Below the pieces are notes generated by a model. That model searched no databases and had not been told where the DNA came from. It saw only the letters and a program-made list of their open reading frames with translations. 64,000 nt of DNA from Procambarus clarkii (taxonomy: Eukaryota; Arthropoda; Malacostraca; Decapoda; Cambaridae), in the NCBI RefSeq assembly GCF_040958095.1, contig NC_091193.1:20390163-20454162 (forward strand). The letters run 5' to 3'. Of the stretch, positions 1-64,000 are shown piece after piece. Position numbers and translations under genes: made by a program. Position 1 is the first letter of the stretch. Each line of letters begins with the position of its first letter.

Positions 1-177
1 GACCCCCTTGCCTTCTCTTGGCTCCCAGCCTGGACGTATCTACCAGCACTCACCCGCATGTTGATACTGGGACGGAGAGCTGTCTCTAAGGTGCTTGTAC
101 CTGCTGTGTGGTTCAATATCTTGCCATTTTGGATTGGTCATATGCAGGCGACGAGTCACAATAACGTTGTTAAAGTA

Positions 178-321
178 AGTTGACCAGACCACACACTAGA
201 AGGTGAAGGGACGACGACGTTTCGGTTCGTCCTGGACCATTCTCAAGTCGACTTGAGAATGGTTCAGGATGGACCGAAACGTCGTCGTCCCTTCATCTTC
301 TAGTGTGTGGTCTGGTCAACT
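178..321. repeat. 144-bp near-perfect palindrome of an interspersed repeat
   Basis: The two halves are inverted copies around a central GTCGAC at 247-252, with only a few mismatches. Each half carries the word GAAACGTCGTCGTCC and ends in a block reading GTGTGTGGTCTGGTCAACT. A single half-unit recurs at about 6168-6244, so the palindrome is a head-to-head dimer of a dispersed element. The half-unit resembles the terminal part of the Penelope-like copies near 26.95 kb and 46.3 kb (TTGAGAAT, small stem, GAAACGTCG). Bases 1-177 hold nothing I recognise. Confidence 0.8.
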
Positions 322-329
322 GTCTTAGT

Positions 330-1140
330 CATATTTGTTCTTGAAGCTGTGGTGGTTTCCATTACTTCTTTCAGGACATTCCATCACTCCGTATCAGTTT
401 TTTAATGCTCTCCGGCTCATTTGCGCCTCTAGCTTGTATCCTTGTCCTCTTCTTAGACTTACCCTCATTTTGAAAAAAGGGTACACATTCATTTTAATAG
501 TTTGTAAACAAAGATTATATCCCCTCAAGTTATAATGTTATGTTCCATTAACCTGTGAGTGAACTTGGCTCTCTTAATTCAGGTAGAAAACTTGCTGCAA
601 ACCTTTGGACTTTTTCAACCCTTGACAGTTTCCAATATGTCAGTGCTGGCATTATGTCTACTCGCCATTTGTTTTCTTATTCTGATACATTAAAGATAGG
701 CATCTACACGTATTAACTATCTGCTAGTCTCCTTTCAACCGTTAACATCTTCATTATCTTACACGTGCTGTGGTTGAAGTCTATCAGCCATTTGCTTGCC
801 CAGTCTTGAAGTTTGTAAAGGTTTTCCTACAGCACTCTGTACTCATCTTGTGTGTACTCTCCTTGCAAGTTCTACATCATTCACAAACATTGCCATGCAC
901 GAACCCACCTGTTCCAAAAGGTCGTTAACATGGATTTAAAATAGTAACGAGCCCAGAACAGAGCCTTCAGGAATGCTGCTTGCTACATATATCCAGCCCA
1001 ACATCTCTTCACTGACTGTGACCCTCTGTTTCTTGCTCATTAGGTACTCTCATAGCTAGTTATGTGTCTTTCCTGTTGCTCAGTTTATCTCTGTCTTACG
1101 CACTAGCGTTTTGTGAAGAACATTATCAAATATTTTTAGC
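330..1140 (-). mobile_element. Degenerate CR1/Jockey-like LINE reverse transcriptase remnant
   Basis: Read on the minus strand, broken frames give a reverse-transcriptase fragment. A decayed PEGSVLGSLLF block lies near 960-990, then HVNDL and AMFVNDV (a mutated FADD catalytic box) near 880-940, then LQDWASKWLIDFNHSTCKI near 760-820. This order is typical of CR1-like non-LTR retrotransposons. Stops and frameshifts interrupt it, so it is an old dead copy, more diverged than the LINE at 3975-5632. Confidence 0.7.
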
Positions 1141-1404
1141 AGTCTAGTAGAAAATTTACCCAACTCTCTCTCTCTCTCTCTCTCTCTTGCATGCCTGTTA
1201 TATTATGGTGACATTATATAACTTCATAAAATTAATTTTACATTGTATTCCCCTTGTAAATCCATGGTGTCTCTCAGCTACAAACTGTAGCTAAAGATCG
1301 CTAAAAAAGACTCAGGAACTGTATTAAAATATAATTATTTTAATTGATCAAATTTTCTACCATTAAATTTGTCGTGGTTGGGCGGTAATAATCCATAATA
1401 AGAA

Positions 1405-1425
1405 TTAATAATAATAATAATAAGA

Positions 1426-1496
<71 letters not shown>
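1405..1496. repeat. (AAT)n microsatellite
   Basis: An almost uninterrupted run of AAT triplets with two GAATT interruptions near its start. Just upstream (1160-1187) is a short (CT)n run. Confidence 0.95.
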
Positions 1497-1497
<1 letters not shown>

Positions 1498-1689
1498 TCC
1501 CATTGTCAGTGACAGGAAGCCTGAGTAAATATATATATTTAGGCTTAAATCGAGGTCCGCTAAGATCTAACTATTGACCATCCCCAGGATGTAGGTCCCC
1601 AGGACCTTCCCACTGCAGTTGCCTATCTCGCGGGTACCTTTCTACTTATAGGTGAACAGAGGCATCAGATGAAAGAGAGAGAGTGTAAG

Positions 1690-1775
1690 GCCATTCCTGT
1701 CCTGCCCAAGGATCGAACCTGAGATCCCCCGAATGGGAGTTGAAAAGGTAGCCACTATACTACAGTACCCATAAA
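1690..1775 (-). repeat. tRNA-Gly-like SINE head fragment
   Basis: On the minus strand an A-box-like GTAGTATAGTGG is followed by an anticodon-loop-like CTCCCAT (CCC, Gly) and a B box GGTTCGATCC. The acceptor stem is not clean, so this looks like a tRNA-derived SINE remnant rather than a working tRNA. The flanks 1497-1690 and 1776-2028 contain nothing I recognise. Confidence 0.45.
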
Positions 1776-2028
1776 TATATATATAATACCCGATAAGTTG
1801 GGTACAAACGCTGGCACAGGGAAGTGACTGACCCGTAACTGGACTTTGGCGGAGTAGGAGACGTAAGTGTGTCACAGCCTGAGTCTTCCCGGGGGTAAAG
1901 ATCCTCACTTTCTATGGTAATTATATACAATAACATCATAACGTCTATTGAAGATGCATGGGGGTCGTTTTTCTTCTCCAATTAACTAAAATATTACCCC
2001 CCACCGTTGGCGTTAGTAACAGGTCAAA

Positions 2029-2142
2029 TGAGGATGACATACATTCTGGGCTCGCCCATATATATATATTCAGTCAGAGAGGAGATGCCTCAGTGTGGTG
2101 GCAGCGTCTAGGGTGTTCACACCTGCACACTATCCTGGGAAG
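2029..2142 (+). promoter_or_regulatory. Gene 1 core promoter and non-coding first exon
   Basis: TGAGGATG (2029-2036) lies about 28 bp upstream of a TATA stretch (2057-2069). An arthropod-type initiator TCAGT (2090-2094) follows at the usual spacing. The sequence after it aligns with the 5' exons of genes 2 and 3 and ends at a good donor, AAG|GTCAGT (exon end 2142). The matching acceptor sits immediately before the gene 1 ATG. The start site is inferred from motif spacing and conservation between paralogues; no transcript was seen. Confidence 0.7.
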
Positions 2143-2307
2143 GTCAGTGGAGAGGCAGTGTTGTTGTGGCAGTACTATCGCCTATCTGGGCGGGTAACCC
2201 AACACTGTGCAAAGTAAATATTGTCACAGTTTGGCGAGTTGCTTGGTCTGGGCCCCCCCCCCCCCCCCCGCAGGTGTTCGATGTGAGTGGGTTATACTTG
2301 CGGCTCT

Positions 2308-2338
2308 GGTGTCAAGGATCATATTGATCCTTGACACC
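2308..2338. repeat. Perfect 14-bp hairpin followed by a T tract
   Basis: GGTGTCAAGGATCA and its exact complement flank TAT, followed by a run of six Ts. It lies in gene 1's first intron. A (C)18 tract sits upstream at 2252-2269. The function is unknown. Confidence 0.8.
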
Positions 2339-2872
2339 TGTTTTTTATTATAAAACTGGAACAGGCTCTTATTCAAGTCCAATGATGTTTGGTGTTTGTA
2401 TAGGTGACGTGTGTCAACACATTCCAGGGGCCTATAGTAAACTTAGTATATATATATATAGTGATAACTGGAGTATACGTCTCGATGTATATATCTTTTG
2501 ATTGGGTTGTCTGGCATAGGGGGGGTTACATAACATGGGGATTAGATGCTAGGGAGTTACATAACATATGGGGTAACATGGCATGATTGCTACATACTAT
2601 ATAATAGGGGTTACTGTTATGGTGTGGCTATTTATGGAGTCTTTAAATTCGATATATTAGTTGAAAACATATAGTAATTTTCAGTTACAACAAAAACTAT
2701 AGTATGACGATGATAGACACAGATTTAACTGGGGACTATATTTAACTATATTTAATTTAATTTTTAACTTAAATATAGTCTATATTTATTTAAATATAGA
2801 CTATATTTAACTGGGGTAAAGAGGAGAAAAGATAATTTGTTGTACAATTTAAGGACATTCTGGTGTACACAG

Positions 2873-3057
2873 ATGCGAGCACTGAGCGTGTTGATGGCCG
2901 GGGCGGTTCTCCTGACCCGGGCCGGGGCAGAGGACATCCTAATGGACATAGGTCCTGAAGAAGTCCTGCAGGACACGGCGTTCTACAGCCTAGACCCCTC
3001 GCTTGCTGACGACGGGGAGCTCGTCGGCATCTCCAGCGCCGACGGATTACTCTACCA
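2873..3057 (+). CDS. Gene 1 coding exon 1 (signal peptide and acidic spacer)
   Basis: The acceptor ..TACACAG ends directly before the ATG and the donor is CA|GTAAGT (phase 2). The spacer is rich in D and E and shares the pattern FY..DP..D.E.VGI....LY with gene 2. Confidence 0.85.
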
Positions 3058-3913
3058 GTAAGTCATCAGGAGGTGTTCTAGTGAATGAGTCAGGTTACCT
3101 ACCTTGAGGTGCTTCCGGGGCTTAGCGTCCCCGCGGCCCGGTCGTCGACCAGGCCTCCTGATTATAAAACTGAGTTGATTGAGGTGCGAGTCGACGAGTC
3201 GTCGACGATACTTATGACGCACTCTCATTAATAAGCACACGCGGCTGTAGCAAAACCGGTGTTTACTTATATAATAGTGTTGCTACTTGAAATTGAAATT
3301 GAAATAAGTTTATTGAGGTATAATACACACGAAGGGATGAGATAGCTCAAGCTATTCTCACCCCGTTCAGTACATCGTGTTAATATATACATAGACACAC
3401 ATCACAAACAATAAACATATTACCGAACATTCTGAGAGATAAACATATACATTTCCTCCTTTACACTACTTGAAGTTTATATTGCGTGTCATTTTCTGTT
3501 ATAAGGGACTTACTTACAAGATGTTTGAGTTGTTAAAGTGGTTTATGCTTTAGTCGTCAAACTTTCATGGGCTTAAAACATGAAATTTTTTAATAACATC
3601 TCAAAACCAATTTTCTCGCAATACCGTTTTTTTTCTGTAAAAATACATGATTCGTACATTTTTAAATATAAAAACGTGTTTGAAACTAACATTTCAAAAC
3701 CATTTTCGTTCTCAAATCGGTATCTTTTCTGTTTAAAATGCTCAGTGTGTGTCCATTTCAGCGTACAGTCACGTATGTACACTAGTGGCTTGTGGAGAAC
3801 TTGGGCGTGATGCCGAGACTTCTCTCACTGTGGAAGTCTTAGATGAGGCACCCGCGGTGCACTGATATTCTCCGGCACACAGGGACCACAATCGGTAACC
3901 ATGCTTCAGGTTA

Positions 3914-3976
<63 letters not shown>

Positions 3977-5624
3977 TGGAATAGTGAGGGAATAGCTAAC
4001 CAGGAACCACTGGAAGAGTTTGAGATTACCAGTGGGGAAGTAAGGAAGTGTTTACTAGAGTTGGACGTGACGAAGGCTATAGGCCCAGATGGAATCTCCC
4101 CTTGGGTTCTAAAGGAAGGAGCAAGAGAACTGAGCCTACCACTCTCCATAGTGTATAACAAATCACTGGCAACAGGGGAACTGCCAGATATTTGGAAAGC
4201 AGCTAACGTAGTCCCGATATACAAGAAAGGGGATAGACAGGAGGCACTGAACTACAGGCCAGTGTCCCTAACCTGCATACCATGCAAGCTGATGGAGAAG
4301 ATTGTGCGAAAAAAACTAGTGGAGCATCTGGAGCGAAGGAACTTTGTAACACAGCATCAACATGGGTTCAGGGATGGCAGGTCCTGCCTCACAGGGTTAC
4401 TTGAATTCTACGACCAGGCAACAAAAATAAGGCAAGAAAGAGAAGGGTGGGCAGACTGCATATTTTTGGATTGTCAGAAAGCCTTTGATACAGTGCCACA
4501 CAAGAGGCTAGTGCGAAAGTTGGAGATGCAGGCTGGAGTGAGAGGGAAGGTACTCCGGTGGATAGAGGAATACCTAAGCAACAGGAGACAACGAGTCTGT
4601 GTGAGGGGTGAGGTCTCAGATTGGCGAGACGTCACAAGTGGAGTCCCGCAGGGGTCAGTCCTTGGACCTATACTGTTTCTGGTATATGTAAATGATCTCC
4701 CAGAGGGTATAGATTCGTTCCTCTCAATGTTTGCCGACGATGCAAAAATTATGAGGAGGATTGAAACAGAGGATGATAGTAGGAGGCTACAAGATGACCT
4801 GGATAGACTGAGTGAATGGTCCAACAAATGGCTGTTGAAGTTCAACCCGAGTAAATGCAAAGTAATGAAACTAGGCAGTGGAAACAGGAGGCCAGGCACA
4901 GGATACAGAATAGGAGATGAAGTACTTAATGAAACAGACAGAGAGAAAGATCTAGGAGTTGATATCACACCAAACCTGTCTCCTGAAGCCCACATAAAGA
5001 GAATAACGTCTGCGGCATATGCGAGGCTGGCTAACATCAGAACGGCGTTCAGGAACCTGTGTAAGGAATCATTCAGAATCTTGTACACCACATATGTAAG
5101 ACCAATCCTGGAGTATGCGGCCCCAGCATGGAGCCCGTACCTTGTCAAGCACAAGACGAAGCTGGAAAAAGTCCAAAGGTATGCTACTAGACTAGTCCCA
5201 GAACTAAGAGGCATGAGTTATGAGGAAAGGCTGCGGGAAATGCACCTCACGACACTGGAAGACAGAAGAGTAAGGGGGGACATGATCACAACCTACAAAA
5301 TCCTCAGGGGAATCGACCGGGTAAACAAGGATGACCTTTTCAACACTGGTGGGACGCGAACAAGGGGACACAGGTGGAAGCTGAGTACCCAAATGAGCCA
5401 CAGAGACGTTAGAAAGAACTTTTTCAGTGTCAGAGTAGTTAGCAAATGGAATGCATTAGGAAGTGATGTGGTGGAGGCTGACTCCATTCACAGTTTCAAA
5501 TGTAGATATGATAGAGCCCAATAGGCTCAGGAATCTGTACACCAGTTGATTGACGGTTGAGAGGCGGGACCAAAGAGCCAGAGCTCAACCCCCGCAAGCA
5601 CAATTAGGTGAGCAATTAGGTGAG

Positions 5625-5655
<31 letters not shown>

Positions 5656-6868
5656 ACAAACATGTCGTGTCAAGATTTCCCACAGTATCGCTGGTGTCAT
5701 AGAACTTTCCATCACACACACACAGATCACACTAACGTGATGCATCACATGAACAAATCCACAAGGGGGGGGATGTGTCTGGGATGCTCCCGGACGCAGG
5801 TTCGAATCCTCGTCACGGCCCTTGTGGATTTGTTCATTTAACTTTCCATCAATAATCAAAAAGTCACCTGCATGGCCTCAAAGGTTATGCCTAGGGTAAA
5901 GTGAAAGCCTAGGTAAAATCCTCCAGTTTACTGGGGCAAACATGACACATCTCTGTATACAACATGATCTATACACATATCCACAACTAGTAAATTCATT
6001 TATCAGTGCACAAGTCCAACAACTAGCTCTTACTAGGCCACAATCACCTAACAACAGTGGTACACTAGTCAACTTAAGACTGGTTATTACGTTAAACAGG
6101 CACAAGTCAAGCATCTAGAAGCCACTAAGTACAGTTTACCTACTGACAATGATACACTAGGAATCACAATCGACTTGAGAATGGTCCAGGACGGACTGAA
6201 ACGTCGTCGTCCCTTCACCTTCTAGTGTGTGGTCTGGTCAACTACACTAGGAAGCTTAAGACTGGCTGTAACGTTATGAACATGTTGGGTAGTGACATTA
6301 CAACACCAGAATGGGGTAAAGTCTCAGTATGGACATCAATAACCAGTCAAAGTCCTCTCTTCTGCCTTCAGAAAACCTAAGTCCCAACTGGACTGACAAA
6401 TGGCAGTCTAGACTCTTCGTAATTTCGGCAGAGTCCACAATGACTGGAAAAGTGACAAAGTCATTTACTCTACGGAAGATTAGATCCATAATGACTTGAC
6501 AATTGAGAGTCAATTACAGGTCTTTCAAACGTTCGAGTTACTATGTCTGGAAATGCGGCAGTCAGAATTTCCTCTCAAAAGTACAAGTCCCCAAACCAGG
6601 AATTTGACGAAGTCCATAAACGAGGAAATTAGGCTATGTCCACAAACCATGAAATTTATCTAAGTCCACAAATTCATCATCGGAGGCCATGTCCAACAAC
6701 AGCACAATTATGACAATCTTCCCAAACGACTTCAATAACAACATCAGTCACCAACCACAAAATTATAAACATATACACGTGAATACACTAAGATAAACTG
6801 ATCCAAAACAATAATCTCCTTCATACATATACTAAGAAGTCAATAAAAACAATATATACAAAACCCAG

Positions 6869-6925
<57 letters not shown>

Positions 6926-7209
6926 GGGGCCTCGTAGCCTGGTGGATAGCGCGCAGGACTCGTAATTCTGTGGCGCGGGTTCGATTCCCGCACGAGGCAG
7001 AAACAAATGGGCAAAGTTTCTTTCACCCTAAGTGCCCCTGTTACCTAGCAGTAAATAGGTACCTGGGAGTTAGTCAGCTGTCACGGGCTGCTTCCTGGGG
7101 TGTGTGTGTGTGGTGTGGGGAAAAAAAAAGTAGTTAGTAAAACAGTTGATTGACAGTTGAGAGGCGGGCCGAAAGAGCAAAGCTCAACCCCCGCAAAAAC
7201 ACAACTAGT

Positions 7210-7300
<91 letters not shown>

Positions 7301-10300
7301 TCCTGCTCCACTATCCATGGGCCAGATTCACGAAAGCACTTACACAAGCACTTACGAACCTGGACATCTTTTCTCAATCTTTTGGCGGATTTATTTCCAA
7401 TTATTAAACAGTTAATGAGCTCCGAAGAACCAGGAGGCTGTTTATAACAATAACAACAGTTGATTGGTAAGTTCTCATGCTTGTAAACTGTTTAATAAAT
7501 GTAACCAAAGCCGTCAAAGATCGAGGAAAGATGTACACGTTCGTACAGAGAAGTCTCCCTAGCCTGCTGACCCCTGGTACAGTCCACAAGTACCAACACT
7601 AGCAAATGTCACACACTCCAATATAGAGTACAGAAATAAACATGACTAACTCAAAGTTAATCACAAGACTCTGGAACATACACAGATGTTCACTACACCC
7701 AAAAATATAGAACATGAATAATATTATCATACATATAAAACACATATGAAACAAGGGGGGAAGAGGGTGGGGGTTATGACGGCAGCACGTCAGCCGGTCT
7801 AAACAAACAGTTAACCCTTACTAACAATACATCATAATATATCATATTCACAAATAATATTAGACAGTAACATTCAGGAACATACACGTGTAAATAAGGA
7901 CATTTTAATATGAATGGCCAAAAGTCAATTGGCACACAATGGAAATAAAAGTACATTGAGAGTAGAGAATGGCCACAGCGTATCCAGTCGTAACTGGTAT
8001 AACCTGGGTCATGACAACACATGCTCGTCAGGGGCCTGGCGGCTGAGTGGACAACGCTCGGGGTTCGTAAGCCTAAGGGTCTGGGTTCGATCAAAGGCAG
8101 AGGCGGAAACAAACGGGCATAGTTTCTTTCACCCTGATGCCCCTGTTGATCTAGCAGCAAATAGGTACCTGAGAATTAGACAGCTGCTACGGGCTGTTTC
8201 CTGTGTGTGTGTGTGAAACAAATAATGTTTCAAATATAAATGATAACTTTACTTAGCTGGACTAACAGTGCATTACGATGTTCATAACATAGTGATCTTA
8301 GGGACGTAATATAAGGATTAATCTCTTGAGTCACACTTGACTTACGAAAGGCTGCAACACTTGCCTTTGAAATTAAGAATCTAAACTATAAGAATGTCTG
8401 TTTAAAGTTGGAGGCCATATGCTTGAGGCTAGCCTCGCCCAATTTTGCAGGGGTATGGTCTGGGGTCCGGGACGAACATAGGCTGGTTACGGTAGGACTA
8501 CATTAAATGCTTTAAAAAGTATTATCATTTGTAAATAGACACCCCCTCCCCTCTCCACCCAAAATGCAATTTTCATTACGTCGAGTATAAAATATTTAGC
8601 CCGATTCCTATAGAGTTTCTGTGATGACAATATTTTTTTCACGTAGTTAGCTTTTTTTGACACACTGTACTCCACTTCACATAGTGTAGGGTAGCTGCAC
8701 AAATGCAGATGTACCTCATGTATTAATAAAAAAAAATCTGAGACCATACGATTATTTCAGTGCTTTTTAATAATTCATTTTCTGAGGAGTTGGAAGAGGG
8801 GGGTGGGGGGGGGGAAGAGAGGAAGGGGAACCAAGGGGAACCAAGGGGATGTAGACGTGTGTCAAGGGGGAGATGGGGCGAAGACTGGGGTAGTGGGGTA
8901 AACGGTAGAAAGAGGAAGAGACCCGGATGTAGCCGGGTGCACCTTCTATAGCTATAAATGGAAATGGATGTTCAAGGTTGGAGATGGTAAAGAGGTGCAG
9001 GAGATATAGCGAGGGGGGGGAGGGGAGGGAGACGGGCGGGTGGGGGAGATGGAAGGGGAGAGGAGATGGTGGGAAAGGGGGGATGAGAGGGAAGAGCAGG
9101 GAAGGTGTGGGGAGATGGGAAAGAAGAAAGTTGGAATGGGGAGAGAGAGAGACTGTCCTGGGCACCGCGAAGTAACCCCCACCCCCCACCCCCCACCCTC
9201 CACCCCCCTCCGCGAGGTTAATAATCAGAAAAAATATATTTATATTTAATCATTATTAAATAAGTATGAAAATTAATATGAACACTGGAATAATTTTCCA
9301 CGCGCGGTGTTGATTTTTAAGAAGGGCGATAGATCACTTGCCACGAACTTAGCGTGTCCAATTAGCTTAGTGTTTATTGTTTTAAAATCGCTGCAGTCGT
9401 TATGCGTTAAAGATATTTACTTACACCTTGAAAAACATAGATTAATGAAGGATTCAATGCACGATTTTACTAAAGGCCGCTTGGCATAAACAAATTTACT
9501 CTCATCCATGTCCAGCATACTCCAAGCAATTGACAACGGAAAGTATTGCGACAATCTCTATCTTGACTTTTAGCAAGGTCTTTGACACCTCTTGAGAGAT
9601 ACAATAACAAGAGCCCCGTGGCATTAATGAGGAGTTCCTAAGGCTGCTCTGTTTCCTAGCTTCTGCTCGTAGACAAACACGTGGCTTTATCAGTCTTAGA
9701 GTTCCTCAGACGGCGTCCACCTCTGGCCTCCAAGCATCACACAGTTCTACTATGTCTCTCATAACACATCATAGGTAACTTAGAGAGCACATGTGACACC
9801 ACCTTCACGGCCTCATGTTAGTCTTTATTCTTGACCTTCCAGCCGGCACAGTCACGAGAATATCGGAGGATATCCAAAACAAGGCGGCTACCCAGGACAT
9901 GGTGGTTATCCAGGACATGGTGGCTATCCAGGACAAGGAGGCTACCCAGTAGGGGGAGGCTACCCAGGACAAGGTGGCTACCCAGTTGGGGGAGGCTACC
10001 CAGTTGGGGGAGGCTACCCAGTTGGAGGAGGCTACCCAGGTGGGGGAATCTACCCAGGACACAGCGGCTGTAAGTATCATTCTGATGTATGACTTTTATA
10101 CATGATACAATATTTTGTATAACAAATATCATTTAAAAAGTCATTACTTACATTGAACTGAACATTGAGCTTTTAATTTGTCAAATTTAAACAAAATTTG
10201 TGTATTGCAGTTAATTAACAAAATAAATAAAAACAAATTATTCATAAATGACCGTACATTTATAATTTAGTTATCTGACACAAACTTATATAGCACGTGG

Positions 10301-10640
10301 CCAGGGCGCCTGACAGCTGGGTGGACAGCGCTTCGGATTCATAGTCCTGAGGTTCCGGGTTCGATCCCTGGTGGAGGCGGAGACAAATGGGCAATATGTT
10401 TCTTTCACCCTGATGCCCCTGTTACCTAGCAGTAAATAAGTACCTGGGAGTTAGACAGCTGCTACGGGCTGCTTCCTGGGGGTGTGTGTAACAAAAAGGA
10501 GGCCTGGTCGAGGACCGGGCCACGGGGACGCTAAGCCCCGAAATCATCACAAGATAACTTCAAGATAACATTATTTATCTAAGACAAAGACATACTGCTA
10601 AAGTAGTGTTTCTTAATAATTACAATTGTACTCCTTCCGT

Positions 10641-10714
<74 letters not shown>

Positions 10715-12215
10715 TAGTTAGTAAATGGAATGCATTAGGAAGTGATGTGGTGGAGGCTGACTCCATACACAGTTTCAAATGTAGATATGATAGAGCCCAA
10801 TAGGCTCAGGAATCTGTACACCAGTTGATTGACGGTTGAGAGGCGGGACCAAAGAGCCAGAGCTCAACCCCCGCAAGCACAATTAGGTGAGTACACACAC
10901 ACACACACACACACACCATGAAGTAATGAAATTAGGTGAAGGGAGTAGGAGGCTGAACACAATGTACCATCTGGGAGGTGAAATCCTGCAAAAGTTGAAA
11001 GATCTGGGGGTTGATATCACACCGAACCTGTCCCCAGAAGCCCACTTCAAAAGGATATCATCAGCGGCATATGCTAGATTGACCAACATAAGCACTGCCT
11101 TTAGAAACTTGTGTAAGGAATCGTTCAGAACCTTGTATACCACTTATGTCAGACCAATCCTGGAGTATGCAGTTCCAACCTGGAGTCCATACCCAGTTAA
11201 ACACAAGACAAAGTTAGAGAAGATTCAGAGGTATTCCACCAGACTAGTCCCGGAACTGAGAGGTATGAGCTACGAGGAAAGGCTAAGGGAGCTAAAGAAC
11301 GTCCCTGGAAGACAGAAGAGTAAGGGGAGACATGATAACTCCTACAAAATTCTCAGGGGAATTGACATGGATGGAACACGAACAAGGGGACACAGGTGGA
11401 AGCTGAGTACCCAAATGAGCCAGAGAAACATTAGAACGAATTTCTTCAGTGTCAAAGTAGTTAACAAATGGAATGCATTAGGCAGTGATGTGGCGGAGGC
11501 TGACTCCATACAGTTTCAAATGTGGATTTGATAGAGCCCAATAAGCTCCAGAATCTGTACACCAGTTGACTGACAGTTGAGAGGCGGGACCAAAGAGCCA
11601 AAGCTCAACCCCTGCAACCGCAACTCGGTAAGTACAACTAGGTGAGTACACACACTAAAATCTGATTCATACGTTCTCATAAAATGAAGTTACATAATAT
11701 TCTCAGTGGCGGACGAGAGCCTTCACACTCTGATATCATTTATAGCAAGTATTTATGTACATAATACATATAAATATCCATTCTCACACTATTGGAACCG
11801 AACTTCGGTATGTCTTATGCTCTAAGACACTGATCTTAAAGTGATACTTAATTTTTACATTCAGAAATCACAATAGTGTGATGCAGCAAATGAACAAATC
11901 TACACGGGCCGTGACGAGGTTTCGAACCCTCGTCACAGCCCCTTGAGGATTTGTTCTTTAGACTTAATCTTCCTTCAACCATCTACCCCCAAGATGTTTA
12001 CAAGTTATGCAATGTTTCATTTTGTTTCAGCACACGAATCATTTATTCGTCCCGGCCTTTGTCCACCCAGTCCGGCCTATTGCCAGCCCTACGGCTACCA
12101 TCGCCAGCTGCCGTGTAGATACGACGGCGAATGCTACAGTCCCGGGTACAGGTGTTGCTTTGATAACTGCGTACGGCAAAGGGTGTGTAAACGCACCATA
12201 CCTTACAGCGGCTAG
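2873..12215 (+). CDS. Gene 1: crustin with Gly-rich region and WAP domain, no 4-Cys region (spliced, 198 aa)
   Basis: Secreted antimicrobial protein of the crustin/WAP family. Coding exons are 2873-3057, 9843-10069 and 12031-12215, joined in phases 2 and 1, and the total is 198 codons plus stop. Residues 1-19 form a signal peptide (MRALSVLMAGAVLLTRAGA), and 20-62 an acidic spacer also present in gene 2. Residues about 69-136 are GGYPGHGGYPG-type repeats. The WAP domain has cysteines at 148, 155, 166, 172, 179, 180, 184 and 190, the full eight-Cys core. The Gly-rich exon joins the WAP exon directly, without the C-x3-C-x8-CC block of genes 4 and 5; such proteins have been called type VI crustins. 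The start was chosen because a splice acceptor ends exactly at the ATG. The second coding intron (6.8 kb) has been enlarged by LINE and SINE insertions. WAP proteins can bind bacteria or inhibit proteases; which applies here is unknown. Confidence 0.87.
3100..3158 (-). repeat. SINE 3' tail fragment
   Basis: The sequence GCTTAGCGTCCCCGCGGCCC and the following CGACCAGGCCTCC match, inverted, the tail of the SINE at 10301-10567. It lies just inside gene 1's second intron. Confidence 0.65.
3284..3470. repeat. Interspersed retroelement-tail repeat, (TTGAAA)n end
   Basis: Starts with a TTGAAATTGAAATTGAAAT tail and continues TTTATTGAGGTATAATACAC, GGGATGAGATAGCTCAAGC, CACCCCGTTCAGTACATCG. A close second copy lies at about 25458-25640. 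The simple tail suggests a non-LTR retroelement 3' end. Confidence 0.7.
3917..3974. repeat. (AC)n microsatellite abutting the LINE 5' truncation
   Basis: A pure AC run that joins the truncated LINE without any intervening sequence. The LINE frame reads straight back into it as His-Thr repeats. Confidence 0.95.
3975..5524 (+). CDS. LINE reverse transcriptase ORF, 5'-truncated but open
   Basis: A non-LTR retrotransposon polymerase (CR1/Jockey-like). The frame is open from the (AC)n junction to the stop at 5522-5524, about 516 codons. RT motifs appear in order: GPDGISPWVLK, VVPIYKKGD with NYRPVSLT, QHGFRDGRSC, FLDCQKAFDTVPH, SGVPQGSVLGPILF, then FADDAK carrying the catalytic Asp pair, and WSNKWLLKFNPSKCKVMKLG. 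The usual C-terminal block follows, ending in VVSKWNALGSDVVEADSIHS. The N-terminal endonuclease and ORF1 are absent, so the copy cannot move by itself, but the open frame indicates a recent insertion. It sits inside gene 1's second coding intron. Confidence 0.9.
5525..5650 (+). mobile_element. LINE 3' UTR with GGTGAG repeats running into (AC)n
   Basis: The sequence CCAGTTGATTGACGGTTGAG, then AGAGCCAGAGCTCAACCCCC, then repeated ATTAGGTGAG leads directly into an (AC)n array at 5625-5650. The same 3' end marks copies at 7141-7212, 10801-10916, 11530-11650, 14570-14670 (minus) and 24170-24270. Confidence 0.85.
5751..5835. repeat. Foldback repeat with B-box-like core, copy 1
   Basis: Perfect 17-bp inverted arms (GAACAAATCCACAAGGG and its complement) enclose GGTTCGAATCC, a pol III B-box-like word. 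A related copy is at 11892-11956 and a fragment at about 48530-48556. Confidence 0.75.
6168..6244. repeat. Half-unit of the 178-321 palindrome
   Basis: Reads ACTTGAGAATGGTCC, AGGACGGACTGAAACGTCG, then the GTGTGTGGTCTGGTCAACT block, matching one arm of the palindrome near the window start. The rest of 5840-6860 is AT-rich intron with no recognisable coding sequence. Confidence 0.75.
6871..6922. repeat. (AC)n microsatellite
   Basis: Pure AC run directly upstream of the tRNA-Thr-like SINE. Confidence 0.95.
6925..7135 (+). mobile_element. tRNA-Thr-derived SINE with an intact cloverleaf head
   Basis: The head (6929-6999) folds as a tRNA: acceptor stem GCCTCGT with ACGAGGC, anticodon stem CAGGA with TTCTG around loop CTCGTAA (anticodon CGT, Thr), and T stem GCGGG with CCCGC around TTCGATT. 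It continues without a gap into the shared SINE body (ATGGGCAAAGTTTCTTTCAC, CCCTGTTACCTAGCAGTAAA, GCTGCTTCCTGGGG) and ends in TG repeats and an A run. Other copies are at about 8031-8218, 10301-10567 and, inverted, 48226-48472. The body makes a free-standing tRNA gene unlikely. Confidence 0.85.
7141..7212 (+). mobile_element. LINE 3'-end fragment
   Basis: Carries the GTTGATTGACAGTTGAGAGG and AAAGCTCAACCCCCGC blocks of the LINE 3' UTR, then joins (AC)n. Confidence 0.8.
7213..7297. repeat. (AC)n microsatellite
   Basis: Long pure AC run following a LINE 3' end. The next 700 bases (7298-8030) contain nothing I recognise. Confidence 0.95.
8031..8218 (+). mobile_element. tRNA-derived SINE, diverged copy
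   Basis: Has the same body as the 6925 copy (AGTTTCTTTCACCCTGATGC, CAGCTGCTACGGGCTG) with a tRNA-like head containing GGCTGAGTGGACAACGC and a B box GGGTTCGATC. It ends in (TG)n. Confidence 0.8.
8400..9232 (-). repeat. Interspersed repeat with long purine/pyrimidine-skewed tract
   Basis: The + strand at 8795-9160 is almost all A and G, and 9175-9210 is C-rich. Nearby words (GGAGGCCATATGCTTGAGGC; ACACACTGTACTCC) match, inverted or direct, other copies near 33.85-34.18, 41.5-42.14, 42.77-43.3 and 36.1-36.48 kb. ORFs here are compositional artefacts. Confidence 0.55.
9300..9760 (+). mobile_element. LINE reverse transcriptase fragment, decayed
   Basis: One frame reads IFKKGDRSLATN, CPISLVFIVLKSLQS, LEKHRLMKDSMHDFTKGR. 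This is the N-terminal part of a CR1-like RT (compare VPIYKKGD...NYRPVSLT in the copy at 3975). Stops and frameshifts follow (a SRKVFDTS-like block near 9570). Confidence 0.7.
9843..10069 (+). CDS. Gene 1 coding exon 2 (Gly-Tyr-Pro repeats)
   Basis: The acceptor CCTTCCAG and donor GGCT|GTAAGT hold 75 whole codons, phase 2 in and phase 1 out. Repeats of GGYPGHGGYPG, GGGYPV and similar are encoded by about 24-36-bp DNA repeats, so length variation between alleles is likely. Confidence 0.87.
10301..10567 (+). mobile_element. tRNA-derived SINE, longest copy with tail
   Basis: The head contains AGCTGGGTGGACAGCG and B box GGGTTCGATCCC. It has the common body and then a tail GGAGGCCTGGTCGAGGACCG with GACGCTAAGCCCCGAAATC. 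The tail identifies the isolated fragment at 3100-3158. Confidence 0.8.
10648..10710. repeat. (AC)n microsatellite
   Basis: AC run directly joined to a LINE 3' fragment. Confidence 0.95.
10711..11655 (+). mobile_element. Two LINE 3' fragments joined through (AC)n
   Basis: 10711-10892 is the last part of the LINE ORF (VSKWNALGSDVVEADSIHS) and its 3' UTR. After an (AC)n run (10893-10916) a second, more diverged copy begins in the RT C-terminal region (LGVDITPNLSPEAH, LYTTYVRPILEYA, RLVPELRGMSYEERL) and runs to its own 3' UTR near 11650. The second copy has lost residues relative to the 3975 copy and is probably inactive. Confidence 0.85.
11892..11956. repeat. Foldback repeat, copy 2
   Basis: GAACAAATC arms as at 5751, with an inner perfect hairpin GTGACGAGG / CCTCGTCAC around TTTCGAAC. 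It lies in gene 1's last intron, 75 bp before the WAP exon. Confidence 0.7.
12031..12215 (+). CDS. Gene 1 coding exon 3 (WAP domain)
   Basis: The acceptor TTTGTTTCAG brings in phase 1. The exon encodes HESFIRPGLCPPSP, then YCQPYGYHRQLPC, ECYSPGYRCCFDNC, VRQRVC and the stop. All eight WAP cysteines are present with usual spacing. Confidence 0.9.
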
Positions 12216-12767
12216 AGGGACTCTAGAGGGCTAGAGGGACTCTCTAGCCCTCACCCCGCCAGGAGAACTGCGCTCTCATTCACCAAGCCTGCTTCCCAAG
12301 TCCTCCATCCCCCCGGGCCATCTCAAAATGAACTTCCATACATCTTGCGACGAATTGTATAGTCTTGCTTAGCTTGTTTACATGTTGAGTTTATGGTACG
12401 TTTTCTACGAGTCACCGAGGAAGACAGCAAACACGACATTTAAGAGACCGAGACCACGTCACTCGGATAATGTTTACTTCTGAACGCCCATTGTTAGTCA
12501 GCTGATAACACTGGCATGAATTTAATCTGGTTTTCAAGATGCCAAAATGTGGAGTTTTTTTTTTACGTATATGCGGAAGCATATACAGTGCAACTGCAGA
12601 TCAACCTGAACTGATCACAGTAACTGCTCAGGCAGGAGTATGTTGCGTGAAATACTAATATCCCCCCTTTGTTATATATTTATTTTAGTAATGTAATTGT
12701 TGTTTCTACAGTACGCATGAATGTGTTTTATTTATTGATGTTATGTATGTAGTTGAATTTATTATAT

Positions 12768-12773
12768 AATAAA
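12768..12773 (+). terminator. Gene 1 polyadenylation signal
   Basis: AATAAA about 550 bp after the stop. Part of the 3' UTR (about 12419-12520) aligns with sequence at about 18995-19085 after gene 2's decayed WAP exon. The spacer 12774-13969 holds nothing I recognise. Confidence 0.55.
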
Positions 12774-13969
12774 CATTATTTAAAAATCGCCATCATTTTA
12801 TAAACTTCTCCAGAATTTTACTCACCAGGCATCTAGAAAATTTGTATTTGTCGCACACAGCTTATATTAAAGAACTGTAGGGCTCCGCCTCCCATCACGA
12901 CAGAGACCTCGACACGAGCCTCAAAGGGGAGAAGTTAGTTTACCATTCATTTGTAGCCAATCAGAGGCAGCGTGGTTGATATAAGATAACAAAACACCCT
13001 TCTGACTTTGATTTGTTTGTTTTTTTTAACCATTCCGTGTTGTCTCTGTGCATTTTTGCATTTCCTGTTCCTCTTGTCCTTTCCAGTACTTTAGTTAAAG
13101 TGGCCATACTTTTAATGACAGACTAAAGGAACGCAAACAAGTGTTCAGTCTGCAGACAATGTTCTCTTCTGTCATGTTGGGGGGCTTTAATCAACCTATA
13201 AATTGACTTTCTTCTAAAATAATCTTTCCTGCCTCTACTCTTCACAGACGCCGTCTTATCGACTAGTCACGCCCAGCACGAGGTTGACTTTTGCCTCTCT
13301 CAGTACCAGACTTTGTTAGTAAACAATGATGTTGCAATCGGCAAGAGGACCCATAATAATATATGTTGTTATGAAAGAGGCTTCTGTGACTAATACAACT
13401 GAATTCTGAAATTCGAATCTGTGTACGCCGTAGCGACGACACTGTCGCTTAGAGACAGGTAAAGGTACTGCTAGAGGCACAGCTGCAGGTCGTATACCTC
13501 AGTTGGTCCTGTTGCCTTCTGTGAAAGTCCTGTTTTCTTATGTATCGTCTTCTTGTTCACTTCCTAAGGCGGACTGATCCTCTCTCTCTGATAGTACAAC
13601 TTGCTATACAGCTGGAAAAACGTCCGCTTAATACATATAATCATTAACCGAATTCACCAAAATTATATAATGGAGAGGCGGCTACAATGCAGGTAGGTAA
13701 TGGTCTGAGTTCAACCACCTGATACCAGCGTGTTACATTTTTTATTGGTTAAGTTCTTCTCCATCGGGGTACCTAACACCATTGAGGAACCTAAAAACCG
13801 GTTCATCATAACACCACCATCATGATAACATGCACCATCTTCACAAATCCACAGACAAGACAATGATCATTCTATGCTGTAATTCATCAGCTAGCAACCC
13901 ATATTTCAAAGCAACACACGAAAAAAAAATTATAGACGTGGCAACACTCCGATGCAGGAAATGTTGAAC

Positions 13970-14079
13970 TGAGGATGACCCCAGCTGAGCTGGGCATATA
14001 TATACCCGAGCTCCGACAAGATCCCTCAGTGTACCGGCGTCGATCTGAAGGTCAACACCTAGGCACTTTCTTTGTTAAG
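13970..14079 (+). promoter_or_regulatory. Gene 2 core promoter and non-coding first exon
   Basis: TGAGGATG (13970-13977), TATA (13996-14004) and TCAGT initiator (14026-14030) are spaced as in gene 1. The transcribed part (GTCAACACCT...) ends at TTAAG|GTCTGT, aligned with genes 1 and 3. A second possible donor, GAAG|GTCAAC, lies at about 14050. Confidence 0.7.
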
Positions 14080-14440
14080 GTCTGTTGGCTGGCAGTGTTA
14101 TTTTGTGGATCACAGGAGCTTAGGGATAGTGGTCGGGTAATATGCTCTATGTCAATTTTCAGTATTTAGCAGTTGTTTATAATTTAAACTCGGATGGTTT
14201 GGTGTCTCGGATTCATTCAGGATTCAAGTATTTGATTTTCATTAGTTATATCCAGTGATTATAGGCACTTGCTAGGAAATAATTGTAGGGCACAGTTTCT
14301 TTATATTTTCTTAGTTATACTCAAGGCCAAGCGTTAGGTTTGGTTATACTCGAGACGCGGATATTTAGTCCGTGTTAGTTATACTTTAGATGTGAGAACT
14401 GGGTTGGTAACCTAGGTGTGCGATCTCGGTTGGTTATACT

Positions 14441-14504
<64 letters not shown>

Positions 14505-14509
14505 TGTGT

Positions 14510-14567
<58 letters not shown>
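14441..14567. repeat. (TG)n microsatellite
   Basis: Long TG run with two CTGTG interruptions, flanking an inverted LINE copy in gene 2's first intron. Confidence 0.95.
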
Positions 14568-14569
<2 letters not shown>

Positions 14570-14570
<1 letters not shown>

Positions 14571-15223
14571 CACCTAATTGTACTCACCTAATTGTGCTTG
14601 CGGGGGTTGAGCTCTGGCTCTTTGGTCCCGCCTCTCAACCGTCAATCAACTGGTGTACAGATTCCTGAGCCTATTGGGCTCTATCATATCTACATTTGAA
14701 ACTGTGAATGGAGTCAGCCTCCACCACATCACTTCCTAATGCATTCCATTTGCTAACTACTCTGACACTGAAAAAGTTCTTTCTAACGTCTCTGTGGCTC
14801 ATTTGGGTACTCAGCTTCCACCTGTGTCCCCTTGTTCGCGTCCCACCAGTGTTGAAAAGTTCATCCTTGTTTACCCGGTCGATTCCCCTGAGGATTTTGT
14901 AGGTTGTGATCATGTCCCCCCTTACTCTTCTGTCTTCCAGTGTCGTGAGGTGCATTTCCCGCAGCCTTTCCTCATAACTCATGCCTCTTAGTTCTGGGAC
15001 TAGTCTAGTAGCATACCTTTGGACTTTTTCCAGCTTCGTCTTGTGCTTGACAAGGTACGGGCTCCATGCTGGGGCCGCATACTCCAGGATTGGTCTTACA
15101 TATGTGGTGTACAAGATTCTGAATGATTCCTTACACAGGTTCCTGAACGCCGTTCTGATGTTAGCCAGCCTCGCATATGCCGCAGACGTTATTCTCTTTA
15201 TGTGGGCTTCAGGAGACAGGTTC
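14570..15223 (-). mobile_element. LINE 3' copy, inverted
   Basis: The minus strand carries the C-terminal third of the RT ORF (NLSPEAHIKRITSAAYARL through RVVSKWNALGSDV) and the 3' UTR, nearly identical to the copy at 3975-5632. It is bounded on both sides by (TG)n, the complement of the (AC)n that bounds the plus copies. The frame is still open, so it is recent. Confidence 0.9.
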
Positions 15224-15236
15224 ATCACCTGTGTGA

Positions 15237-15308
15237 CAGTGTGTGTGTGTGTGTGTGTGTCTGTGTGTGTGTGTGTGTGTCTGTGTATGTGTGTGTGTGT
15301 GTGTGTGT

Positions 15309-15393
<85 letters not shown>
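15237..15393. repeat. (TG)n microsatellite
   Basis: TG run with CTGTG and ATGTG variants. The following 15430-15770 is pyrimidine-rich, similar to the repeats near 33.9 and 42.9 kb. Confidence 0.95.
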
Positions 15394-15394
<1 letters not shown>

Positions 15395-15778
15395 TCTGGG
15401 TTGGTTATACCAAGTGGTACAGGGGATAGTCTCTCTCTTTCATTCCACCGTTGTCTCTCTCTCATTTGGTCTCCTCAATCTACACCTCTCCCCAGCCTCC
15501 CCTATCTTCTTCCCCTCATGCCCTCTCTTCCTTACAATTTCTAGCGCATATTTACTTACACATACACACAGAGAGGGGAACCCGACGGTGCCCGGGTCTG
15601 TGTATCTTTATCTTCCTCCACCATCCCCATCTTACCACTCCTCTCTCCCCTCACTTCTCCTCATCACCCTCTTCTGCCTCCCCTCATAATCCCCTTGTTC
15701 CTCCTATCTCCTCATCTTCTCTATTACTATTTTTCTCTATCTTATTCTGGTTTTAGTTAACAAATTTCATATTTGCAG

Positions 15779-15957
15779 ATGCGAACTTTGGTGTTGGTGG
15801 CCGGGGCGGTGCTCGTGGCCCAGGCCAGGGCTGACCTCATAGTGGAGACAGCCTCCGGGGAGGTCGGGCAGGGCACGACCTTCTACAAGCAGGACCCGCT
15901 ACTTGTTCAAGATGTGGAGTTCGTCGGCATCCCCAGTTTAAATCCCGTATTGTATCA
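15779..15957 (+). CDS. Gene 2 coding exon 1 (signal peptide and acidic spacer)
   Basis: Acceptor ATTTGCAG before the ATG, donor CA|GTAAGT, phase 2. The hydrophobic core LVLVAGAVLVA is clear. Confidence 0.8.
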
Positions 15958-15991
15958 GTAAGTTTCCCCCAAACAATATTTCCTCGCGATA

Positions 15992-16022
<31 letters not shown>

Positions 16023-17202
16023 TTCTACCACAGACGTGGCCACACATTTACAATGCTAACCAGCATATATACATTTTCTTCTGTCCTCCATGGACAGGGT
16101 TAGAGAAGTGTTAAACATATAGTTCAAGGGTTTATTGAACACTTAACCACAGAAGGTGATTCGGTGCTTTTAAAATGCTAAGCTAACCTACATACGTAAA
16201 TACATAGATACACAGATTTACGTATGCCCTACATAAAGTGTTTGATGTGTCTTTTACATAGTGTCATTAATGTACATTCACAAAGGTGAAATGTAATTCT
16301 GATCAGCTTCCATATATACTTTATACCCATACATATACATACACACACACACATATACATACATATATACACACACACATGCATTCACATACATTTGTCT
16401 CATTTACTCTGACAGGGTGAGGTGGCTGATAAAGAAACTAGTGTGCAATTAAGCACTTAATCACTGAAGATGATGAAGGTGCTTTTACAAGCTCAGGTTA
16501 TATAGTTACATCATATATATACATTGTATGATTGATATATTACATGGGGACATGGATAAATTGGCAGTACTAGGTGGCTTCTAGTAGTTTAGGCTGTATT
16601 ACTGCCATCTATTGCCCCAATTAATCGTCGGGGTACTGCAGGAATTGATTGGTTCATATTTGGAAAGGTTAGAAGCATATGGATCTGCACTTCTGAGATT
16701 GTCTTAACAAGTGAATGAATATCTTCACTGTGAGTTGGCAGGTTTGTCTAAATCACGTGTCACAAGCTTTACATTACTTGTGGTTCATTCTACGAATGAA
16801 CCACAAGTAATGTGAATGCATATTGCTAAAACTAACATTATTCACTTTTCCTCCTCAACCTGCAGCAACCCAGGGGGCGTCAACATCAACCTCCTCCCAG
16901 CGGGAGGATACCCAGGAGGATACCCAGGAAGATACCCAGGAGCATACCCAGGAGCATACCCAGGGGGACGATACCCAGGAGGAGGCTACCCGACTAGACC
17001 TATACAAGGACAAATTAGCGGCCAATACCCAACAAGGCCAATAGGGGGCGGATATTACCCAAGGCCAATAAACACCGGCTATCCATCAACACCAATTCAC
17101 GGCAACGTTGGCCATTTTCCATCACACGGTGGCCAATCAGTGATAGGCAACTATCCAGGACTCCCCGGTCACGTACATGGTGGTGGCTACCCGATCGGAT
17201 AG
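15779..17202 (+). CDS. Gene 2: crustin-derived secreted Gly-rich protein, WAP lost (spliced, 171 aa)
   Basis: Coding exons are 15779-15957 and 16866-17202, joined in phase 2. Residues 1-18 form a signal peptide (MRTLVLVAGAVLVAQARA). Residues 19-60 are an acidic spacer homologous to gene 1, then come GGYPGGYPGRYPGAYPG repeats and a longer tail with TRPI, GQYPTRP and HGNVGHFPSH. A TAG stop falls 14 bp before a preserved ancestral donor (GGCT|GTAAGT at 17217), so if that splice is used the WAP exon is not in frame. The downstream WAP exon is itself decayed. The product could still be a secreted glycine-rich peptide with its own activity, or the locus could be a pseudogene; the intact signal peptide and 171 open codons favour the first. 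The non-coding 5' exon splices to an acceptor directly before the ATG, as in gene 1. Confidence 0.72.
16866..17202 (+). CDS. Gene 2 coding exon 2 (Gly-rich, ends in stop)
   Basis: Acceptor CTGCAG, phase 2, open for 111 codons to the TAG. The repeats differ from gene 1 (YPGGYPGRYPGAYPG) and the C-terminal half is less repetitive. Confidence 0.75.
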
Positions 17203-17389
17203 ACTACCCGGCGGCTGTAAGTTTTCAATCTGGCTGTGGCTATTGTGCATGACCTTCTTGCTTGCAACCTTCCTACTCTAATATTCTTTGAAAGCCTGAA
17301 GTTGTATGTATGTATGTTGTTCATGGCCAATATATATACAATTTATACAGGTAGGACAGCCGTTATCAAACACAATATATATCTATAAG

Positions 17390-18705
17390 AGAGGATGTGT
17401 GTGTGTGTGTTCACCAAGGTTGGTAGCCCGACACTTGAGGCTAGTCTTACCTATCCTTGCAAGATGAATGGTAGAGGAAGAACACACTGTTAGTCCCATT
17501 CAGAAGGCAGCTAGTTGATGACACCGTGCTCTCCTTCGAGTAGTCTAGGGTACATGCACATTACTACGGGCTCACCATAGCCCGTGCTACTTGGAACTTT
17601 TTGTTCCAGGTAGGGAATCTTTAACAACAACAACAACAACCTGCACAAATGCGCATGTTCCTAAGCGTTAAGATAAAAAAAAATAGTGGGAAGAGGTGAG
17701 AGAGAATGTTAGGAGAGAAATGTGACACAGATGGGTGTTGTGGGAGAAAGGTGGAGATGGGATGAGAGAGAGACACCCGGGCACCCGTCTCAGTATACTT
17801 AAAAAAACGGGTATACTTAGACATTCTGAATAGTGAGCTACCAATTTACCTTTGCATTTACAACACGGGGTTCCAAATGCGAGAAGATACATGTAGACCA
17901 AGAGGTTTTACACCAGGAATCATTTAGTGCGGGCCTTAAGCCTCTGGCTGGCCGGCAATATTTTAATAATTGTTATCTCACTGAGGCGGCGGATGAGTAT
18001 TGTTTTCATATGTTGGCTTCAGTAAGATTATTTCCAAAGTGTTTAACAACTTCTGTGCTCTTAGATCTCCGTTGAAATCTTATTTGGTTTGTAACTGCAC
18101 ACTGTGTTATGTTGCGGTGGTCTGTAGGCCTTTCTCCACAACGCTAACATTTCCTCCCTTCTTCTGACACCAGTAAGCCTCTTCCCCATGCACATGGGTA
18201 ACCGAGAGGTGTACCCCCTCGGTTTATATATATACGACTCATTATCTGTATACTGTATACTTATTATATGTATACTTTAGTATACAGATAATGGCTCCAA
18301 AGAGCCTCCACTTACGGACTCACCATAGCCCGTGCTACTGGACCTTCATGTTCTGAGTAGCTGAATCTAAAACAGCAACAACATATACTTTAGTCAGCTA
18401 TATTCAGACATAATTTGTATATGCTGGTTGGTCAGTATGCTCTTATGGCTGTCTTAATAACTTTCCAGAAGTTGATAGGCCTTGAAAATGCCAGCAGGCT
18501 TTCTGTCCCAGACAATATGAAATCATCAAATTGGGTGGATCTTCAACAAGCCTCCGGCTTCCTGTCCTCGTCGAGGCCATAGTATTAGTGGCACTCAGGT
18601 TGTTTTAAATTTAGCTACTCAGATCAAAATGTCCATGTAGCACGGGTTATAGTGAGCCGGTAAGGTTCTCAGGTAAACTCAGGTAAATATATATTAAACG
18701 TATTA
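17390..18705. repeat. Gene 2 former last intron: three copies of a GGGCTCACCATAGCCC repeat and others
   Basis: A hairpin-bearing interspersed repeat (ACGGGCT / AGCCCGT arms; TTCCAAGTAGCACGGGC on one strand) occurs at about 17555-17640, 18310-18385 and 18600-18690. Other copies are at about 21659-21740, 22218-22290, 42505-42600 and 44760-44845. 18530-18600 matches the post-gene-3 sequence at 28800-28880. No coding sequence is recognised. Confidence 0.6.
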
Positions 18706-18720
18706 CTTTCTTTTGATTAG

Positions 18721-18900
18721 GTGGATGCTATCGTGGCTTGTGCCCGTCCTCTGGCCACCATCGTCAGCTGCCGTGGGATAAGGTCAACTGCTCAGCCCTG
18801 GACACAAGTGGTGCTATGATCAATACATGAGACAAGAGTGTATAGGTCCAGCACACAGTGGAGCCAGCGAGGCAGAGCCAACACTCTTGTGCTCTCGCTC
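18721..18900 (+). pseudogene. Decayed WAP exon of gene 2
   Basis: After a good acceptor (TTTTGATTAG) the phase-1 frame reads GLCPSSGHHRQLPWDK, clearly related to gene 1's GLCPPSP...YGYHRQLPC. It then frameshifts near 18800 and hits TGA at 18828. The shifted frame reads HKWCYDQYMRQEC and AHSG, matching gene 1's YRCCFDNCVRQRVC...YSG. At least four of the eight cysteines are lost (C2 region deleted, C3 to Trp, C5 to Trp, C7 to Tyr), so no disulfide core can form. The sequence after it aligns with gene 1's 3' UTR, supporting tandem duplication. Confidence 0.8.
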
Positions 18901-19429
18901 CTTCACCAGCCCCTTGCGCACCGCACCACACGGCTTCCCACATGCACCGCCGACCCTTACCAACCTTGCAGCTTTTGTAGTTCAGATTTTCTCTAAACTT
19001 TGAATAGTGGCCACGTTTACTTGATAATATTTACTTCTCAACAGCCACTTTCAGTCAACTGATTGTCCCAGAGGTGCCAGCAAACATAGGTATATGGTCA
19101 ATTTAATTTGATTTTCCAAGGCGCTGACTTTTTCTTTCATCATGTGTTGGGAAGTATGTTTAGAGCTGATGCAGTGGTTCCCACACTGCTGACGGAGGTT
19201 ATCCCGCTTGTCTTGGTTCCTCTAATATTCATATTCCATACCCCAATTGTTATATTTATATTTAATAACAAGTTATTACTTGTAATCTACAAATTTATGT
19301 GCTCTATTTATTAAAAGTTGTTTTATATCACAATTTTAAAGACTTTATTGTTATTTGATAAACCATATGAAAAGTCCGTTATTTTGAACAATTCCAAATG
19401 CTCCTGAATTAATCCGTAATTCACAGAGG

Positions 19430-19840
19430 TCACAGGCCAGGTATAAGCTGTGACACAAGAGTAAGGTCACAGTTCAATTGTGAGCCGAGATACAGGTCAA
19501 GTGTGAGCTGTCACTCAAAGTGAGGTCACAGGTGAAGTGTAAACTGTGACCTAGAGGGAGACAACAGGTCACATGTGAGGTATACATAGTGAAGTTACAG
19601 ATCAAATATTTCCTGTCACTCATAGTGGGATTACAAGTCGTCTTAGTGCGAAAAAATATTATTAAATGACACCCAAGGAAAACTACTAAACGCTCAACAA
19701 AAACTACTAAATACCCAACAAAAAATAGTAATCTCATAACTAAAAATAGTAATACCACAAAAAAATACAAGCTCCCCATAAGGGAACAACTAAATACCCA
19801 AGAAAAACTAGTAAATTTGCAACAAAAAAAGTACTAAACA
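19430..19840. repeat. Degenerate tandem repeats
   Basis: 19430-19640 repeats variants of GAGCTGTGACNCAGAGTGAG and AGGTCACAGGTCAAGTG; the same motif recurs at 21245-21330. 19670-19840 repeats AAAACTACTAAATACCCAAC-like words. No gene. Confidence 0.6.
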
Positions 19841-20194
19841 CACGACAACAAACAATCAACATCATTTTTTCCTTCACTGAAGCATGAAGTTGAAAAATTA
19901 ACTCTCCAAAGTTCATTTTTACTTTTTATTTGAGTCTGACGCCTAAGTGATGCGTTTCGTAAGGTCTCACCTCACATTCTCAAAGACAAATTCTACTGTG
20001 AGTAGCACCTGGTTATATCCTCTTATGGTGAGGTGGTAGGTGACATATGGAAGAATGACATTACATGGATATTAAATAAGTATTAAATCTATCAACATAG
20101 AGTGTGACATGTTGGCAGCTATATGTTCTTCTGGCTGCTTCCGTTCCTGTTGCAGGGTCATTCGGTTCAGCTTCTGCGATAGCCGGTAGAGTGT

Positions 20195-20870
20195 AATTGT
20201 GTATTAGCTCGTTATGAATTGCTGGTCTAGATTTCTTGATATGCAGCGCTTCACTGATGTGTAATCTTCTATTGTCATTGTATCAATTATTTCGGTGTTG
20301 CTCGCCAAAATATCCCAGGTGATTGTCTCGTTGTGTGTGGCGATTGTATATTCTTTGATGGAACCCTGTTGTGCATTGTTAATCCCCTAGAGAGGGGCGT
20401 TGTTGTCTTGCCTATATACTGAGTTCGTTGGGACTGATGTGAGGCACGTGAAGGCTTAGGACAACGTTGGTCTCTTTCAAGGCGTGTTTCTTGGTGTCGG
20501 GAGTTTTCTTCATTAGCAGGTTGACGGTTTTCTTACTCTTATAATATATTGTTAGTTTTATCTTTTGGTTGACGTCAGTTGGGGTAACGTTCCTCTCAAT
20601 GATCTCTTTTAGGGCTCTTTCCTCCGCTTTGTAGGCTGTGGAGAAGAAGTTTCTGTAGAACAGAAACGCCCTGCCCGAAAGTTTCTGTAGAACAGAAACG
20701 CTTGCCCGAAAGTTTCTGTAGAACAGAAACGCTTGCCCGAAAGTTTCTGTAGAACAGAAACGCTTGCCCGAAAGTTTCTGTAGAACAGAAACGCTTGCCC
20801 GAAAGTTTCTGTAGAACAGAAACGCCCTGCCCGAAACGCTTTGCGTAGTTGTGGCTTTAGGCATTGTATG
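20195..20870 (-). mobile_element. Penelope-like element fragment with GIY-YIG motif
   Basis: On the minus strand the upstream part encodes AYKAEERALKEIIERNVTPT and KTVNLLMKKTPDTKKHALKE. The downstream part reads YIGKTTTPLSRGLTMHN, the second half of a GIY-YIG nuclease, the endonuclease typical of Penelope-like retroelements. The two parts are not in one open frame. The ORF is inflated by a 31-bp tandem repeat (20647-20839). Confidence 0.65.
20647..20839. repeat. 31-bp tandem repeat, 6 copies, each a hairpin
   Basis: The unit contains GTTTCTGTAGAACAGAAAC (8-bp stem, 3-nt loop) plus GCTTGCCCGAAA. The first and last units differ (GCCCTGCCCG). Since 31 is not a multiple of 3, the encoded peptide rotates frame, giving the AFLFYRNF / ASVSVLQKLS alternation. 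Confidence 0.9.
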
Positions 20871-21544
20871 TACTAGCTCTATCTATTAATCCAACAAACT
20901 TTGTAAAATCTCTTGTATGTATGTACCTTACCTAAATAAACATTTATTTATTTATTTATAACAATGTTATGAGAAGTACGTGTATTGTGGTATTGGTTGT
21001 TCCGTCGCCTGTTGTACACCTCGCCACCTTCCTTTTTATGATGTCAGTCTAAAAGGACATCGAAATGGTCCTCGAAATCATTGTACATCATTATGATGTC
21101 GTTTTAGACATGAGTTCTTCACCCACCTCCTTTAGGAACTTAAGTGCACATTTACCCCAGGCGCCCAGGGTCTCAGAGCCTATCGGCACGAACCTGTAAC
21201 AACGTTCTAGGTCTCTGTACTTGTTAGTTTTCTGGGTCTCCCTGAAGGTCATAGGTTAATTGTGAGCTGTGACCCAGAGTGAGGTCAAGTATGAGTTGTA
21301 ACCCAGAGTGAGGCTAAGAGTGAGGCAAAGTAACAGTGGATTAAACCATCCATGGCTAACAAATAACAAACTTAAAGCAATTAACAAGAAATATTAACCA
21401 AACTAATTAAGAAATATAACAAAATATAGCCAAAGATGAACAGTCTACAGTAAACTTGTTGTTACCTGAACAGGTGAGTAAAACAAACAAATAAAAAGCT
21501 AAATCAAATATTCTTATTCCCAATTTCTGATGTACCAAGACGGA

Positions 21545-21660
21545 GGTGTGACGCGTGCGGGAATCAATGAGAACATCAGTAGGAGCCCGGAGGAGGATTC
21601 GAACCCACTCGCTTAGTACTCCCAGGCTAGCGCCCTTGACCGTGTCGTGAGGCCACAGTT
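21545..21660 (-). repeat. tRNA-like SINE fragment
   Basis: On the minus strand, GGGCGCTAGCCTGGGAGTAC followed by B box GGGTTCGAATCC. A copy of the GGGCT hairpin repeat follows at 21659-21740. Confidence 0.45.
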
Positions 21661-21762
21661 GTTGTTGGTTTAGATTCAGCAAATCGGAACAAAAAGTTCC
21701 AAGCAGCACGGGCTATAGTGAGCCCGTAGTGGACTTACCTGGCACAGGTAAGTCCTGTGCCA

Positions 21763-21935
21763 GGAGTCGGGGTATATAAACTTATTAGCGGAGTCAAGGT
21801 ATATATATTAGCGTATATAACTTGCCAGGAGTCGGGGTATATAAACTTATTAGCGGAATCAAGGTATATATATTAGCGTATATAACTTGCCATGAGTCGG
21901 GGTATATAAACTTATTAGCAGGTTACAGCCGTGGG
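21763..21935. repeat. About 64-bp tandem repeat, near 3 copies
   Basis: The unit contains AGTCGGGGTATATAAACTTA and AAGGTATATATATTAGCG. It is followed by two copies of a GTTACAGCCGTGGGTTACAT-type repeat (to about 21990). Confidence 0.8.
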
Positions 21936-22407
21936 TTACATAGGTTACAGCCCCTAGCAGGTTACAGCCGTGGGTTACATGGGTTACAGCCGTGGGGGCG
22001 GGAATTACCCGACACAACACAACTTACTTCCTCCAGGACTGAGCTACTTATGGTCACTCTAACCCATGTACCGGAGGGTCCTCACATGTCTGGCCGGCAG
22101 CACACTTCCACTCCCCTCCCCCCCCCCCCCCAACATATCCCTATCAGTATTCAATAACTCCCACACATCCCCAGTATCACTCTACCACCCCGACAATTAT
22201 TCTACCATGCCACATTGCTGTTGTTGTTTTAGATTTAGCTACTCAGAACGAAATGTCCATGTAGCACGGGCTATGGTGAGCCCGCAACCCACCACCATGT
22301 CACATATCCCGATTATTATTATCACCACATATCTCCAGCAGCACACCCCCACCACCCACATATCTCACCCCCCAACAATCGTCTTTCATCCACATACCAC
22401 CAGCAGA

Positions 22408-23215
22408 AACCTGCCACTACCCATAAACCACCACCCAGCAGCCTGCCACTACCCATAAACCACCTCCCAGCAGCCTGCCACTACCCATAAACCACCTCCC
22501 AGCAACCTGCCACTACCCATAAACCACCTCCCAGCAACCTGCCACTACCCATAAACCACCTCCCAGCAACCTGCCACTACCCATAAACTACCTCCCAGCA
22601 ACCTGCCACTACCCATAAACCACCTCCCAGCAACCTGCCACTACCCATAAACTACCTCCCAGCAACCTGCCACTACCCATAAACTACCTCCCAGCAACCT
22701 GCCACTACCCATAAACCACCTCCCAGCAACCTGCCACTACCCATAAACTACCTCCCAGCAACCTGCCACTACCCATAAACCACCTCCCAGCAACCTGCCA
22801 CTACCCATAAACTACCTCCCAGCAACCTGCCACTACCCATAAACCACCTCCCAGCAACCTGCCACTACCCATAAACCACCTCCCAACAACCTGCCACTAC
22901 CCATAAACCACCTCCCAGCAACCTGCCACTACCCATAAACTACCTCCCAGCAACCTGCCACTACCCATAAACCACCTCCCAGCAACCTGCCACTACCCAT
23001 AAACCACCTCCCAGCAACCTGCCACTACCCATAAACTACCTCCCAGCAACCTGCCACTACCCATAAACCACCTCCCAGCAACCTGCCACTACCCATAAAC
23101 CACCTCCCAGCAACCTGCCACTACCCATAAACTACCTCCCAGCAACCTGCCACTACCCATAAACCACCTCCCAGCAGCCTGCCACTACCCATAAACCACC
23201 TCCCAGCAACCTGCC
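22408..23215. repeat. 32-bp minisatellite, about 25 copies
   Basis: Unit AACCTGCCACTACCCATAAA + CCACCTCCCAGC, very homogeneous. The main variation is one base (AAACCACC versus AAACTACC), which alternates irregularly along the array. No spacers occur between units. No ORF spans it in any frame. Confidence 0.97.
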
Positions 23216-23513
23216 GCCCGTGCACCATCACCCACATATCAACTCCCCATACAGGTGATGAGGGAACCGTTCAAAGAGGAGCACTGGGCAGGCCGTGCGG
23301 GCCTCCTCCCTCATCCTCCATGGCCAATGTTTCCTGGTGTGCATGGGCCCGCCTCTGACCCCATTTAAACGACTCCAGTATGAAAACTCTCTCTTTAATA
23401 GAACTCTCTCTCACCATTTTACTAAACGTCAGATTTGACAACCCAGCCTCCTGTTTAGATAGTACATCGTACAATATATGTACGATATGTACCATCGTAC
23501 ATATATAGCCGCA

Positions 23514-23779
23514 ATGGATAATTACATAGTAGAATTTGGTAATATTCCCCTTATAGTCCGGGTAAAGCTAAAGACAAACTTAAATATTCCTAGGCTTAGT
23601 ATAGCACATATATCTACTAAATTAATAGTACCTAGGCCTAATACATGTCTGAAACAACATGTATTAGACCTAGAATGGTTAGGGTAGGTTAGGTTAGGTT
23701 TTAATTGCAACACAAATACAAAACCTTTTCTGGTTTGTCTAAATTCAATAGTGCCAAATTCTACTTTCTAACTGTCCAT
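23514..23779. mobile_element. MITE-like element with about 30-bp imperfect terminal inverted repeats
   Basis: The left end (ATGGATAATTACATAGTAGA...) and the right end (reverse complement ATGGACAGTTAGAAAGTAGA...) match over about 30 bases. The interior contains CCTAGGCCTAATACATGT words and AGGTTAGGTTAGGTT. A related copy in the opposite orientation lies at about 47270-47460. No coding capacity. Confidence 0.7.
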
Positions 23780-24082
23780 TACGTCACTATTTGCACGATG
23801 GTCCACGTCATTATTATAAGTACTGTCTAAACACGAGGATGGGCGGAATTTGAAATGTTTTTGCCTATCCGAAAGCGTAGGAATCTTGGCATCAATCCTA
23901 ACCAATCGCGGCCGCCCGACACACCCGTGGTAGCGTCACTATTATGGTGCTATTGCTTTATCTCTCTCCAGAATGTTGACGTTGTGGTCGACGGCGTCAA
24001 AACTGCAGTGCATTAGGGTGCAGACAGGCTGCTCTTACAACGCTTATCACACACCTATCACACACACACTCTTATCACACTT

Positions 24083-24272
24083 AATAAATGGAATGCATTA
24101 GGAAGTGATGTGGAGGAGGCTGACTCCAAACACAGTTTCAAATGTAGATATGATGGAGCCCAGTAGGCTCAGGAACCTGTATACCAGTTGATTGACGGTT
24201 GAGAGGCGGGACCACAGAGCCAAAGCTAAACCCCCGCAAGCACAGCTAGGTGAGTACAACTAGGTGAGTACA
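24083..24272 (+). mobile_element. LINE 3'-end fragment
   Basis: Carries the end of the ORF (KWNALGSDV-type) and the 3' UTR blocks ending in repeated GGTGAGTACAACTA. The stretch 24273-25090 holds nothing I recognise. Confidence 0.8.
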
Positions 24273-25093
24273 CCCTCGTCTCTGAAGTTGTCACAACGGA
24301 CAAAAAATGACGTATCAAATTACCCGAACCTAATCTGACCTAATATAACCGATAAACCTACTCATAGAAAACGTAAATTATTGTGCGATACAATAATTCA
24401 CGTATATCATATTTTGTCAGTTGGGGATTTTGACGTCAAAATGCGATGTATTATTTGAAATGCCAGGATGAATCACGATGACCCAGATATTGTCGCTGAG
24501 TCTGCATATATAAGATGCATAAGATTCAAAATTTGCAATCAGATTTGGGTATCCCTACAGCGCTAATGTTAGAATTCTTCTCTAAATAATACGATCTGAA
24601 AGGAGAGAAATCACAGGTACTCAAAGGTCATGAGATTATGAATAAAGATTTGGTCAGATCTTTGGGCTAATTGTATGAAGAACACAAAATAACTACCATT
24701 TAGTGTGATAATAGACGGCGGTTCGTGAACTCATTATTAAATGTTTCTCATACAATAAATATTGCTCCGTTTACTATAAAAGCCTACGCTACCTGATGTC
24801 ACACAACCGTGAATTAATTCAGTATTGAAGATCACGTAGTCTAAACGTAAATATTATACGCGTTAAGATAGATCAATATTGACTTTATGTAAACACATTC
24901 ATGTGTAGGGTTGCGTGTGAGTTGTGTTAGACCAGCTGATACAGGAATGCCACGCGTTTCTTCGGTGAATGAGAATAAACTAGCTTTTGTGTGCCTAGCA
25001 CTTTTGAGTAACCTAAAATCAAATTCAATTTCAACACAATACCAACTTTATTTAGTAATGGTAATATCTTCTCACAGACATAATAATAATATA

Positions 25094-25439
25094 GGATAAA
25101 AACTCACACTTGTGTATTTGTGAAATTTATGTAAGGAATTTACACCAAGTCTTTCGCACTCTCCTGAGTGCTTTATCAAGGTCTGAGTTTGTGATTTGGA
25201 CGAGACTTACATCTCAATGTCTAATCTAATCTAATTGCCTTGTAAACTCATGTATATATGATTTATATTGTATTTTCTTAAGTAAAGATAAACAAATATA
25301 TAATAGACGTTGAAATGGAAGTCTCGTCCTAATCACACACAAAGACCTTGACAAAAGGTCAAAGGTCTTGAGGGTGCGAAAGACTTGTAGTAAATTCCTT
25401 ACATAAATTTCACAAATACAAAAGTGTGGATTTTTATCC
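25094..25439. mobile_element. Foldback element with arms of about 115 bp
   Basis: The left arm (25094-25208) and right arm (25321-25439) are inverted copies sharing GTGAAATTTATGTAAGGAAT, GTGCGAAAGACTTG-type and GACGAGACTT words, around a 110-bp AT-rich spacer. The outer end (TCACAAATACACGAGTGTGG-type) recurs near 32575-32640. On one strand each arm has the order TTGAYAAA, stem, GAAA. Confidence 0.75.
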
Positions 25440-25457
25440 AACCATCTTTATTAGTTG

Positions 25458-25640
25458 AACTGAAATTGAAATTGAAATCAGTTTATTGAGGTAAAATACA
25501 CACAAAGGGATGAGGTAGCTGAAGCTATTCTCACCCCGTTCAGTACATCGTGTTCATACATATATAGACAAACAAAAACATATTACCGAACATTCTGAGT
25601 GATAAACATATACATTTCTTCCTTTACACATGTAGTATGT
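25458..25640. repeat. Interspersed retroelement-tail repeat, (TTGAAA)n end, copy 2
   Basis: Close match to 3284-3470. Confidence 0.7.
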
Positions 25641-25717
25641 TACCAGACGTACACACAAATACTTTTATGGCTAGGTATATAGACAATTTGAAATAGGCAG
25701 TCAGACAATTTAAGAAA

Positions 25718-25832
25718 AGCTACCTGGTTGATGGGGTTCTGGGAGTTCTACTCCCCAAGCCCGGCCCAAGGTCAAGCTTGACTTGTGAGAGTTTGGTCCA
25801 CTAGGCTGTTGCTTGGAGCGGCCCACAATCTT
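25718..25832 (-). mobile_element. Fragment of a second LINE family (3' region)
   Basis: Contains TGGTTGATGGGGTTCTGGGA, TACTCCCCAAGCCCGGCCC and GCTTGACTTGTGAGAGTTTG, matching the longer minus-strand copy at 42165-42485. Confidence 0.7.
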
Positions 25833-25980
25833 GTTTCTTTATTAGTTGTATTCATAAGTTCATAAAGAAAAAACATCGCTCGTTATGTAAAGGATATATT
25901 TTCAACTCATGAGTGATGAGAAAGCAACACATGAGAGAAAGCCGATATGTAGCAACACTGTGATCCAGGAAACTCTCAAA

Positions 25981-26090
25981 TGAGGACGCTGACCCGGCTG
26001 GGTTTGAGTATATATACTCGAGCAGCGACAAGATCCCTCAGTGTAGCAGCGGCGTCTTCAAGGTCAACACTTCAAGACACTCTTGTGAAG
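25981..26090 (+). promoter_or_regulatory. Gene 3 core promoter and non-coding first exon
   Basis: TGAGGACG (25981-25988), TATA (26009-26016) and TCAGT (26038-26042) are spaced as in genes 1 and 2. AGCGACAAGATCCCTCAGTG lies in a block almost identical to gene 2. The donor is GAAG|GTTGGT (exon end 26090). About 60 bp upstream of TATA a CCAGGAAACTCTC word loosely resembles a kappaB site, but not well enough to call. Confidence 0.7.
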
Positions 26091-26305
26091 GTTGGTGGAC
26101 ACTAAACATAGCCTAGTTACTAGAGTTTAAGGAAGCCTGATCTGGAGCTATGCTTTGTGTAAATGGCTGATTGATGTGTTACATTTCATTCCCCGTAACA
26201 TGGAGGTCCTTCACATGTGTAATATCGCCACAGTTATATGTATATACATATATATTATTTTTTTTTGTATACAAGTGCACCCTTAAATTACACCAGTGGT
26301 GGTAC

Positions 26306-26310
<5 letters not shown>

Positions 26311-26397
<87 letters not shown>
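26311..26397. repeat. (AT)n microsatellite at a Penelope-like junction
   Basis: Pure TA run joined directly to a truncated Penelope-like copy. Confidence 0.95.
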
Positions 26398-26399
<2 letters not shown>

Positions 26400-27000
26400 T
26401 AAGAAGTCAGGTTAAAGTAGCCATCTTTAGGACGAGGGATTTTTAGCTGTCCACCGTTTAGGGATGTTAACTTACGGAGTGTCTTTGTTTCTACAAGAGT
26501 TTTATGTTGTTGTTTCAGGTTAAATAGTTCACTGTTGATGGTTTGCTTGAGTTGGATAGGGATGTCGTACTGGGTCCATTTGTTTAACAGATGCTCCGCC
26601 TGCTCCATAAAGGTTTGGAGGGCTTCCTTCTTCTTGTTTAGTTGATGCCGAATGAGCTCTTGCCTATACCTATAGGTAAACTCTGTATTGCGGATTGCTG
26701 GGTCATGTGGGTTTATATTGGTGTATACTGGCAGCAGGTTTTCTTTCAAACATGTTTCATTGAATATGACCGCATATTCTGTATTTATTATTTTCTGGTT
26801 TAGGGCTTCTATCCCTCTAACTATTTTCTTAGCATCAGGGCTTAATTGAAATAGGAGTTCTCCAAAACTCATTTTCGTACTTTTAAGGTGAAGAAAAGAA
26901 GTGATTTACTATAGAGTGTATTACACTTATTTGTATAATTTGCACGACGTTTCGAACCTCCATGGTTCATTCTCAAGTGAACAGATCTTACAATACTAGT
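26398..27000 (-). mobile_element. Penelope-like element, 5' coding part and leader
   Basis: The minus strand encodes [17 protein letters not shown], then [20 protein letters not shown], ending FNLTSYD at the (AT)n array. Upstream of the ATG (26873-27000) is the leader, with CACGACGTTTCGAACC and ATGGTTCATTCTCAAGTG. The same protein segment recurs at 27340-27620 (plus), 46100-46218 (minus) and 46995-47150 (plus). The RT core is absent. It lies in gene 3's first intron. Confidence 0.75.
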
Positions 27001-27330
27001 TGATTTTATACCCGCATTAGGTCAGGTGATAATACAATGAAGGTGAAAACATGGGGGATACATAAGGGATAAACATAGGGGCTGCAGAAGGCTTATTGGC
27101 CCATACGAGGCATCTCCTATCTAAACACAAAGATTAATCCAGTGTAGTTGGCCTGTTATGTTGGACATTGTCTTCTGTGTTGGCATCGATATGTTCTTGT
27201 CTTGTCCTTACTCTCATGGTGGGTAGAGTAAATAGTTCCGTGATTTGGGTGTTCATGGTAGGTCGCTCTATTCTTATGTGAATTGCCTCAAGAATTTGTA
27301 ATCTTCATTTGTAATTTGTAATTTGTAATT
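27001..27330 (-). mobile_element. Penelope-like non-coding and endonuclease-end fragment
   Basis: Matches 46330-46660, whose minus strand encodes the end of the GIY-YIG region (LFTLPTMRVRTRQEHIDA). So this is the 3' end of one copy placed before the 5' end of the next. Confidence 0.65.
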
Positions 27331-27334
27331 TTGA

Positions 27335-27716
<382 letters not shown>

Positions 27717-27756
27717 TGTATATTAGTATATTTTGGTAGCAGTCTTTCCTGTAGAC

Positions 27757-27903
27757 ATATATTATTAAATATGACCGAAAAAGTAAGATTAATAATTCTA
27801 ACACGAATTTTCTCAATCTTTCGTATAGTGAAGCGTAATGTACGAAAGATTGAGAAAATTCGTGTTAGAATTATTAATCTTACTTTTTTGGTCATATTTA
27901 ATA

Positions 27904-27910
<7 letters not shown>
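27757..27910. repeat. Near-perfect 69-bp palindrome of a Penelope-like segment
   Basis: The left arm (27757-27825) and right arm (27841-27910) are inverted copies with a 15-base loop. One strand encodes a diverged version of the Penelope N-terminal block (FSVIFNNICLQERLLPKYTN). So the palindrome is a head-to-head dimer of an older Penelope-like subfamily. It is followed by another (AT)n run. Confidence 0.85.
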
Positions 27911-27935
<25 letters not shown>

Positions 27936-28115
27936 AGCTTAACTAATTTGTTTCTTCATTGTATACAATAATTTATGGTTTCTGCATTCGTTGCAAACGA
28001 TTATTTACTGTTTCTTCATTCATTACATATGATTATTTATTATTTATGCATTTATGACATGATTATTTACTATTTCGTCATTCATTACGTGATTATTTTC
28101 CGTTTCTTCATTCAG

Positions 28116-28186
28116 ATGCGAGGGCTAGTGTTGGTGGCCATTGTGGTTCTACTGGCACAGGTTTATGCAGAAGACACCTTAGCCAA
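28116..28186 (+). CDS. Gene 3 coding exon 1 (signal peptide)
   Basis: The acceptor TTCATTCAG directly precedes the ATG; donor AA|GTAAGT, phase 2. Confidence 0.75.
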
Positions 28187-28621
28187 GTAAGTTCTCATGA
28201 AGCCTACACACAATTTTTTTGCCACAATGGTTTGTATTAATCCTGTGCTGCAGTGAGAGAATGGGAGATAACATTATTTAGAGGATTCTGTTCCAGCAAA
28301 TAATGTTTATCCGTGTGGAGTAATGGCGCTCAGGACACCTTTACCAACCAAAACTACACATTTAACACATTAAACTAAAGACAACTTTTTTTTTTAAGAA
28401 TACTAAGTGTACATGTTGCAAGATCTGATGTCATTAATCGCATTTCATCCTCAATTTCCAGAAATCAAGGGCGCCAGTTGGGAGGATTTCATGGACAAGT
28501 CAGCCGCCCAGGGACAGGCCACATAGTGGGTGGTCGCCCGGGGGGAATACATGGAGGTCGCCCGGGGGGAATACATGGAGGTCGCCCGGGGGGAATACAT
28601 GGAGGTCACTTCCCTGGATAA
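28116..28621 (+). CDS. Gene 3: short secreted Gly/Arg/His-rich peptide of crustin origin (spliced, 76 aa)
   Basis: Coding exons 28116-28186 and 28462-28621 join in phase 2. The signal peptide is residues 1-18 (MRGLVLVAIVVLLAQVYA). The mature part of about 58 residues is Gly-rich and basic, with three exact GGRPGGIH units encoded by 24-bp direct repeats. The acidic spacer of genes 1 and 2 is reduced to EDTLAK. The frame stops at TAA, and the sequence corresponding to the ancestral donor reads GGCTTTAAGT instead of GGCTGTAAGT, so it can no longer splice. I found no WAP exon between here and gene 4. Promoter, 5' exon and ATG-adjacent acceptor are all kept, which argues for a functional stand-alone glycine-rich antimicrobial peptide. 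A recently dead gene is the alternative. An AATAAA lies at 28790-28795, within a repeat. Confidence 0.7.
28462..28621 (+). CDS. Gene 3 coding exon 2 (GGRPGGIH repeats)
   Basis: Acceptor TTTCCAG, phase 2, 52 codons and TAA. The three tandem 24-bp repeats are identical, so the array was recently homogenised or expanded. Confidence 0.75.
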
Positions 28622-28689
28622 GAATGGCTACCTAGCGGAGGCGCCTCATAGTACACAGCGGCTTTAAGTCTTGATCTTGTATGTGGCTA

Positions 28690-28880
28690 TTGTGCCACAT
28701 AGGAGAGATGTTTTTTTCACCCATAGGGTTATAAACCCGTGGAACCGCATACCCGCCGAAGCTTACTAATTCAAAATCCAACTGGATAAAATAAATGTAA
28801 ATGGGGCAGGGGGGGTCTTTGACAAACCCCCGGCTTCCTGTCCTTGTCGAGGTCACTAGAGATGATGACCCTCAGGTAAA
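28690..28880. repeat. Interspersed repeat after gene 3
   Basis: CCCCGGCTTCCTGTCC and TGTCGAGGTCACTAGAG match 18540-18600. The region 28881-29420 is AT-rich with nothing I recognise. Confidence 0.55.
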
Positions 28881-29426
28881 TTGTAACTCTGGCTGAAAAT
28901 ATAATTAAAAAATTACTGAAAACAAGTATCTTTATTCCCCCTTAAGCAGTGACCCTACTGCTCTAAAACATATTCTAATTATGCCGCTAAACATGATTGG
29001 ATATGGACAATAACAACCTTATTTTCACGGTTGGTGATAAATTGTGTGAATTGTGTTACATTTAAAACAAAATTCACCGTTCAAACTTCTCTGTTCACTG
29101 TCTGGCTGAACCAAATTCAGCATAAAATAAACACGCTGAATTTTCTTAAAGTCAAGTGAGAGGATATAATCTCAAGACTGGGGAAGGTCAGTAGTATTCA
29201 GGGATATTAAGCGTATCAAGACCAACAAGACTTAACAAAAAAAGAACATCCAAAGGGGGATAATTAGCTTTGTTGATAAAAGCGCATGTTCAGCATAAGG
29301 TGCAGAACACCAGCTGCTGAGATAAGGCAGCAAATTATTTGAATATCTACTGAATGGACAAAACAAACTTTATTTTTCAAATTTGCAATGGCCAACTGTA
29401 ACATAAAAATGTTAGGGAAATACTTA

Positions 29427-29912
29427 GGGTGTACTGGAAAAGTAGTATAGGTGCTGGAAAAGTAGTATGGGTGCAGTAAAGCAAATATGGGGTTTTGTAA
29501 ACTAGTTTGGGTTCCACGGAACTAAACTGGATGCAGGAGAAGTAGAACAGGTGCTGGAAAATTAGTCTGGGTGTTTAAAGCCAGTATTGTTGTTGAAACT
29601 CTTAGTATGAGTGCTGGAAACTAGTATGGATATTGGAAATCCAGTATGGGTGTTGGAAAACAAGTATAAGAGCTAGGAAACTAGTGTGTTGGAAATTAGT
29701 ATGAGTGTTAGGAAACTTGTATTAATTCTGGGGAACTGGAATGAGCGCTGGGAAGTTAGTACCGGTGTTGGAAACTAGTATAGGTGGTGGAAAACGAGTA
29801 TCAGTGCCAGAAAACTAGTGTGGAAGCTGGACAACTAGTATAGCTGCTGGAACACTAGTATGGCTGCTGGAAACCCTAGTACGAGTGATGAAACATTAGC
29901 ATGGGTGTTAAG
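29427..29912. repeat. Degenerate minisatellite, about 20-bp unit
   Basis: About 20 or more imperfect units around GTGCTGGAAACTAGTATGG, varying in length and sequence. The stretch 29913-32200 after it is AT-rich and I recognise nothing coding in it. There are two near-copies of AGTATATGAATAGTGCC at 31150 and 31265. Confidence 0.75.
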
Positions 29913-32204
29913 AAATAAAGGCAGTGTCCCTTCTTTTATTTGCCTATCAAAACAAACTTTAAATGATGGAGGAAGATTTAATTACGTAATAAACTATAAA
30001 TTTGCTTTACTTTGTGAAGCAGAATGAAGTAAATTAGAGTTTATAGTCATATAATCATTTCAGCGTCATGGGATGTGTGTAATGCATCGGGAAAACAAAT
30101 TATACTGTAATTGGTAAAGTTAACTTATCAAGAAATACACAGCTGATGTGGAACGCAGGATAATTAATTATTACCAGTAACAAAATAAGTCAAAATTATA
30201 TTATTAGAAGTCAAAGAATCATTTATTATAGTTTACTGATAATAAAGATCAATACAATATTTCATGTAACTTCACTTGGGAAATGTTATTCTCAGTGGTA
30301 AAAATAAACTATGAAAACGGCTAATAATAAAAGCTGATGTTTGTTAATATCAGTTGTAGGTAAATAATTTAAGAAATGCAAATTCTATTTTTAGTAACGT
30401 TGAAGAATTATTTTTTAATAAGCACGAATCTAATCTCGTTCTATTTAAGTGCATTTAAAGTAGTGGATTATGCTCAAAATTTTATTGCTCATTTTAACTT
30501 TATCAAAATTTTCAACCTGCTCATCCTGAGAGATTAATAACCGAAATTGAGAGATATAGCATCAACGTCCAAATATAGCCTATATAATTAGATCAGGAAA
30601 CGGTTAACATATAAAAAGAGGCAGACAGCATAAATGGAGTGAGATTTTCCTTGCTGTATGTTGTACAGCTTTAGACAATCTAATACAAAAGTTACTAACT
30701 TTTTAAAACTTAGAATGTATTTACGGACTAGGCTCTCGGAAAAGTAGGCAGAAATCAGCGGTAGCCTCTTGAAGTTTTAGTAAACTCAAAGACTGATAAA
30801 GAGAAAAGAACTTACTCTCTTGAATGCCGCATAATGATGTGAAATATAACTGAATTACAAAAATAAATAGATGACAGATATACAAAGTTGTATAAATATG
30901 CTATTTAAACTACACAATCAAGACCATATTGGACAAATTTAGATGTCAAAATGGTCGACAATAGAGAAGCAGACATCTGGAACAAACTTAAAAGGAGCAT
31001 CACTGAAGATAAAACGTGACAAGTTTTAAAATATGATATACAGATACGCAATTCAAAATTAATAAAAGTAAATGGGGCCCACTCTCCCCTGGACTAGTAG
31101 ACCTATCCAGAGTCTTACTGGCGCTCTTAACCACATGTACGTACGATCAAAAGTATATGAATAGTGCCTTTTCACTTATAGGAGATTAAATTAAACACCT
31201 CATATAAAATACAGAAAATAAGAACAATATTATGAGGTAGAAAGGAAAAATAGTAAGATCAAAACTATATGAATAGTGCCTTTTCACTTATAGATTAATT
31301 TAAACACCTTATACAATACAGAAAATAAGCCAAATATTATGAGGTAGAAAGGAAAACAAACACATAAATTATCGAAAGTGAATGTTTGCATATATTGGCA
31401 TCACAAAACAATATGAAAATGTCCCAATTAATGATATTCAGCGGGGATTTCAAATTAAAATCAGATTAAAATGCAGATAAAATTACATCTACCAAATGAA
31501 AATAATAAAGAAAAGAAAAGAAAACCCTCACTTTCATCTTTTGACTTAAAGTTTGGCGAGGTATGTATAGCATAGAAAACTCAAGAATGATGTTTATTTC
31601 TTGCTTAAAGGAAGCAGACGTGGACGAGGCAGAGCAGAAAGGGTTGATATTGTATATAGCCGTGAATATATAGAATGAAAAGATCCAAGGCTGAACAGGA
31701 AGCCGGGAGAATGTACGTCTGTTTGCTCTAAAATATGCAACAATGGGTGGCTCTGTCATGATTTCACAGGTTTTAATATGATGCCAACTAACAAACTGTT
31801 TTTATCTTCTCTTCTTCCATTTAGTACAAAAATATAATGGATGTAAACGTTGTGGTGTGCAGCGTTGAACTATAGAGAGCGTGTTCTTCAATTTGAGTGT
31901 TTTGACCTTGCAAACTTACTGTACTATTGTTGAATTGTACCCACGTATTGTCTGTGACAAGTCTTTTGTCAACTTCCTTCTGGATTTCCCCTAATTGTCA
32001 TCACTTCCTACCTGTATACATCTCCAAATATAAAATTACAAAGCTCTACCATCTCAACACTGAAACCAAAGATATAAAAACACTATGAAATATGTACGAG
32101 AGAGCCCGAGCCTCCAAACAAACTATGCAAACAGGCCTCTGAAAATTGTTACGGGATGCGATCTTTATGTTGTCAATAAAATATGCAAGCTGGAATCTCA
32201 GTCA

Positions 32205-32324
32205 AGTGATTAGGATGTTCCACTTCCTGGGTCTATAAATCCCGGGACCACCCATGGTGTGGGCTCACTCACTCGTCGCGTCTGACTCGGCTTGCAACCT
32301 GCGCTCCTTGCACACACACACAAG
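32205..32324 (+). promoter_or_regulatory. Gene 4 core promoter and non-coding first exon
   Basis: TCTATAAATC (32232-32241) is followed about 31 bp later by TCACT (32265-32269) and an exon ending CACACAAG|GTTTGC (32324). Upstream, GTCAAGTGATTAGGATG (near 32201-32217) resembles gene 1's GTCAAATGAGGATG. The acceptor is TTTTTCTAG at 33704, 10 bases before the ATG. Confidence 0.6.
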
Positions 32325-32851
32325 GTTTGCCATTTTCCATTTTGAATTTTTTATATTCTAAATTTTAAAGGTTTTTGAATGATTAATATAATACGAGAAT
32401 TTTCAAGAAAACTTTTATAACAGAGGCTGAATATGTTAGCGTTGAGTACCAGTTGTTTAACTTGAATGTATAACTATCTTGATAATAATAATAATAATAA
32501 TAATTCTTATAGGCGAAAAACCCAATCTGGTTTTTTGTGAAACTTAGGAGTGAAAATCTTGGTGTATTATTTTCATAAGTTTCACAAATACACGAGTGTG
32601 GGTTTTTTATCCTGTTATTATCTGTGAGAAGACATTACCATTACTTAATAAATGTTATTTAAAAAATACACAAAATAGTATTATACAGTGGTTTTTTAAT
32701 AATTGTTAAACAGAATGCATATTTAATAAGGACACTATTACGCAAAGAGTTTCAGGCATAACTTAAAATAATTCGGTTAGGTTGTTTAGAGGTTTGATAC
32801 TATAATACTATACTATACAAGAAATTTAGCAACACACCATTATATATATAT

Positions 32852-32852
32852 A

Positions 32853-32913
<61 letters not shown>
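32852..32913. repeat. (AT)n microsatellite
   Basis: TA run in gene 4's first intron. A short (AAT)n run lies at 32484-32503. Confidence 0.95.
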
Positions 32914-32917
<4 letters not shown>

Positions 32918-33120
32918 GGGGCAATCATTTTTGGCCAATGGGACAACTTGAACCGACGTTATAGTCGTGATTCCCAGACACAAGAGGTCGTAAAGCTGCG
33001 AACACCAATACCTCCAGTCAGAGTGTAGACGGGGACAATTTTAAAATCCTGTTTGGGCAGTGGTTTGGGTCTCTAGAACCTGCCAGTGAATTCAATAGAG
33101 TTCCGGGTTGGTTGGCTTTT

Positions 33121-33200
33121 GTCTCAGCGTGGCTGAGTGGATTAAGGTAAGTGTCTGAGAATCACTAGAACTCCGGTTCAAGTCACCCAATTGCCCCAAA
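33121..33200 (+). repeat. Class II tRNA-like fragment
   Basis: GCGTGGCTGAGTGGATTAAGG resembles a Ser/Leu tRNA A box and CCGGTTCAAGTC a weak B box. The stems are poor. Probably a SINE relic. Confidence 0.4.
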
Positions 33201-33393
33201 ATACATGCTTTAAAACTATCTCTAATGTATCAGTAATTAAATGAAGCGTCGTGAAATATAGGTGAAGAATCGACATGTTTTTTTTAACTCTTTTTGTGAC
33301 TTTTTTGGGAAGCATTATCAGCACGATCACTGGCAACAATTGGCTGGATAACAGGTGTTGCTAAACCAGGACTATGTCACATGAAAGACACAG

Positions 33394-33580
33394 ATGCTCA
33401 TTCTTACATTCAAAACACAATTTTCATCCATACATTTCAAACAAAAATGTCAATCCTTACATTCAAAACACAGGTGCCCACTATTACATTCCGAACACAG
33501 GTGTCCATCCTTACATTCAAAACACAGGTGCCCACTATTATATTCTGAACATAGATATCCACTTTTACATTTCATACACA
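33394..33580. repeat. 27-bp tandem repeat, about 7 copies, in gene 4 intron 1
   Basis: Unit near TCCATCCTTACATTCAAAAC + ACAGGTG. The period is a multiple of three, so one frame stays open for 82 codons (YIQNTGAHYYIPNTGVHP pattern). No signal peptide or splice logic links it to gene 4. Confidence 0.85.
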
Positions 33581-33714
33581 GCTGTAATTCATCACAAAAT
33601 AAAAATGTGTATATATATTTAACAAAGTAATACTAAACAGTTTTAAACCTTTAAAAATCTCTTTTAGTATAGATTTTCTGTGATTATAGTATAGATTTTT
33701 CTAGAGGCTGAGAG

Positions 33715-33809
33715 ATGAAGATGTTAACATGTCTGACGGCGGGGCTAGTGATGATAGTGGGCAGCCTAGCCCAGCAGGACGCTGACGGCGACAACTTACC
33801 TAGTGAGCA
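33715..33809 (+). CDS. Gene 4 coding exon 1 (signal peptide)
   Basis: The ATG lies 10 bases after acceptor CTAG at 33704. Donor GAGCA|GTAAGT, phase 2, as in genes 1-3. Confidence 0.85.
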
Positions 33810-34498
33810 GTAAGTCATCCCAAGCATCTATTTATACTATATATTTTAATGGTGTCCGGCTGTTCCCGGGTCTCTTTTTCCCCAACCAACCTTCTGCCCG
33901 CCCTGGCCCCCCCCTTCTTTCTCTCGCTCCCACCCACCCCCATCAGAAAATATATTATTACGAAGCACTGTAATTCCCGATCAACTCTATGGGAAACACA
34001 CCAAATATTTCAGATTTTACTTCATGAAAATCGCATAGGGGTCTCTATAAATACCGTAATTTCTTAAACCATTTCACTTGGGCCGACACAGATTGTGGGC
34101 TGTTACAAACATGATATATCTTGGGAAGCTGAGCGAGGCTAGCACCAATCTTATGGCCTCCAACCTCGGACAAAGACATTCAATTATATTGATATAGATG
34201 TTTTGTCAATATAAGTCTCAAAAACGCAATAATATATGTAAAACAATTTATGAATATTTTTTAATTTAAATTTTTTATTTAAATAACGTTATTGTCAACT
34301 TCGCAGGCAAATTTATATTATTATTATCATTATTTATATATATGATTGCTATATTTGTGTGTTTTCTGTAAGCCGTAACACAATGTAATTATATAAATTA
34401 TAAATGTATAAAATAATAAAAAGTAGGGGCGATAGAACAATATACCCAAGAAGTGTTCAGAGAGAATCTGCAGCGTCTGAATACACTGTTTACTCTCC

Positions 34499-34574
<76 letters not shown>

Positions 34575-35274
34575 TTCCACAGGCCCCGCAGTTATCTCCA
34601 GTCAGTCTTCAACTCTGCTCAAGGTCTCCAAGTGGCTTCCCACATAGGCGGCAGACCCATCAACGGCATTAAGCCAAACTCTAGAGAGCGACCCATCTAC
34701 GGTGTCAGGCCACACTCTGGAGAAATTCCCAGCTACGGTGTTTTGGGAGCCTCCGACAGCTGTAGGTACTGGTGTAGGACTCCAGAGAATACATTCTACT
34801 GTTGCGACTCTTCCACAGTGCGTACTTCCACGTTTAGACCAGGTGGGTGGTGCTTTGTATTCAGAACAAGTCTGAAGAGTTTTGGTCCGTGACAGATTAT
34901 TTTGAGATCAACTTTTAAGTTTTCCACGCTAGAAAATTCTATGTAATCAGTATATATTCCAACACTATTTTCCAAATCATTTAAATTCTTCTTCTGGTCT
35001 CTCTTTTTGAAGTTCTTATTTTAGGTGTTCGTTCACCTATTCTCTCTATATATATAGTTTTCAATTTTCCAAATTAAAAGTACAACATTCCTTGTCTGCA
35101 GCTCGCGTTGGGTGCTGTCCTCCGGTGCGCCCAGACTGTCCAAGGACGTATTACCCGCAGGCTCCAGTAACCTGCGTCCACGACTCCTCCTGCAGCAACA
35201 CCTCTGACAAGTGTTGCTACGACAGATGTCTGGAACAACACGTGTGTAAACCTTCCCAGCCCTGTTCAGGGTAA
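33715..35274 (+). CDS. Gene 4: complete crustin with 4-Cys region and WAP domain (spliced, 175 aa)
   Basis: Coding exons 33715-33809, 34583-34842 and 35102-35274 join in phases 2 and 1, giving 175 residues. Residues 1-19 or 1-20 form a signal peptide (MKMLTCLTAGLVMIVGSLAQ). Residues 33-90 are a linker with three loose GVRPHSGE / GIKPNSRE-type repeats instead of a GGYPG array. The crustin Cys-rich block is C92-x3-C96-x8-C105-C106. The WAP domain has cysteines at 124, 131, 143, 149, 156, 157, 161 and 167. Two further cysteines, 123 and 173, flank the core and could form an extra bond (inference). It is closest to type I/II crustins, secreted antibacterial proteins of haemocytes. A (TA)n array ends 11 bases before the second acceptor, which is unusual and could affect splicing. 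AATAAA at 35634-35639 is a good poly(A) signal. Confidence 0.9.
33845..34190. repeat. Pyrimidine-rich interspersed repeat in gene 4 intron
   Basis: A C/T-rich block (33890-33945), then AACTCTATGGGAAACACACC, then ATGGCCTCCAACCTCGGAC. Similar series occur at 41500-41900, 41930-42140 and 42770-43300. Confidence 0.6.
34502..34571. repeat. (AT)n microsatellite ending at a splice acceptor
   Basis: The run stops only 11 bases before the AG at 34581-34582, so it occupies the place of the polypyrimidine tract of gene 4's second coding exon. Confidence 0.95.
34583..34842 (+). CDS. Gene 4 coding exon 2 (linker and 4-Cys region)
   Basis: Acceptor TTTCCACAG, phase 2 in. Donor CCAG|GTGGGT, phase 1 out. 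Encodes SDSCRYWCRTPENTFYCC, the crustin cysteine signature. Confidence 0.87.
35102..35274 (+). CDS. Gene 4 coding exon 3 (WAP domain)
   Basis: Acceptor CTTGTCTGCAG, phase 1. Encodes VGCCPPVRPDCP, APVTCVHDSSC, DKCCYDRCLEQHVC and a final PCSG before TAA. Confidence 0.9.
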
Positions 35275-35633
35275 CGTTAGGTTAAGTCTACAACACTGGC
35301 GTGCCTCATTCACAAGCCATAAATGAGTTAACTCTACAAAATCCTCTGCTGATTATGTCTTAAGGCTTTTCATAAATGCAGTGTGTTCGCAATTTTGGAA
35401 AGAAATTTTGTGTGAAGGCGTTGACCTGCAGATTAAAAATTTAAGTGAATAATGCAGCGGATTATTCTGTACCATTTGTAGCTTTAGTTGTCAAAAATAC
35501 CAAGTTAACTGTATTGTAAGGCTGCATTTTTATTGACACAGGTGTTATATAATATCTTCAGGACCATAGGGTTCAAAATTGCATTAGTTTCGTTAACGTT
35601 AGTTTCTATCGGATTCTTTTTATTGCTGTATAC

Positions 35634-35639
35634 AATAAA
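35634..35639 (+). terminator. Gene 4 polyadenylation signal
   Basis: AATAAA followed by an A-rich stretch, 360 bp after the stop. Confidence 0.65.
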
Positions 35640-35984
35640 AAAAAGTTAAAACAAATAGTGATATTTGTATGTCTAAAAAAATATATAATTAAAATTTCCT
35701 CTGCACTTTTTCTTTTATTTTGAATGTGGTACTAATAATGTTTCTGTGCCCAGCCAACTCCACGTACATAGGGTTCCTTAACGTACTTATGCCAACATTA
35801 AACTTAATATTTTTTTTTATTTTTGTGTTTATTGATCTCCAAACTAGGAACAACAACTGCGTTCGATTTGTTAAATGGGGTGGTTTATCCCGTAGAGTGC
35901 GTTCGGTTTGTCGCGCACAGGGTCGTATTGTTCAGTAGCTTGCTAGTGCAAGCTACTGAACATATGGCCCTGTATGGCTAACCA

Positions 35985-36482
35985 TCCTGCGAGATGGGGA
36001 CTTTTATTCACTCTTGTGTTGCTGATGATATCCTCATAATGCACCCAGAGTTTGCCAGTGCAGACTACTTATCACATGTCTGTATGACTAACCATCCTGT
36101 GTGATGGGGATTTTTAGCAGCACGTAGCTAGCTTTTTGACACACTGTACTCTCCTTCATATAGTCTAAGGTAGCTGCACAAATACAGATGTACCTAAATG
36201 CATTAATAAAAAAAGTGTGTTCTAAGCTTCCTGCGAGATGGGAACTTTTAATATCACTGCTACAGTATTCTCTCTTGTGTTTATGATATCCTCATAATGT
36301 AACCAGAGTTTGTCAGTGCAGACTATTTATCACATGCCTCTGTATGACTAACCATCCCATGTGATCGGGATTTTTAGCATAACGTAGCTAGTTTTTTTTA
36401 CACACTGTACAGTAATCCCCTTCATATAGTCTAGCGTGGCTGCACAAATGCAATGTACCTAAATGTGATGATAAAAAAAAGT
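35985..36482. repeat. Two tandem copies of an approximately 245-bp repeat with A-rich end
   Basis: Both copies contain GATATCCTCATAATG, GACTAACCATCC, CACACTGTAC, TGCACAAATRCAGATGTACC-like words and end ATTAATAAAAAAA. The last third recurs at 8630-8740. It looks like a retroelement tail. 36483-37500 contains nothing I recognise. Confidence 0.7.
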
Positions 36483-38204
36483 CTGTTTGCAACATAACTC
36501 ACAGTAATTACAACTTCAGTACACTAAGTCACTGTCAAACTCACAGCTCTGAGGACCTTACAAATTGCCACAATTAATTTATAGTGAGTTAGCTGTCAGC
36601 TGGAACAGTCTATAAGCACATGCATATGGATCTAGATAAAGTGAAGTGTAAAGTGTGTGAACAAAGACAGTCACACACTAGAACATTACATTTTACAGTG
36701 TACAAATTTTGCCATTTAGAAATAAAACCAAAATTAAATTCTGAAATACTTTCACTGTATCCATATTTCGTTTCCTAATAGATAAATAACATTTATGTGA
36801 ATGAATGGACTGCTACTGAAAACCATAAACAACTCTACAAACCACAAAGAGTCCTACGTCTAATGTATACACAAACAACAGAACCCTATTTCCAATGTAT
36901 AATAATATATTGTTAATACATAGAAGTTGCAGTGTAGTTACTACATGTTAATGTAATTATAAGGTGTGCACAATTATAATTATCGATATGAAATTTCCGC
37001 CGAGGTTTGATTAAAACCTTTAATGCCCCTTGTAAATCCTTTTCACTACCGCTCACATGATGAGTATGAAGTGCACAATAAATTAGCCGCCTCCGATGGC
37101 AACAATAAAGAAAACAATAAAGACAATACATTTTATATGTTAAACTCATTTTAATTAAAAATACTCAATGAAGTAGGCTCTTTGTCTACTCCAGTACTAT
37201 ACTGCTAGGCTGCTTGTGGCTCTTTTAAACTCAAAATTGCTCACGCTGCAAGCACTCGGCAGTGACACAAAAGTAATGAATCGAGCAGCCATTCAACACA
37301 AAAGCCATTAAGGATGTCTTCTTTAAAGTTAATACATTGAACTTAAAGAACTGGTAAATACACGTCTAAAATCTACAGGAATTTGGCTTTAGCAGTCAAA
37401 TTCAAATTCCATCAAATATTAATGTTATGAAATGCATCACAAGAAAATAAATCATGGAAATGTAAACACAATTTAAATCGAAATGCATGAAATCCTACAA
37501 TCATTCTCCTGAACGAATACTAACTCAAGAAGAAGGGAGAGAGAGAGTTACTTAGCTACAAAAATGGGGCTGATGCCGATCAGCTGAATAGCTTCGAGTC
37601 CTTCTGGCTCCCAAATGTCCTCACTGATGGGCTGGAAACTTCCTTATTCTCAGGAGGAATTGGTGTCGCGATGAACACTTCCAGCAACTGTCGGCACAGA
37701 AGGCTTCGCTCTTCGTCCCTTTGTTCATGTTCATGTTCAAGAAAAGCTGCAGAGATACTTTTTTCTGGCAGCCGTGCATTAAGGGAATCAGGAGGTGGGG
37801 AGAGGAGTTAACAGTGGCTCTGGCATTTTCTCACCACACGAGTTAAACTCCAGTTATAAATCCAATTTACCTGCCGATGACATCAGGTAAACCTGTGAGT
37901 TAATAAGAACTCCAGGTCCTAACTGCAGTCCTGTGTCAGTGCAGTGTGTAGCTCTTCCACTAGGCTACCGTCCCGCACATCACTGACATCAAGTTACTAC
38001 TCACACCGCTACTGCAGCTGTCTTTGCTCTCACAGGGCCACTGCACTGCCCAAACTTGCAACCGCAAAACATCACTGCAAACTTTTCACTTCAATGCTTA
38101 CTGCACTGGCTTTACTGGATAAGAATATTACAGGTCACTCACACCGTGACTGTTTCACTGCACTGTTCTTACCTCAGACTGCAAAACCAATCCCTCCTGA
38201 TCTG

Positions 38205-38281
38205 GACTGTCCTTAGCGATGAAGCTAAGGACAGTCAAGGCTTGACTTCTCCCCGCGTGAACTGTGGAGAAGTCAAGCCTT
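38205..38281. repeat. Two perfect hairpins back to back
   Basis: GACTGTCCTTAGC (38205-38217) pairs with 38224-38236 around a 6-base loop. Directly after it AAGGCTTGACTTCTCC (38237-38252) pairs with 38266-38281 around 13 bases. The surrounding 37500-38560 is GC-richer than its flanks and has no gene I can name. Confidence 0.85.
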
Positions 38282-38759
38282 CTCGGCGCCAAAACGTCTC
38301 TCAGAGTGACGACACTTCAGCCGCCATCTTGGACAAATCATAGCTAGGCTACCCTCTTCCACCTTTTCAAAACTTAAAACTTTAATTTCTCCAAAGTATT
38401 ACAACTTTCTGCCTTCGTGTAACAAGTAAAACGTTCTCTGGCCTTCTACGATGCCTTAATAGGCGAGAAAATGACTCTTGAAGCCAGGAAAGGTACGAAA
38501 CAAGACGGCAATCGCAAAGACAGGTTCTTGAAGTGTTGGAGTGTAATGTCTTACTGATAATATGGCTCCTTGTCGACAAGTGTTCCCGCAATCCAATAAA
38601 TGGCCAAGCTCCCACTATAATACAATCTGTGTACACGAGAAATTTGGATGCCGGAAATACCTACTAAAATTTGACGTCCAGTATATTGAACTAGAAGGGA
38701 GGGAATTATCAGGGGAAAGTGCAATGTCATTACGACTATATAACACTTAGAAGGGGTCA

Positions 38760-38900
38760 GGATAAGGATTTGGGATAGGACGGAGGGAAGAATGGTGCCC
38801 AACCACTTGGACGGTCGGGGGATTGAACATCGACCTGCATGAAGCGAGACCGCCGCTCTACCGTCCAGCCCAAGTGATTGGGCATTAGCATAATAAATTA
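38760..38900 (-). repeat. tRNA-derived SINE fragment
   Basis: On the minus strand, GGACGGTAGAGCGGCGGTCTC (A-box-like), GATGTTCAATCCCCCGAC (B-box-like) and TGGTTGGGCACC follow. A second copy is at 54960-55155, also minus. Confidence 0.6.
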
Positions 38901-39094
38901 ATAAGTTACAACACTTACCTTACAAAGTGCCAGTCACTCAATATTCCCGAGTAGGCCTGATAATACCAAAGGTGCTGCAAGATGAATTTAGCAGTAGTTA
39001 ATTCATTGTGCTCCTAAATGACTGTTCTAGACAATGCTATATTACTCCTTAAGACACCTTAAGGCGTAATATAGCACTGACATTAAAACCCACC

Positions 39095-39250
39095 CAATAA
39101 ATATACATTCTGAGCCGAATGTATATTCGGCTCAGAATATACATTCGTATATGCATATATAATGTGTACGAATATACATTCGTACACATATATATTCGAC
39201 TCAGAATATACATTCTGAACCGAATGTATATTCGGCTCAGAATATACAGA
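39095..39250. repeat. Nested palindromes around CCGAATGTATATTCGG
   Basis: GAATATACATTC-type words, each nearly self-complementary, repeat about six times in both orientations, with a central near-mirror at ATATGCATATAT. Confidence 0.8.
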
Positions 39251-40935
39251 ATTTATATCCCAATAATATACAGCTGAGCCGACCAGTTCCTTTAAACTAT
39301 GACGGTCGAGTCCTGGCACTCAGAAATCTATTATAAGAGAAAATCCCTCCACAACAAAATCACAGCACTGTATCAACACGTAATCATTAGCAACATGTCC
39401 GAAAGATTAAACTTAACCCGAGCAGAGATTATAAAGGGTACTTACCCAACTAACAGCAGCCCTGACAGTCACCCAACCACACACTAGGACATCACACAGT
39501 CAACTGAGTTTCAAGAGCCTGTGGAGCTCTTACTTTGAAGACAACACGGAGCCAAATCTACGTCTTTCTCTAATAAGAGTTATACAAATGAACACTGGAT
39601 ATATTGGTAAGTGCAGAAGATACAAACTATTCTTTACAATATTATTTACAATCTCTAGTTACATATTGTACATATAATTCCATCCTGGTTGTTCTAAAGA
39701 TAAGACACAATGGTGGGAGGGTCAACAATCTGGCAACACTGCATTAGCTTTGACGAAACCAGCAAACTGGAAAATTTCGAATCGTCAACAGTTGCCTCAG
39801 ACTCTGGCATATATGATATATAATATAACTATTATCTACACAGAGGCAATGGACTGATGGTTGCTCCAAAATAAGTAATATGCACGAACTCACACGCAAC
39901 ATGCAAAAGTCATAATACGTAAATAAAAAGATTAGCAGCTTCTTAAGGTATATGTAATTACATCATTTGCTTACACTAATTAGCTACCTTAATGGAACAT
40001 GCACTATACGAATTAAATAATAAGTCAACCTTGACTCACTCTTAAGATACAATATTTAAGAATGTTAAGGAAATTTGTATAGGCAAGCCTAATGCCATAA
40101 TTATCTTGTAGCGGATTTACATGCAAATAAATGGGGGTAGAAATAGCCTAAGCTACTCTATCCCTTTGAGATGTATTTTTTTCTTGTCTCAATAAACATA
40201 CTTGAACTTGAACTTGAAATGCTAATAAGAATTCAATTAAATATCATCTTGACTTCAACATGACCAATAATAAAATAATCAGCATTGCTAACCCTGCGAC
40301 AAGATGCGAAACCATTCTAAAGATTGCATAACATGTGTTAAACTAATAATTCCGTGTTAGTGAGAACAAGTTATCAGACCTATCGTAAATCCCTCCCAAA
40401 TAATAATAATAATTAATAATAATAATTCATTGTTTCGTGAGACAGGCAGCCACTTTAACCCGTCCTCGACTCAAGTTCACTCCATCCAGCGGTCGACCCC
40501 ACAGACGCATTCATAAATTTTAACATGCTGTCATTCAAAACGGGAATTTTCTCAAATATAAATTATTATTATAATATATCAGCATATTGTGCATATATAG
40601 GCATAGCTTAGGTTAGGTGTTTAGGTTCTGTTGGCGATTATATGTATTTATAGTACGTGGGTGAAGTAGCGTTGTGGTTCGAACAAAATTCGTCAGTGAA
40701 GCACTTGTTCCGGAAGTGTTCGAACGAAATCAGTTGTGAGTCGTGTGTAAACCGCTTTTCATTCATAAACAGGGGGTTTAGCGGGCACATGGAATGGACT
40801 TTGGGTCTTTGTTTGGAGGACGGGCTGGCCAGTTTATACATATTGTATATGTTAGGCTTATATACTGACCCTTTCCAGGATGCAACTCCACAACAAGCTG
40901 ACTAACTTCCGGGTACTTATTTACTGCTTGGTGGA
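39251..40935. other. Intergenic stretch, no gene recognised
   Basis: AT-rich. The only recognisable feature is a (TTGAAC)n-tailed retroelement end at about 40115-40225 (TCAATAAACATACTTGAACT), inverted copy of 43720-43815. Confidence 0.5.
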
Positions 40936-40939
40936 CAGG

Positions 40940-41047
40940 GGCATTTGGTGATAGGAAAAGCGCCCAACCATTTCTGTGCCGGCCGGGATTCGAACCTGGA
41001 ATTCTCGACTGTGAGTCGAGAACGAACCCATCCGCACTACCGGGACT
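40940..41047 (-). repeat. tRNA-Val-like SINE fragment
   Basis: The minus strand has GGTAGTGCGGATGGGTTCG, an anticodon arm TCTCGA-CTCACAG-TCGAGA (loop reads CAC, Val) and B box GGTTCGAATCCC. The head is not a complete cloverleaf. Confidence 0.5.
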
Positions 41048-41479
41048 AAAATTCCAATAACAATAATTTGATTAACATAATCATAGCCTAGTAATATATC
41101 AACACTTCAGAAAGTGCCAGGCAAAGTGACATTGAGGATGCATAGATTACTAGATCTATTCTTTCATTACAAGAGGTGGGACGATAAATTAAATCAATAT
41201 CCATTTGATGTAATTGTCCACACAATGAACATTATGCATATTAAAACACATTAAATGATTTATTAATTTTAAAAGAAGTGTAATATAACAATAGATTAAT
41301 ATGCGCCAGCCTAATAATTAATCATATTAACTAATCGCTGGACCTATATGTATAAGTGTCTAATTAATTACTGCATATTTTATTAATAATTTATTTTACA
41401 AATACAATAAAGTACAAGTTGTACCTGATACGATAGTGTTATTGTGAGGTGTTTTGAATCAGACAAGGAGGATACAGAC

Positions 41480-42145
41480 TCCGAGTTGCCTAGACTAGGG
41501 CGCTATACTATTATATATACATATAAACAGGGTCTGTACCTATTCCCCGCTCTGCCCTTCACTCCTAATCTTCCCCCTGTCCCCCTCTCTTTTCATCTTA
41601 CAGCTTCACTCTAACCATCTTCACTATTCACTATTTTCATCACTATAACCCAGATTCGTTTTAGAATATATAATGAAAATGCGTGGTAAACTCTATGGAA
41701 AACACATCTGTGATTTAATTTCAGACTTAATGGAAATCGCACACGTGGGTGGGTAACAGGCTGATGCTTCTTAAAGAATTTAACTTAGGCCGACCACGAC
41801 CAGGCTATGCCCGTCCCGTACCACACCCCATTCCCCCTGCAACGTTGGGTGAGGCTGTCCCCCAAGCAATTGGCCTCCAACTTTAGACAAATAGACATTC
41901 TCTCTTAGTATAGACTGGGAGGGATACCCAGTAGTGCTCAGGATAGTCTGCCTCTCTCCTTATTCCCATCCCACCCTACGCCCCTCATCCCTCCTCTAAT
42001 CTTTCCTCCTCATCATTAAAAACTCTACGGGAGTCGCACCGTATATTTTACAACTGATTCGATAAAAATCACATAGGGTGGTTATAACTGCTAGTATTTC
42101 TTAGAGCATTTAACTTAGGCCTAACACCCGGTCATGGCCAAGAAG
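41480..42145. repeat. Two degenerate copies of the pyrimidine-rich repeat
   Basis: Both have a C/T-rich block, a GAAAACACATCTGTG or AAACTCTACGGG word, ATTTAACTTAGGCC and GGCCTCCAACTTTAGAC-type ends, as at 33845-34190. Confidence 0.55.
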
Positions 42146-42164
42146 CATCACTTGACTCGCCTGG

Positions 42165-42485
42165 TTGATACCTGGTTGATGGGGTTCTGGGAGTTCTTCT
42201 ACTCCCCAAGCCCAGCCCGAGGCCAGGCTTGACTTGTGAGAGTTTGGTCCACCAGGCTGTTGCTTGGAGCGGCCCGCAGGCCCACATACCCACCACAGCC
42301 CGGTTGGTCCGGCACTCCTTGGAGGAATAGATCTAGTTTCCTTTTGAAGATGTCCACGGTTGTTCCGGCAATATGTCTTATGCTCGCTGGGAGGACGTTG
42401 AACAACCGCGGACTCTGATGTTTATACAGTGTTCTCTGATTGTGCCTATGGCACCTCTGCTCTTCACTGGTGTTGAATGTTAGAC
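42165..42485 (-). mobile_element. LINE C-terminal fragment, second family
   Basis: The minus strand encodes SPRLFNVLPASIRHIAGTT, VDIFKRKLDLFLQGVPDQPG, the usual C-terminal block after the RT domain of CR1/RTE-like LINEs. Its 3' end continues as GTCAAGCCTGGCCTCGGGCT. A GGGCT hairpin repeat is inserted at 42505-42600. Confidence 0.75.
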
Positions 42486-42769
42486 CACCGGAGGCGGGAA
42501 GATTGTTGTTGTTATCGATTAAGCTACTCGGAACAAGTTCCAAGTAGCACGGGCTATGGTGAGCCCGTAGTGGACTTACCTGGCACAGGAGCGGTGGCGG
42601 GAAGAGCACGTACGCGTTGTTATACTTTATGAAACGGGTCGACAAGGGCATTTGTGGTGGGAGGCCTCCGACGAGAATTAACACCCATTGTCAGTTGCAG
42701 CCCTTGGAACCGCATTTGTGGAGTGTTATGGAGGTCAGGCATTACTGTCTAGTACCCATTATATATTAC

Positions 42770-43300
42770 TAGGAGGGGTACCCGGGGGGAGCCCGGTGGG
42801 CTTCCCCATGACCCCCCTCCCCCTCCAATAGTCGCCCCCCATTTTTCTCCACTCACCCCCCCCCCCCCCCTCCATCCCTTAGTCCTTCCTGCCCATCCTC
42901 TCATCCTCCCTCCACACCCCATCTCCCCTTCCCTTCGACCTCCCTCCCTCATTCCCACTCCTTCCCCTTCCCACATTCCCTCCTCCCTTAACCCCTCTTC
43001 CCTTTCATAAAAAATATTAAGGAGCAATAAAAGTACTGTATGGATTTAAGGATTTTTTTATGTTGACGAAAAACTCTTCGGTCATATCCATCAATATTTC
43101 ACACTTGATCAGAAATGAACCCGTGGGAATCGGATGAGGGGTGTGAATAATTACTAATAGTTCTTAAATTATTTAACTTAGGCCTACCTCGACCAGCCTA
43201 TGTCCGTCCTGCGCCCAAGACCATTTCCCCTATAAGTTTGAGTAAGGCTCGCCTCAAGCGTGTGGCCTCCAACTTTGGACAAAAAAGTGACAGGTATTCT
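42770..43300. repeat. Pyrimidine-rich interspersed repeat
   Basis: Strong C/T skew at 42800-42970, including a (C)17 tract, then AACTTAGGCCTACCTCGACC and GTGTGGCCTCCAACTTTGG. ORFs inside are compositional. Confidence 0.6.
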
Positions 43301-43719
43301 CTTATAGGTATTGATATATTTTATCTACATGAGAGATTAGAAAGCAAATTTTTTATTTTAATAATCATGATATGGCTTTTTTATTTGAGGTAAACTAGAT
43401 ATGGTTTTTTTATTTGAGGTAAACTAACTCAGTAAATTAACAACACTTAAATATGCCTATTATTCCATAACTCTGCTTAAAGCAGGTAAAATTAAGCCTC
43501 TATTAAATAGCAGTTAATGATATCAATATAATTTACTTATCTCATTAATTTGTTTTGCAAGATGAATATAAGAACAAATATCTTCCTACTTGGCAAAATA
43601 GACCTTGGCCACTTAGCGGCTATCAAACAGAAGAGAAGATTGACCAGAATGCATCTTCCGTGCTTTCCAGGAAACATTCGACAATGTCAACTGCAAATTA
43701 ATCACCCCAAAATAAGTGA

Positions 43720-43817
43720 CAAGTTCAAGTTCAAGTTCAAGTATGTTTATTGAGATAAGCAATAAATACATCTCAAAGGGAGAGAGTAGCTTAGGCTATT
43801 TCTACCCCCCCCCCCCC
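43720..43817. repeat. Retroelement-tail repeat, (TTCAAG)n end
   Basis: AAGTTCAAGTTCAAGTATG, TTTATTGAGATAAGC, then TCTCAAAGGGAGAGAGTAGC, ending in a C tract. Confidence 0.65.
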
Positions 43818-44098
43818 GGAAATAAGTGACTACTAGAGATTAATCCCAACTCATAAATGATTCCTGGAGATTAATCCTGTCAAACAAATTATTACCGGGA
43901 TATTAGTCCCAACAAATAAAGGGCTACTGCAAATTAAATCTGACAAATGTAAAATACTGGGAATGGTGTGGGCGGAAGAAGGAGCAATATCGTTATAAAG
44001 GATGGTAGCTACATGACTCAGAAAAAATATGATGACCTTAGAGTGGAACTCACGCCGGAAGGGCGCATAAAAAACTGCCATCAGCGAACACAAAACTG

Positions 44099-44229
<131 letters not shown>

Positions 44230-44310
44230 GTATCACGAAAATAAACACGTGATTAAAAATGTGACAGTATCAGACCACGGAGGAAAATTGAAACAGGAAT
44301 TTCCTTAAAA

Positions 44311-44314
<4 letters not shown>

Positions 44315-44402
<88 letters not shown>
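44315..44402. repeat. Perfect (CT)n-(AG)n palindrome with no loop
   Basis: About 44 bases of CT run meet about 44 bases of AG at CTAG, forming an exact palindrome. Confidence 0.95.
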
Positions 44403-44407
<5 letters not shown>

Positions 44408-44419
44408 GATAGATAGATA

Positions 44420-44670
44420 TATAGATAGATAAATATGTTTCATTGAATATGACTGCATATTGCGTGTTGATTAGTTTCCTGTTTAAGACTTCTATCCCAC
44501 TAACTAATGCTCTTGTATCTTGGTTTAATGGGAAGAGGATATCTCCGAATGTGATATTTGTTTAAGGTTGGCTAAATTAACAAAAACTAACTATAATGTA
44601 TTATTCTTAATATAAATTACACAATGTTTTTAACCTACATGGTTCATTCTCAAGTGAGGAATGACAAAAC
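44420..44670 (-). mobile_element. Penelope-like fragment, diverged
   Basis: On the minus strand it aligns with the N-terminal coding part and leader of the copy at 26398-27000 (GTTTCATTGAATATGACTGC; ATGGTTCATTCTCAAGTG). Confidence 0.65.
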
Positions 44671-45417
44671 TCTTGTTAAAAACAAGAGACAAATACAAAA
44701 GCAGTGTTCGAAGCACAAACAAGTAATCAATTAAAATATTATACACAGCCTATGTTGAATGTTGTTGTTGTTGTTTAAGATTCGCTACCTGGAACAAAAA
44801 GTTCCAAGTAGCACGGGCTATGGTGAACCCGTAGCGCCTATGTTGGAGTCGGACTAGTATAGTCCGATAAGTGACGCCGGTTTGAAATCTACTCCTTACA
44901 ACACTTACCAAATGTATACCTTCTTTGATCTTTTAAAAATACTGATATCTGAGATAAGCAGCTACAACTTCGAGATTATGGTTAATAAGCAACTGAATTT
45001 CAAATGCGTTAGACGGGAGTAGAACTAGAGGAGACATTATACAGACGTATAAGATACTAACATATTGACAAAGGGGAGAACAACAAATTATTTAAAGAGA
45101 AGCAGAACGAGAGGATCACAGCTGGAAACTGGAAACTCAGAATAAACAGATGACACCCAGAGATATACAAAAGTATACATCAATGTGAGTGTATTGGATG
45201 GATGAGATTTATAGATAGAAGACGTAGTTGAAGCGGTAACAAAACACAACTTTAAAAGTCAATACTGTATGACATAATCAACTAAAACTGTGAGCAGATT
45301 TGCACGGAATAGGCTACCTTAAACAGGAGAGGCGAGTTCAAGAGATATTTCTCACTTCCCACAACTGCTATTGGGTAAGAACTATTAGGTAAGAACACAT
45401 ATACCCACGCACATCCC

Positions 45418-45455
<38 letters not shown>

Positions 45456-46062
45456 GTAAACAATGACTGTACAACAGTCATTGTTATATAGATATAAAGA
45501 CCATTTCCGTAACAGGCCACACCTCTCCACCTTCAACCAAAATTCCCACTCGTTTGTTTAAATGACACATTGCTTAGGTTCCCCTCGCCCGCTTGTGGGA
45601 TTTAGTTTAAAACCGAGTTTTGTTTTTTTTGGCATAAAACTGCTGTATGTTAACTGTTATAATAGGAAGTTTTAATAGGAAGTCCTCAAGCGTTGTGCCT
45701 CTCAGAGTGTACGAAAAGATAGAGGGAAGAGCTGTACTCTTTCATCTTTACGTACCTCGTGCTGAATCATTATTTGATACTAGTGGCTGTGCTTTGAATT
45801 ATCTAGAATAACTAGTTCCACTGCGTACAGTATATGTTCTAACAGTTCAACCGGCCAATACAAATTAACATCATACAATGTTATTTGTATTATCCCTCAG
45901 AAACTTTAGTCCCGTCATATGATTGATTCCAAATATTCTATCTTGTATGCAAGGTATATTTAGTTCTTTCCATACATTGAGAACATTGGTAGTTATTGGA
46001 CAGCCAAGTATAATTCAGCCCATCTTCCAGTTTTGGTAGTTCTTATGGCAACGACGAGGACC

Positions 46063-46076
<14 letters not shown>

Positions 46077-46099
<23 letters not shown>

Positions 46100-46980
46100 G
46101 TTTCATTGAATATGACCGCATATTCTGTATTTATTATTTTCTGGTTTAGGGCTTCTATCCCTCTAACTATTTTCTTAGCATCAGGGCTTAATTGGAATAG
46201 GAGTTCTCCAAAACTCATTTTCGTACTTTTAAGGTGAAGAAAAGAAGTGATTTACTATAGAGTGTATTACACTTATTTGTATAATTTGCACGACGTTTCG
46301 AACCTCCATGGTTCATTCTCAAGTGAACAGATCTTACAAAACTAGTTGATTTTATACCCGCATTAGGTCAGGTGATAATACAATGAAGGTGAAAAACATG
46401 GGGGGATACATAAGGGATAAACATAGGGGCTGCAGAAGGCGTATTGGCCCATACGAGGCATCTCCTATCTAAACACAAAGATTAATCCAGTGTAATTGGC
46501 CTGTTATGTTGGACATTGTCTTCTGTGTTGGCATCGATATGTTCTTGTCTTGTCCTTACTCTCATGGTGGGTAGAGTAAATAGTTCCGTGATTTGGGTGT
46601 TCATGGTAGGTCGCTCTATTCTTATGTGAATTGCCTCAAGAATTTGTAATCTTCTTGAATCTTGGGTTTTGTCTATTATGCAAGTATTCTTGTTCAACAT
46701 TTCTCTTGTTAGAGTAATGTCATGGGCTTGTCTCATGTGATTCCTAGGGGCACCAGATTGAAGATGGCATGTCAAACGCCTCGTCAGCTTGGTCGACGTC
46801 ATACCTATGTACTTACATTGAAGGTTACATCCTTCGTGGGGGCAAGTGTACATGCATACAACGCTTGACTGCTGTAGAGGGTTCTCCGTCGGCTTCGGGC
46901 TGTTTTTGATAAGGAGTTCGGAAGTCTTCTTGGTAGAAGAGTGTAATACACTCTATAGTAAATCACTTCTTTTCTTCACC
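46077..46980 (-). mobile_element. Penelope-like element with leader and GIY-YIG endonuclease end
   Basis: The minus strand has an N-terminal coding fragment (46100-46218, [17 protein letters not shown]) and leader (46219-46340). It also has a separate open frame (46482-46853) encoding CPHEGCNLQCKYIGMTSTKL with HLQSGAPRNHMRQAHD. This matches the GIY-YIG endonuclease of Penelope-like retroelements, including the YIG and downstream Arg/His region. The RT core is missing, so this is a rearranged remnant. Confidence 0.8.
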
Positions 46981-46994
46981 TTAAAAGTACGAAA

Positions 46995-47145
46995 ATGAGT
47001 TTTGGAGAACTCCTATTCCAATTAAGCCCTGATGCTAAGAAAATAGTTAGAGGGATAGAAGCCCTAAACCAGAAAATAATAAATACAGAATATGCGGTCA
47101 TATTCAATGAAACATGTTTGAAAGAAAACCTGCTGCCAGTATACA

Positions 47146-47150
<5 letters not shown>
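46995..47150 (+). mobile_element. Penelope-like 5' coding fragment, inverted neighbour
   Basis: Encodes [17 protein letters not shown] through [13 protein letters not shown], then breaks directly into (AT)n (47150-47215). Together with 46077-46980 it forms a divergent head-to-head pair sharing the leader TTTACTATAGAGTGTATTAC. Confidence 0.8.
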
Positions 47151-47220
<70 letters not shown>

Positions 47221-47269
47221 TATATATATACGTCGGTATATATATATACATATATATACCGACGTACAA

Positions 47270-47460
47270 CGAAATCAGAAAGTAGAAATCGTCACTATTG
47301 AGTTGGACAAACCGGAAAACTATTTTTACTTGTGTTGCAAAGACTAAACTAACCTTCCTAGGCCTAATACACGATATCTGAGGCCTAATATAGTACATGT
47401 GTGCTATACTAGGCCTAGGAATATTAAAGTTTGCTTTTTAGGTTCATTTTTTATAAAAGA
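47270..47460. repeat. Copy of the MITE-like element of 23514-23779
   Basis: Contains CCTAGGCCTAATA, ACTAGGCCTAGGAATATTAA and GTTGGACAAACCGGAAAAC, matching the inverted interior of that element. It has its own internal palindrome. Confidence 0.6.
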
Positions 47461-47950
47461 ATTCCTTACGAGTCAGTATACTTCTATCTAAAAGCTAAGT
47501 ATGTACGAATTCGTGACTATTGACAATCGACAAAATGGGTACCATCTAAACAGGAGGATGGGTTCCATAATTCTGAGGGCTTCATTTTGCATTTTTTCCA
47601 GTCTATCACTGAGAGTTTACTTTAGTCCTGGACTATGTTCCAGACTAAAGCATACTTGCTAGTTGGTCAGTACGTTAACAGGCCTAAAACCCAACACCGA
47701 CGTAAGAGAAGGACCTTGAGGGGGAACTGGGAATTGAATGCGCCGCGCGCAATGATATAGTCCCGCGCAATTGATCGTTAATTATCATATCAATATTTGC
47801 GGGGACGTTACGGGACCTCTAACAGAGCGCAGAGGACTGTGCACATTTTAAGTTAATCATATTTCAATGATACGTGGAACAGACAGGCCTGACCTTAGCC
47901 ACGTGGGTTTTGTTTATGTCAGCGTAGACCTCGCCCTTTGTACGGGTCTG

Positions 47951-48096
47951 TGTATATAGAGCGGTGAGACAAGGGAGATGTGTCAGTTAGACGGGGAAGC
48001 TTACACTAAGCACAGGTTGTAGCTGCGCTCAACAGCATACCTATTGTAGTCAATACAACTCCTGCTCTACAACTGTCTTCAACAAAATCTATCAAG
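47951..48096 (+). promoter_or_regulatory. Gene 5 core promoter and non-coding first exon
   Basis: TATATAGAG (47953) lies about 32 bp upstream of TCAGT (47983-47987). The exon ends ATCAAG|GTAAAT at 48096, and the acceptor TTGTTGCAG (49199) lies 3 bases before the gene 5 ATG. It is less similar to genes 1-3 (no TGAGGAYG), but the layout of TATA, TCAGT, short 5' exon and ATG-adjacent acceptor is the same. Confidence 0.65.
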
Positions 48097-48225
48097 GTAA
48101 ATTTACATGTACAATGCACTAAACACTCAGTTTCTTATTGTTTGACCAACATATTTATTTTATGTTATTCTCCAGGTTACTCTTGAATCCAGTAAATAGT
48201 TAACGTTGAGAGGTCTTATCTAGGT

Positions 48226-48472
48226 GTCCCCAGGATATCTTGAGATGATTTCGGGACTTAGTGTCCCCTCGACCCGGTCCTCGACCAGGCCTCCACCCCT
48301 AGAAAGCAGCCCGTAGCAGCTGTCTAACTCCAGGTATTTACTGCTAGGTAGCATGGGTATCAGGGTGAAAGAAACATTTTGCCCATTTGTCTCTGCCTCC
48401 ACCGGGGATTGAACCCGGATCCTCAGGACTACGAATCCGAAACGCTGTCCACCCAGCTGTCAGGTGCCCTTG
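48226..48472 (-). mobile_element. tRNA-derived SINE in gene 5 intron 1
   Basis: An inverted full-length copy: tail CCTCGACCCGGTCCTCGACC, body GTATCAGGGTGAAAGAAAC and a head with the inverted B box GGGATTGAACCCGG. Confidence 0.8.
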
Positions 48473-48591
48473 TGTACAAGCTACAGTGCTACGGACAAAC
48501 TATAGTAAATGTGGATTTTATACACAGAAATCCTCGCCACGGCCCTTGTGGATTTTAGGGTTCGTATTTCAGATTAGCTTATTTATTATGC

Positions 48592-48775
48592 ACCACATAC
48601 CCATCCTGTAGGCGGTGGTGGACCTCATACCCATCCCGTGGGCGGTGGTGAACCCCATACCCATCCCATGGGCGGTGGTGGATCCCATACCCACCCCGTG
48701 ACCAGTGGTGGAACCCATACCCATCCCGTGGGCGGTGGTGGATCTCATACCCATCCTGTAGGCGGTAGTGGTATG
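48592..48775. repeat. 30-bp tandem repeat, about 6 copies, reading His-Thr-His-Pro-Val-Gly-rich
   Basis: Unit near CATACCCATCCCGTGGGCGG + TGGTGGATCC. In the + strand frame it reads HTHPVGGGGS repeatedly, without stops. A splice-acceptor-like TTCGTATTTCAG lies just upstream, but TAG follows in that frame at once. A GTATGT donor-like word follows the array. Confidence 0.8.
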
Positions 48776-49202
48776 TGGTCCCACTCACATACTATTAATT
48801 TTTCTTTATAAAATGCAGTCTTATTTCATTATACTCAAAATCTTAATGTATCAGTATGCCATGTTTTCTGATCGACACAGGAGAAAGGGTTGGTACTTAG
48901 TATCAACTTGAGAATACTGTAATATAAAAATTAAAATAGAATTAATGCCTTGATGGAAGCTGACGCTGTATTGACTGAGTTGGAAGGTATATAAGAGGAA
49001 GAATTCTGCGCTGCTTTTCACGAATATACCAGTTATTTTCAGGAGTAACCGACTTTTTTTAAGATTTAGTTTTTTCCACTACATAAAGCCTGTAGGGAAT
49101 ACATTATGCCAATTATATATTCGCTCCAAACTCTCATTAACCTAATGAGAGTTTGTGCTACTCTCATTTCAAATTCATTTTGCATTTTACTTGTTGCAGA
49201 CA

Positions 49203-49824
49203 ATGGCCAACGTGAGGCTTCTCCTATGTGTCTCCTATGTGTTAGGAGTCAGTCTTGGATCCCCCGCCATCTCCCCGGAAACTGTCGATAACTCTACTGC
49301 AAAGATAAACACCATTCTGAACACCTCGCAAACAGAAAGAACTTTGCTCACTTCGGAAGCTTCGGCCGATGCTCAGAACTCAACTGTGCCTGAGCCTGAG
49401 GACAGATTGGAGGACGGGTTGCCGAGCAAGTCGGCTTTACCCGACGATATAGAAGAGAATGGAACAGATCGCACATTGAGCTCGGGAGGTAACGGGTTTG
49501 GTAGATATGGATCTGCAGGAGGCCTCCAGGATGTGCCTAACGACCTCTTCCCGGGACCTTTAAGCCCTCAGGAACCCTTAGGGCCACCGGGTCACGTCGG
49601 CCCGCCAGAGCTTCTTGGTTCTTCGGGTCTTCTGGGCCCCGTAGATTATCAGAATCCACTGAACTCTCCAAGTCTTTTAGGTCCACCAAAGCCCTTGGGA
49701 CTTCTGGAATCTCCAGTTCCGACCCAGAAAACCTTTATACCCGGCCAAGGCTATTCCAAGTACAATACGGGGTGTAAACACTACTGCCCTGGCTTTACTC
49801 CTGGATCCTTCTACTGCTGCAACC
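49203..49824 (+). CDS. Gene 5 coding exon 1 (signal, arm, 4-Cys region)
   Basis: Ends CTGCAACC|GTGAGT in phase 1 after the CKHYCPGFTPGSFYCC block. Confidence 0.87.
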
Positions 49825-51729
49825 GTGAGTAGAATTTATCACTTATCTTTATATTTATCGACTTTGCATTCCACATCTTTCATGATATTTTCATTCCTCA
49901 CTATTTATTATCCAAATTCAACAGTTGCATCGCTGATTGCCCCTTTCTACTGTTATATTTTTCAGATAGTCCCTACAATTTTACCATCACTGCTCACTAT
50001 ATTTAAGAAATATTACATGTTAACTCCATTCATCTTTCTCTGCTGCATTCAACATTTCTACACCTCAACCTGTAGCTTTCCCAATATGCAAAATGCATAG
50101 TAAATGTGCAGTGGTCACAAAGATAGTTGAAGGTTTGTTCAGGAGTGTGAGATAGTTTGATAAATGTGTGTTAGGTATTGATGGTGGAAAGAGAAGGAAA
50201 ATCATTCTGCCCTAAACTGTGTGAAATTGTGTTTATGGAGAAGTGCTGAAAGTTGTTAATGAATTTCACTGGGGTATGTGATGCCTTTTGATAATTATAT
50301 TACATTATCTGAGTTGTGGGATGAACGAAAGAGGAATTTGTAGAAGCAAAGTTGAAAATAGAATGAGTTAAGAAAGTGGCTGGTGCTGTGAAGCCTTGGT
50401 TAAGAAGAGTAAGATAGAATTATCAACAGCCCTATGTATAGGAGCACGAACACAGTGTTACATCAGTTGAGATAGACAGTCTGAGGTGTGTATGTACTCA
50501 CCTAGTTGTACTCACCTAGTTGTGTCTGCAGGATCGAGCATTGACTCTTGGATCCCACCTTTCGAGCATCGGTTGTTTACAGCAATGACTCCTGTCCCAT
50601 TTCCCTATCATACCTGGTTTTAAAATTATGAATAGTATTTGCTTCCACAACCTGTTCCTGAAGTATGTGTGTGTGTGTGTGTATGTGGTTTTAGAATCGA
50701 TAGAATAAATACAACCAATATTATAAGAGTCTGCAAATTGTAAGTTTAAAAGGTGTCTAAATGGTTTGGTCATGTTAAACAAATGAATGATGATAGAAAG
50801 GCGAAATAATCTTTAAGTTCAGATGCAAGGAAAGTCAAGAACAGAAGCCAAAAATTAGTTTGTGTAGAATTGTAGTTTAAGTGCAAACAATTAAGGTGAA
50901 GTGGACTAGAAAAAATCTAAGTGGAAGCAGTGTACTAAGAGGAAAAGGAAACATTTTTGCAAATGACGACTTATGAGGAGCATTTGTTGAGGATAATTTG
51001 GAAGTGTGTGGTACTCCTGGTTATCGTGTGTATCATAAATAACGAGGTTTGGCGAATACCGGGAATCTTTTTTTATATAAATATATTTAACAATATTGTC
51101 TTGTATTACCCATGCATCATGTCCAAGCAAATACATCCCTATCTCATGTAAGTATGATTGAAGGGTAATGATGATGGTGATCTCCACAATTGCAAGTCTC
51201 CCTCTGCATATGTCTCAACACGTTCATAAATATGACATAATTACTGTATATACTTTCTGTAGAGATGTTGTTCAAGATACTCAAGCACGACTGCCCCAAT
51301 GCCCCTTTCTCAATTGATAAAATATTTCTAAAATGAATAAACATATCTTGGCATATTTTGATACACAACACAAACTACTGTACCACTTGCATGAAGTCAT
51401 TGAACTATTGATCCTGCAACTGTCATGTGGTTAATCAAATATTTGAGGCTCTTAACTGTATGGAATATTGTCAGTTAAGGTGTATACCACAAGATAGACA
51501 TTCATTATTTCTCTATTTGCTAGGAAGTAAAATTATTATTATTCCTACAGAAGCCCCCTCATTAGGACGACCGGTCTGTCCACCACTGAGAGAGTCGTGT
51601 CCTGATACTTTTCGTCACAGTTCTGTACGATTCTGCATAGAGGACAGAGGATGCCAAGCCGACGAGAAGTGTTGTCTGGATGTTTGCATCCAGCGCCATG
51701 TCTGTAAATCTGCAGACTGGCTGAGGTGA
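49203..51729 (+). CDS. Gene 5: crustin with long Ser/Thr-acidic and Pro/Leu-rich arm (spliced, 266 aa)
   Basis: Coding exons 49203-49824 and 51551-51729 join in phase 1. The signal peptide is residues 1-19 (MANVRLLLCVSYVLGVSLG). Residues 20-105 are Ser/Thr- and acid-rich with several N-glycosylation sequons (NST, NTS, NST). Residues about 112-180 carry Pro/Leu/Gly repeats (LGPPGHVGPP, LLGPPKPLGLL). The Cys-rich block is C191-x3-C195-x9-C205-C206. The WAP cysteines are 217, 224, 236, 242, 248, 249, 253 and 259. Only 10 residues separate CC from the WAP, against 16-17 in gene 4. Signal, arm and Cys block share one exon, so the phase-2 intron of genes 1-4 is absent. It resembles the Ser/Leu-rich crustins sometimes called type VII, but the arm is long. 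The ATG was chosen because it follows the acceptor and begins a clean signal; an in-frame upstream Met lies in the intron. Confidence 0.87.
50493..50665 (-). mobile_element. LINE 3'-end fragment, diverged
   Basis: GTACTCACCTAGTTGTACTC is the inverted 3' end of the LINE family. GCTTCCACAACCTGTTCCTG recalls its end-of-ORF region. It lies in gene 5's last intron. The rest of 49825-51550 contains nothing I recognise. Confidence 0.55.
51551..51729 (+). CDS. Gene 5 coding exon 2 (WAP domain)
   Basis: Acceptor ATTCCTACAG, phase 1. Encodes RPVCPPLRESC, RFCIEDRGC, EKCCLDVC, RHVC and stop; eight canonical WAP cysteines. Confidence 0.9.
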
Positions 51730-51861
51730 ATCCAGTAGTTCTCCCTAACCAACACAACACAACTAATCATTAGGTCTTAGATAATTAGGGGATAATTATA
51801 ATTATCCACCTACCTTCTCTTATATATATATATACTGTATTATGTATTATATGTATTATGA

Positions 51862-51867
51862 AATAAA
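51862..51867 (+). terminator. Gene 5 polyadenylation signal
   Basis: AATAAA 133 bp after the stop, after an AT-rich 3' UTR. Confidence 0.6.
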
Positions 51868-51899
51868 ACCAAGACCATATTTGCTGCCATTTTCATAAA

Positions 51900-54540
51900 A
51901 CCGTGCCAAAAAAAAGCACTAGTGATTCCCTGATATATATATTTTATATTTTTATACATGCTCGCATGAGAAAAAAGTATACTGTACTATTGGAAAGAGA
52001 TAAGAAAAATATCTAGCAGGAATTTATTTCACTCCATACATGGACAGAATAAAATGCATATTAATGATTTTAATTCTTACATAGTTCAACCATTGTACAG
52101 AGTCCCAGCCCATAAATGAACTATCAGATTCCATAAATGAAGATTTTTCTATTTCAATCCTCCATTCCTTATCATCATGCCATTTACTTTCTAGAAATAT
52201 GAAATTTAACATTTTTAGAATATGATTTTCATAAAAATGTAGAGAATAATTTGTATATCCTGAATGAAACAGCATGTTTCAAAAATAAAATAGGATTACT
52301 GTACATGTGAAATACGAAATGCACAGATGTGATATTATTGTACTAAGCATAAGCATACAGTATTATAATGGCGTGTTATCCCCAAAAATGGTATACCATA
52401 CCATTATGGGGCAAAGCCCCACATTAATTAAACAATATACAATACTGTGCAGCACAGCATAAGCAATACCATACAGTATTCCACACTGAAGTGAAGATAA
52501 GCACCATGCATCATGCCATTAATAACTTGAGAGAACTTTGCCGAGGATGAAAAGTCAAATTCCTTATGATTAAATGGATTCCAACTGACATTTTTGACAA
52601 TTGACAATACACAATTGACAATAGTGGGCTCAAGTCTAATTGGTGTTTGATAAGTTGATGTTTTAAATGTTTTGATAATTAAAATAACACCTACTCTAAA
52701 AGTAGATACTGAATATAACGATATCTTGTAGGTGGACAAGATACTTTGGAAAGTTTAATACTGAATAAAAAAGCCAGATTATACATTACAATACTGTAAT
52801 AACAAAATGTAAGAATATAAAGTACAGTATAGTACTGTACTGTATAGTGCTCAGTACTCATATTAGCATGATCCATAATAGGTCCCAGAATGGAACTCTG
52901 ACTGACTTGTTCTCACACTTGAGTCGATGTGGAAACTTATTAAATGACTGCTAGATAGTTTTATTGGTCATATGTAAAGAAGGAACAAAACTGAAGACAA
53001 GATAAAACTTAAGAAATATATATCAAACAATGATAAGAGAAATGTCTACAGTAAATATATAGAGGAAGAATGTATGGAAAATAATAATAGAAAATTGTGA
53101 TATAATTATGCAAAGTATGAATAATAACAATAATAAATATTAATTAATAATTATAAAAAGGTGAACAATTAGAATGAAGCACTGTACACAGAGAATAACA
53201 AAGGGAGAACAGTAAATCATTAAGATGGAATGTTATTGAGATCATTAGAGAAGAATAAAGAAGTGAAATGTTAGACAAAACTTGTGAAACAGAATGTAGA
53301 TGAAGAATTATGAGATGCTAAACAAGAAATACAATAAAGACATTATCTGATATAAAATACAGTAGTCACTTAACCCCCTAAAAAGTAAGGTAATAGATGG
53401 AACAATGTGTCAGAGATATATGGATAATGAATTTAGTTTTGAACTACTACAGTACTGTACTGTATATTTTTTCCATAGCTACCAGAAAATTCCATTACTT
53501 AATTTTAAATTACCAATGAATGCAGGTAAATCTTTCTGGGTGCTGTACTCTGCCTATCTCATCAATATTAGTAACATAATTTCGAGAGCTGGCCAATGTG
53601 AAACAAAATACCATCTGAAACACTTGAAATTTATAAACTTTACACTTTTCTTTTAAAGCATGAGTACAAAGATTGATACCTATCGGCATTGTATATGAAC
53701 TTGTACTTCTGATTAATTTTTCTAATTATGAATGAAAATACTGTAATAAAAGACAAGAAGTGTGAGTGAAGTATGTTTAACTGTACAATATATGGTGTAC
53801 AGGCATGGTAGTACACTACTAAAGTAGACTGTACAATACATGGTGTGCAAGCATGCTAGAACACTACTAGACTGTACAATACATAGTGTGCAAGCATGGT
53901 AGTACAGCACGAAGATAGACTGCAATGGTCAGCACTTTGTTTAGCAAAACATCATATCACACACACAGATGCAAAACAAAAATACTATGAAACGTTTATG
54001 TATTGAAAACATACAATGTAATTTCAATACCACTTTAATATTACAATACAGTATTCTAATGAGGATATTAGATACTGCCCAAGTGAAACAAAAACAAATT
54101 TTCTGCATATTTAAAAATGGTCTACTGACAAAGCACATAATTGTTTAAGTACAGGTCTACTATAACCAGTCTATTACAGGTAAATATCAGCAATCATAAC
54201 AATGGTACTACTCTATGAATTTCTGTATACCAATTACACCATGTAACATCACAGTATGCAAATATTATTTCACAAAATTACATTTACTGAAACTTTGGAG
54301 ACCATTCAACAACAAAATATTTTATTAAGGTGTATTAGTTGCAATTTTTGCAATATAAGCTTATATAAATAATGCATTAACTATCAGAATGTTGGTTTGC
54401 TGATTAACTGTTCGTAGAATAATCAGATCTTGGATTATATCATTCAAGCATAATATAATAGTGTCATCACCATCTCTACTCTATTTCTCTTTTCATGGAG
54501 TGTGGAATTAGTAACAGATAAGAAATATATTGCAGGAAGA
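51900..54540. other. AT-rich stretch, no gene recognised
   Basis: No splice-compatible coding exon was recognised on either strand. Words around TACTGTA / ACAGTACTGTA are frequent here and onwards. A three-copy imperfect tandem repeat (GACTGTACAATACATGGTGTGC type) lies at 53780-53930. Confidence 0.5.
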
Positions 54541-54544
54541 AGAG

Positions 54545-54950
54545 CATATGAAGGAGTTAATAGTGTAATGAGTGACTGGTTTAACATCAATGTATGTGTT
54601 TACCAGGAATGTACCAGAGCTGTGCAATATCACCACGGTACTTTAATGTAAATGTGGATGAGGTCATGAGGGTGGTCAAGGTAAGATTATCAGAGAAAGA
54701 TGCAAATAAAGTAAATGTGAATAAAAGTAAAATTATGGTGGTAGAGAGTGAAGGAAATTGTGAAATAGTAATTAAATGAATGTGAATGAAAAAGGGCTGT
54801 AAGTGGTTAACAAATTTAAATATCTAGCAAGTGTGATTATTTTCCTATGAATTTGTGCAATTAAAGTTGAGACTAGGGTCAGTCAGGGAAGGAAAATGAT
54901 TAGTGCAATGAAATTCTTGGTTAGGAAAAACGAGATAGGAATTATGCACC
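54545..54950 (+). mobile_element. Old LINE reverse transcriptase remnant
   Basis: One frame reads CLPGMYQSCAISPRYFNVNVD with VVKVRLSEKDANKVNVN, related to the QGCVxSPxLFN region of another LINE type. It is followed by VNKFKYLASVI in a shifted frame. A partly similar C-terminal stretch occurs at 50150-50420. Dead. Confidence 0.55.
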
Positions 54951-54959
54951 AAACAAAGG

Positions 54960-55155
54960 CAAGGTAAGGTAATTATCAGGAGAAAGCATTAAGCCATTAT
55001 GACTATATAGCATTTGGAATTAGATATGAGGATAATGGTTAAAGAAAGTATGGAGGAAAGGAATGGTGTCCAACCATTTAGACAGTCGGGGATTGAATGC
55101 TAACCTGCAAGAAGCGAGACCATTGCTCTACTCTCCAGTCCAAGTGGTTGGACAA
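54960..55155 (-). repeat. tRNA-derived SINE fragment, copy 2
   Basis: Aligned with 38690-38900: TTATGACTATATAGCATTTG, TGGTGTCCAACCATTTAGAC and inverted GATTGAATGCTAACCTGC. 55160-56520 holds nothing I recognise. Confidence 0.6.
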
Positions 55156-56525
55156 ATACAGCCAAAGTTTGCGTAAAGGAGAGGTGAAGCCAATTTATAT
55201 ACAGTACATGTTTGTGAAATGACATAGACAATCTGAGAAGCATTTGTGGTGTTAGAATACAATAAGGAAATGAAAATATTATAGAGATATGTTATGTACA
55301 AAAGTCAATAAACTACCAGACTGAGAAGAGATATAGTTTGAGTACAGTACATTGAATAAATGGATGATGGTTGACTGATGAAGGGTGTGTAAGCCAGTAC
55401 AGCAAGTGTGTGTGTGTGTGGACACTGGCAGAGTGAAGAACAATGGGATATTGTCAGGAACAAGACTTGGTGAAAGTAGTTTGTAAGAAGGAAATAAATG
55501 TACATAATCCAGGTGTTATATATTTTGTTGCATATCATAATTATGGCACTGTCTTAAATCTTTCACAGATGCATGAAATAAATTAGCAGCCATCAAGCCT
55601 AGCAAACAAATGATGGAAAAGAAGCATTGTATTACCATCACTAATGATATTGAAATGTGTGTACGTTTTATTGAGGCACCCTATATTTATAAGTAATGTA
55701 CAGGTACTGTATATGACAATTCAAGAGGAGTTCTGTTCACCTGGGTACATGAAAGAATAGGTTCCTGCAATGGATGACTGTTGGGTTGTGCAGTACAATA
55801 GTGCTTGTTTATCCATGATACTATATACTGTCTATGATCAATAATCTGAAATATATAGGACCCCACACCATTCAAGTTAGCCAAATGTTTACTTGGAAAG
55901 TCCAAATACTGAACAATTTAAATTTATTTGGGTTTTTATTCACCACAAATCTCAGTAACACAAATTTTTATTCATGTTGGGCAGTCAAAACTTTGAACTA
56001 AAATTTGTGTGGATTATCCAAAGATTCAGGAACTCGGATTACCGAGCTCTTACAGTAGTGGACTGTGAATGATACAATAAATGGACAAGTGACAATTTTA
56101 ATTCATACTATACAGTATTACACATCCAATAATTCTGATCACTAGGCTGATGCCTTTCCACCTCTTGAAATTGAGAAATGGTAATTTAATGAATAATGTA
56201 CGTATGTATATGTATACAAAACATACTAAATCAAAACTTCTTGTTACTAAACATGAGGTTGCTAAACATGAGTCTAATCAATAAGTTCATAGTGGTGTAT
56301 ATACAGCATACATAAACTACTTCTGATTTCTTACAGCATGTAAACAACCAAAATGATAACACAATCTAAGAGATCCTAGAGGAATAACAAATAACAATGT
56401 AAAGGATAGTACAGTACCACCAAAGATCATACACAAACATGAAAAACACTACAGTAAGTTCATCAATTTGTTCAAGTGCTGTCAACGAGGTTATTTAACT
56501 TTCAATCTGAGATAAATAGCAAAAA

Positions 56526-57098
56526 ATCAGCTTTGAATGTAATGAAACACTATTTTCTGGGTGAGCCCTGGAGGCTCCCTGGAGCTATCAGGCTAATATG
56601 CAATATATTAGTCTAGGGCATTAGTCAATGGAGGCCTACCAGGAACCACAAGCCGGAACCTCGTCCCCTTAGAGAGGCAAGGGAGCAATGGCCTCTGGAA
56701 ACCCCCCCTGTGGTTAGGGGTATTCCTTGTCTGCCATTGACCAGGATTAGGCACCCAGAAAGGTAGGCATAACAAAACAAACCTCACTTGGTAAGAAAAT
56801 TTTAACCGAAAACCGAACAGGGTTCGGTTTTGCAGTTTGCACTCCCCCAACTCTCAAGGAAACGAGCAAACAAGCAAACGTCACACCACCACTGCCGTTC
56901 ATCCGCACAGCCCTCTCCTTCCTGGGAGGGAGAAGGATGAGCCCAGGACCCACCGTGCTGGCTACTCAACCCCAGTTTGGAAGCTAAGCATGAAAAACAA
57001 AATGAAACCGCCGACCAGAGGGATGGAGGGAGGAAGGGTGCCAGGGAGCCCCCAAGGCTCACCAAGAAAATAGTGTTTCATTACATTCAATGCTGGTT
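56526..57098. repeat. Inverted repeats of about 35 bp bounding 570 bp next to a tyrosine-recombinase remnant
   Basis: TTGAATGTAATGAAACACTA + TTTTCT at 56532-56557 is exactly inverted at 57065-57091. Both ends continue outward or inward as GGGTGAGCCC / GGGGAGCCCC and CCTGGAGCTA / CCTGGAACTA. A third partial copy lies at 61297-61330. These may be the inverted repeats of a DIRS-type element (inference). Confidence 0.7.
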
Positions 57099-57179
57099 TT
57101 CTGTGGGGAGCCCCTTTGACTTCCTGGAACTACATTACCCAAGATAAGTAAAAGAGGGACTTACCCTGAAGGCAGCCGC

Positions 57180-58290
57180 CACAGCTCCTCAACTCGAAGG
57201 TGAGACAATTGGCTACAACCTGCGACCCAAAGCCACACACGAACACCCAGGACCAGGAATGTTTACCAAATAATGGGCAGCCAGGACCCTGTTCGACCTC
57301 TAAAATCCCTGCTCCTGAATGTCAGCCCAAGACATGTTGCCGAAGACGGCAGCCAAAGCAGCAAACTTATGAACGTCATAGGCACAAGGATAGTTTGCAG
57401 GCTGGCTAAACTAATAACCCTGTGGACAACCTGGGAGACCTGAGCCCTGGAACAGGGAATGACAGAAACCGGATCAACCCAAAACGCATCGCCGGCCATG
57501 GAGGCCCAGGCGTGCAGATAACGGCAAAGAGCTGCATCAGGACACAACACATGATACACTCCTGGCCTAACCAACTAAACATCAATGACCCAAGGGCTCC
57601 TCTGAAAAGCCGCCGTCTCGTTCTTCGCCAGAAAAGAAGGAGACAGCTGCAACCGAACAATCCAACCACCAGGACCGAAAGTGCAGAAACTCCTGCACCA
57701 GAGGAAAGCATGGAGCTTGCCAACCCAACCCCCAGAGGCCAATGCCAACAGAAAGAGAGCCTTGGAAAAACAATCTTGAACCAAAGGCATCACCACAAAC
57801 TGAGGAGAAGAGAGAAAAGAGAGCACCCAGTCTTACGACCAGGACGGCTCAGGTGGCGCATGAGCAGGCCAGATGTGAAACAAAGCACGAGAAAGCTTAC
57901 GGAATGGGGCAGAAGAGACATACACCTCAAAAGCAAGCTGGAGCAGCTCCACCAGCATTGCACGATACGAGGCAACAGTATTCGGCATCAAATGACGATC
58001 TTGAAAAAGCCAAGAAAGAAAGGACAAGACAACCCGATCAGAAATAGAAAACAACCTACGAAGAGACAGAAAATAGCGAAAAGAATGGCAGGAAACTTCA
58101 TACTGTCGCCGAGACGAAGCTCACAGGTGGGAACACCATCAATAAAGCCACCTGATCACCATACAGATAATGATAAACCCCGCTTCAAAAAGACCACATG
58201 CAAAGAGCGATGGAGTAGCCTGAACCAGCCATGTACCGGACCGGACCGATTTGCTGAAAGAAACGGAGCCTCTTTAAAACTTTGAATTAA
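57180..58290 (-). pseudogene. Inactivated DIRS/Ngaro-like tyrosine recombinase
   Basis: Read on the minus strand in broken frames, in order: VASYRAMLVELLQLAFEV, SRALFHIWPAHAPPEPSW, FSKALFLLALASGGWVGKL, PSFLAKNETAAF, then YDVHKFAALAAVFGNMSW, ADIQEQGF, stop, RSN, LAAHYL. This is the layout of the tyrosine-recombinase domain used by DIRS-group retrotransposons. The first catalytic Arg is Trp (GGWVG) and the H-x-x-R box reads YDVH. With the stops this shows the copy is dead. The long + strand ORF over the same bases is a shadow. Confidence 0.65.
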
Positions 58291-58299
58291 ATTAACAGG

Positions 58300-61290
58300 A
58301 TAAAATATCAGACAAGATCTACAGTATATGCAAATCATCATATAAGCTATTTAGACTTCTAACACGACATTGATAGATCCATCCTCAACAAATCATGACA
58401 TTTACAAGATACTCTCACTTCTGATGTGCCATGAAATATCTTGAACAATATTTACATGGTCTAACCGGTACTCTGCATACTACAACAGTTATCAATAAAT
58501 TAAAATACACTTAATACTCTACTGATATACAATACATTTAAAAAACACAAAAATCCTGTGACAAGAAAATAGTATAACAAGCTACATACGTTCTGAACCT
58601 GTTGCTCGTAGTCACCACTACCAGGTGTGAACTACAAGCTTCATGTATCAAACTAATGGGACTACCCAAGTTATTTCTTACATGACAAAGATTGTTAGTA
58701 TTTTTACACATTTTTAACAGCTCTGAACTTAAAGAGAAATTGCTTTGTGCACTGTACGAATTGCTGAAGTTACAGAATTCAGTAGAAACATATAGCTGAC
58801 TGTTTTATATTTCTTTCTGATTCAAAATCTTCAGTGATATATAAAAACCTATTAGTGCATATACCCACTAATCATTATACAGGCACTACACTAATTACAA
58901 TACAGTACTGTATATCCAAAAATCAATTGTTTTAAAGTCTGAATTATCTCTAGACTTCCAGGCCGTGTATATTAAAAACACTTTTAAGCTTCGAGTGCAA
59001 ATATAAAATGAAACCAATGAAAATTTATATCCACAACTATTTTCATATATTACAATTTGTTTGTCATTTACAGTAACAGTTTAAAAAAATGTAACACAAA
59101 GAATGATTACTGGTAGCCATTACTTGGCTAATAGCCCTTGAAATGTGAATACCATCTTAAGATCTTCAACCCATGCCATATCATCCCAAGATGTTTTATG
59201 TACTTTACAACTTTTGAAACTCCCACTGGTACAGTACATGGTCGGAGACCGGACCACAGGAATGTTGATCCCCAGAACCACCACAAGGTAAGGAAGCCTC
59301 TAATAAACATCTGCCATCTTGGGATGTTGCTGTTGTGCTTAGGACATGGGTTTTAACAACATAGGAACACAAAATCTTCTTTTGAATACTATTTTTCTGT
59401 GCGCATACAGATAATGCCTGATGTATTCCCTTGTACAATCCAAGGGTTAATAAAATGGGAGTAAGTTAGCTTACTCCCATTGAAGAAGTGATGCATATCA
59501 CTGCAGCATGGCTCTTCTGTACTCCTAGTCAGTGAGAGCAGACTGTTCTTCCATCTGACACTGCTAGTTGTGGCTCCAAATCAGTCTCTAATGTTTCTAT
59601 TAACCTCACAATGCTCCAATTGTACACAGGTATTTGCAAATTTCCCATTTTAATTGTAAATTATTTGTTATTAATGCACACCTCAGTGTAGTACTTTTAA
59701 ATAGCTGTGCAGTTAAGGGAGGTTAAATATCTTACAACTTCTTCTTATTTATCAAAACATCAAGCATATTAATGATGCCAAGATCATAAACTATATTCGA
59801 GCCATAATAATTTTGGAATAACGACACTAAGATCACTTAAAACAAAGATACATACAGTATTATCTATTAACCTTATTCTTAAGTCACCTAAGTTATATTA
59901 CAATTAAAACTGTTATTGAAAAGACCTTCACCAGCAAAACAGCAAGGACTAAAATTAAGATTGGAAGATGCATTCAGTTTAATGTGGAGCAAAAAACAAA
60001 TACCCTTAGTAATGTTTAAAACTACTGCACAATTTAAATTATTATTAATTGTATTTGAAAATGTGGTGTAGTCAGTTTAAGATGTGTTTAGTAGTTTGAA
60101 TAGTTAGCAGAGGCAGTTTAGAATCCTTAGCCGTTATAGTACCAACAATCCAGAAGGGTACTAGATAGATGTGTGTCCCACACCCCAGAGCAATAGATCA
60201 CCTGCTTCCAACACTCAGCATCTCTTCATAGGGAGGTTGGTAGTATGGTGGTCCAGGTGATCTGTAGTTTAGAGTTCCATTCTACACATTACACTTCAAT
60301 TTGCTACATGTATGCCATTGTGAATTTCAGTAAATGTGTATAATGTATGTACTTGTGATGTGCATGTGTGTGCATGGATATACACACGTGTACTTGTGCA
60401 CACATTAGACACCAGTTATTCAATGTATCAGTAGCCACAAAATTCCTTATTTATAATTAAAGAACCAACAGCATACCATTTAATTACACAAATTCACTTT
60501 TAAACACACAAATAATTATATAAAAACTCTCAAGTGTCACAATGGGTTTTCCCTTTTTTGTCTGTTTATGTACAGGTTATCTGTTTCTCTTCATATTTTA
60601 CTGTCACTTAATTTTGTGCATCCCTGTAATTTAAAGACCTATAACAGTATCTAAAATAAACTCCAGATGAGCACGAATTTGTCGATTGGCCAGTGATGGG
60701 TAGTGAATATTCCAGAAAGTTTAGATGATGGTAACTCTCAACTATCTACTTGCTTTACAACCATTACTAAAATAATGCACAAGATGATTTTAAATCACAT
60801 TGGTGTGAGGAAGGCCAAGTATGAATAGATAGACCAAGTCCTGACTATTTGAGTGGAAGACCATTGAAAGCATGAAGCTTTTCTATCAGTTAATCATGTA
60901 TGAAAACGTAAAGGAAATTCTTATAAAATATTTCCATGCATTAGCACTACAGAAGTATTCTCGTCCTACAAAGGTTGAGTGGACAGATTCATGCAGTCAG
61001 AAATCTCCACACTCTAAATTAAAATAAACCAAATATTTTTGTCTTAACTCTCATTAATGGGTTTCCCATTGCACTATTGTACCTATTTTTGGTACATTTA
61101 TTTTTGCTATTTTTTCCCATTGGTTACTGAGATAGTGTTCTACCCCCCTAGACTCCCTTTGCTTTTACTGAGTGGGGCCAAATTTTGGTACTGGCCTTTG
61201 GTAGGTGTTTGTTATTTGATAGAGTCAAGTGTGGTACTGTACTTGAGCTTGGCGGACTCCTGGTAGGTAGCTCTGAAAGATACCAAGGAA
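58300..61290. other. AT-rich stretch, no gene recognised
   Basis: No coding exon, tRNA or named repeat was recognised. 59130-59360 has an inverted pair ATCATCCCAAGATG / CATCTTGGGATG about 150 bases apart. Confidence 0.5.
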
Positions 61291-61335
61291 ACCCACCAGG
61301 AAGAGGCATTTCATTATATTCAATGCTGGATTTTT

Positions 61336-64000
61336 TTTAAATAAAACCAACCCAACCCACACCTGAGTAAACAAAAAACCATACCAATTGAAAAGTGAAA
61401 GTGAATCACAGAATTTTGTTTTATGTTCAATGGGTTTCCAGGAGTATCAACTATATCTCATAATTTTGTGCCCATCTGTGAAAAACTTAAACACAATACA
61501 AGTAATATTAAAAGTGGTACTAATGATAAATACCTATGGGTAAAAGGATCCCAGAACCCAGCAGGCCCCACAAAAAGATTCAACAGAAAGGCCAACGAGG
61601 TCAAAAATATCAAAGCTAATAATGGAAAACGGCAATCTGCAAAATCAGGTACTGAATCAGATGATGAAGCTATAATGACCAAGCTAGTCACACACACAAG
61701 ACAAAGACATGCCACAGAAACAAGAGATACCAGAAATCCAAACTGTCACAAACATTGGGAGGCATGCCAGAGAAACATCTCGGTGAAGCAAATATGACCC
61801 CAAGTGTGCCCTCGGCTAAAACCAAGCATGCAATTTTGTACATGCACAAAATGGTTTTTTTCATGAATAACATACAGTCTACAGACTGTCTCCACCCATG
61901 AACAGGCCTCACAAGGAAGAAGCAAATACCCATAAGCACTACCCATTAGCAAAGTGACTCAAGAGGAGTCTGCTCGTAGAGCCTGCAACACCCTCACAGC
62001 AGGTACTGTATCTTTAGTGAGGCACATATGGAAACGCAAGTTAGCTCCCCAGAGAAAAGTAATCTGGCCACAGTCAGCATGAATAATGTGGGAGGGCATA
62101 GACAAAGCCAAGCAAAACAATGGCTGAACTAATGTTCCAAGCAGTTGTTACTTATGTTGAACAGATGGCACCATGAAGAGTAGTGAGGTGGCAGGCTGGT
62201 TCAGACCCCAGGTGACCTAGATTGATATCTGGTGACAGTTGGGTGCATAATAGTTCAGGAATTTTTCCTACAGGAACAATTATTTGCCTTGTTTAAGGTG
62301 CCTAATTTCCTTTTAGCACTTGCTTAGTTTGTTGTGTCTATACTTTCTGGCAAGTTTTCCCCAAGTTTTGTTGTTGATCTCTAATCATGTCTCCCTTGCC
62401 TTGAAGACTGAGTCAGATTCTGGTACTGGCATCCATTAAACCACGGATAGGTCTCGGATGCCTGGTGTGCTGGTGAAGTGCGATGGCACTAGAGCTTTAT
62501 TCGAGAAGCTGCTGGTAGCCCACTAGACAAGGGCATTTTATTACAGTACTGTACACACAACCCTTGGTTTTTACAAATGCAGTAATCTATTAGCTTTATA
62601 TCTGTATCATAGCGAATGAGATTTTTCCAGTAACTTATTTTACCTTTAGAACTATCTACTGATGGCAGAGGCAAATCTTTATAACGTGGCTGCTCTTTGT
62701 TGGCCACCACATGGTAACTGCAATATTGTGCATCCTGAAATCAATGCACTTCAAACAAAATGTGCAATATTGTGCATCACAGAGTCCAATTGTTAATCAC
62801 AGTACATAAATGTACTGTACTTACTATACAAGATATTTACACTCAAAGTGACCTCCATCTTCCTTGTACATTTTATATGTACATGTCTACATGTATACAC
62901 AAGCACATGTTCTATGTGTTTGGGCATGTGTATGTACATGCACATGTATATGTACACACATGCAGACACACACACACAAAGGCACATAGGCCAAAACTGT
63001 CAGTACTGTAGTCTTAAAGCATCTTACGAGTGCTGGAAAGACAGGACACCACGAACATAGCTCTCATCCTGTAACTACACTTAGGTAATTACATTAATAA
63101 TAATGTATATACAGTATACAATTTTTTTTTTTACAAATTAATAGTACAGTAATACCAAACTGCCTAAAAATAAAATTTCATATTTCCATTTTGAAAATAA
63201 ATTTGGAAGATTTTATAAACTCTTTTTAGATAACATCTTTTCATAACTTTTGTTAAATGATTGATATTTTGTTTATAACAATACTCAAACCTCCCTAACC
63301 TCAGCCAGCACCCTGAAGTAGGGTTGAACTACACTGCAGAAGCTCAAGATATTTCAGATATTGATCAGCATGATCTCATTCTGCTCGAGAAAGAGAGACA
63401 AATAATAACACACTGCCAGGCACTATATGCAACACAAACTGTGCTAATTTGAGTTAACAGTCTTTATAATACTGTATAAACTTTACACTGAAAATTTTAT
63501 AAATATGATGAAAGACATGACATAATTAACATTAGTAAACTAAAAAGTTTTATATTCACACTATAGTAGCAAAGTGACTCACAACAAATGAGAGGTGATA
63601 AGTTCATTCTTAACAATGGTAATTCTCAGACAATCTTCTATTTGATATTCTGTAACTACAGTATGTATCTACATCTCTCTCTCTTGAATTTATTTGTAAG
63701 ACCCATATTGGAAATATGCTTAATTATCATACATTTCCAACTACCATGTACAAACTGATGAGAATTATAAAGTATTCTTAATTACTTGTTTATAAAGCTA
63801 ACTGAAAATTCTAGTTTTTGTGTACAATCAGTTATTAGCATAATTCCCAATTAAAATACTTCAAATATTTTTTTCCATGCCACTAGTTACAGTTTACTTT
63901 AAATTTTGCAAGCTAGAACTGCACAATTTCTCTGCAGTTACAGTATTTGCAGTAATGTGTGGAATTCTGTACTTTTATTTAACTATTATTGTGTATCATT
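61336..64000. other. AT-rich stretch to window end, no gene recognised
   Basis: A 124-codon + strand ORF (61423-61797, rich in Lys/Asn/Thr) has no recognisable domain and overlaps opposite-strand ORFs of equal weight. The rest shows only short simple repeats and ACAGTACTGTA-like words. Confidence 0.45.

Follow-up and report, generated by a model that had tools for sequence, protein, structure and literature searches.

Five neighbouring genes of the antimicrobial-peptide type, all on the + strand, lie within ~50 kb of the window (the whole 64,000-nucleotide stretch of DNA analysed here), and the question they raise is how their middle modules came to differ. The sequence-only reading took them for a five-member crustin locus with a non-coding first exon common to all, built by step-by-step replacement of exchangeable modules. 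Much of this anatomy stands: the five same-strand genes are present, the signal, middle and WAP exons are open, the contents of the middle exons (GGYPG, GGRPGGIH, linker plus 4-Cys, Ser/Pro/Leu arm plus 4-Cys) match the description, and the phase-1 joins into the WAP exon are in frame in three genes (1, 4 and 5). It is a crustin locus but not one of five crustins, the WAP exon being usable in only three of the genes; that genes 2 and 3 have no usable WAP exon, and that gene 5 lacks an intron between signal and middle module, had escaped notice. Three predicted crustin-type layouts and two WAP-less derivatives adjoin in this one locus, and the cluster, judged by its genes, probably belongs to a decapod crustacean.

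Three of the genes (1, 4 and 5) are crustin-type and complete, their 8-Cys WAP exon being entered by a phase-1 join. Gene 1 begins with a candidate core promoter and non-coding exon 1 (2059..2142; TATA at 2059, TCAGT at 2090, AAG/GT at 2142), homologous to those of genes 2 and 3. It continues with a signal-peptide exon carrying an acidic segment (2873..3057, phase 2 end), the GGYPG-array exon (9852..10069, phase 1 end) and the WAP exon with the stop (12031..12215), and has AATAAA at 12768. This is the layout of type VI (Gly-rich region plus WAP): the array is 45.2% Gly and the 4-Cys motif is absent, in agreement with the description of the type as signal, Gly-rich region and WAP with no Cys-rich region in PMC7401287. 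Gene 4 has a candidate core promoter and non-coding exon 1 (32234..32324; TATAAA at 32234, TCACT at 32265) in which no homology to genes 1-3 was found, a signal-peptide exon (33715..33809, phase 2 end), an exon with a linker and the 4-Cys motif (34583..34842, phase 1 end; the linker holds a degenerate 36-bp repeat), a WAP exon with the stop (35102..35274), and AATAAA at 35634. Its layout is linker, 4-Cys and WAP, and by the composition of the linker (12.7% Gly) it is closer to type I. In gene 5 the candidate core promoter and non-coding exon 1 (47953..48096; TATATA at 47953, TCAGT at 47983) are not clearly homologous to the others; a single exon (49203..49824, phase 1 end) holds the signal peptide, the Ser/Pro/Leu arm and the 4-Cys motif, followed by the WAP exon with the stop (51551..51729) and AATAAA at 51862. 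Ser/Leu-rich arm, Cys-rich region and WAP, the marks of type VII, are all found here, an assignment made by layout. What genes 4 and 5 have in common with gene 1 is confined to the WAP exon and the phase-1 intron that precedes it; with each other they additionally share the 4-Cys motif.

Crustins are described as having a C-terminal WAP domain (PMC7017220; PMC8951635), the defining domain of the family, and its 8-Cys spacing is present in genes 1, 4 and 5 and absent from genes 2 and 3. In a six-frame pattern search the WAP spacing matched only these three genes and the 4-Cys pattern occurred twice, in genes 4 and 5, both patterns having been composed post hoc with the genes already known. Three of the six-frame segments of at least 15 aa reached the inclusion threshold when scored against a WAP profile that had been built from the same three WAP exons (genes 1, 4 and 5) it then recovered. 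WAP folds top the structural list for the gene 4 WAP exon. Pfam gave no WAP match for genes 1 and 4, and for gene 5 a WAP match at E 0.022, below the cut-off; NCBIfam returned 0 families for the three proteins. Viral contigs yielded 32 pattern matches, of which 0 were confirmed, and a PDB search with the three-exon WAP profile returned five sequences (E 0.21-0.22), all complement C5 and judged to be chance matches.

Genes 2 and 3 encode a signal peptide and a Gly-rich region only, with stops inside the Gly exon in both. In gene 2 the candidate core promoter and non-coding exon 1 (13997..14079; TATA at 13997, TCAGT at 14026) end at the second of two AAGGT (14050, 14079), which was chosen as donor because it aligns with that of gene 1. 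The signal-peptide exon (15779..15957, phase 2 end) matches that of gene 1 with an nhmmer E of 1.1e-18, and the Gly-rich exon (16866..17202) ends in a TAG at 17200-17202, with a GGCT/GTAAGT donor retained 14 nt past it. Further on lies a decayed WAP exon (about 18732-18860) followed by a homologue of the gene 1 3'UTR (together 18732..19370; nhmmer E 8.5e-22); the relic has frameshifts and missing Cys, with several separate lesions. Gene 3 has a similar start (26009..26090; TATA at 26009, TCAGT at 26038, the second of two AAGGT at 26062 and 26090 taken as donor), a short signal-peptide exon without the acidic segment (28116..28186, phase 2 end) and a GGRPGGIH exon (28462..28621) ending in a TAA at 28619-28621. 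A second in-frame stop, TAG, follows at 28649-28651, and the donor is lost through a change of GT to TT at 28664. No WAP relic was found behind gene 3 (28690-33700), where scores were 26 and 27 against 23-32 in six control stretches; 3'UTR queries in the same region gave scores a little higher than the controls (59 vs 34-49 for gene 1, 50 vs 40-47 for gene 2). Two minor observations belong here. A match to the gene 1 3'UTR lies at 33292-33400, within the first intron of gene 4 (nhmmer E 0.009, one of 18 queries), and the alignment of the gene 2 TAG with the second in-frame TAG of gene 3 permits one inherited stop, the frames to the donor being different.

The common first exon holds for genes 1-3 but could not be extended to genes 4 and 5. 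For each of the three pairs among genes 1-3, the alignment score was reached by 0/200 shuffles and at 0 of 372-376 window places, and nhmmer E values run from 7.5e-6 to 1e-20. The seven pairs that involve gene 4 or 5 were all absent from nhmmer at E up to 0.5, and their scores were reached by 22-108 of 200 shuffles, the best of them (genes 3 and 5) by 22/200 shuffles and at 18/371 places. What all five share is a layout, drawn up as a pattern post hoc: TATA, TCA[GC]T 29-31 bp downstream and AAGGT within 125 bp. With AAGGT included it picks out the five genes only on the + strand and one place on the - strand, against 0.075 expected per strand (40 simulations); without AAGGT there are six rows on + (two of them gene 1) and six on -, with no + excess. 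Consensus patterns for kB, GATA and C/EBP revealed nothing common upstream of the five genes. The Gly exons extend the likeness of genes 1-3 into the coding part, with nhmmer matches to gene 1 at E 3.1e-5 for gene 3 and 6.1e-4 for gene 2, and with flanks that match on the donor side in 3/3 pairs and on the acceptor side in genes 2 and 3 only. From their sequences the Gly exons of genes 1-3 are judged homologous and the three genes old tandem duplicates, and the most likely reading of GGYPG and GGRPGGIH is that of repeats that diverged within one inherited exon.

The explanation preferred here, with a probability of about 65%, is a tandem crustin-family cluster in which genes 2 and 3 would be gene-1-like duplicates that lost the WAP domain and are now stand-alone Gly-rich peptide genes. 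The gene anatomy, the homology of genes 1-3, the stops and the decay can be read directly from the DNA; what we infer is transcription, secretion, the order of events and, for the Gly-rich peptides, antimicrobial or binding activity. Every gene would start from a candidate TATA/initiator promoter of its own, and its short non-coding first exon would be joined by splicing to one that opens at the ATG or slightly upstream of it. From genes 1, 4 and 5 would come secreted peptides with a terminal WAP domain (type VI-like, 4-Cys plus WAP, and type VII-like, respectively). Genes 2 and 3 would descend from a gene-1-like ancestor by tandem duplication, each having gained a stop close to where the Gly-rich exon ends; left untranslated, the WAP exon would have decayed in gene 2 and vanished in gene 3 along with the splice donor. 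What would remain are genes encoding Gly-rich peptides that are secreted and stand alone, and the repeat arrays would have diverged by unit turnover inside one homologous exon.

The same stops and decayed WAP exon would also be expected if genes 2 and 3 were dead crustins, pseudogenes without a working product, which is somewhat unlikely. The gene 2 signal exon is conserved no better than dead DNA, and downstream of this gene no AATAAA is found in 17202-18700 or 18850-19500, only ATTAAA at 18693 and 19310. Loss of WAP may also abolish activity: in PMC8626000 a WAP-less form, CshFc of Fenneropenaeus chinensis, comparable in this respect to genes 2 and 3, was set beside a crustin and is reported to have almost no antibacterial activity. 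Against this, both genes have an intact TATA and initiator, intact signal and Gly exons, and intact sites at their sole coding join, the gaps in the signal exons are in threes, and gene 3 has AATAAA at 28790, 169 nt past its stop.

True exchange as the sequence-only reading proposed it, with the middle exons swapped and the first and WAP exons fixed, is improbable. Genes 1 and 4 have middle exons of equal phase (2 in, 1 out), which would keep the frame on exchange, and in genes 4 and 5 the middle module resembles no other module (nhmmer, within the locus); for these two, exon exchange may have taken place. Nothing in the locus was found to order genes 4 and 5 as successive steps. The homologous Gly exons of genes 1-3 with their matching flanks do not favour the step-by-step replacement claimed, and the first exons, which are not constant across the five genes, and the phase-2 intron missing from gene 5 likewise speak against exchange. 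Combinatorial use of exons is very improbable: signal exons of gene 2 or 3 would skip the Gly exon and be spliced instead to gene 4, whose acceptor is phase 2, and several promoters would drive chimeric crustins. Each of genes 1-4 has a signal exon with a phase 2 end, the middle exon of gene 4 takes phase 2, and all genes are on a single strand, but every gene also has a coding set of its own that runs to a stop, with AATAAA 133-553 nt past it in genes 1, 3, 4 and 5. Least probable of all is a sequencing or assembly error behind these stops and frameshifts in genes 2 and 3: gene 2 has several separate lesions in its relic and gene 3 two in-frame stops, a dead donor and no WAP relic above controls.

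If genes 2 and 3 are indeed WAP-less derivatives, it is possible, and offered here tentatively, that stand-alone Gly-rich defence peptides of decapods, of the procambarin kind, are crustins minus the WAP exon, lost after tandem duplication. Procambarin and the Pacifastacus Gly-rich peptide are Gly-rich haemocyte peptides that resemble genes 2 and 3 in kind; the latter (transcript GBYW01011676.1 in PMC8234337) is described as having several similar copies and no BLAST result (PMC8234337; PMC8155518). The locus would then capture the loss of WAP in a complete ancestor-type gene (1), a gene with a fossil WAP (2) and one with none (3), all three stages sitting under homologous promoters, and would offer orphan Gly-rich haemocyte peptides an origin that can be put to the test. 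In the literature searched, with subscription journals mostly outside it, no published locus with a decayed WAP exon was found. The names of crustin types follow the modules present; here the loss of WAP is readable from a decayed exon, and a search by WAP domain only would overlook part of such a locus (genes 2 and 3). On the origin of types VI and VII, PMC7401287 proposes deletion and substitution from type II and requests comparative work.

Likeness to known crustins varies from gene to gene. The type VI crustin of Litopenaeus vannamei (PMC7401287), with signal, Gly-rich region and WAP and no 4-Cys, resembles gene 1 by layout alone, and differs from genes 2 and 3 in having a WAP domain. The GGYPG units of gene 1 recall the GG(G/V)FPGQ repeats of Re-crustin, type IIa (PMC7381244). 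Types I and II have a 4-Cys region and then an 8-Cys WAP, as in gene 4; in type II a Gly-rich region precedes the Cys-rich one, whereas the gene 4 linker has only 12.7% Gly. Two type II genes of L. vannamei are described as having two exons, with the coding part mostly or wholly in the second (PMC5793079), whereas here the WAP is a separate exon. Gene 5 resembles LvCrustinVII (signal, Ser/Leu-rich arm, Cys-rich region and WAP; PMC8951635), again by layout alone. Ser and Leu make up 23.4% of its arm vs 32.8% reported for shrimp type VII (PMC7401287), and Pro, Gly and acidic residues are likewise abundant in it. The wording of type VII varies: PMC7401287 does not name a separate Cys-rich region, and PMC8951635 names one and once writes "serine/threonine-rich". 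Under a stricter definition of crustins, which requires both the 4-Cys motif and WAP, as present in genes 4 and 5, gene 1 would be a WAP protein and not a crustin.

Five genes lie on the + strand between 2.06 and 51.87 kb of the window, as the sequence-only reading had proposed. Their coding exons, all with GT/AG ends, are found at 2873–3057, 9852–10069 and 12031–12215 (gene 1, 195 aa), 15779–15957 and 16866–17202 (gene 2, 171 aa), 28116–28186 and 28462–28621 (gene 3, 76 aa), 33715–33809, 34583–34842 and 35102–35274 (gene 4, 175 aa), and 49203–49824 and 51551–51729 (gene 5, 266 aa). All five proteins have a hydrophobic, signal-like N-terminus, as judged by eye. The join from signal to middle exon is phase 2 in genes 1–4, and in gene 5 the two modules are uninterrupted by an intron; genes 1, 4 and 5 enter the exon encoding the C-terminal WAP domain in phase 1, giving the three such joins reported earlier. 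An AG immediately precedes the ATG in genes 1–4 and lies 3 nt 5' of it in gene 5, so that the 5'UTR must begin on a separate exon, if these acceptor sites are used. A first exon without coding sequence has a precedent in the L. vannamei type IIb gene (PMC5793079), whose first exon is wholly non-coding and whose remainder lies in a single exon; that gene differs from genes 1, 4 and 5 in having no separate WAP exon. After the signal peptide, genes 1 (2930–3057) and 2 (15833–15957) encode an acidic, pro-segment-like stretch of about 40 aa, which is missing from the short signal exon of gene 3; residues 1–28 of gene 2 show a weak similarity, below cut-off, to Pfam Defensin_propep (E 0.02).

When a WAP profile built from the WAP exons of genes 1, 4 and 5 was searched against six-frame segments of at least 15 aa, only these exons themselves exceeded the inclusion threshold in the window. 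The WAP spacing pattern matches the same three genes only, and C-x3-C-x(6-14)-CC has two matches in six frames (genes 4 and 5). A TATA element with TCA[GC]T at 29–31 bp and AAGGT within 125 bp occurs on the + strand at the five genes only and on the − strand at one place; simulations (n=40) gave 0.075 sites per strand. Without AAGGT, the TATA–initiator pair gives six rows per strand (two + rows being gene 1) against 0.5 simulated, so the strands differ in promoter layout only because AAGGT was added. Both motif patterns and promoter layout were composed post hoc, and hence demonstrate rarity rather than an independent prediction.

For promoter plus exon 1, the scores of pairs 1–2, 1–3 and 2–3 were reached by none of 200 shuffles and at none of 372–376 window places, while those of the seven pairs involving gene 4 or 5 were reached by 22–108 of 200 shuffles; the proposed common first exon is thus upheld for genes 1–3 but not for genes 4 and 5. 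With 18 module queries, nhmmer linked genes 1–3 through promoter, signal exon and Gly-rich exon; at E up to 0.5, modules of genes 4 and 5 matched no other module, except for a gene 1 WAP fragment on the gene 4 WAP exon (E 0.42). The WAP protein of gene 4 is 44% identical to that of gene 1 and 38% to that of gene 5, with tblastn E values of 3.8e-7 (1–4), 8.3e-9 (4–5) and 0.025 (1–5). For the flanks of the Gly-rich exon, the scores of 1–2, 1–3 and 2–3 were compared with 1000 window places, a sample that may include the loci themselves: on the donor side 0, 5 and 1 places did as well, on the acceptor side 2 places did as well as 2–3, and 1–2 and 1–3 were unremarkable there (193 and 330 of 1000). 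Because of the promoter, signal, Gly exon and Gly flank matches, genes 1–3 are tandem duplicates. Genes 1 and 2 are 67–73% identical in each of five compared modules, dead or alive, indicating that their duplication is old.

Genes 2 and 3 have lost the WAP domain. Gene 2 stops at TAG (17200–17202), 14 nt upstream of a donor still reading GGCT/GTAAGT. Further on, 18732–19370 matches the gene 1 WAP exon and 3'UTR (nhmmer E 8.5e-22); in alignment this relic has gaps of 1, 2, 1 and 3 nt, seven absent codons and altered Cys codons (TGT to TGG, TGC to TAC), and stops interrupt all three frames. The stop of gene 3 is TAA (28619–28621), followed by a second in-frame stop, TAG (28649–28651), and the GGCT/GTAAGT of gene 1 has become GGCT/TTAAGT; no WAP relic was found behind it at 28.69–33.70 kb, and AATAAA occurs at 28790. 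Of the supposed five-member crustin locus, genes 1, 4 and 5 are complete and form an ordinary crustin cluster, and the loss of the domain in genes 2 and 3 is instructive. Crustins carry a C-terminal WAP domain (PMC7017220, PMC8951635); a narrower definition, which would leave out gene 1, additionally requires a Cys-rich region (PMC10363340). Types VI and VII are described from L. vannamei (PMC7401287), and 11 and 8 putative crustins are reported in crayfish (PMC9394032).

The middle exons of genes 1–4 hold tandem repeats, with periods of 18 bp and multiples (gene 1), 12 bp (gene 2), 24 bp (gene 3; 3.2 copies, 100% matches) and 36 bp (gene 4). Tandem arrays evolve through gain, loss and spread of units. 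Given homologous flanks, such turnover accounts for GGYPG versus GGRPGGIH in genes 1–3 without exon exchange, and the stepwise module replacement first envisaged gives way, the Gly-rich exons of these genes being homologous. Tandem duplication, repeat turnover and WAP exon loss together account for the data better.

Genes 2 and 3 are predicted to be working genes for WAP-less peptides, ranked, not strongly, above pseudogenes. Their promoter elements and coding-join sites are unbroken, the signal exons of genes 1 and 2 differ by gaps of 6, 3, 3 and 6 nt, in contrast to the gaps of the relic, and dN/dS is 0.55 over 59 codons. Pseudogenes are favoured by a Fisher p of 0.066, by a gene 2 signal exon conserved no better than dead DNA, and by the failure to find AATAAA for gene 2 in the stretches inspected. 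Among known peptides, the Gly-rich region of SpCrus2 is active alone (PMC8537896); CshFc, without WAP, is almost inactive (PMC8626000); Procambarus has procambarin and Pacifastacus a similar multi-copy Gly-rich peptide (PMC8234337, PMC8155518); and a Gly-rich peptide is listed alongside crustins in haemocyte clusters (PMC9391574).

Several introns contain other sequences. In the first intron of gene 5, a 30-bp repeat (48592–48771, six copies), one + frame of which reads GGGG(P/E/S)HTHPV, is either a minisatellite that arose by chance or what is left of a Gly-rich module; an in-frame TAG just 5' of it makes it unlikely that a coding exon begins at the nearest AG. In that of gene 4, 33292–33400 weakly resembles the gene 1 3'UTR (nhmmer E 0.009; score 59 against 34–49 in controls), as a stray remnant or shared repeat. 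The first coding intron of gene 1 holds a LINE-type reverse transcriptase ORF (3899–5521; Pfam RVT_1 E 2.1e-34), of which an inverted partial segment in the first intron of gene 2 (14531–15222, 99.1% identity) is a recent copy. Mobile-element copies beside long TA runs (26714–27306 and 46098–47153; three pairs at 98.9–100% identity) we take, by resemblance, to be Penelope-like; no clear Pfam match was found for the two ORFs searched. An ORF at 57836–58120 (−) weakly matches an integrase SAM-like domain (Phage_int_SAM_5; E 4.4e-4, narrowly missing the cut-off), which suggests a tyrosine-recombinase element. Finally, a dispersed repeat, its copies linked by self-comparison, has tRNA-like heads at 6929, 8031, 10306, 40975 and 48394, four of the five called as tRNA genes by ARAGORN, and is probably a SINE.
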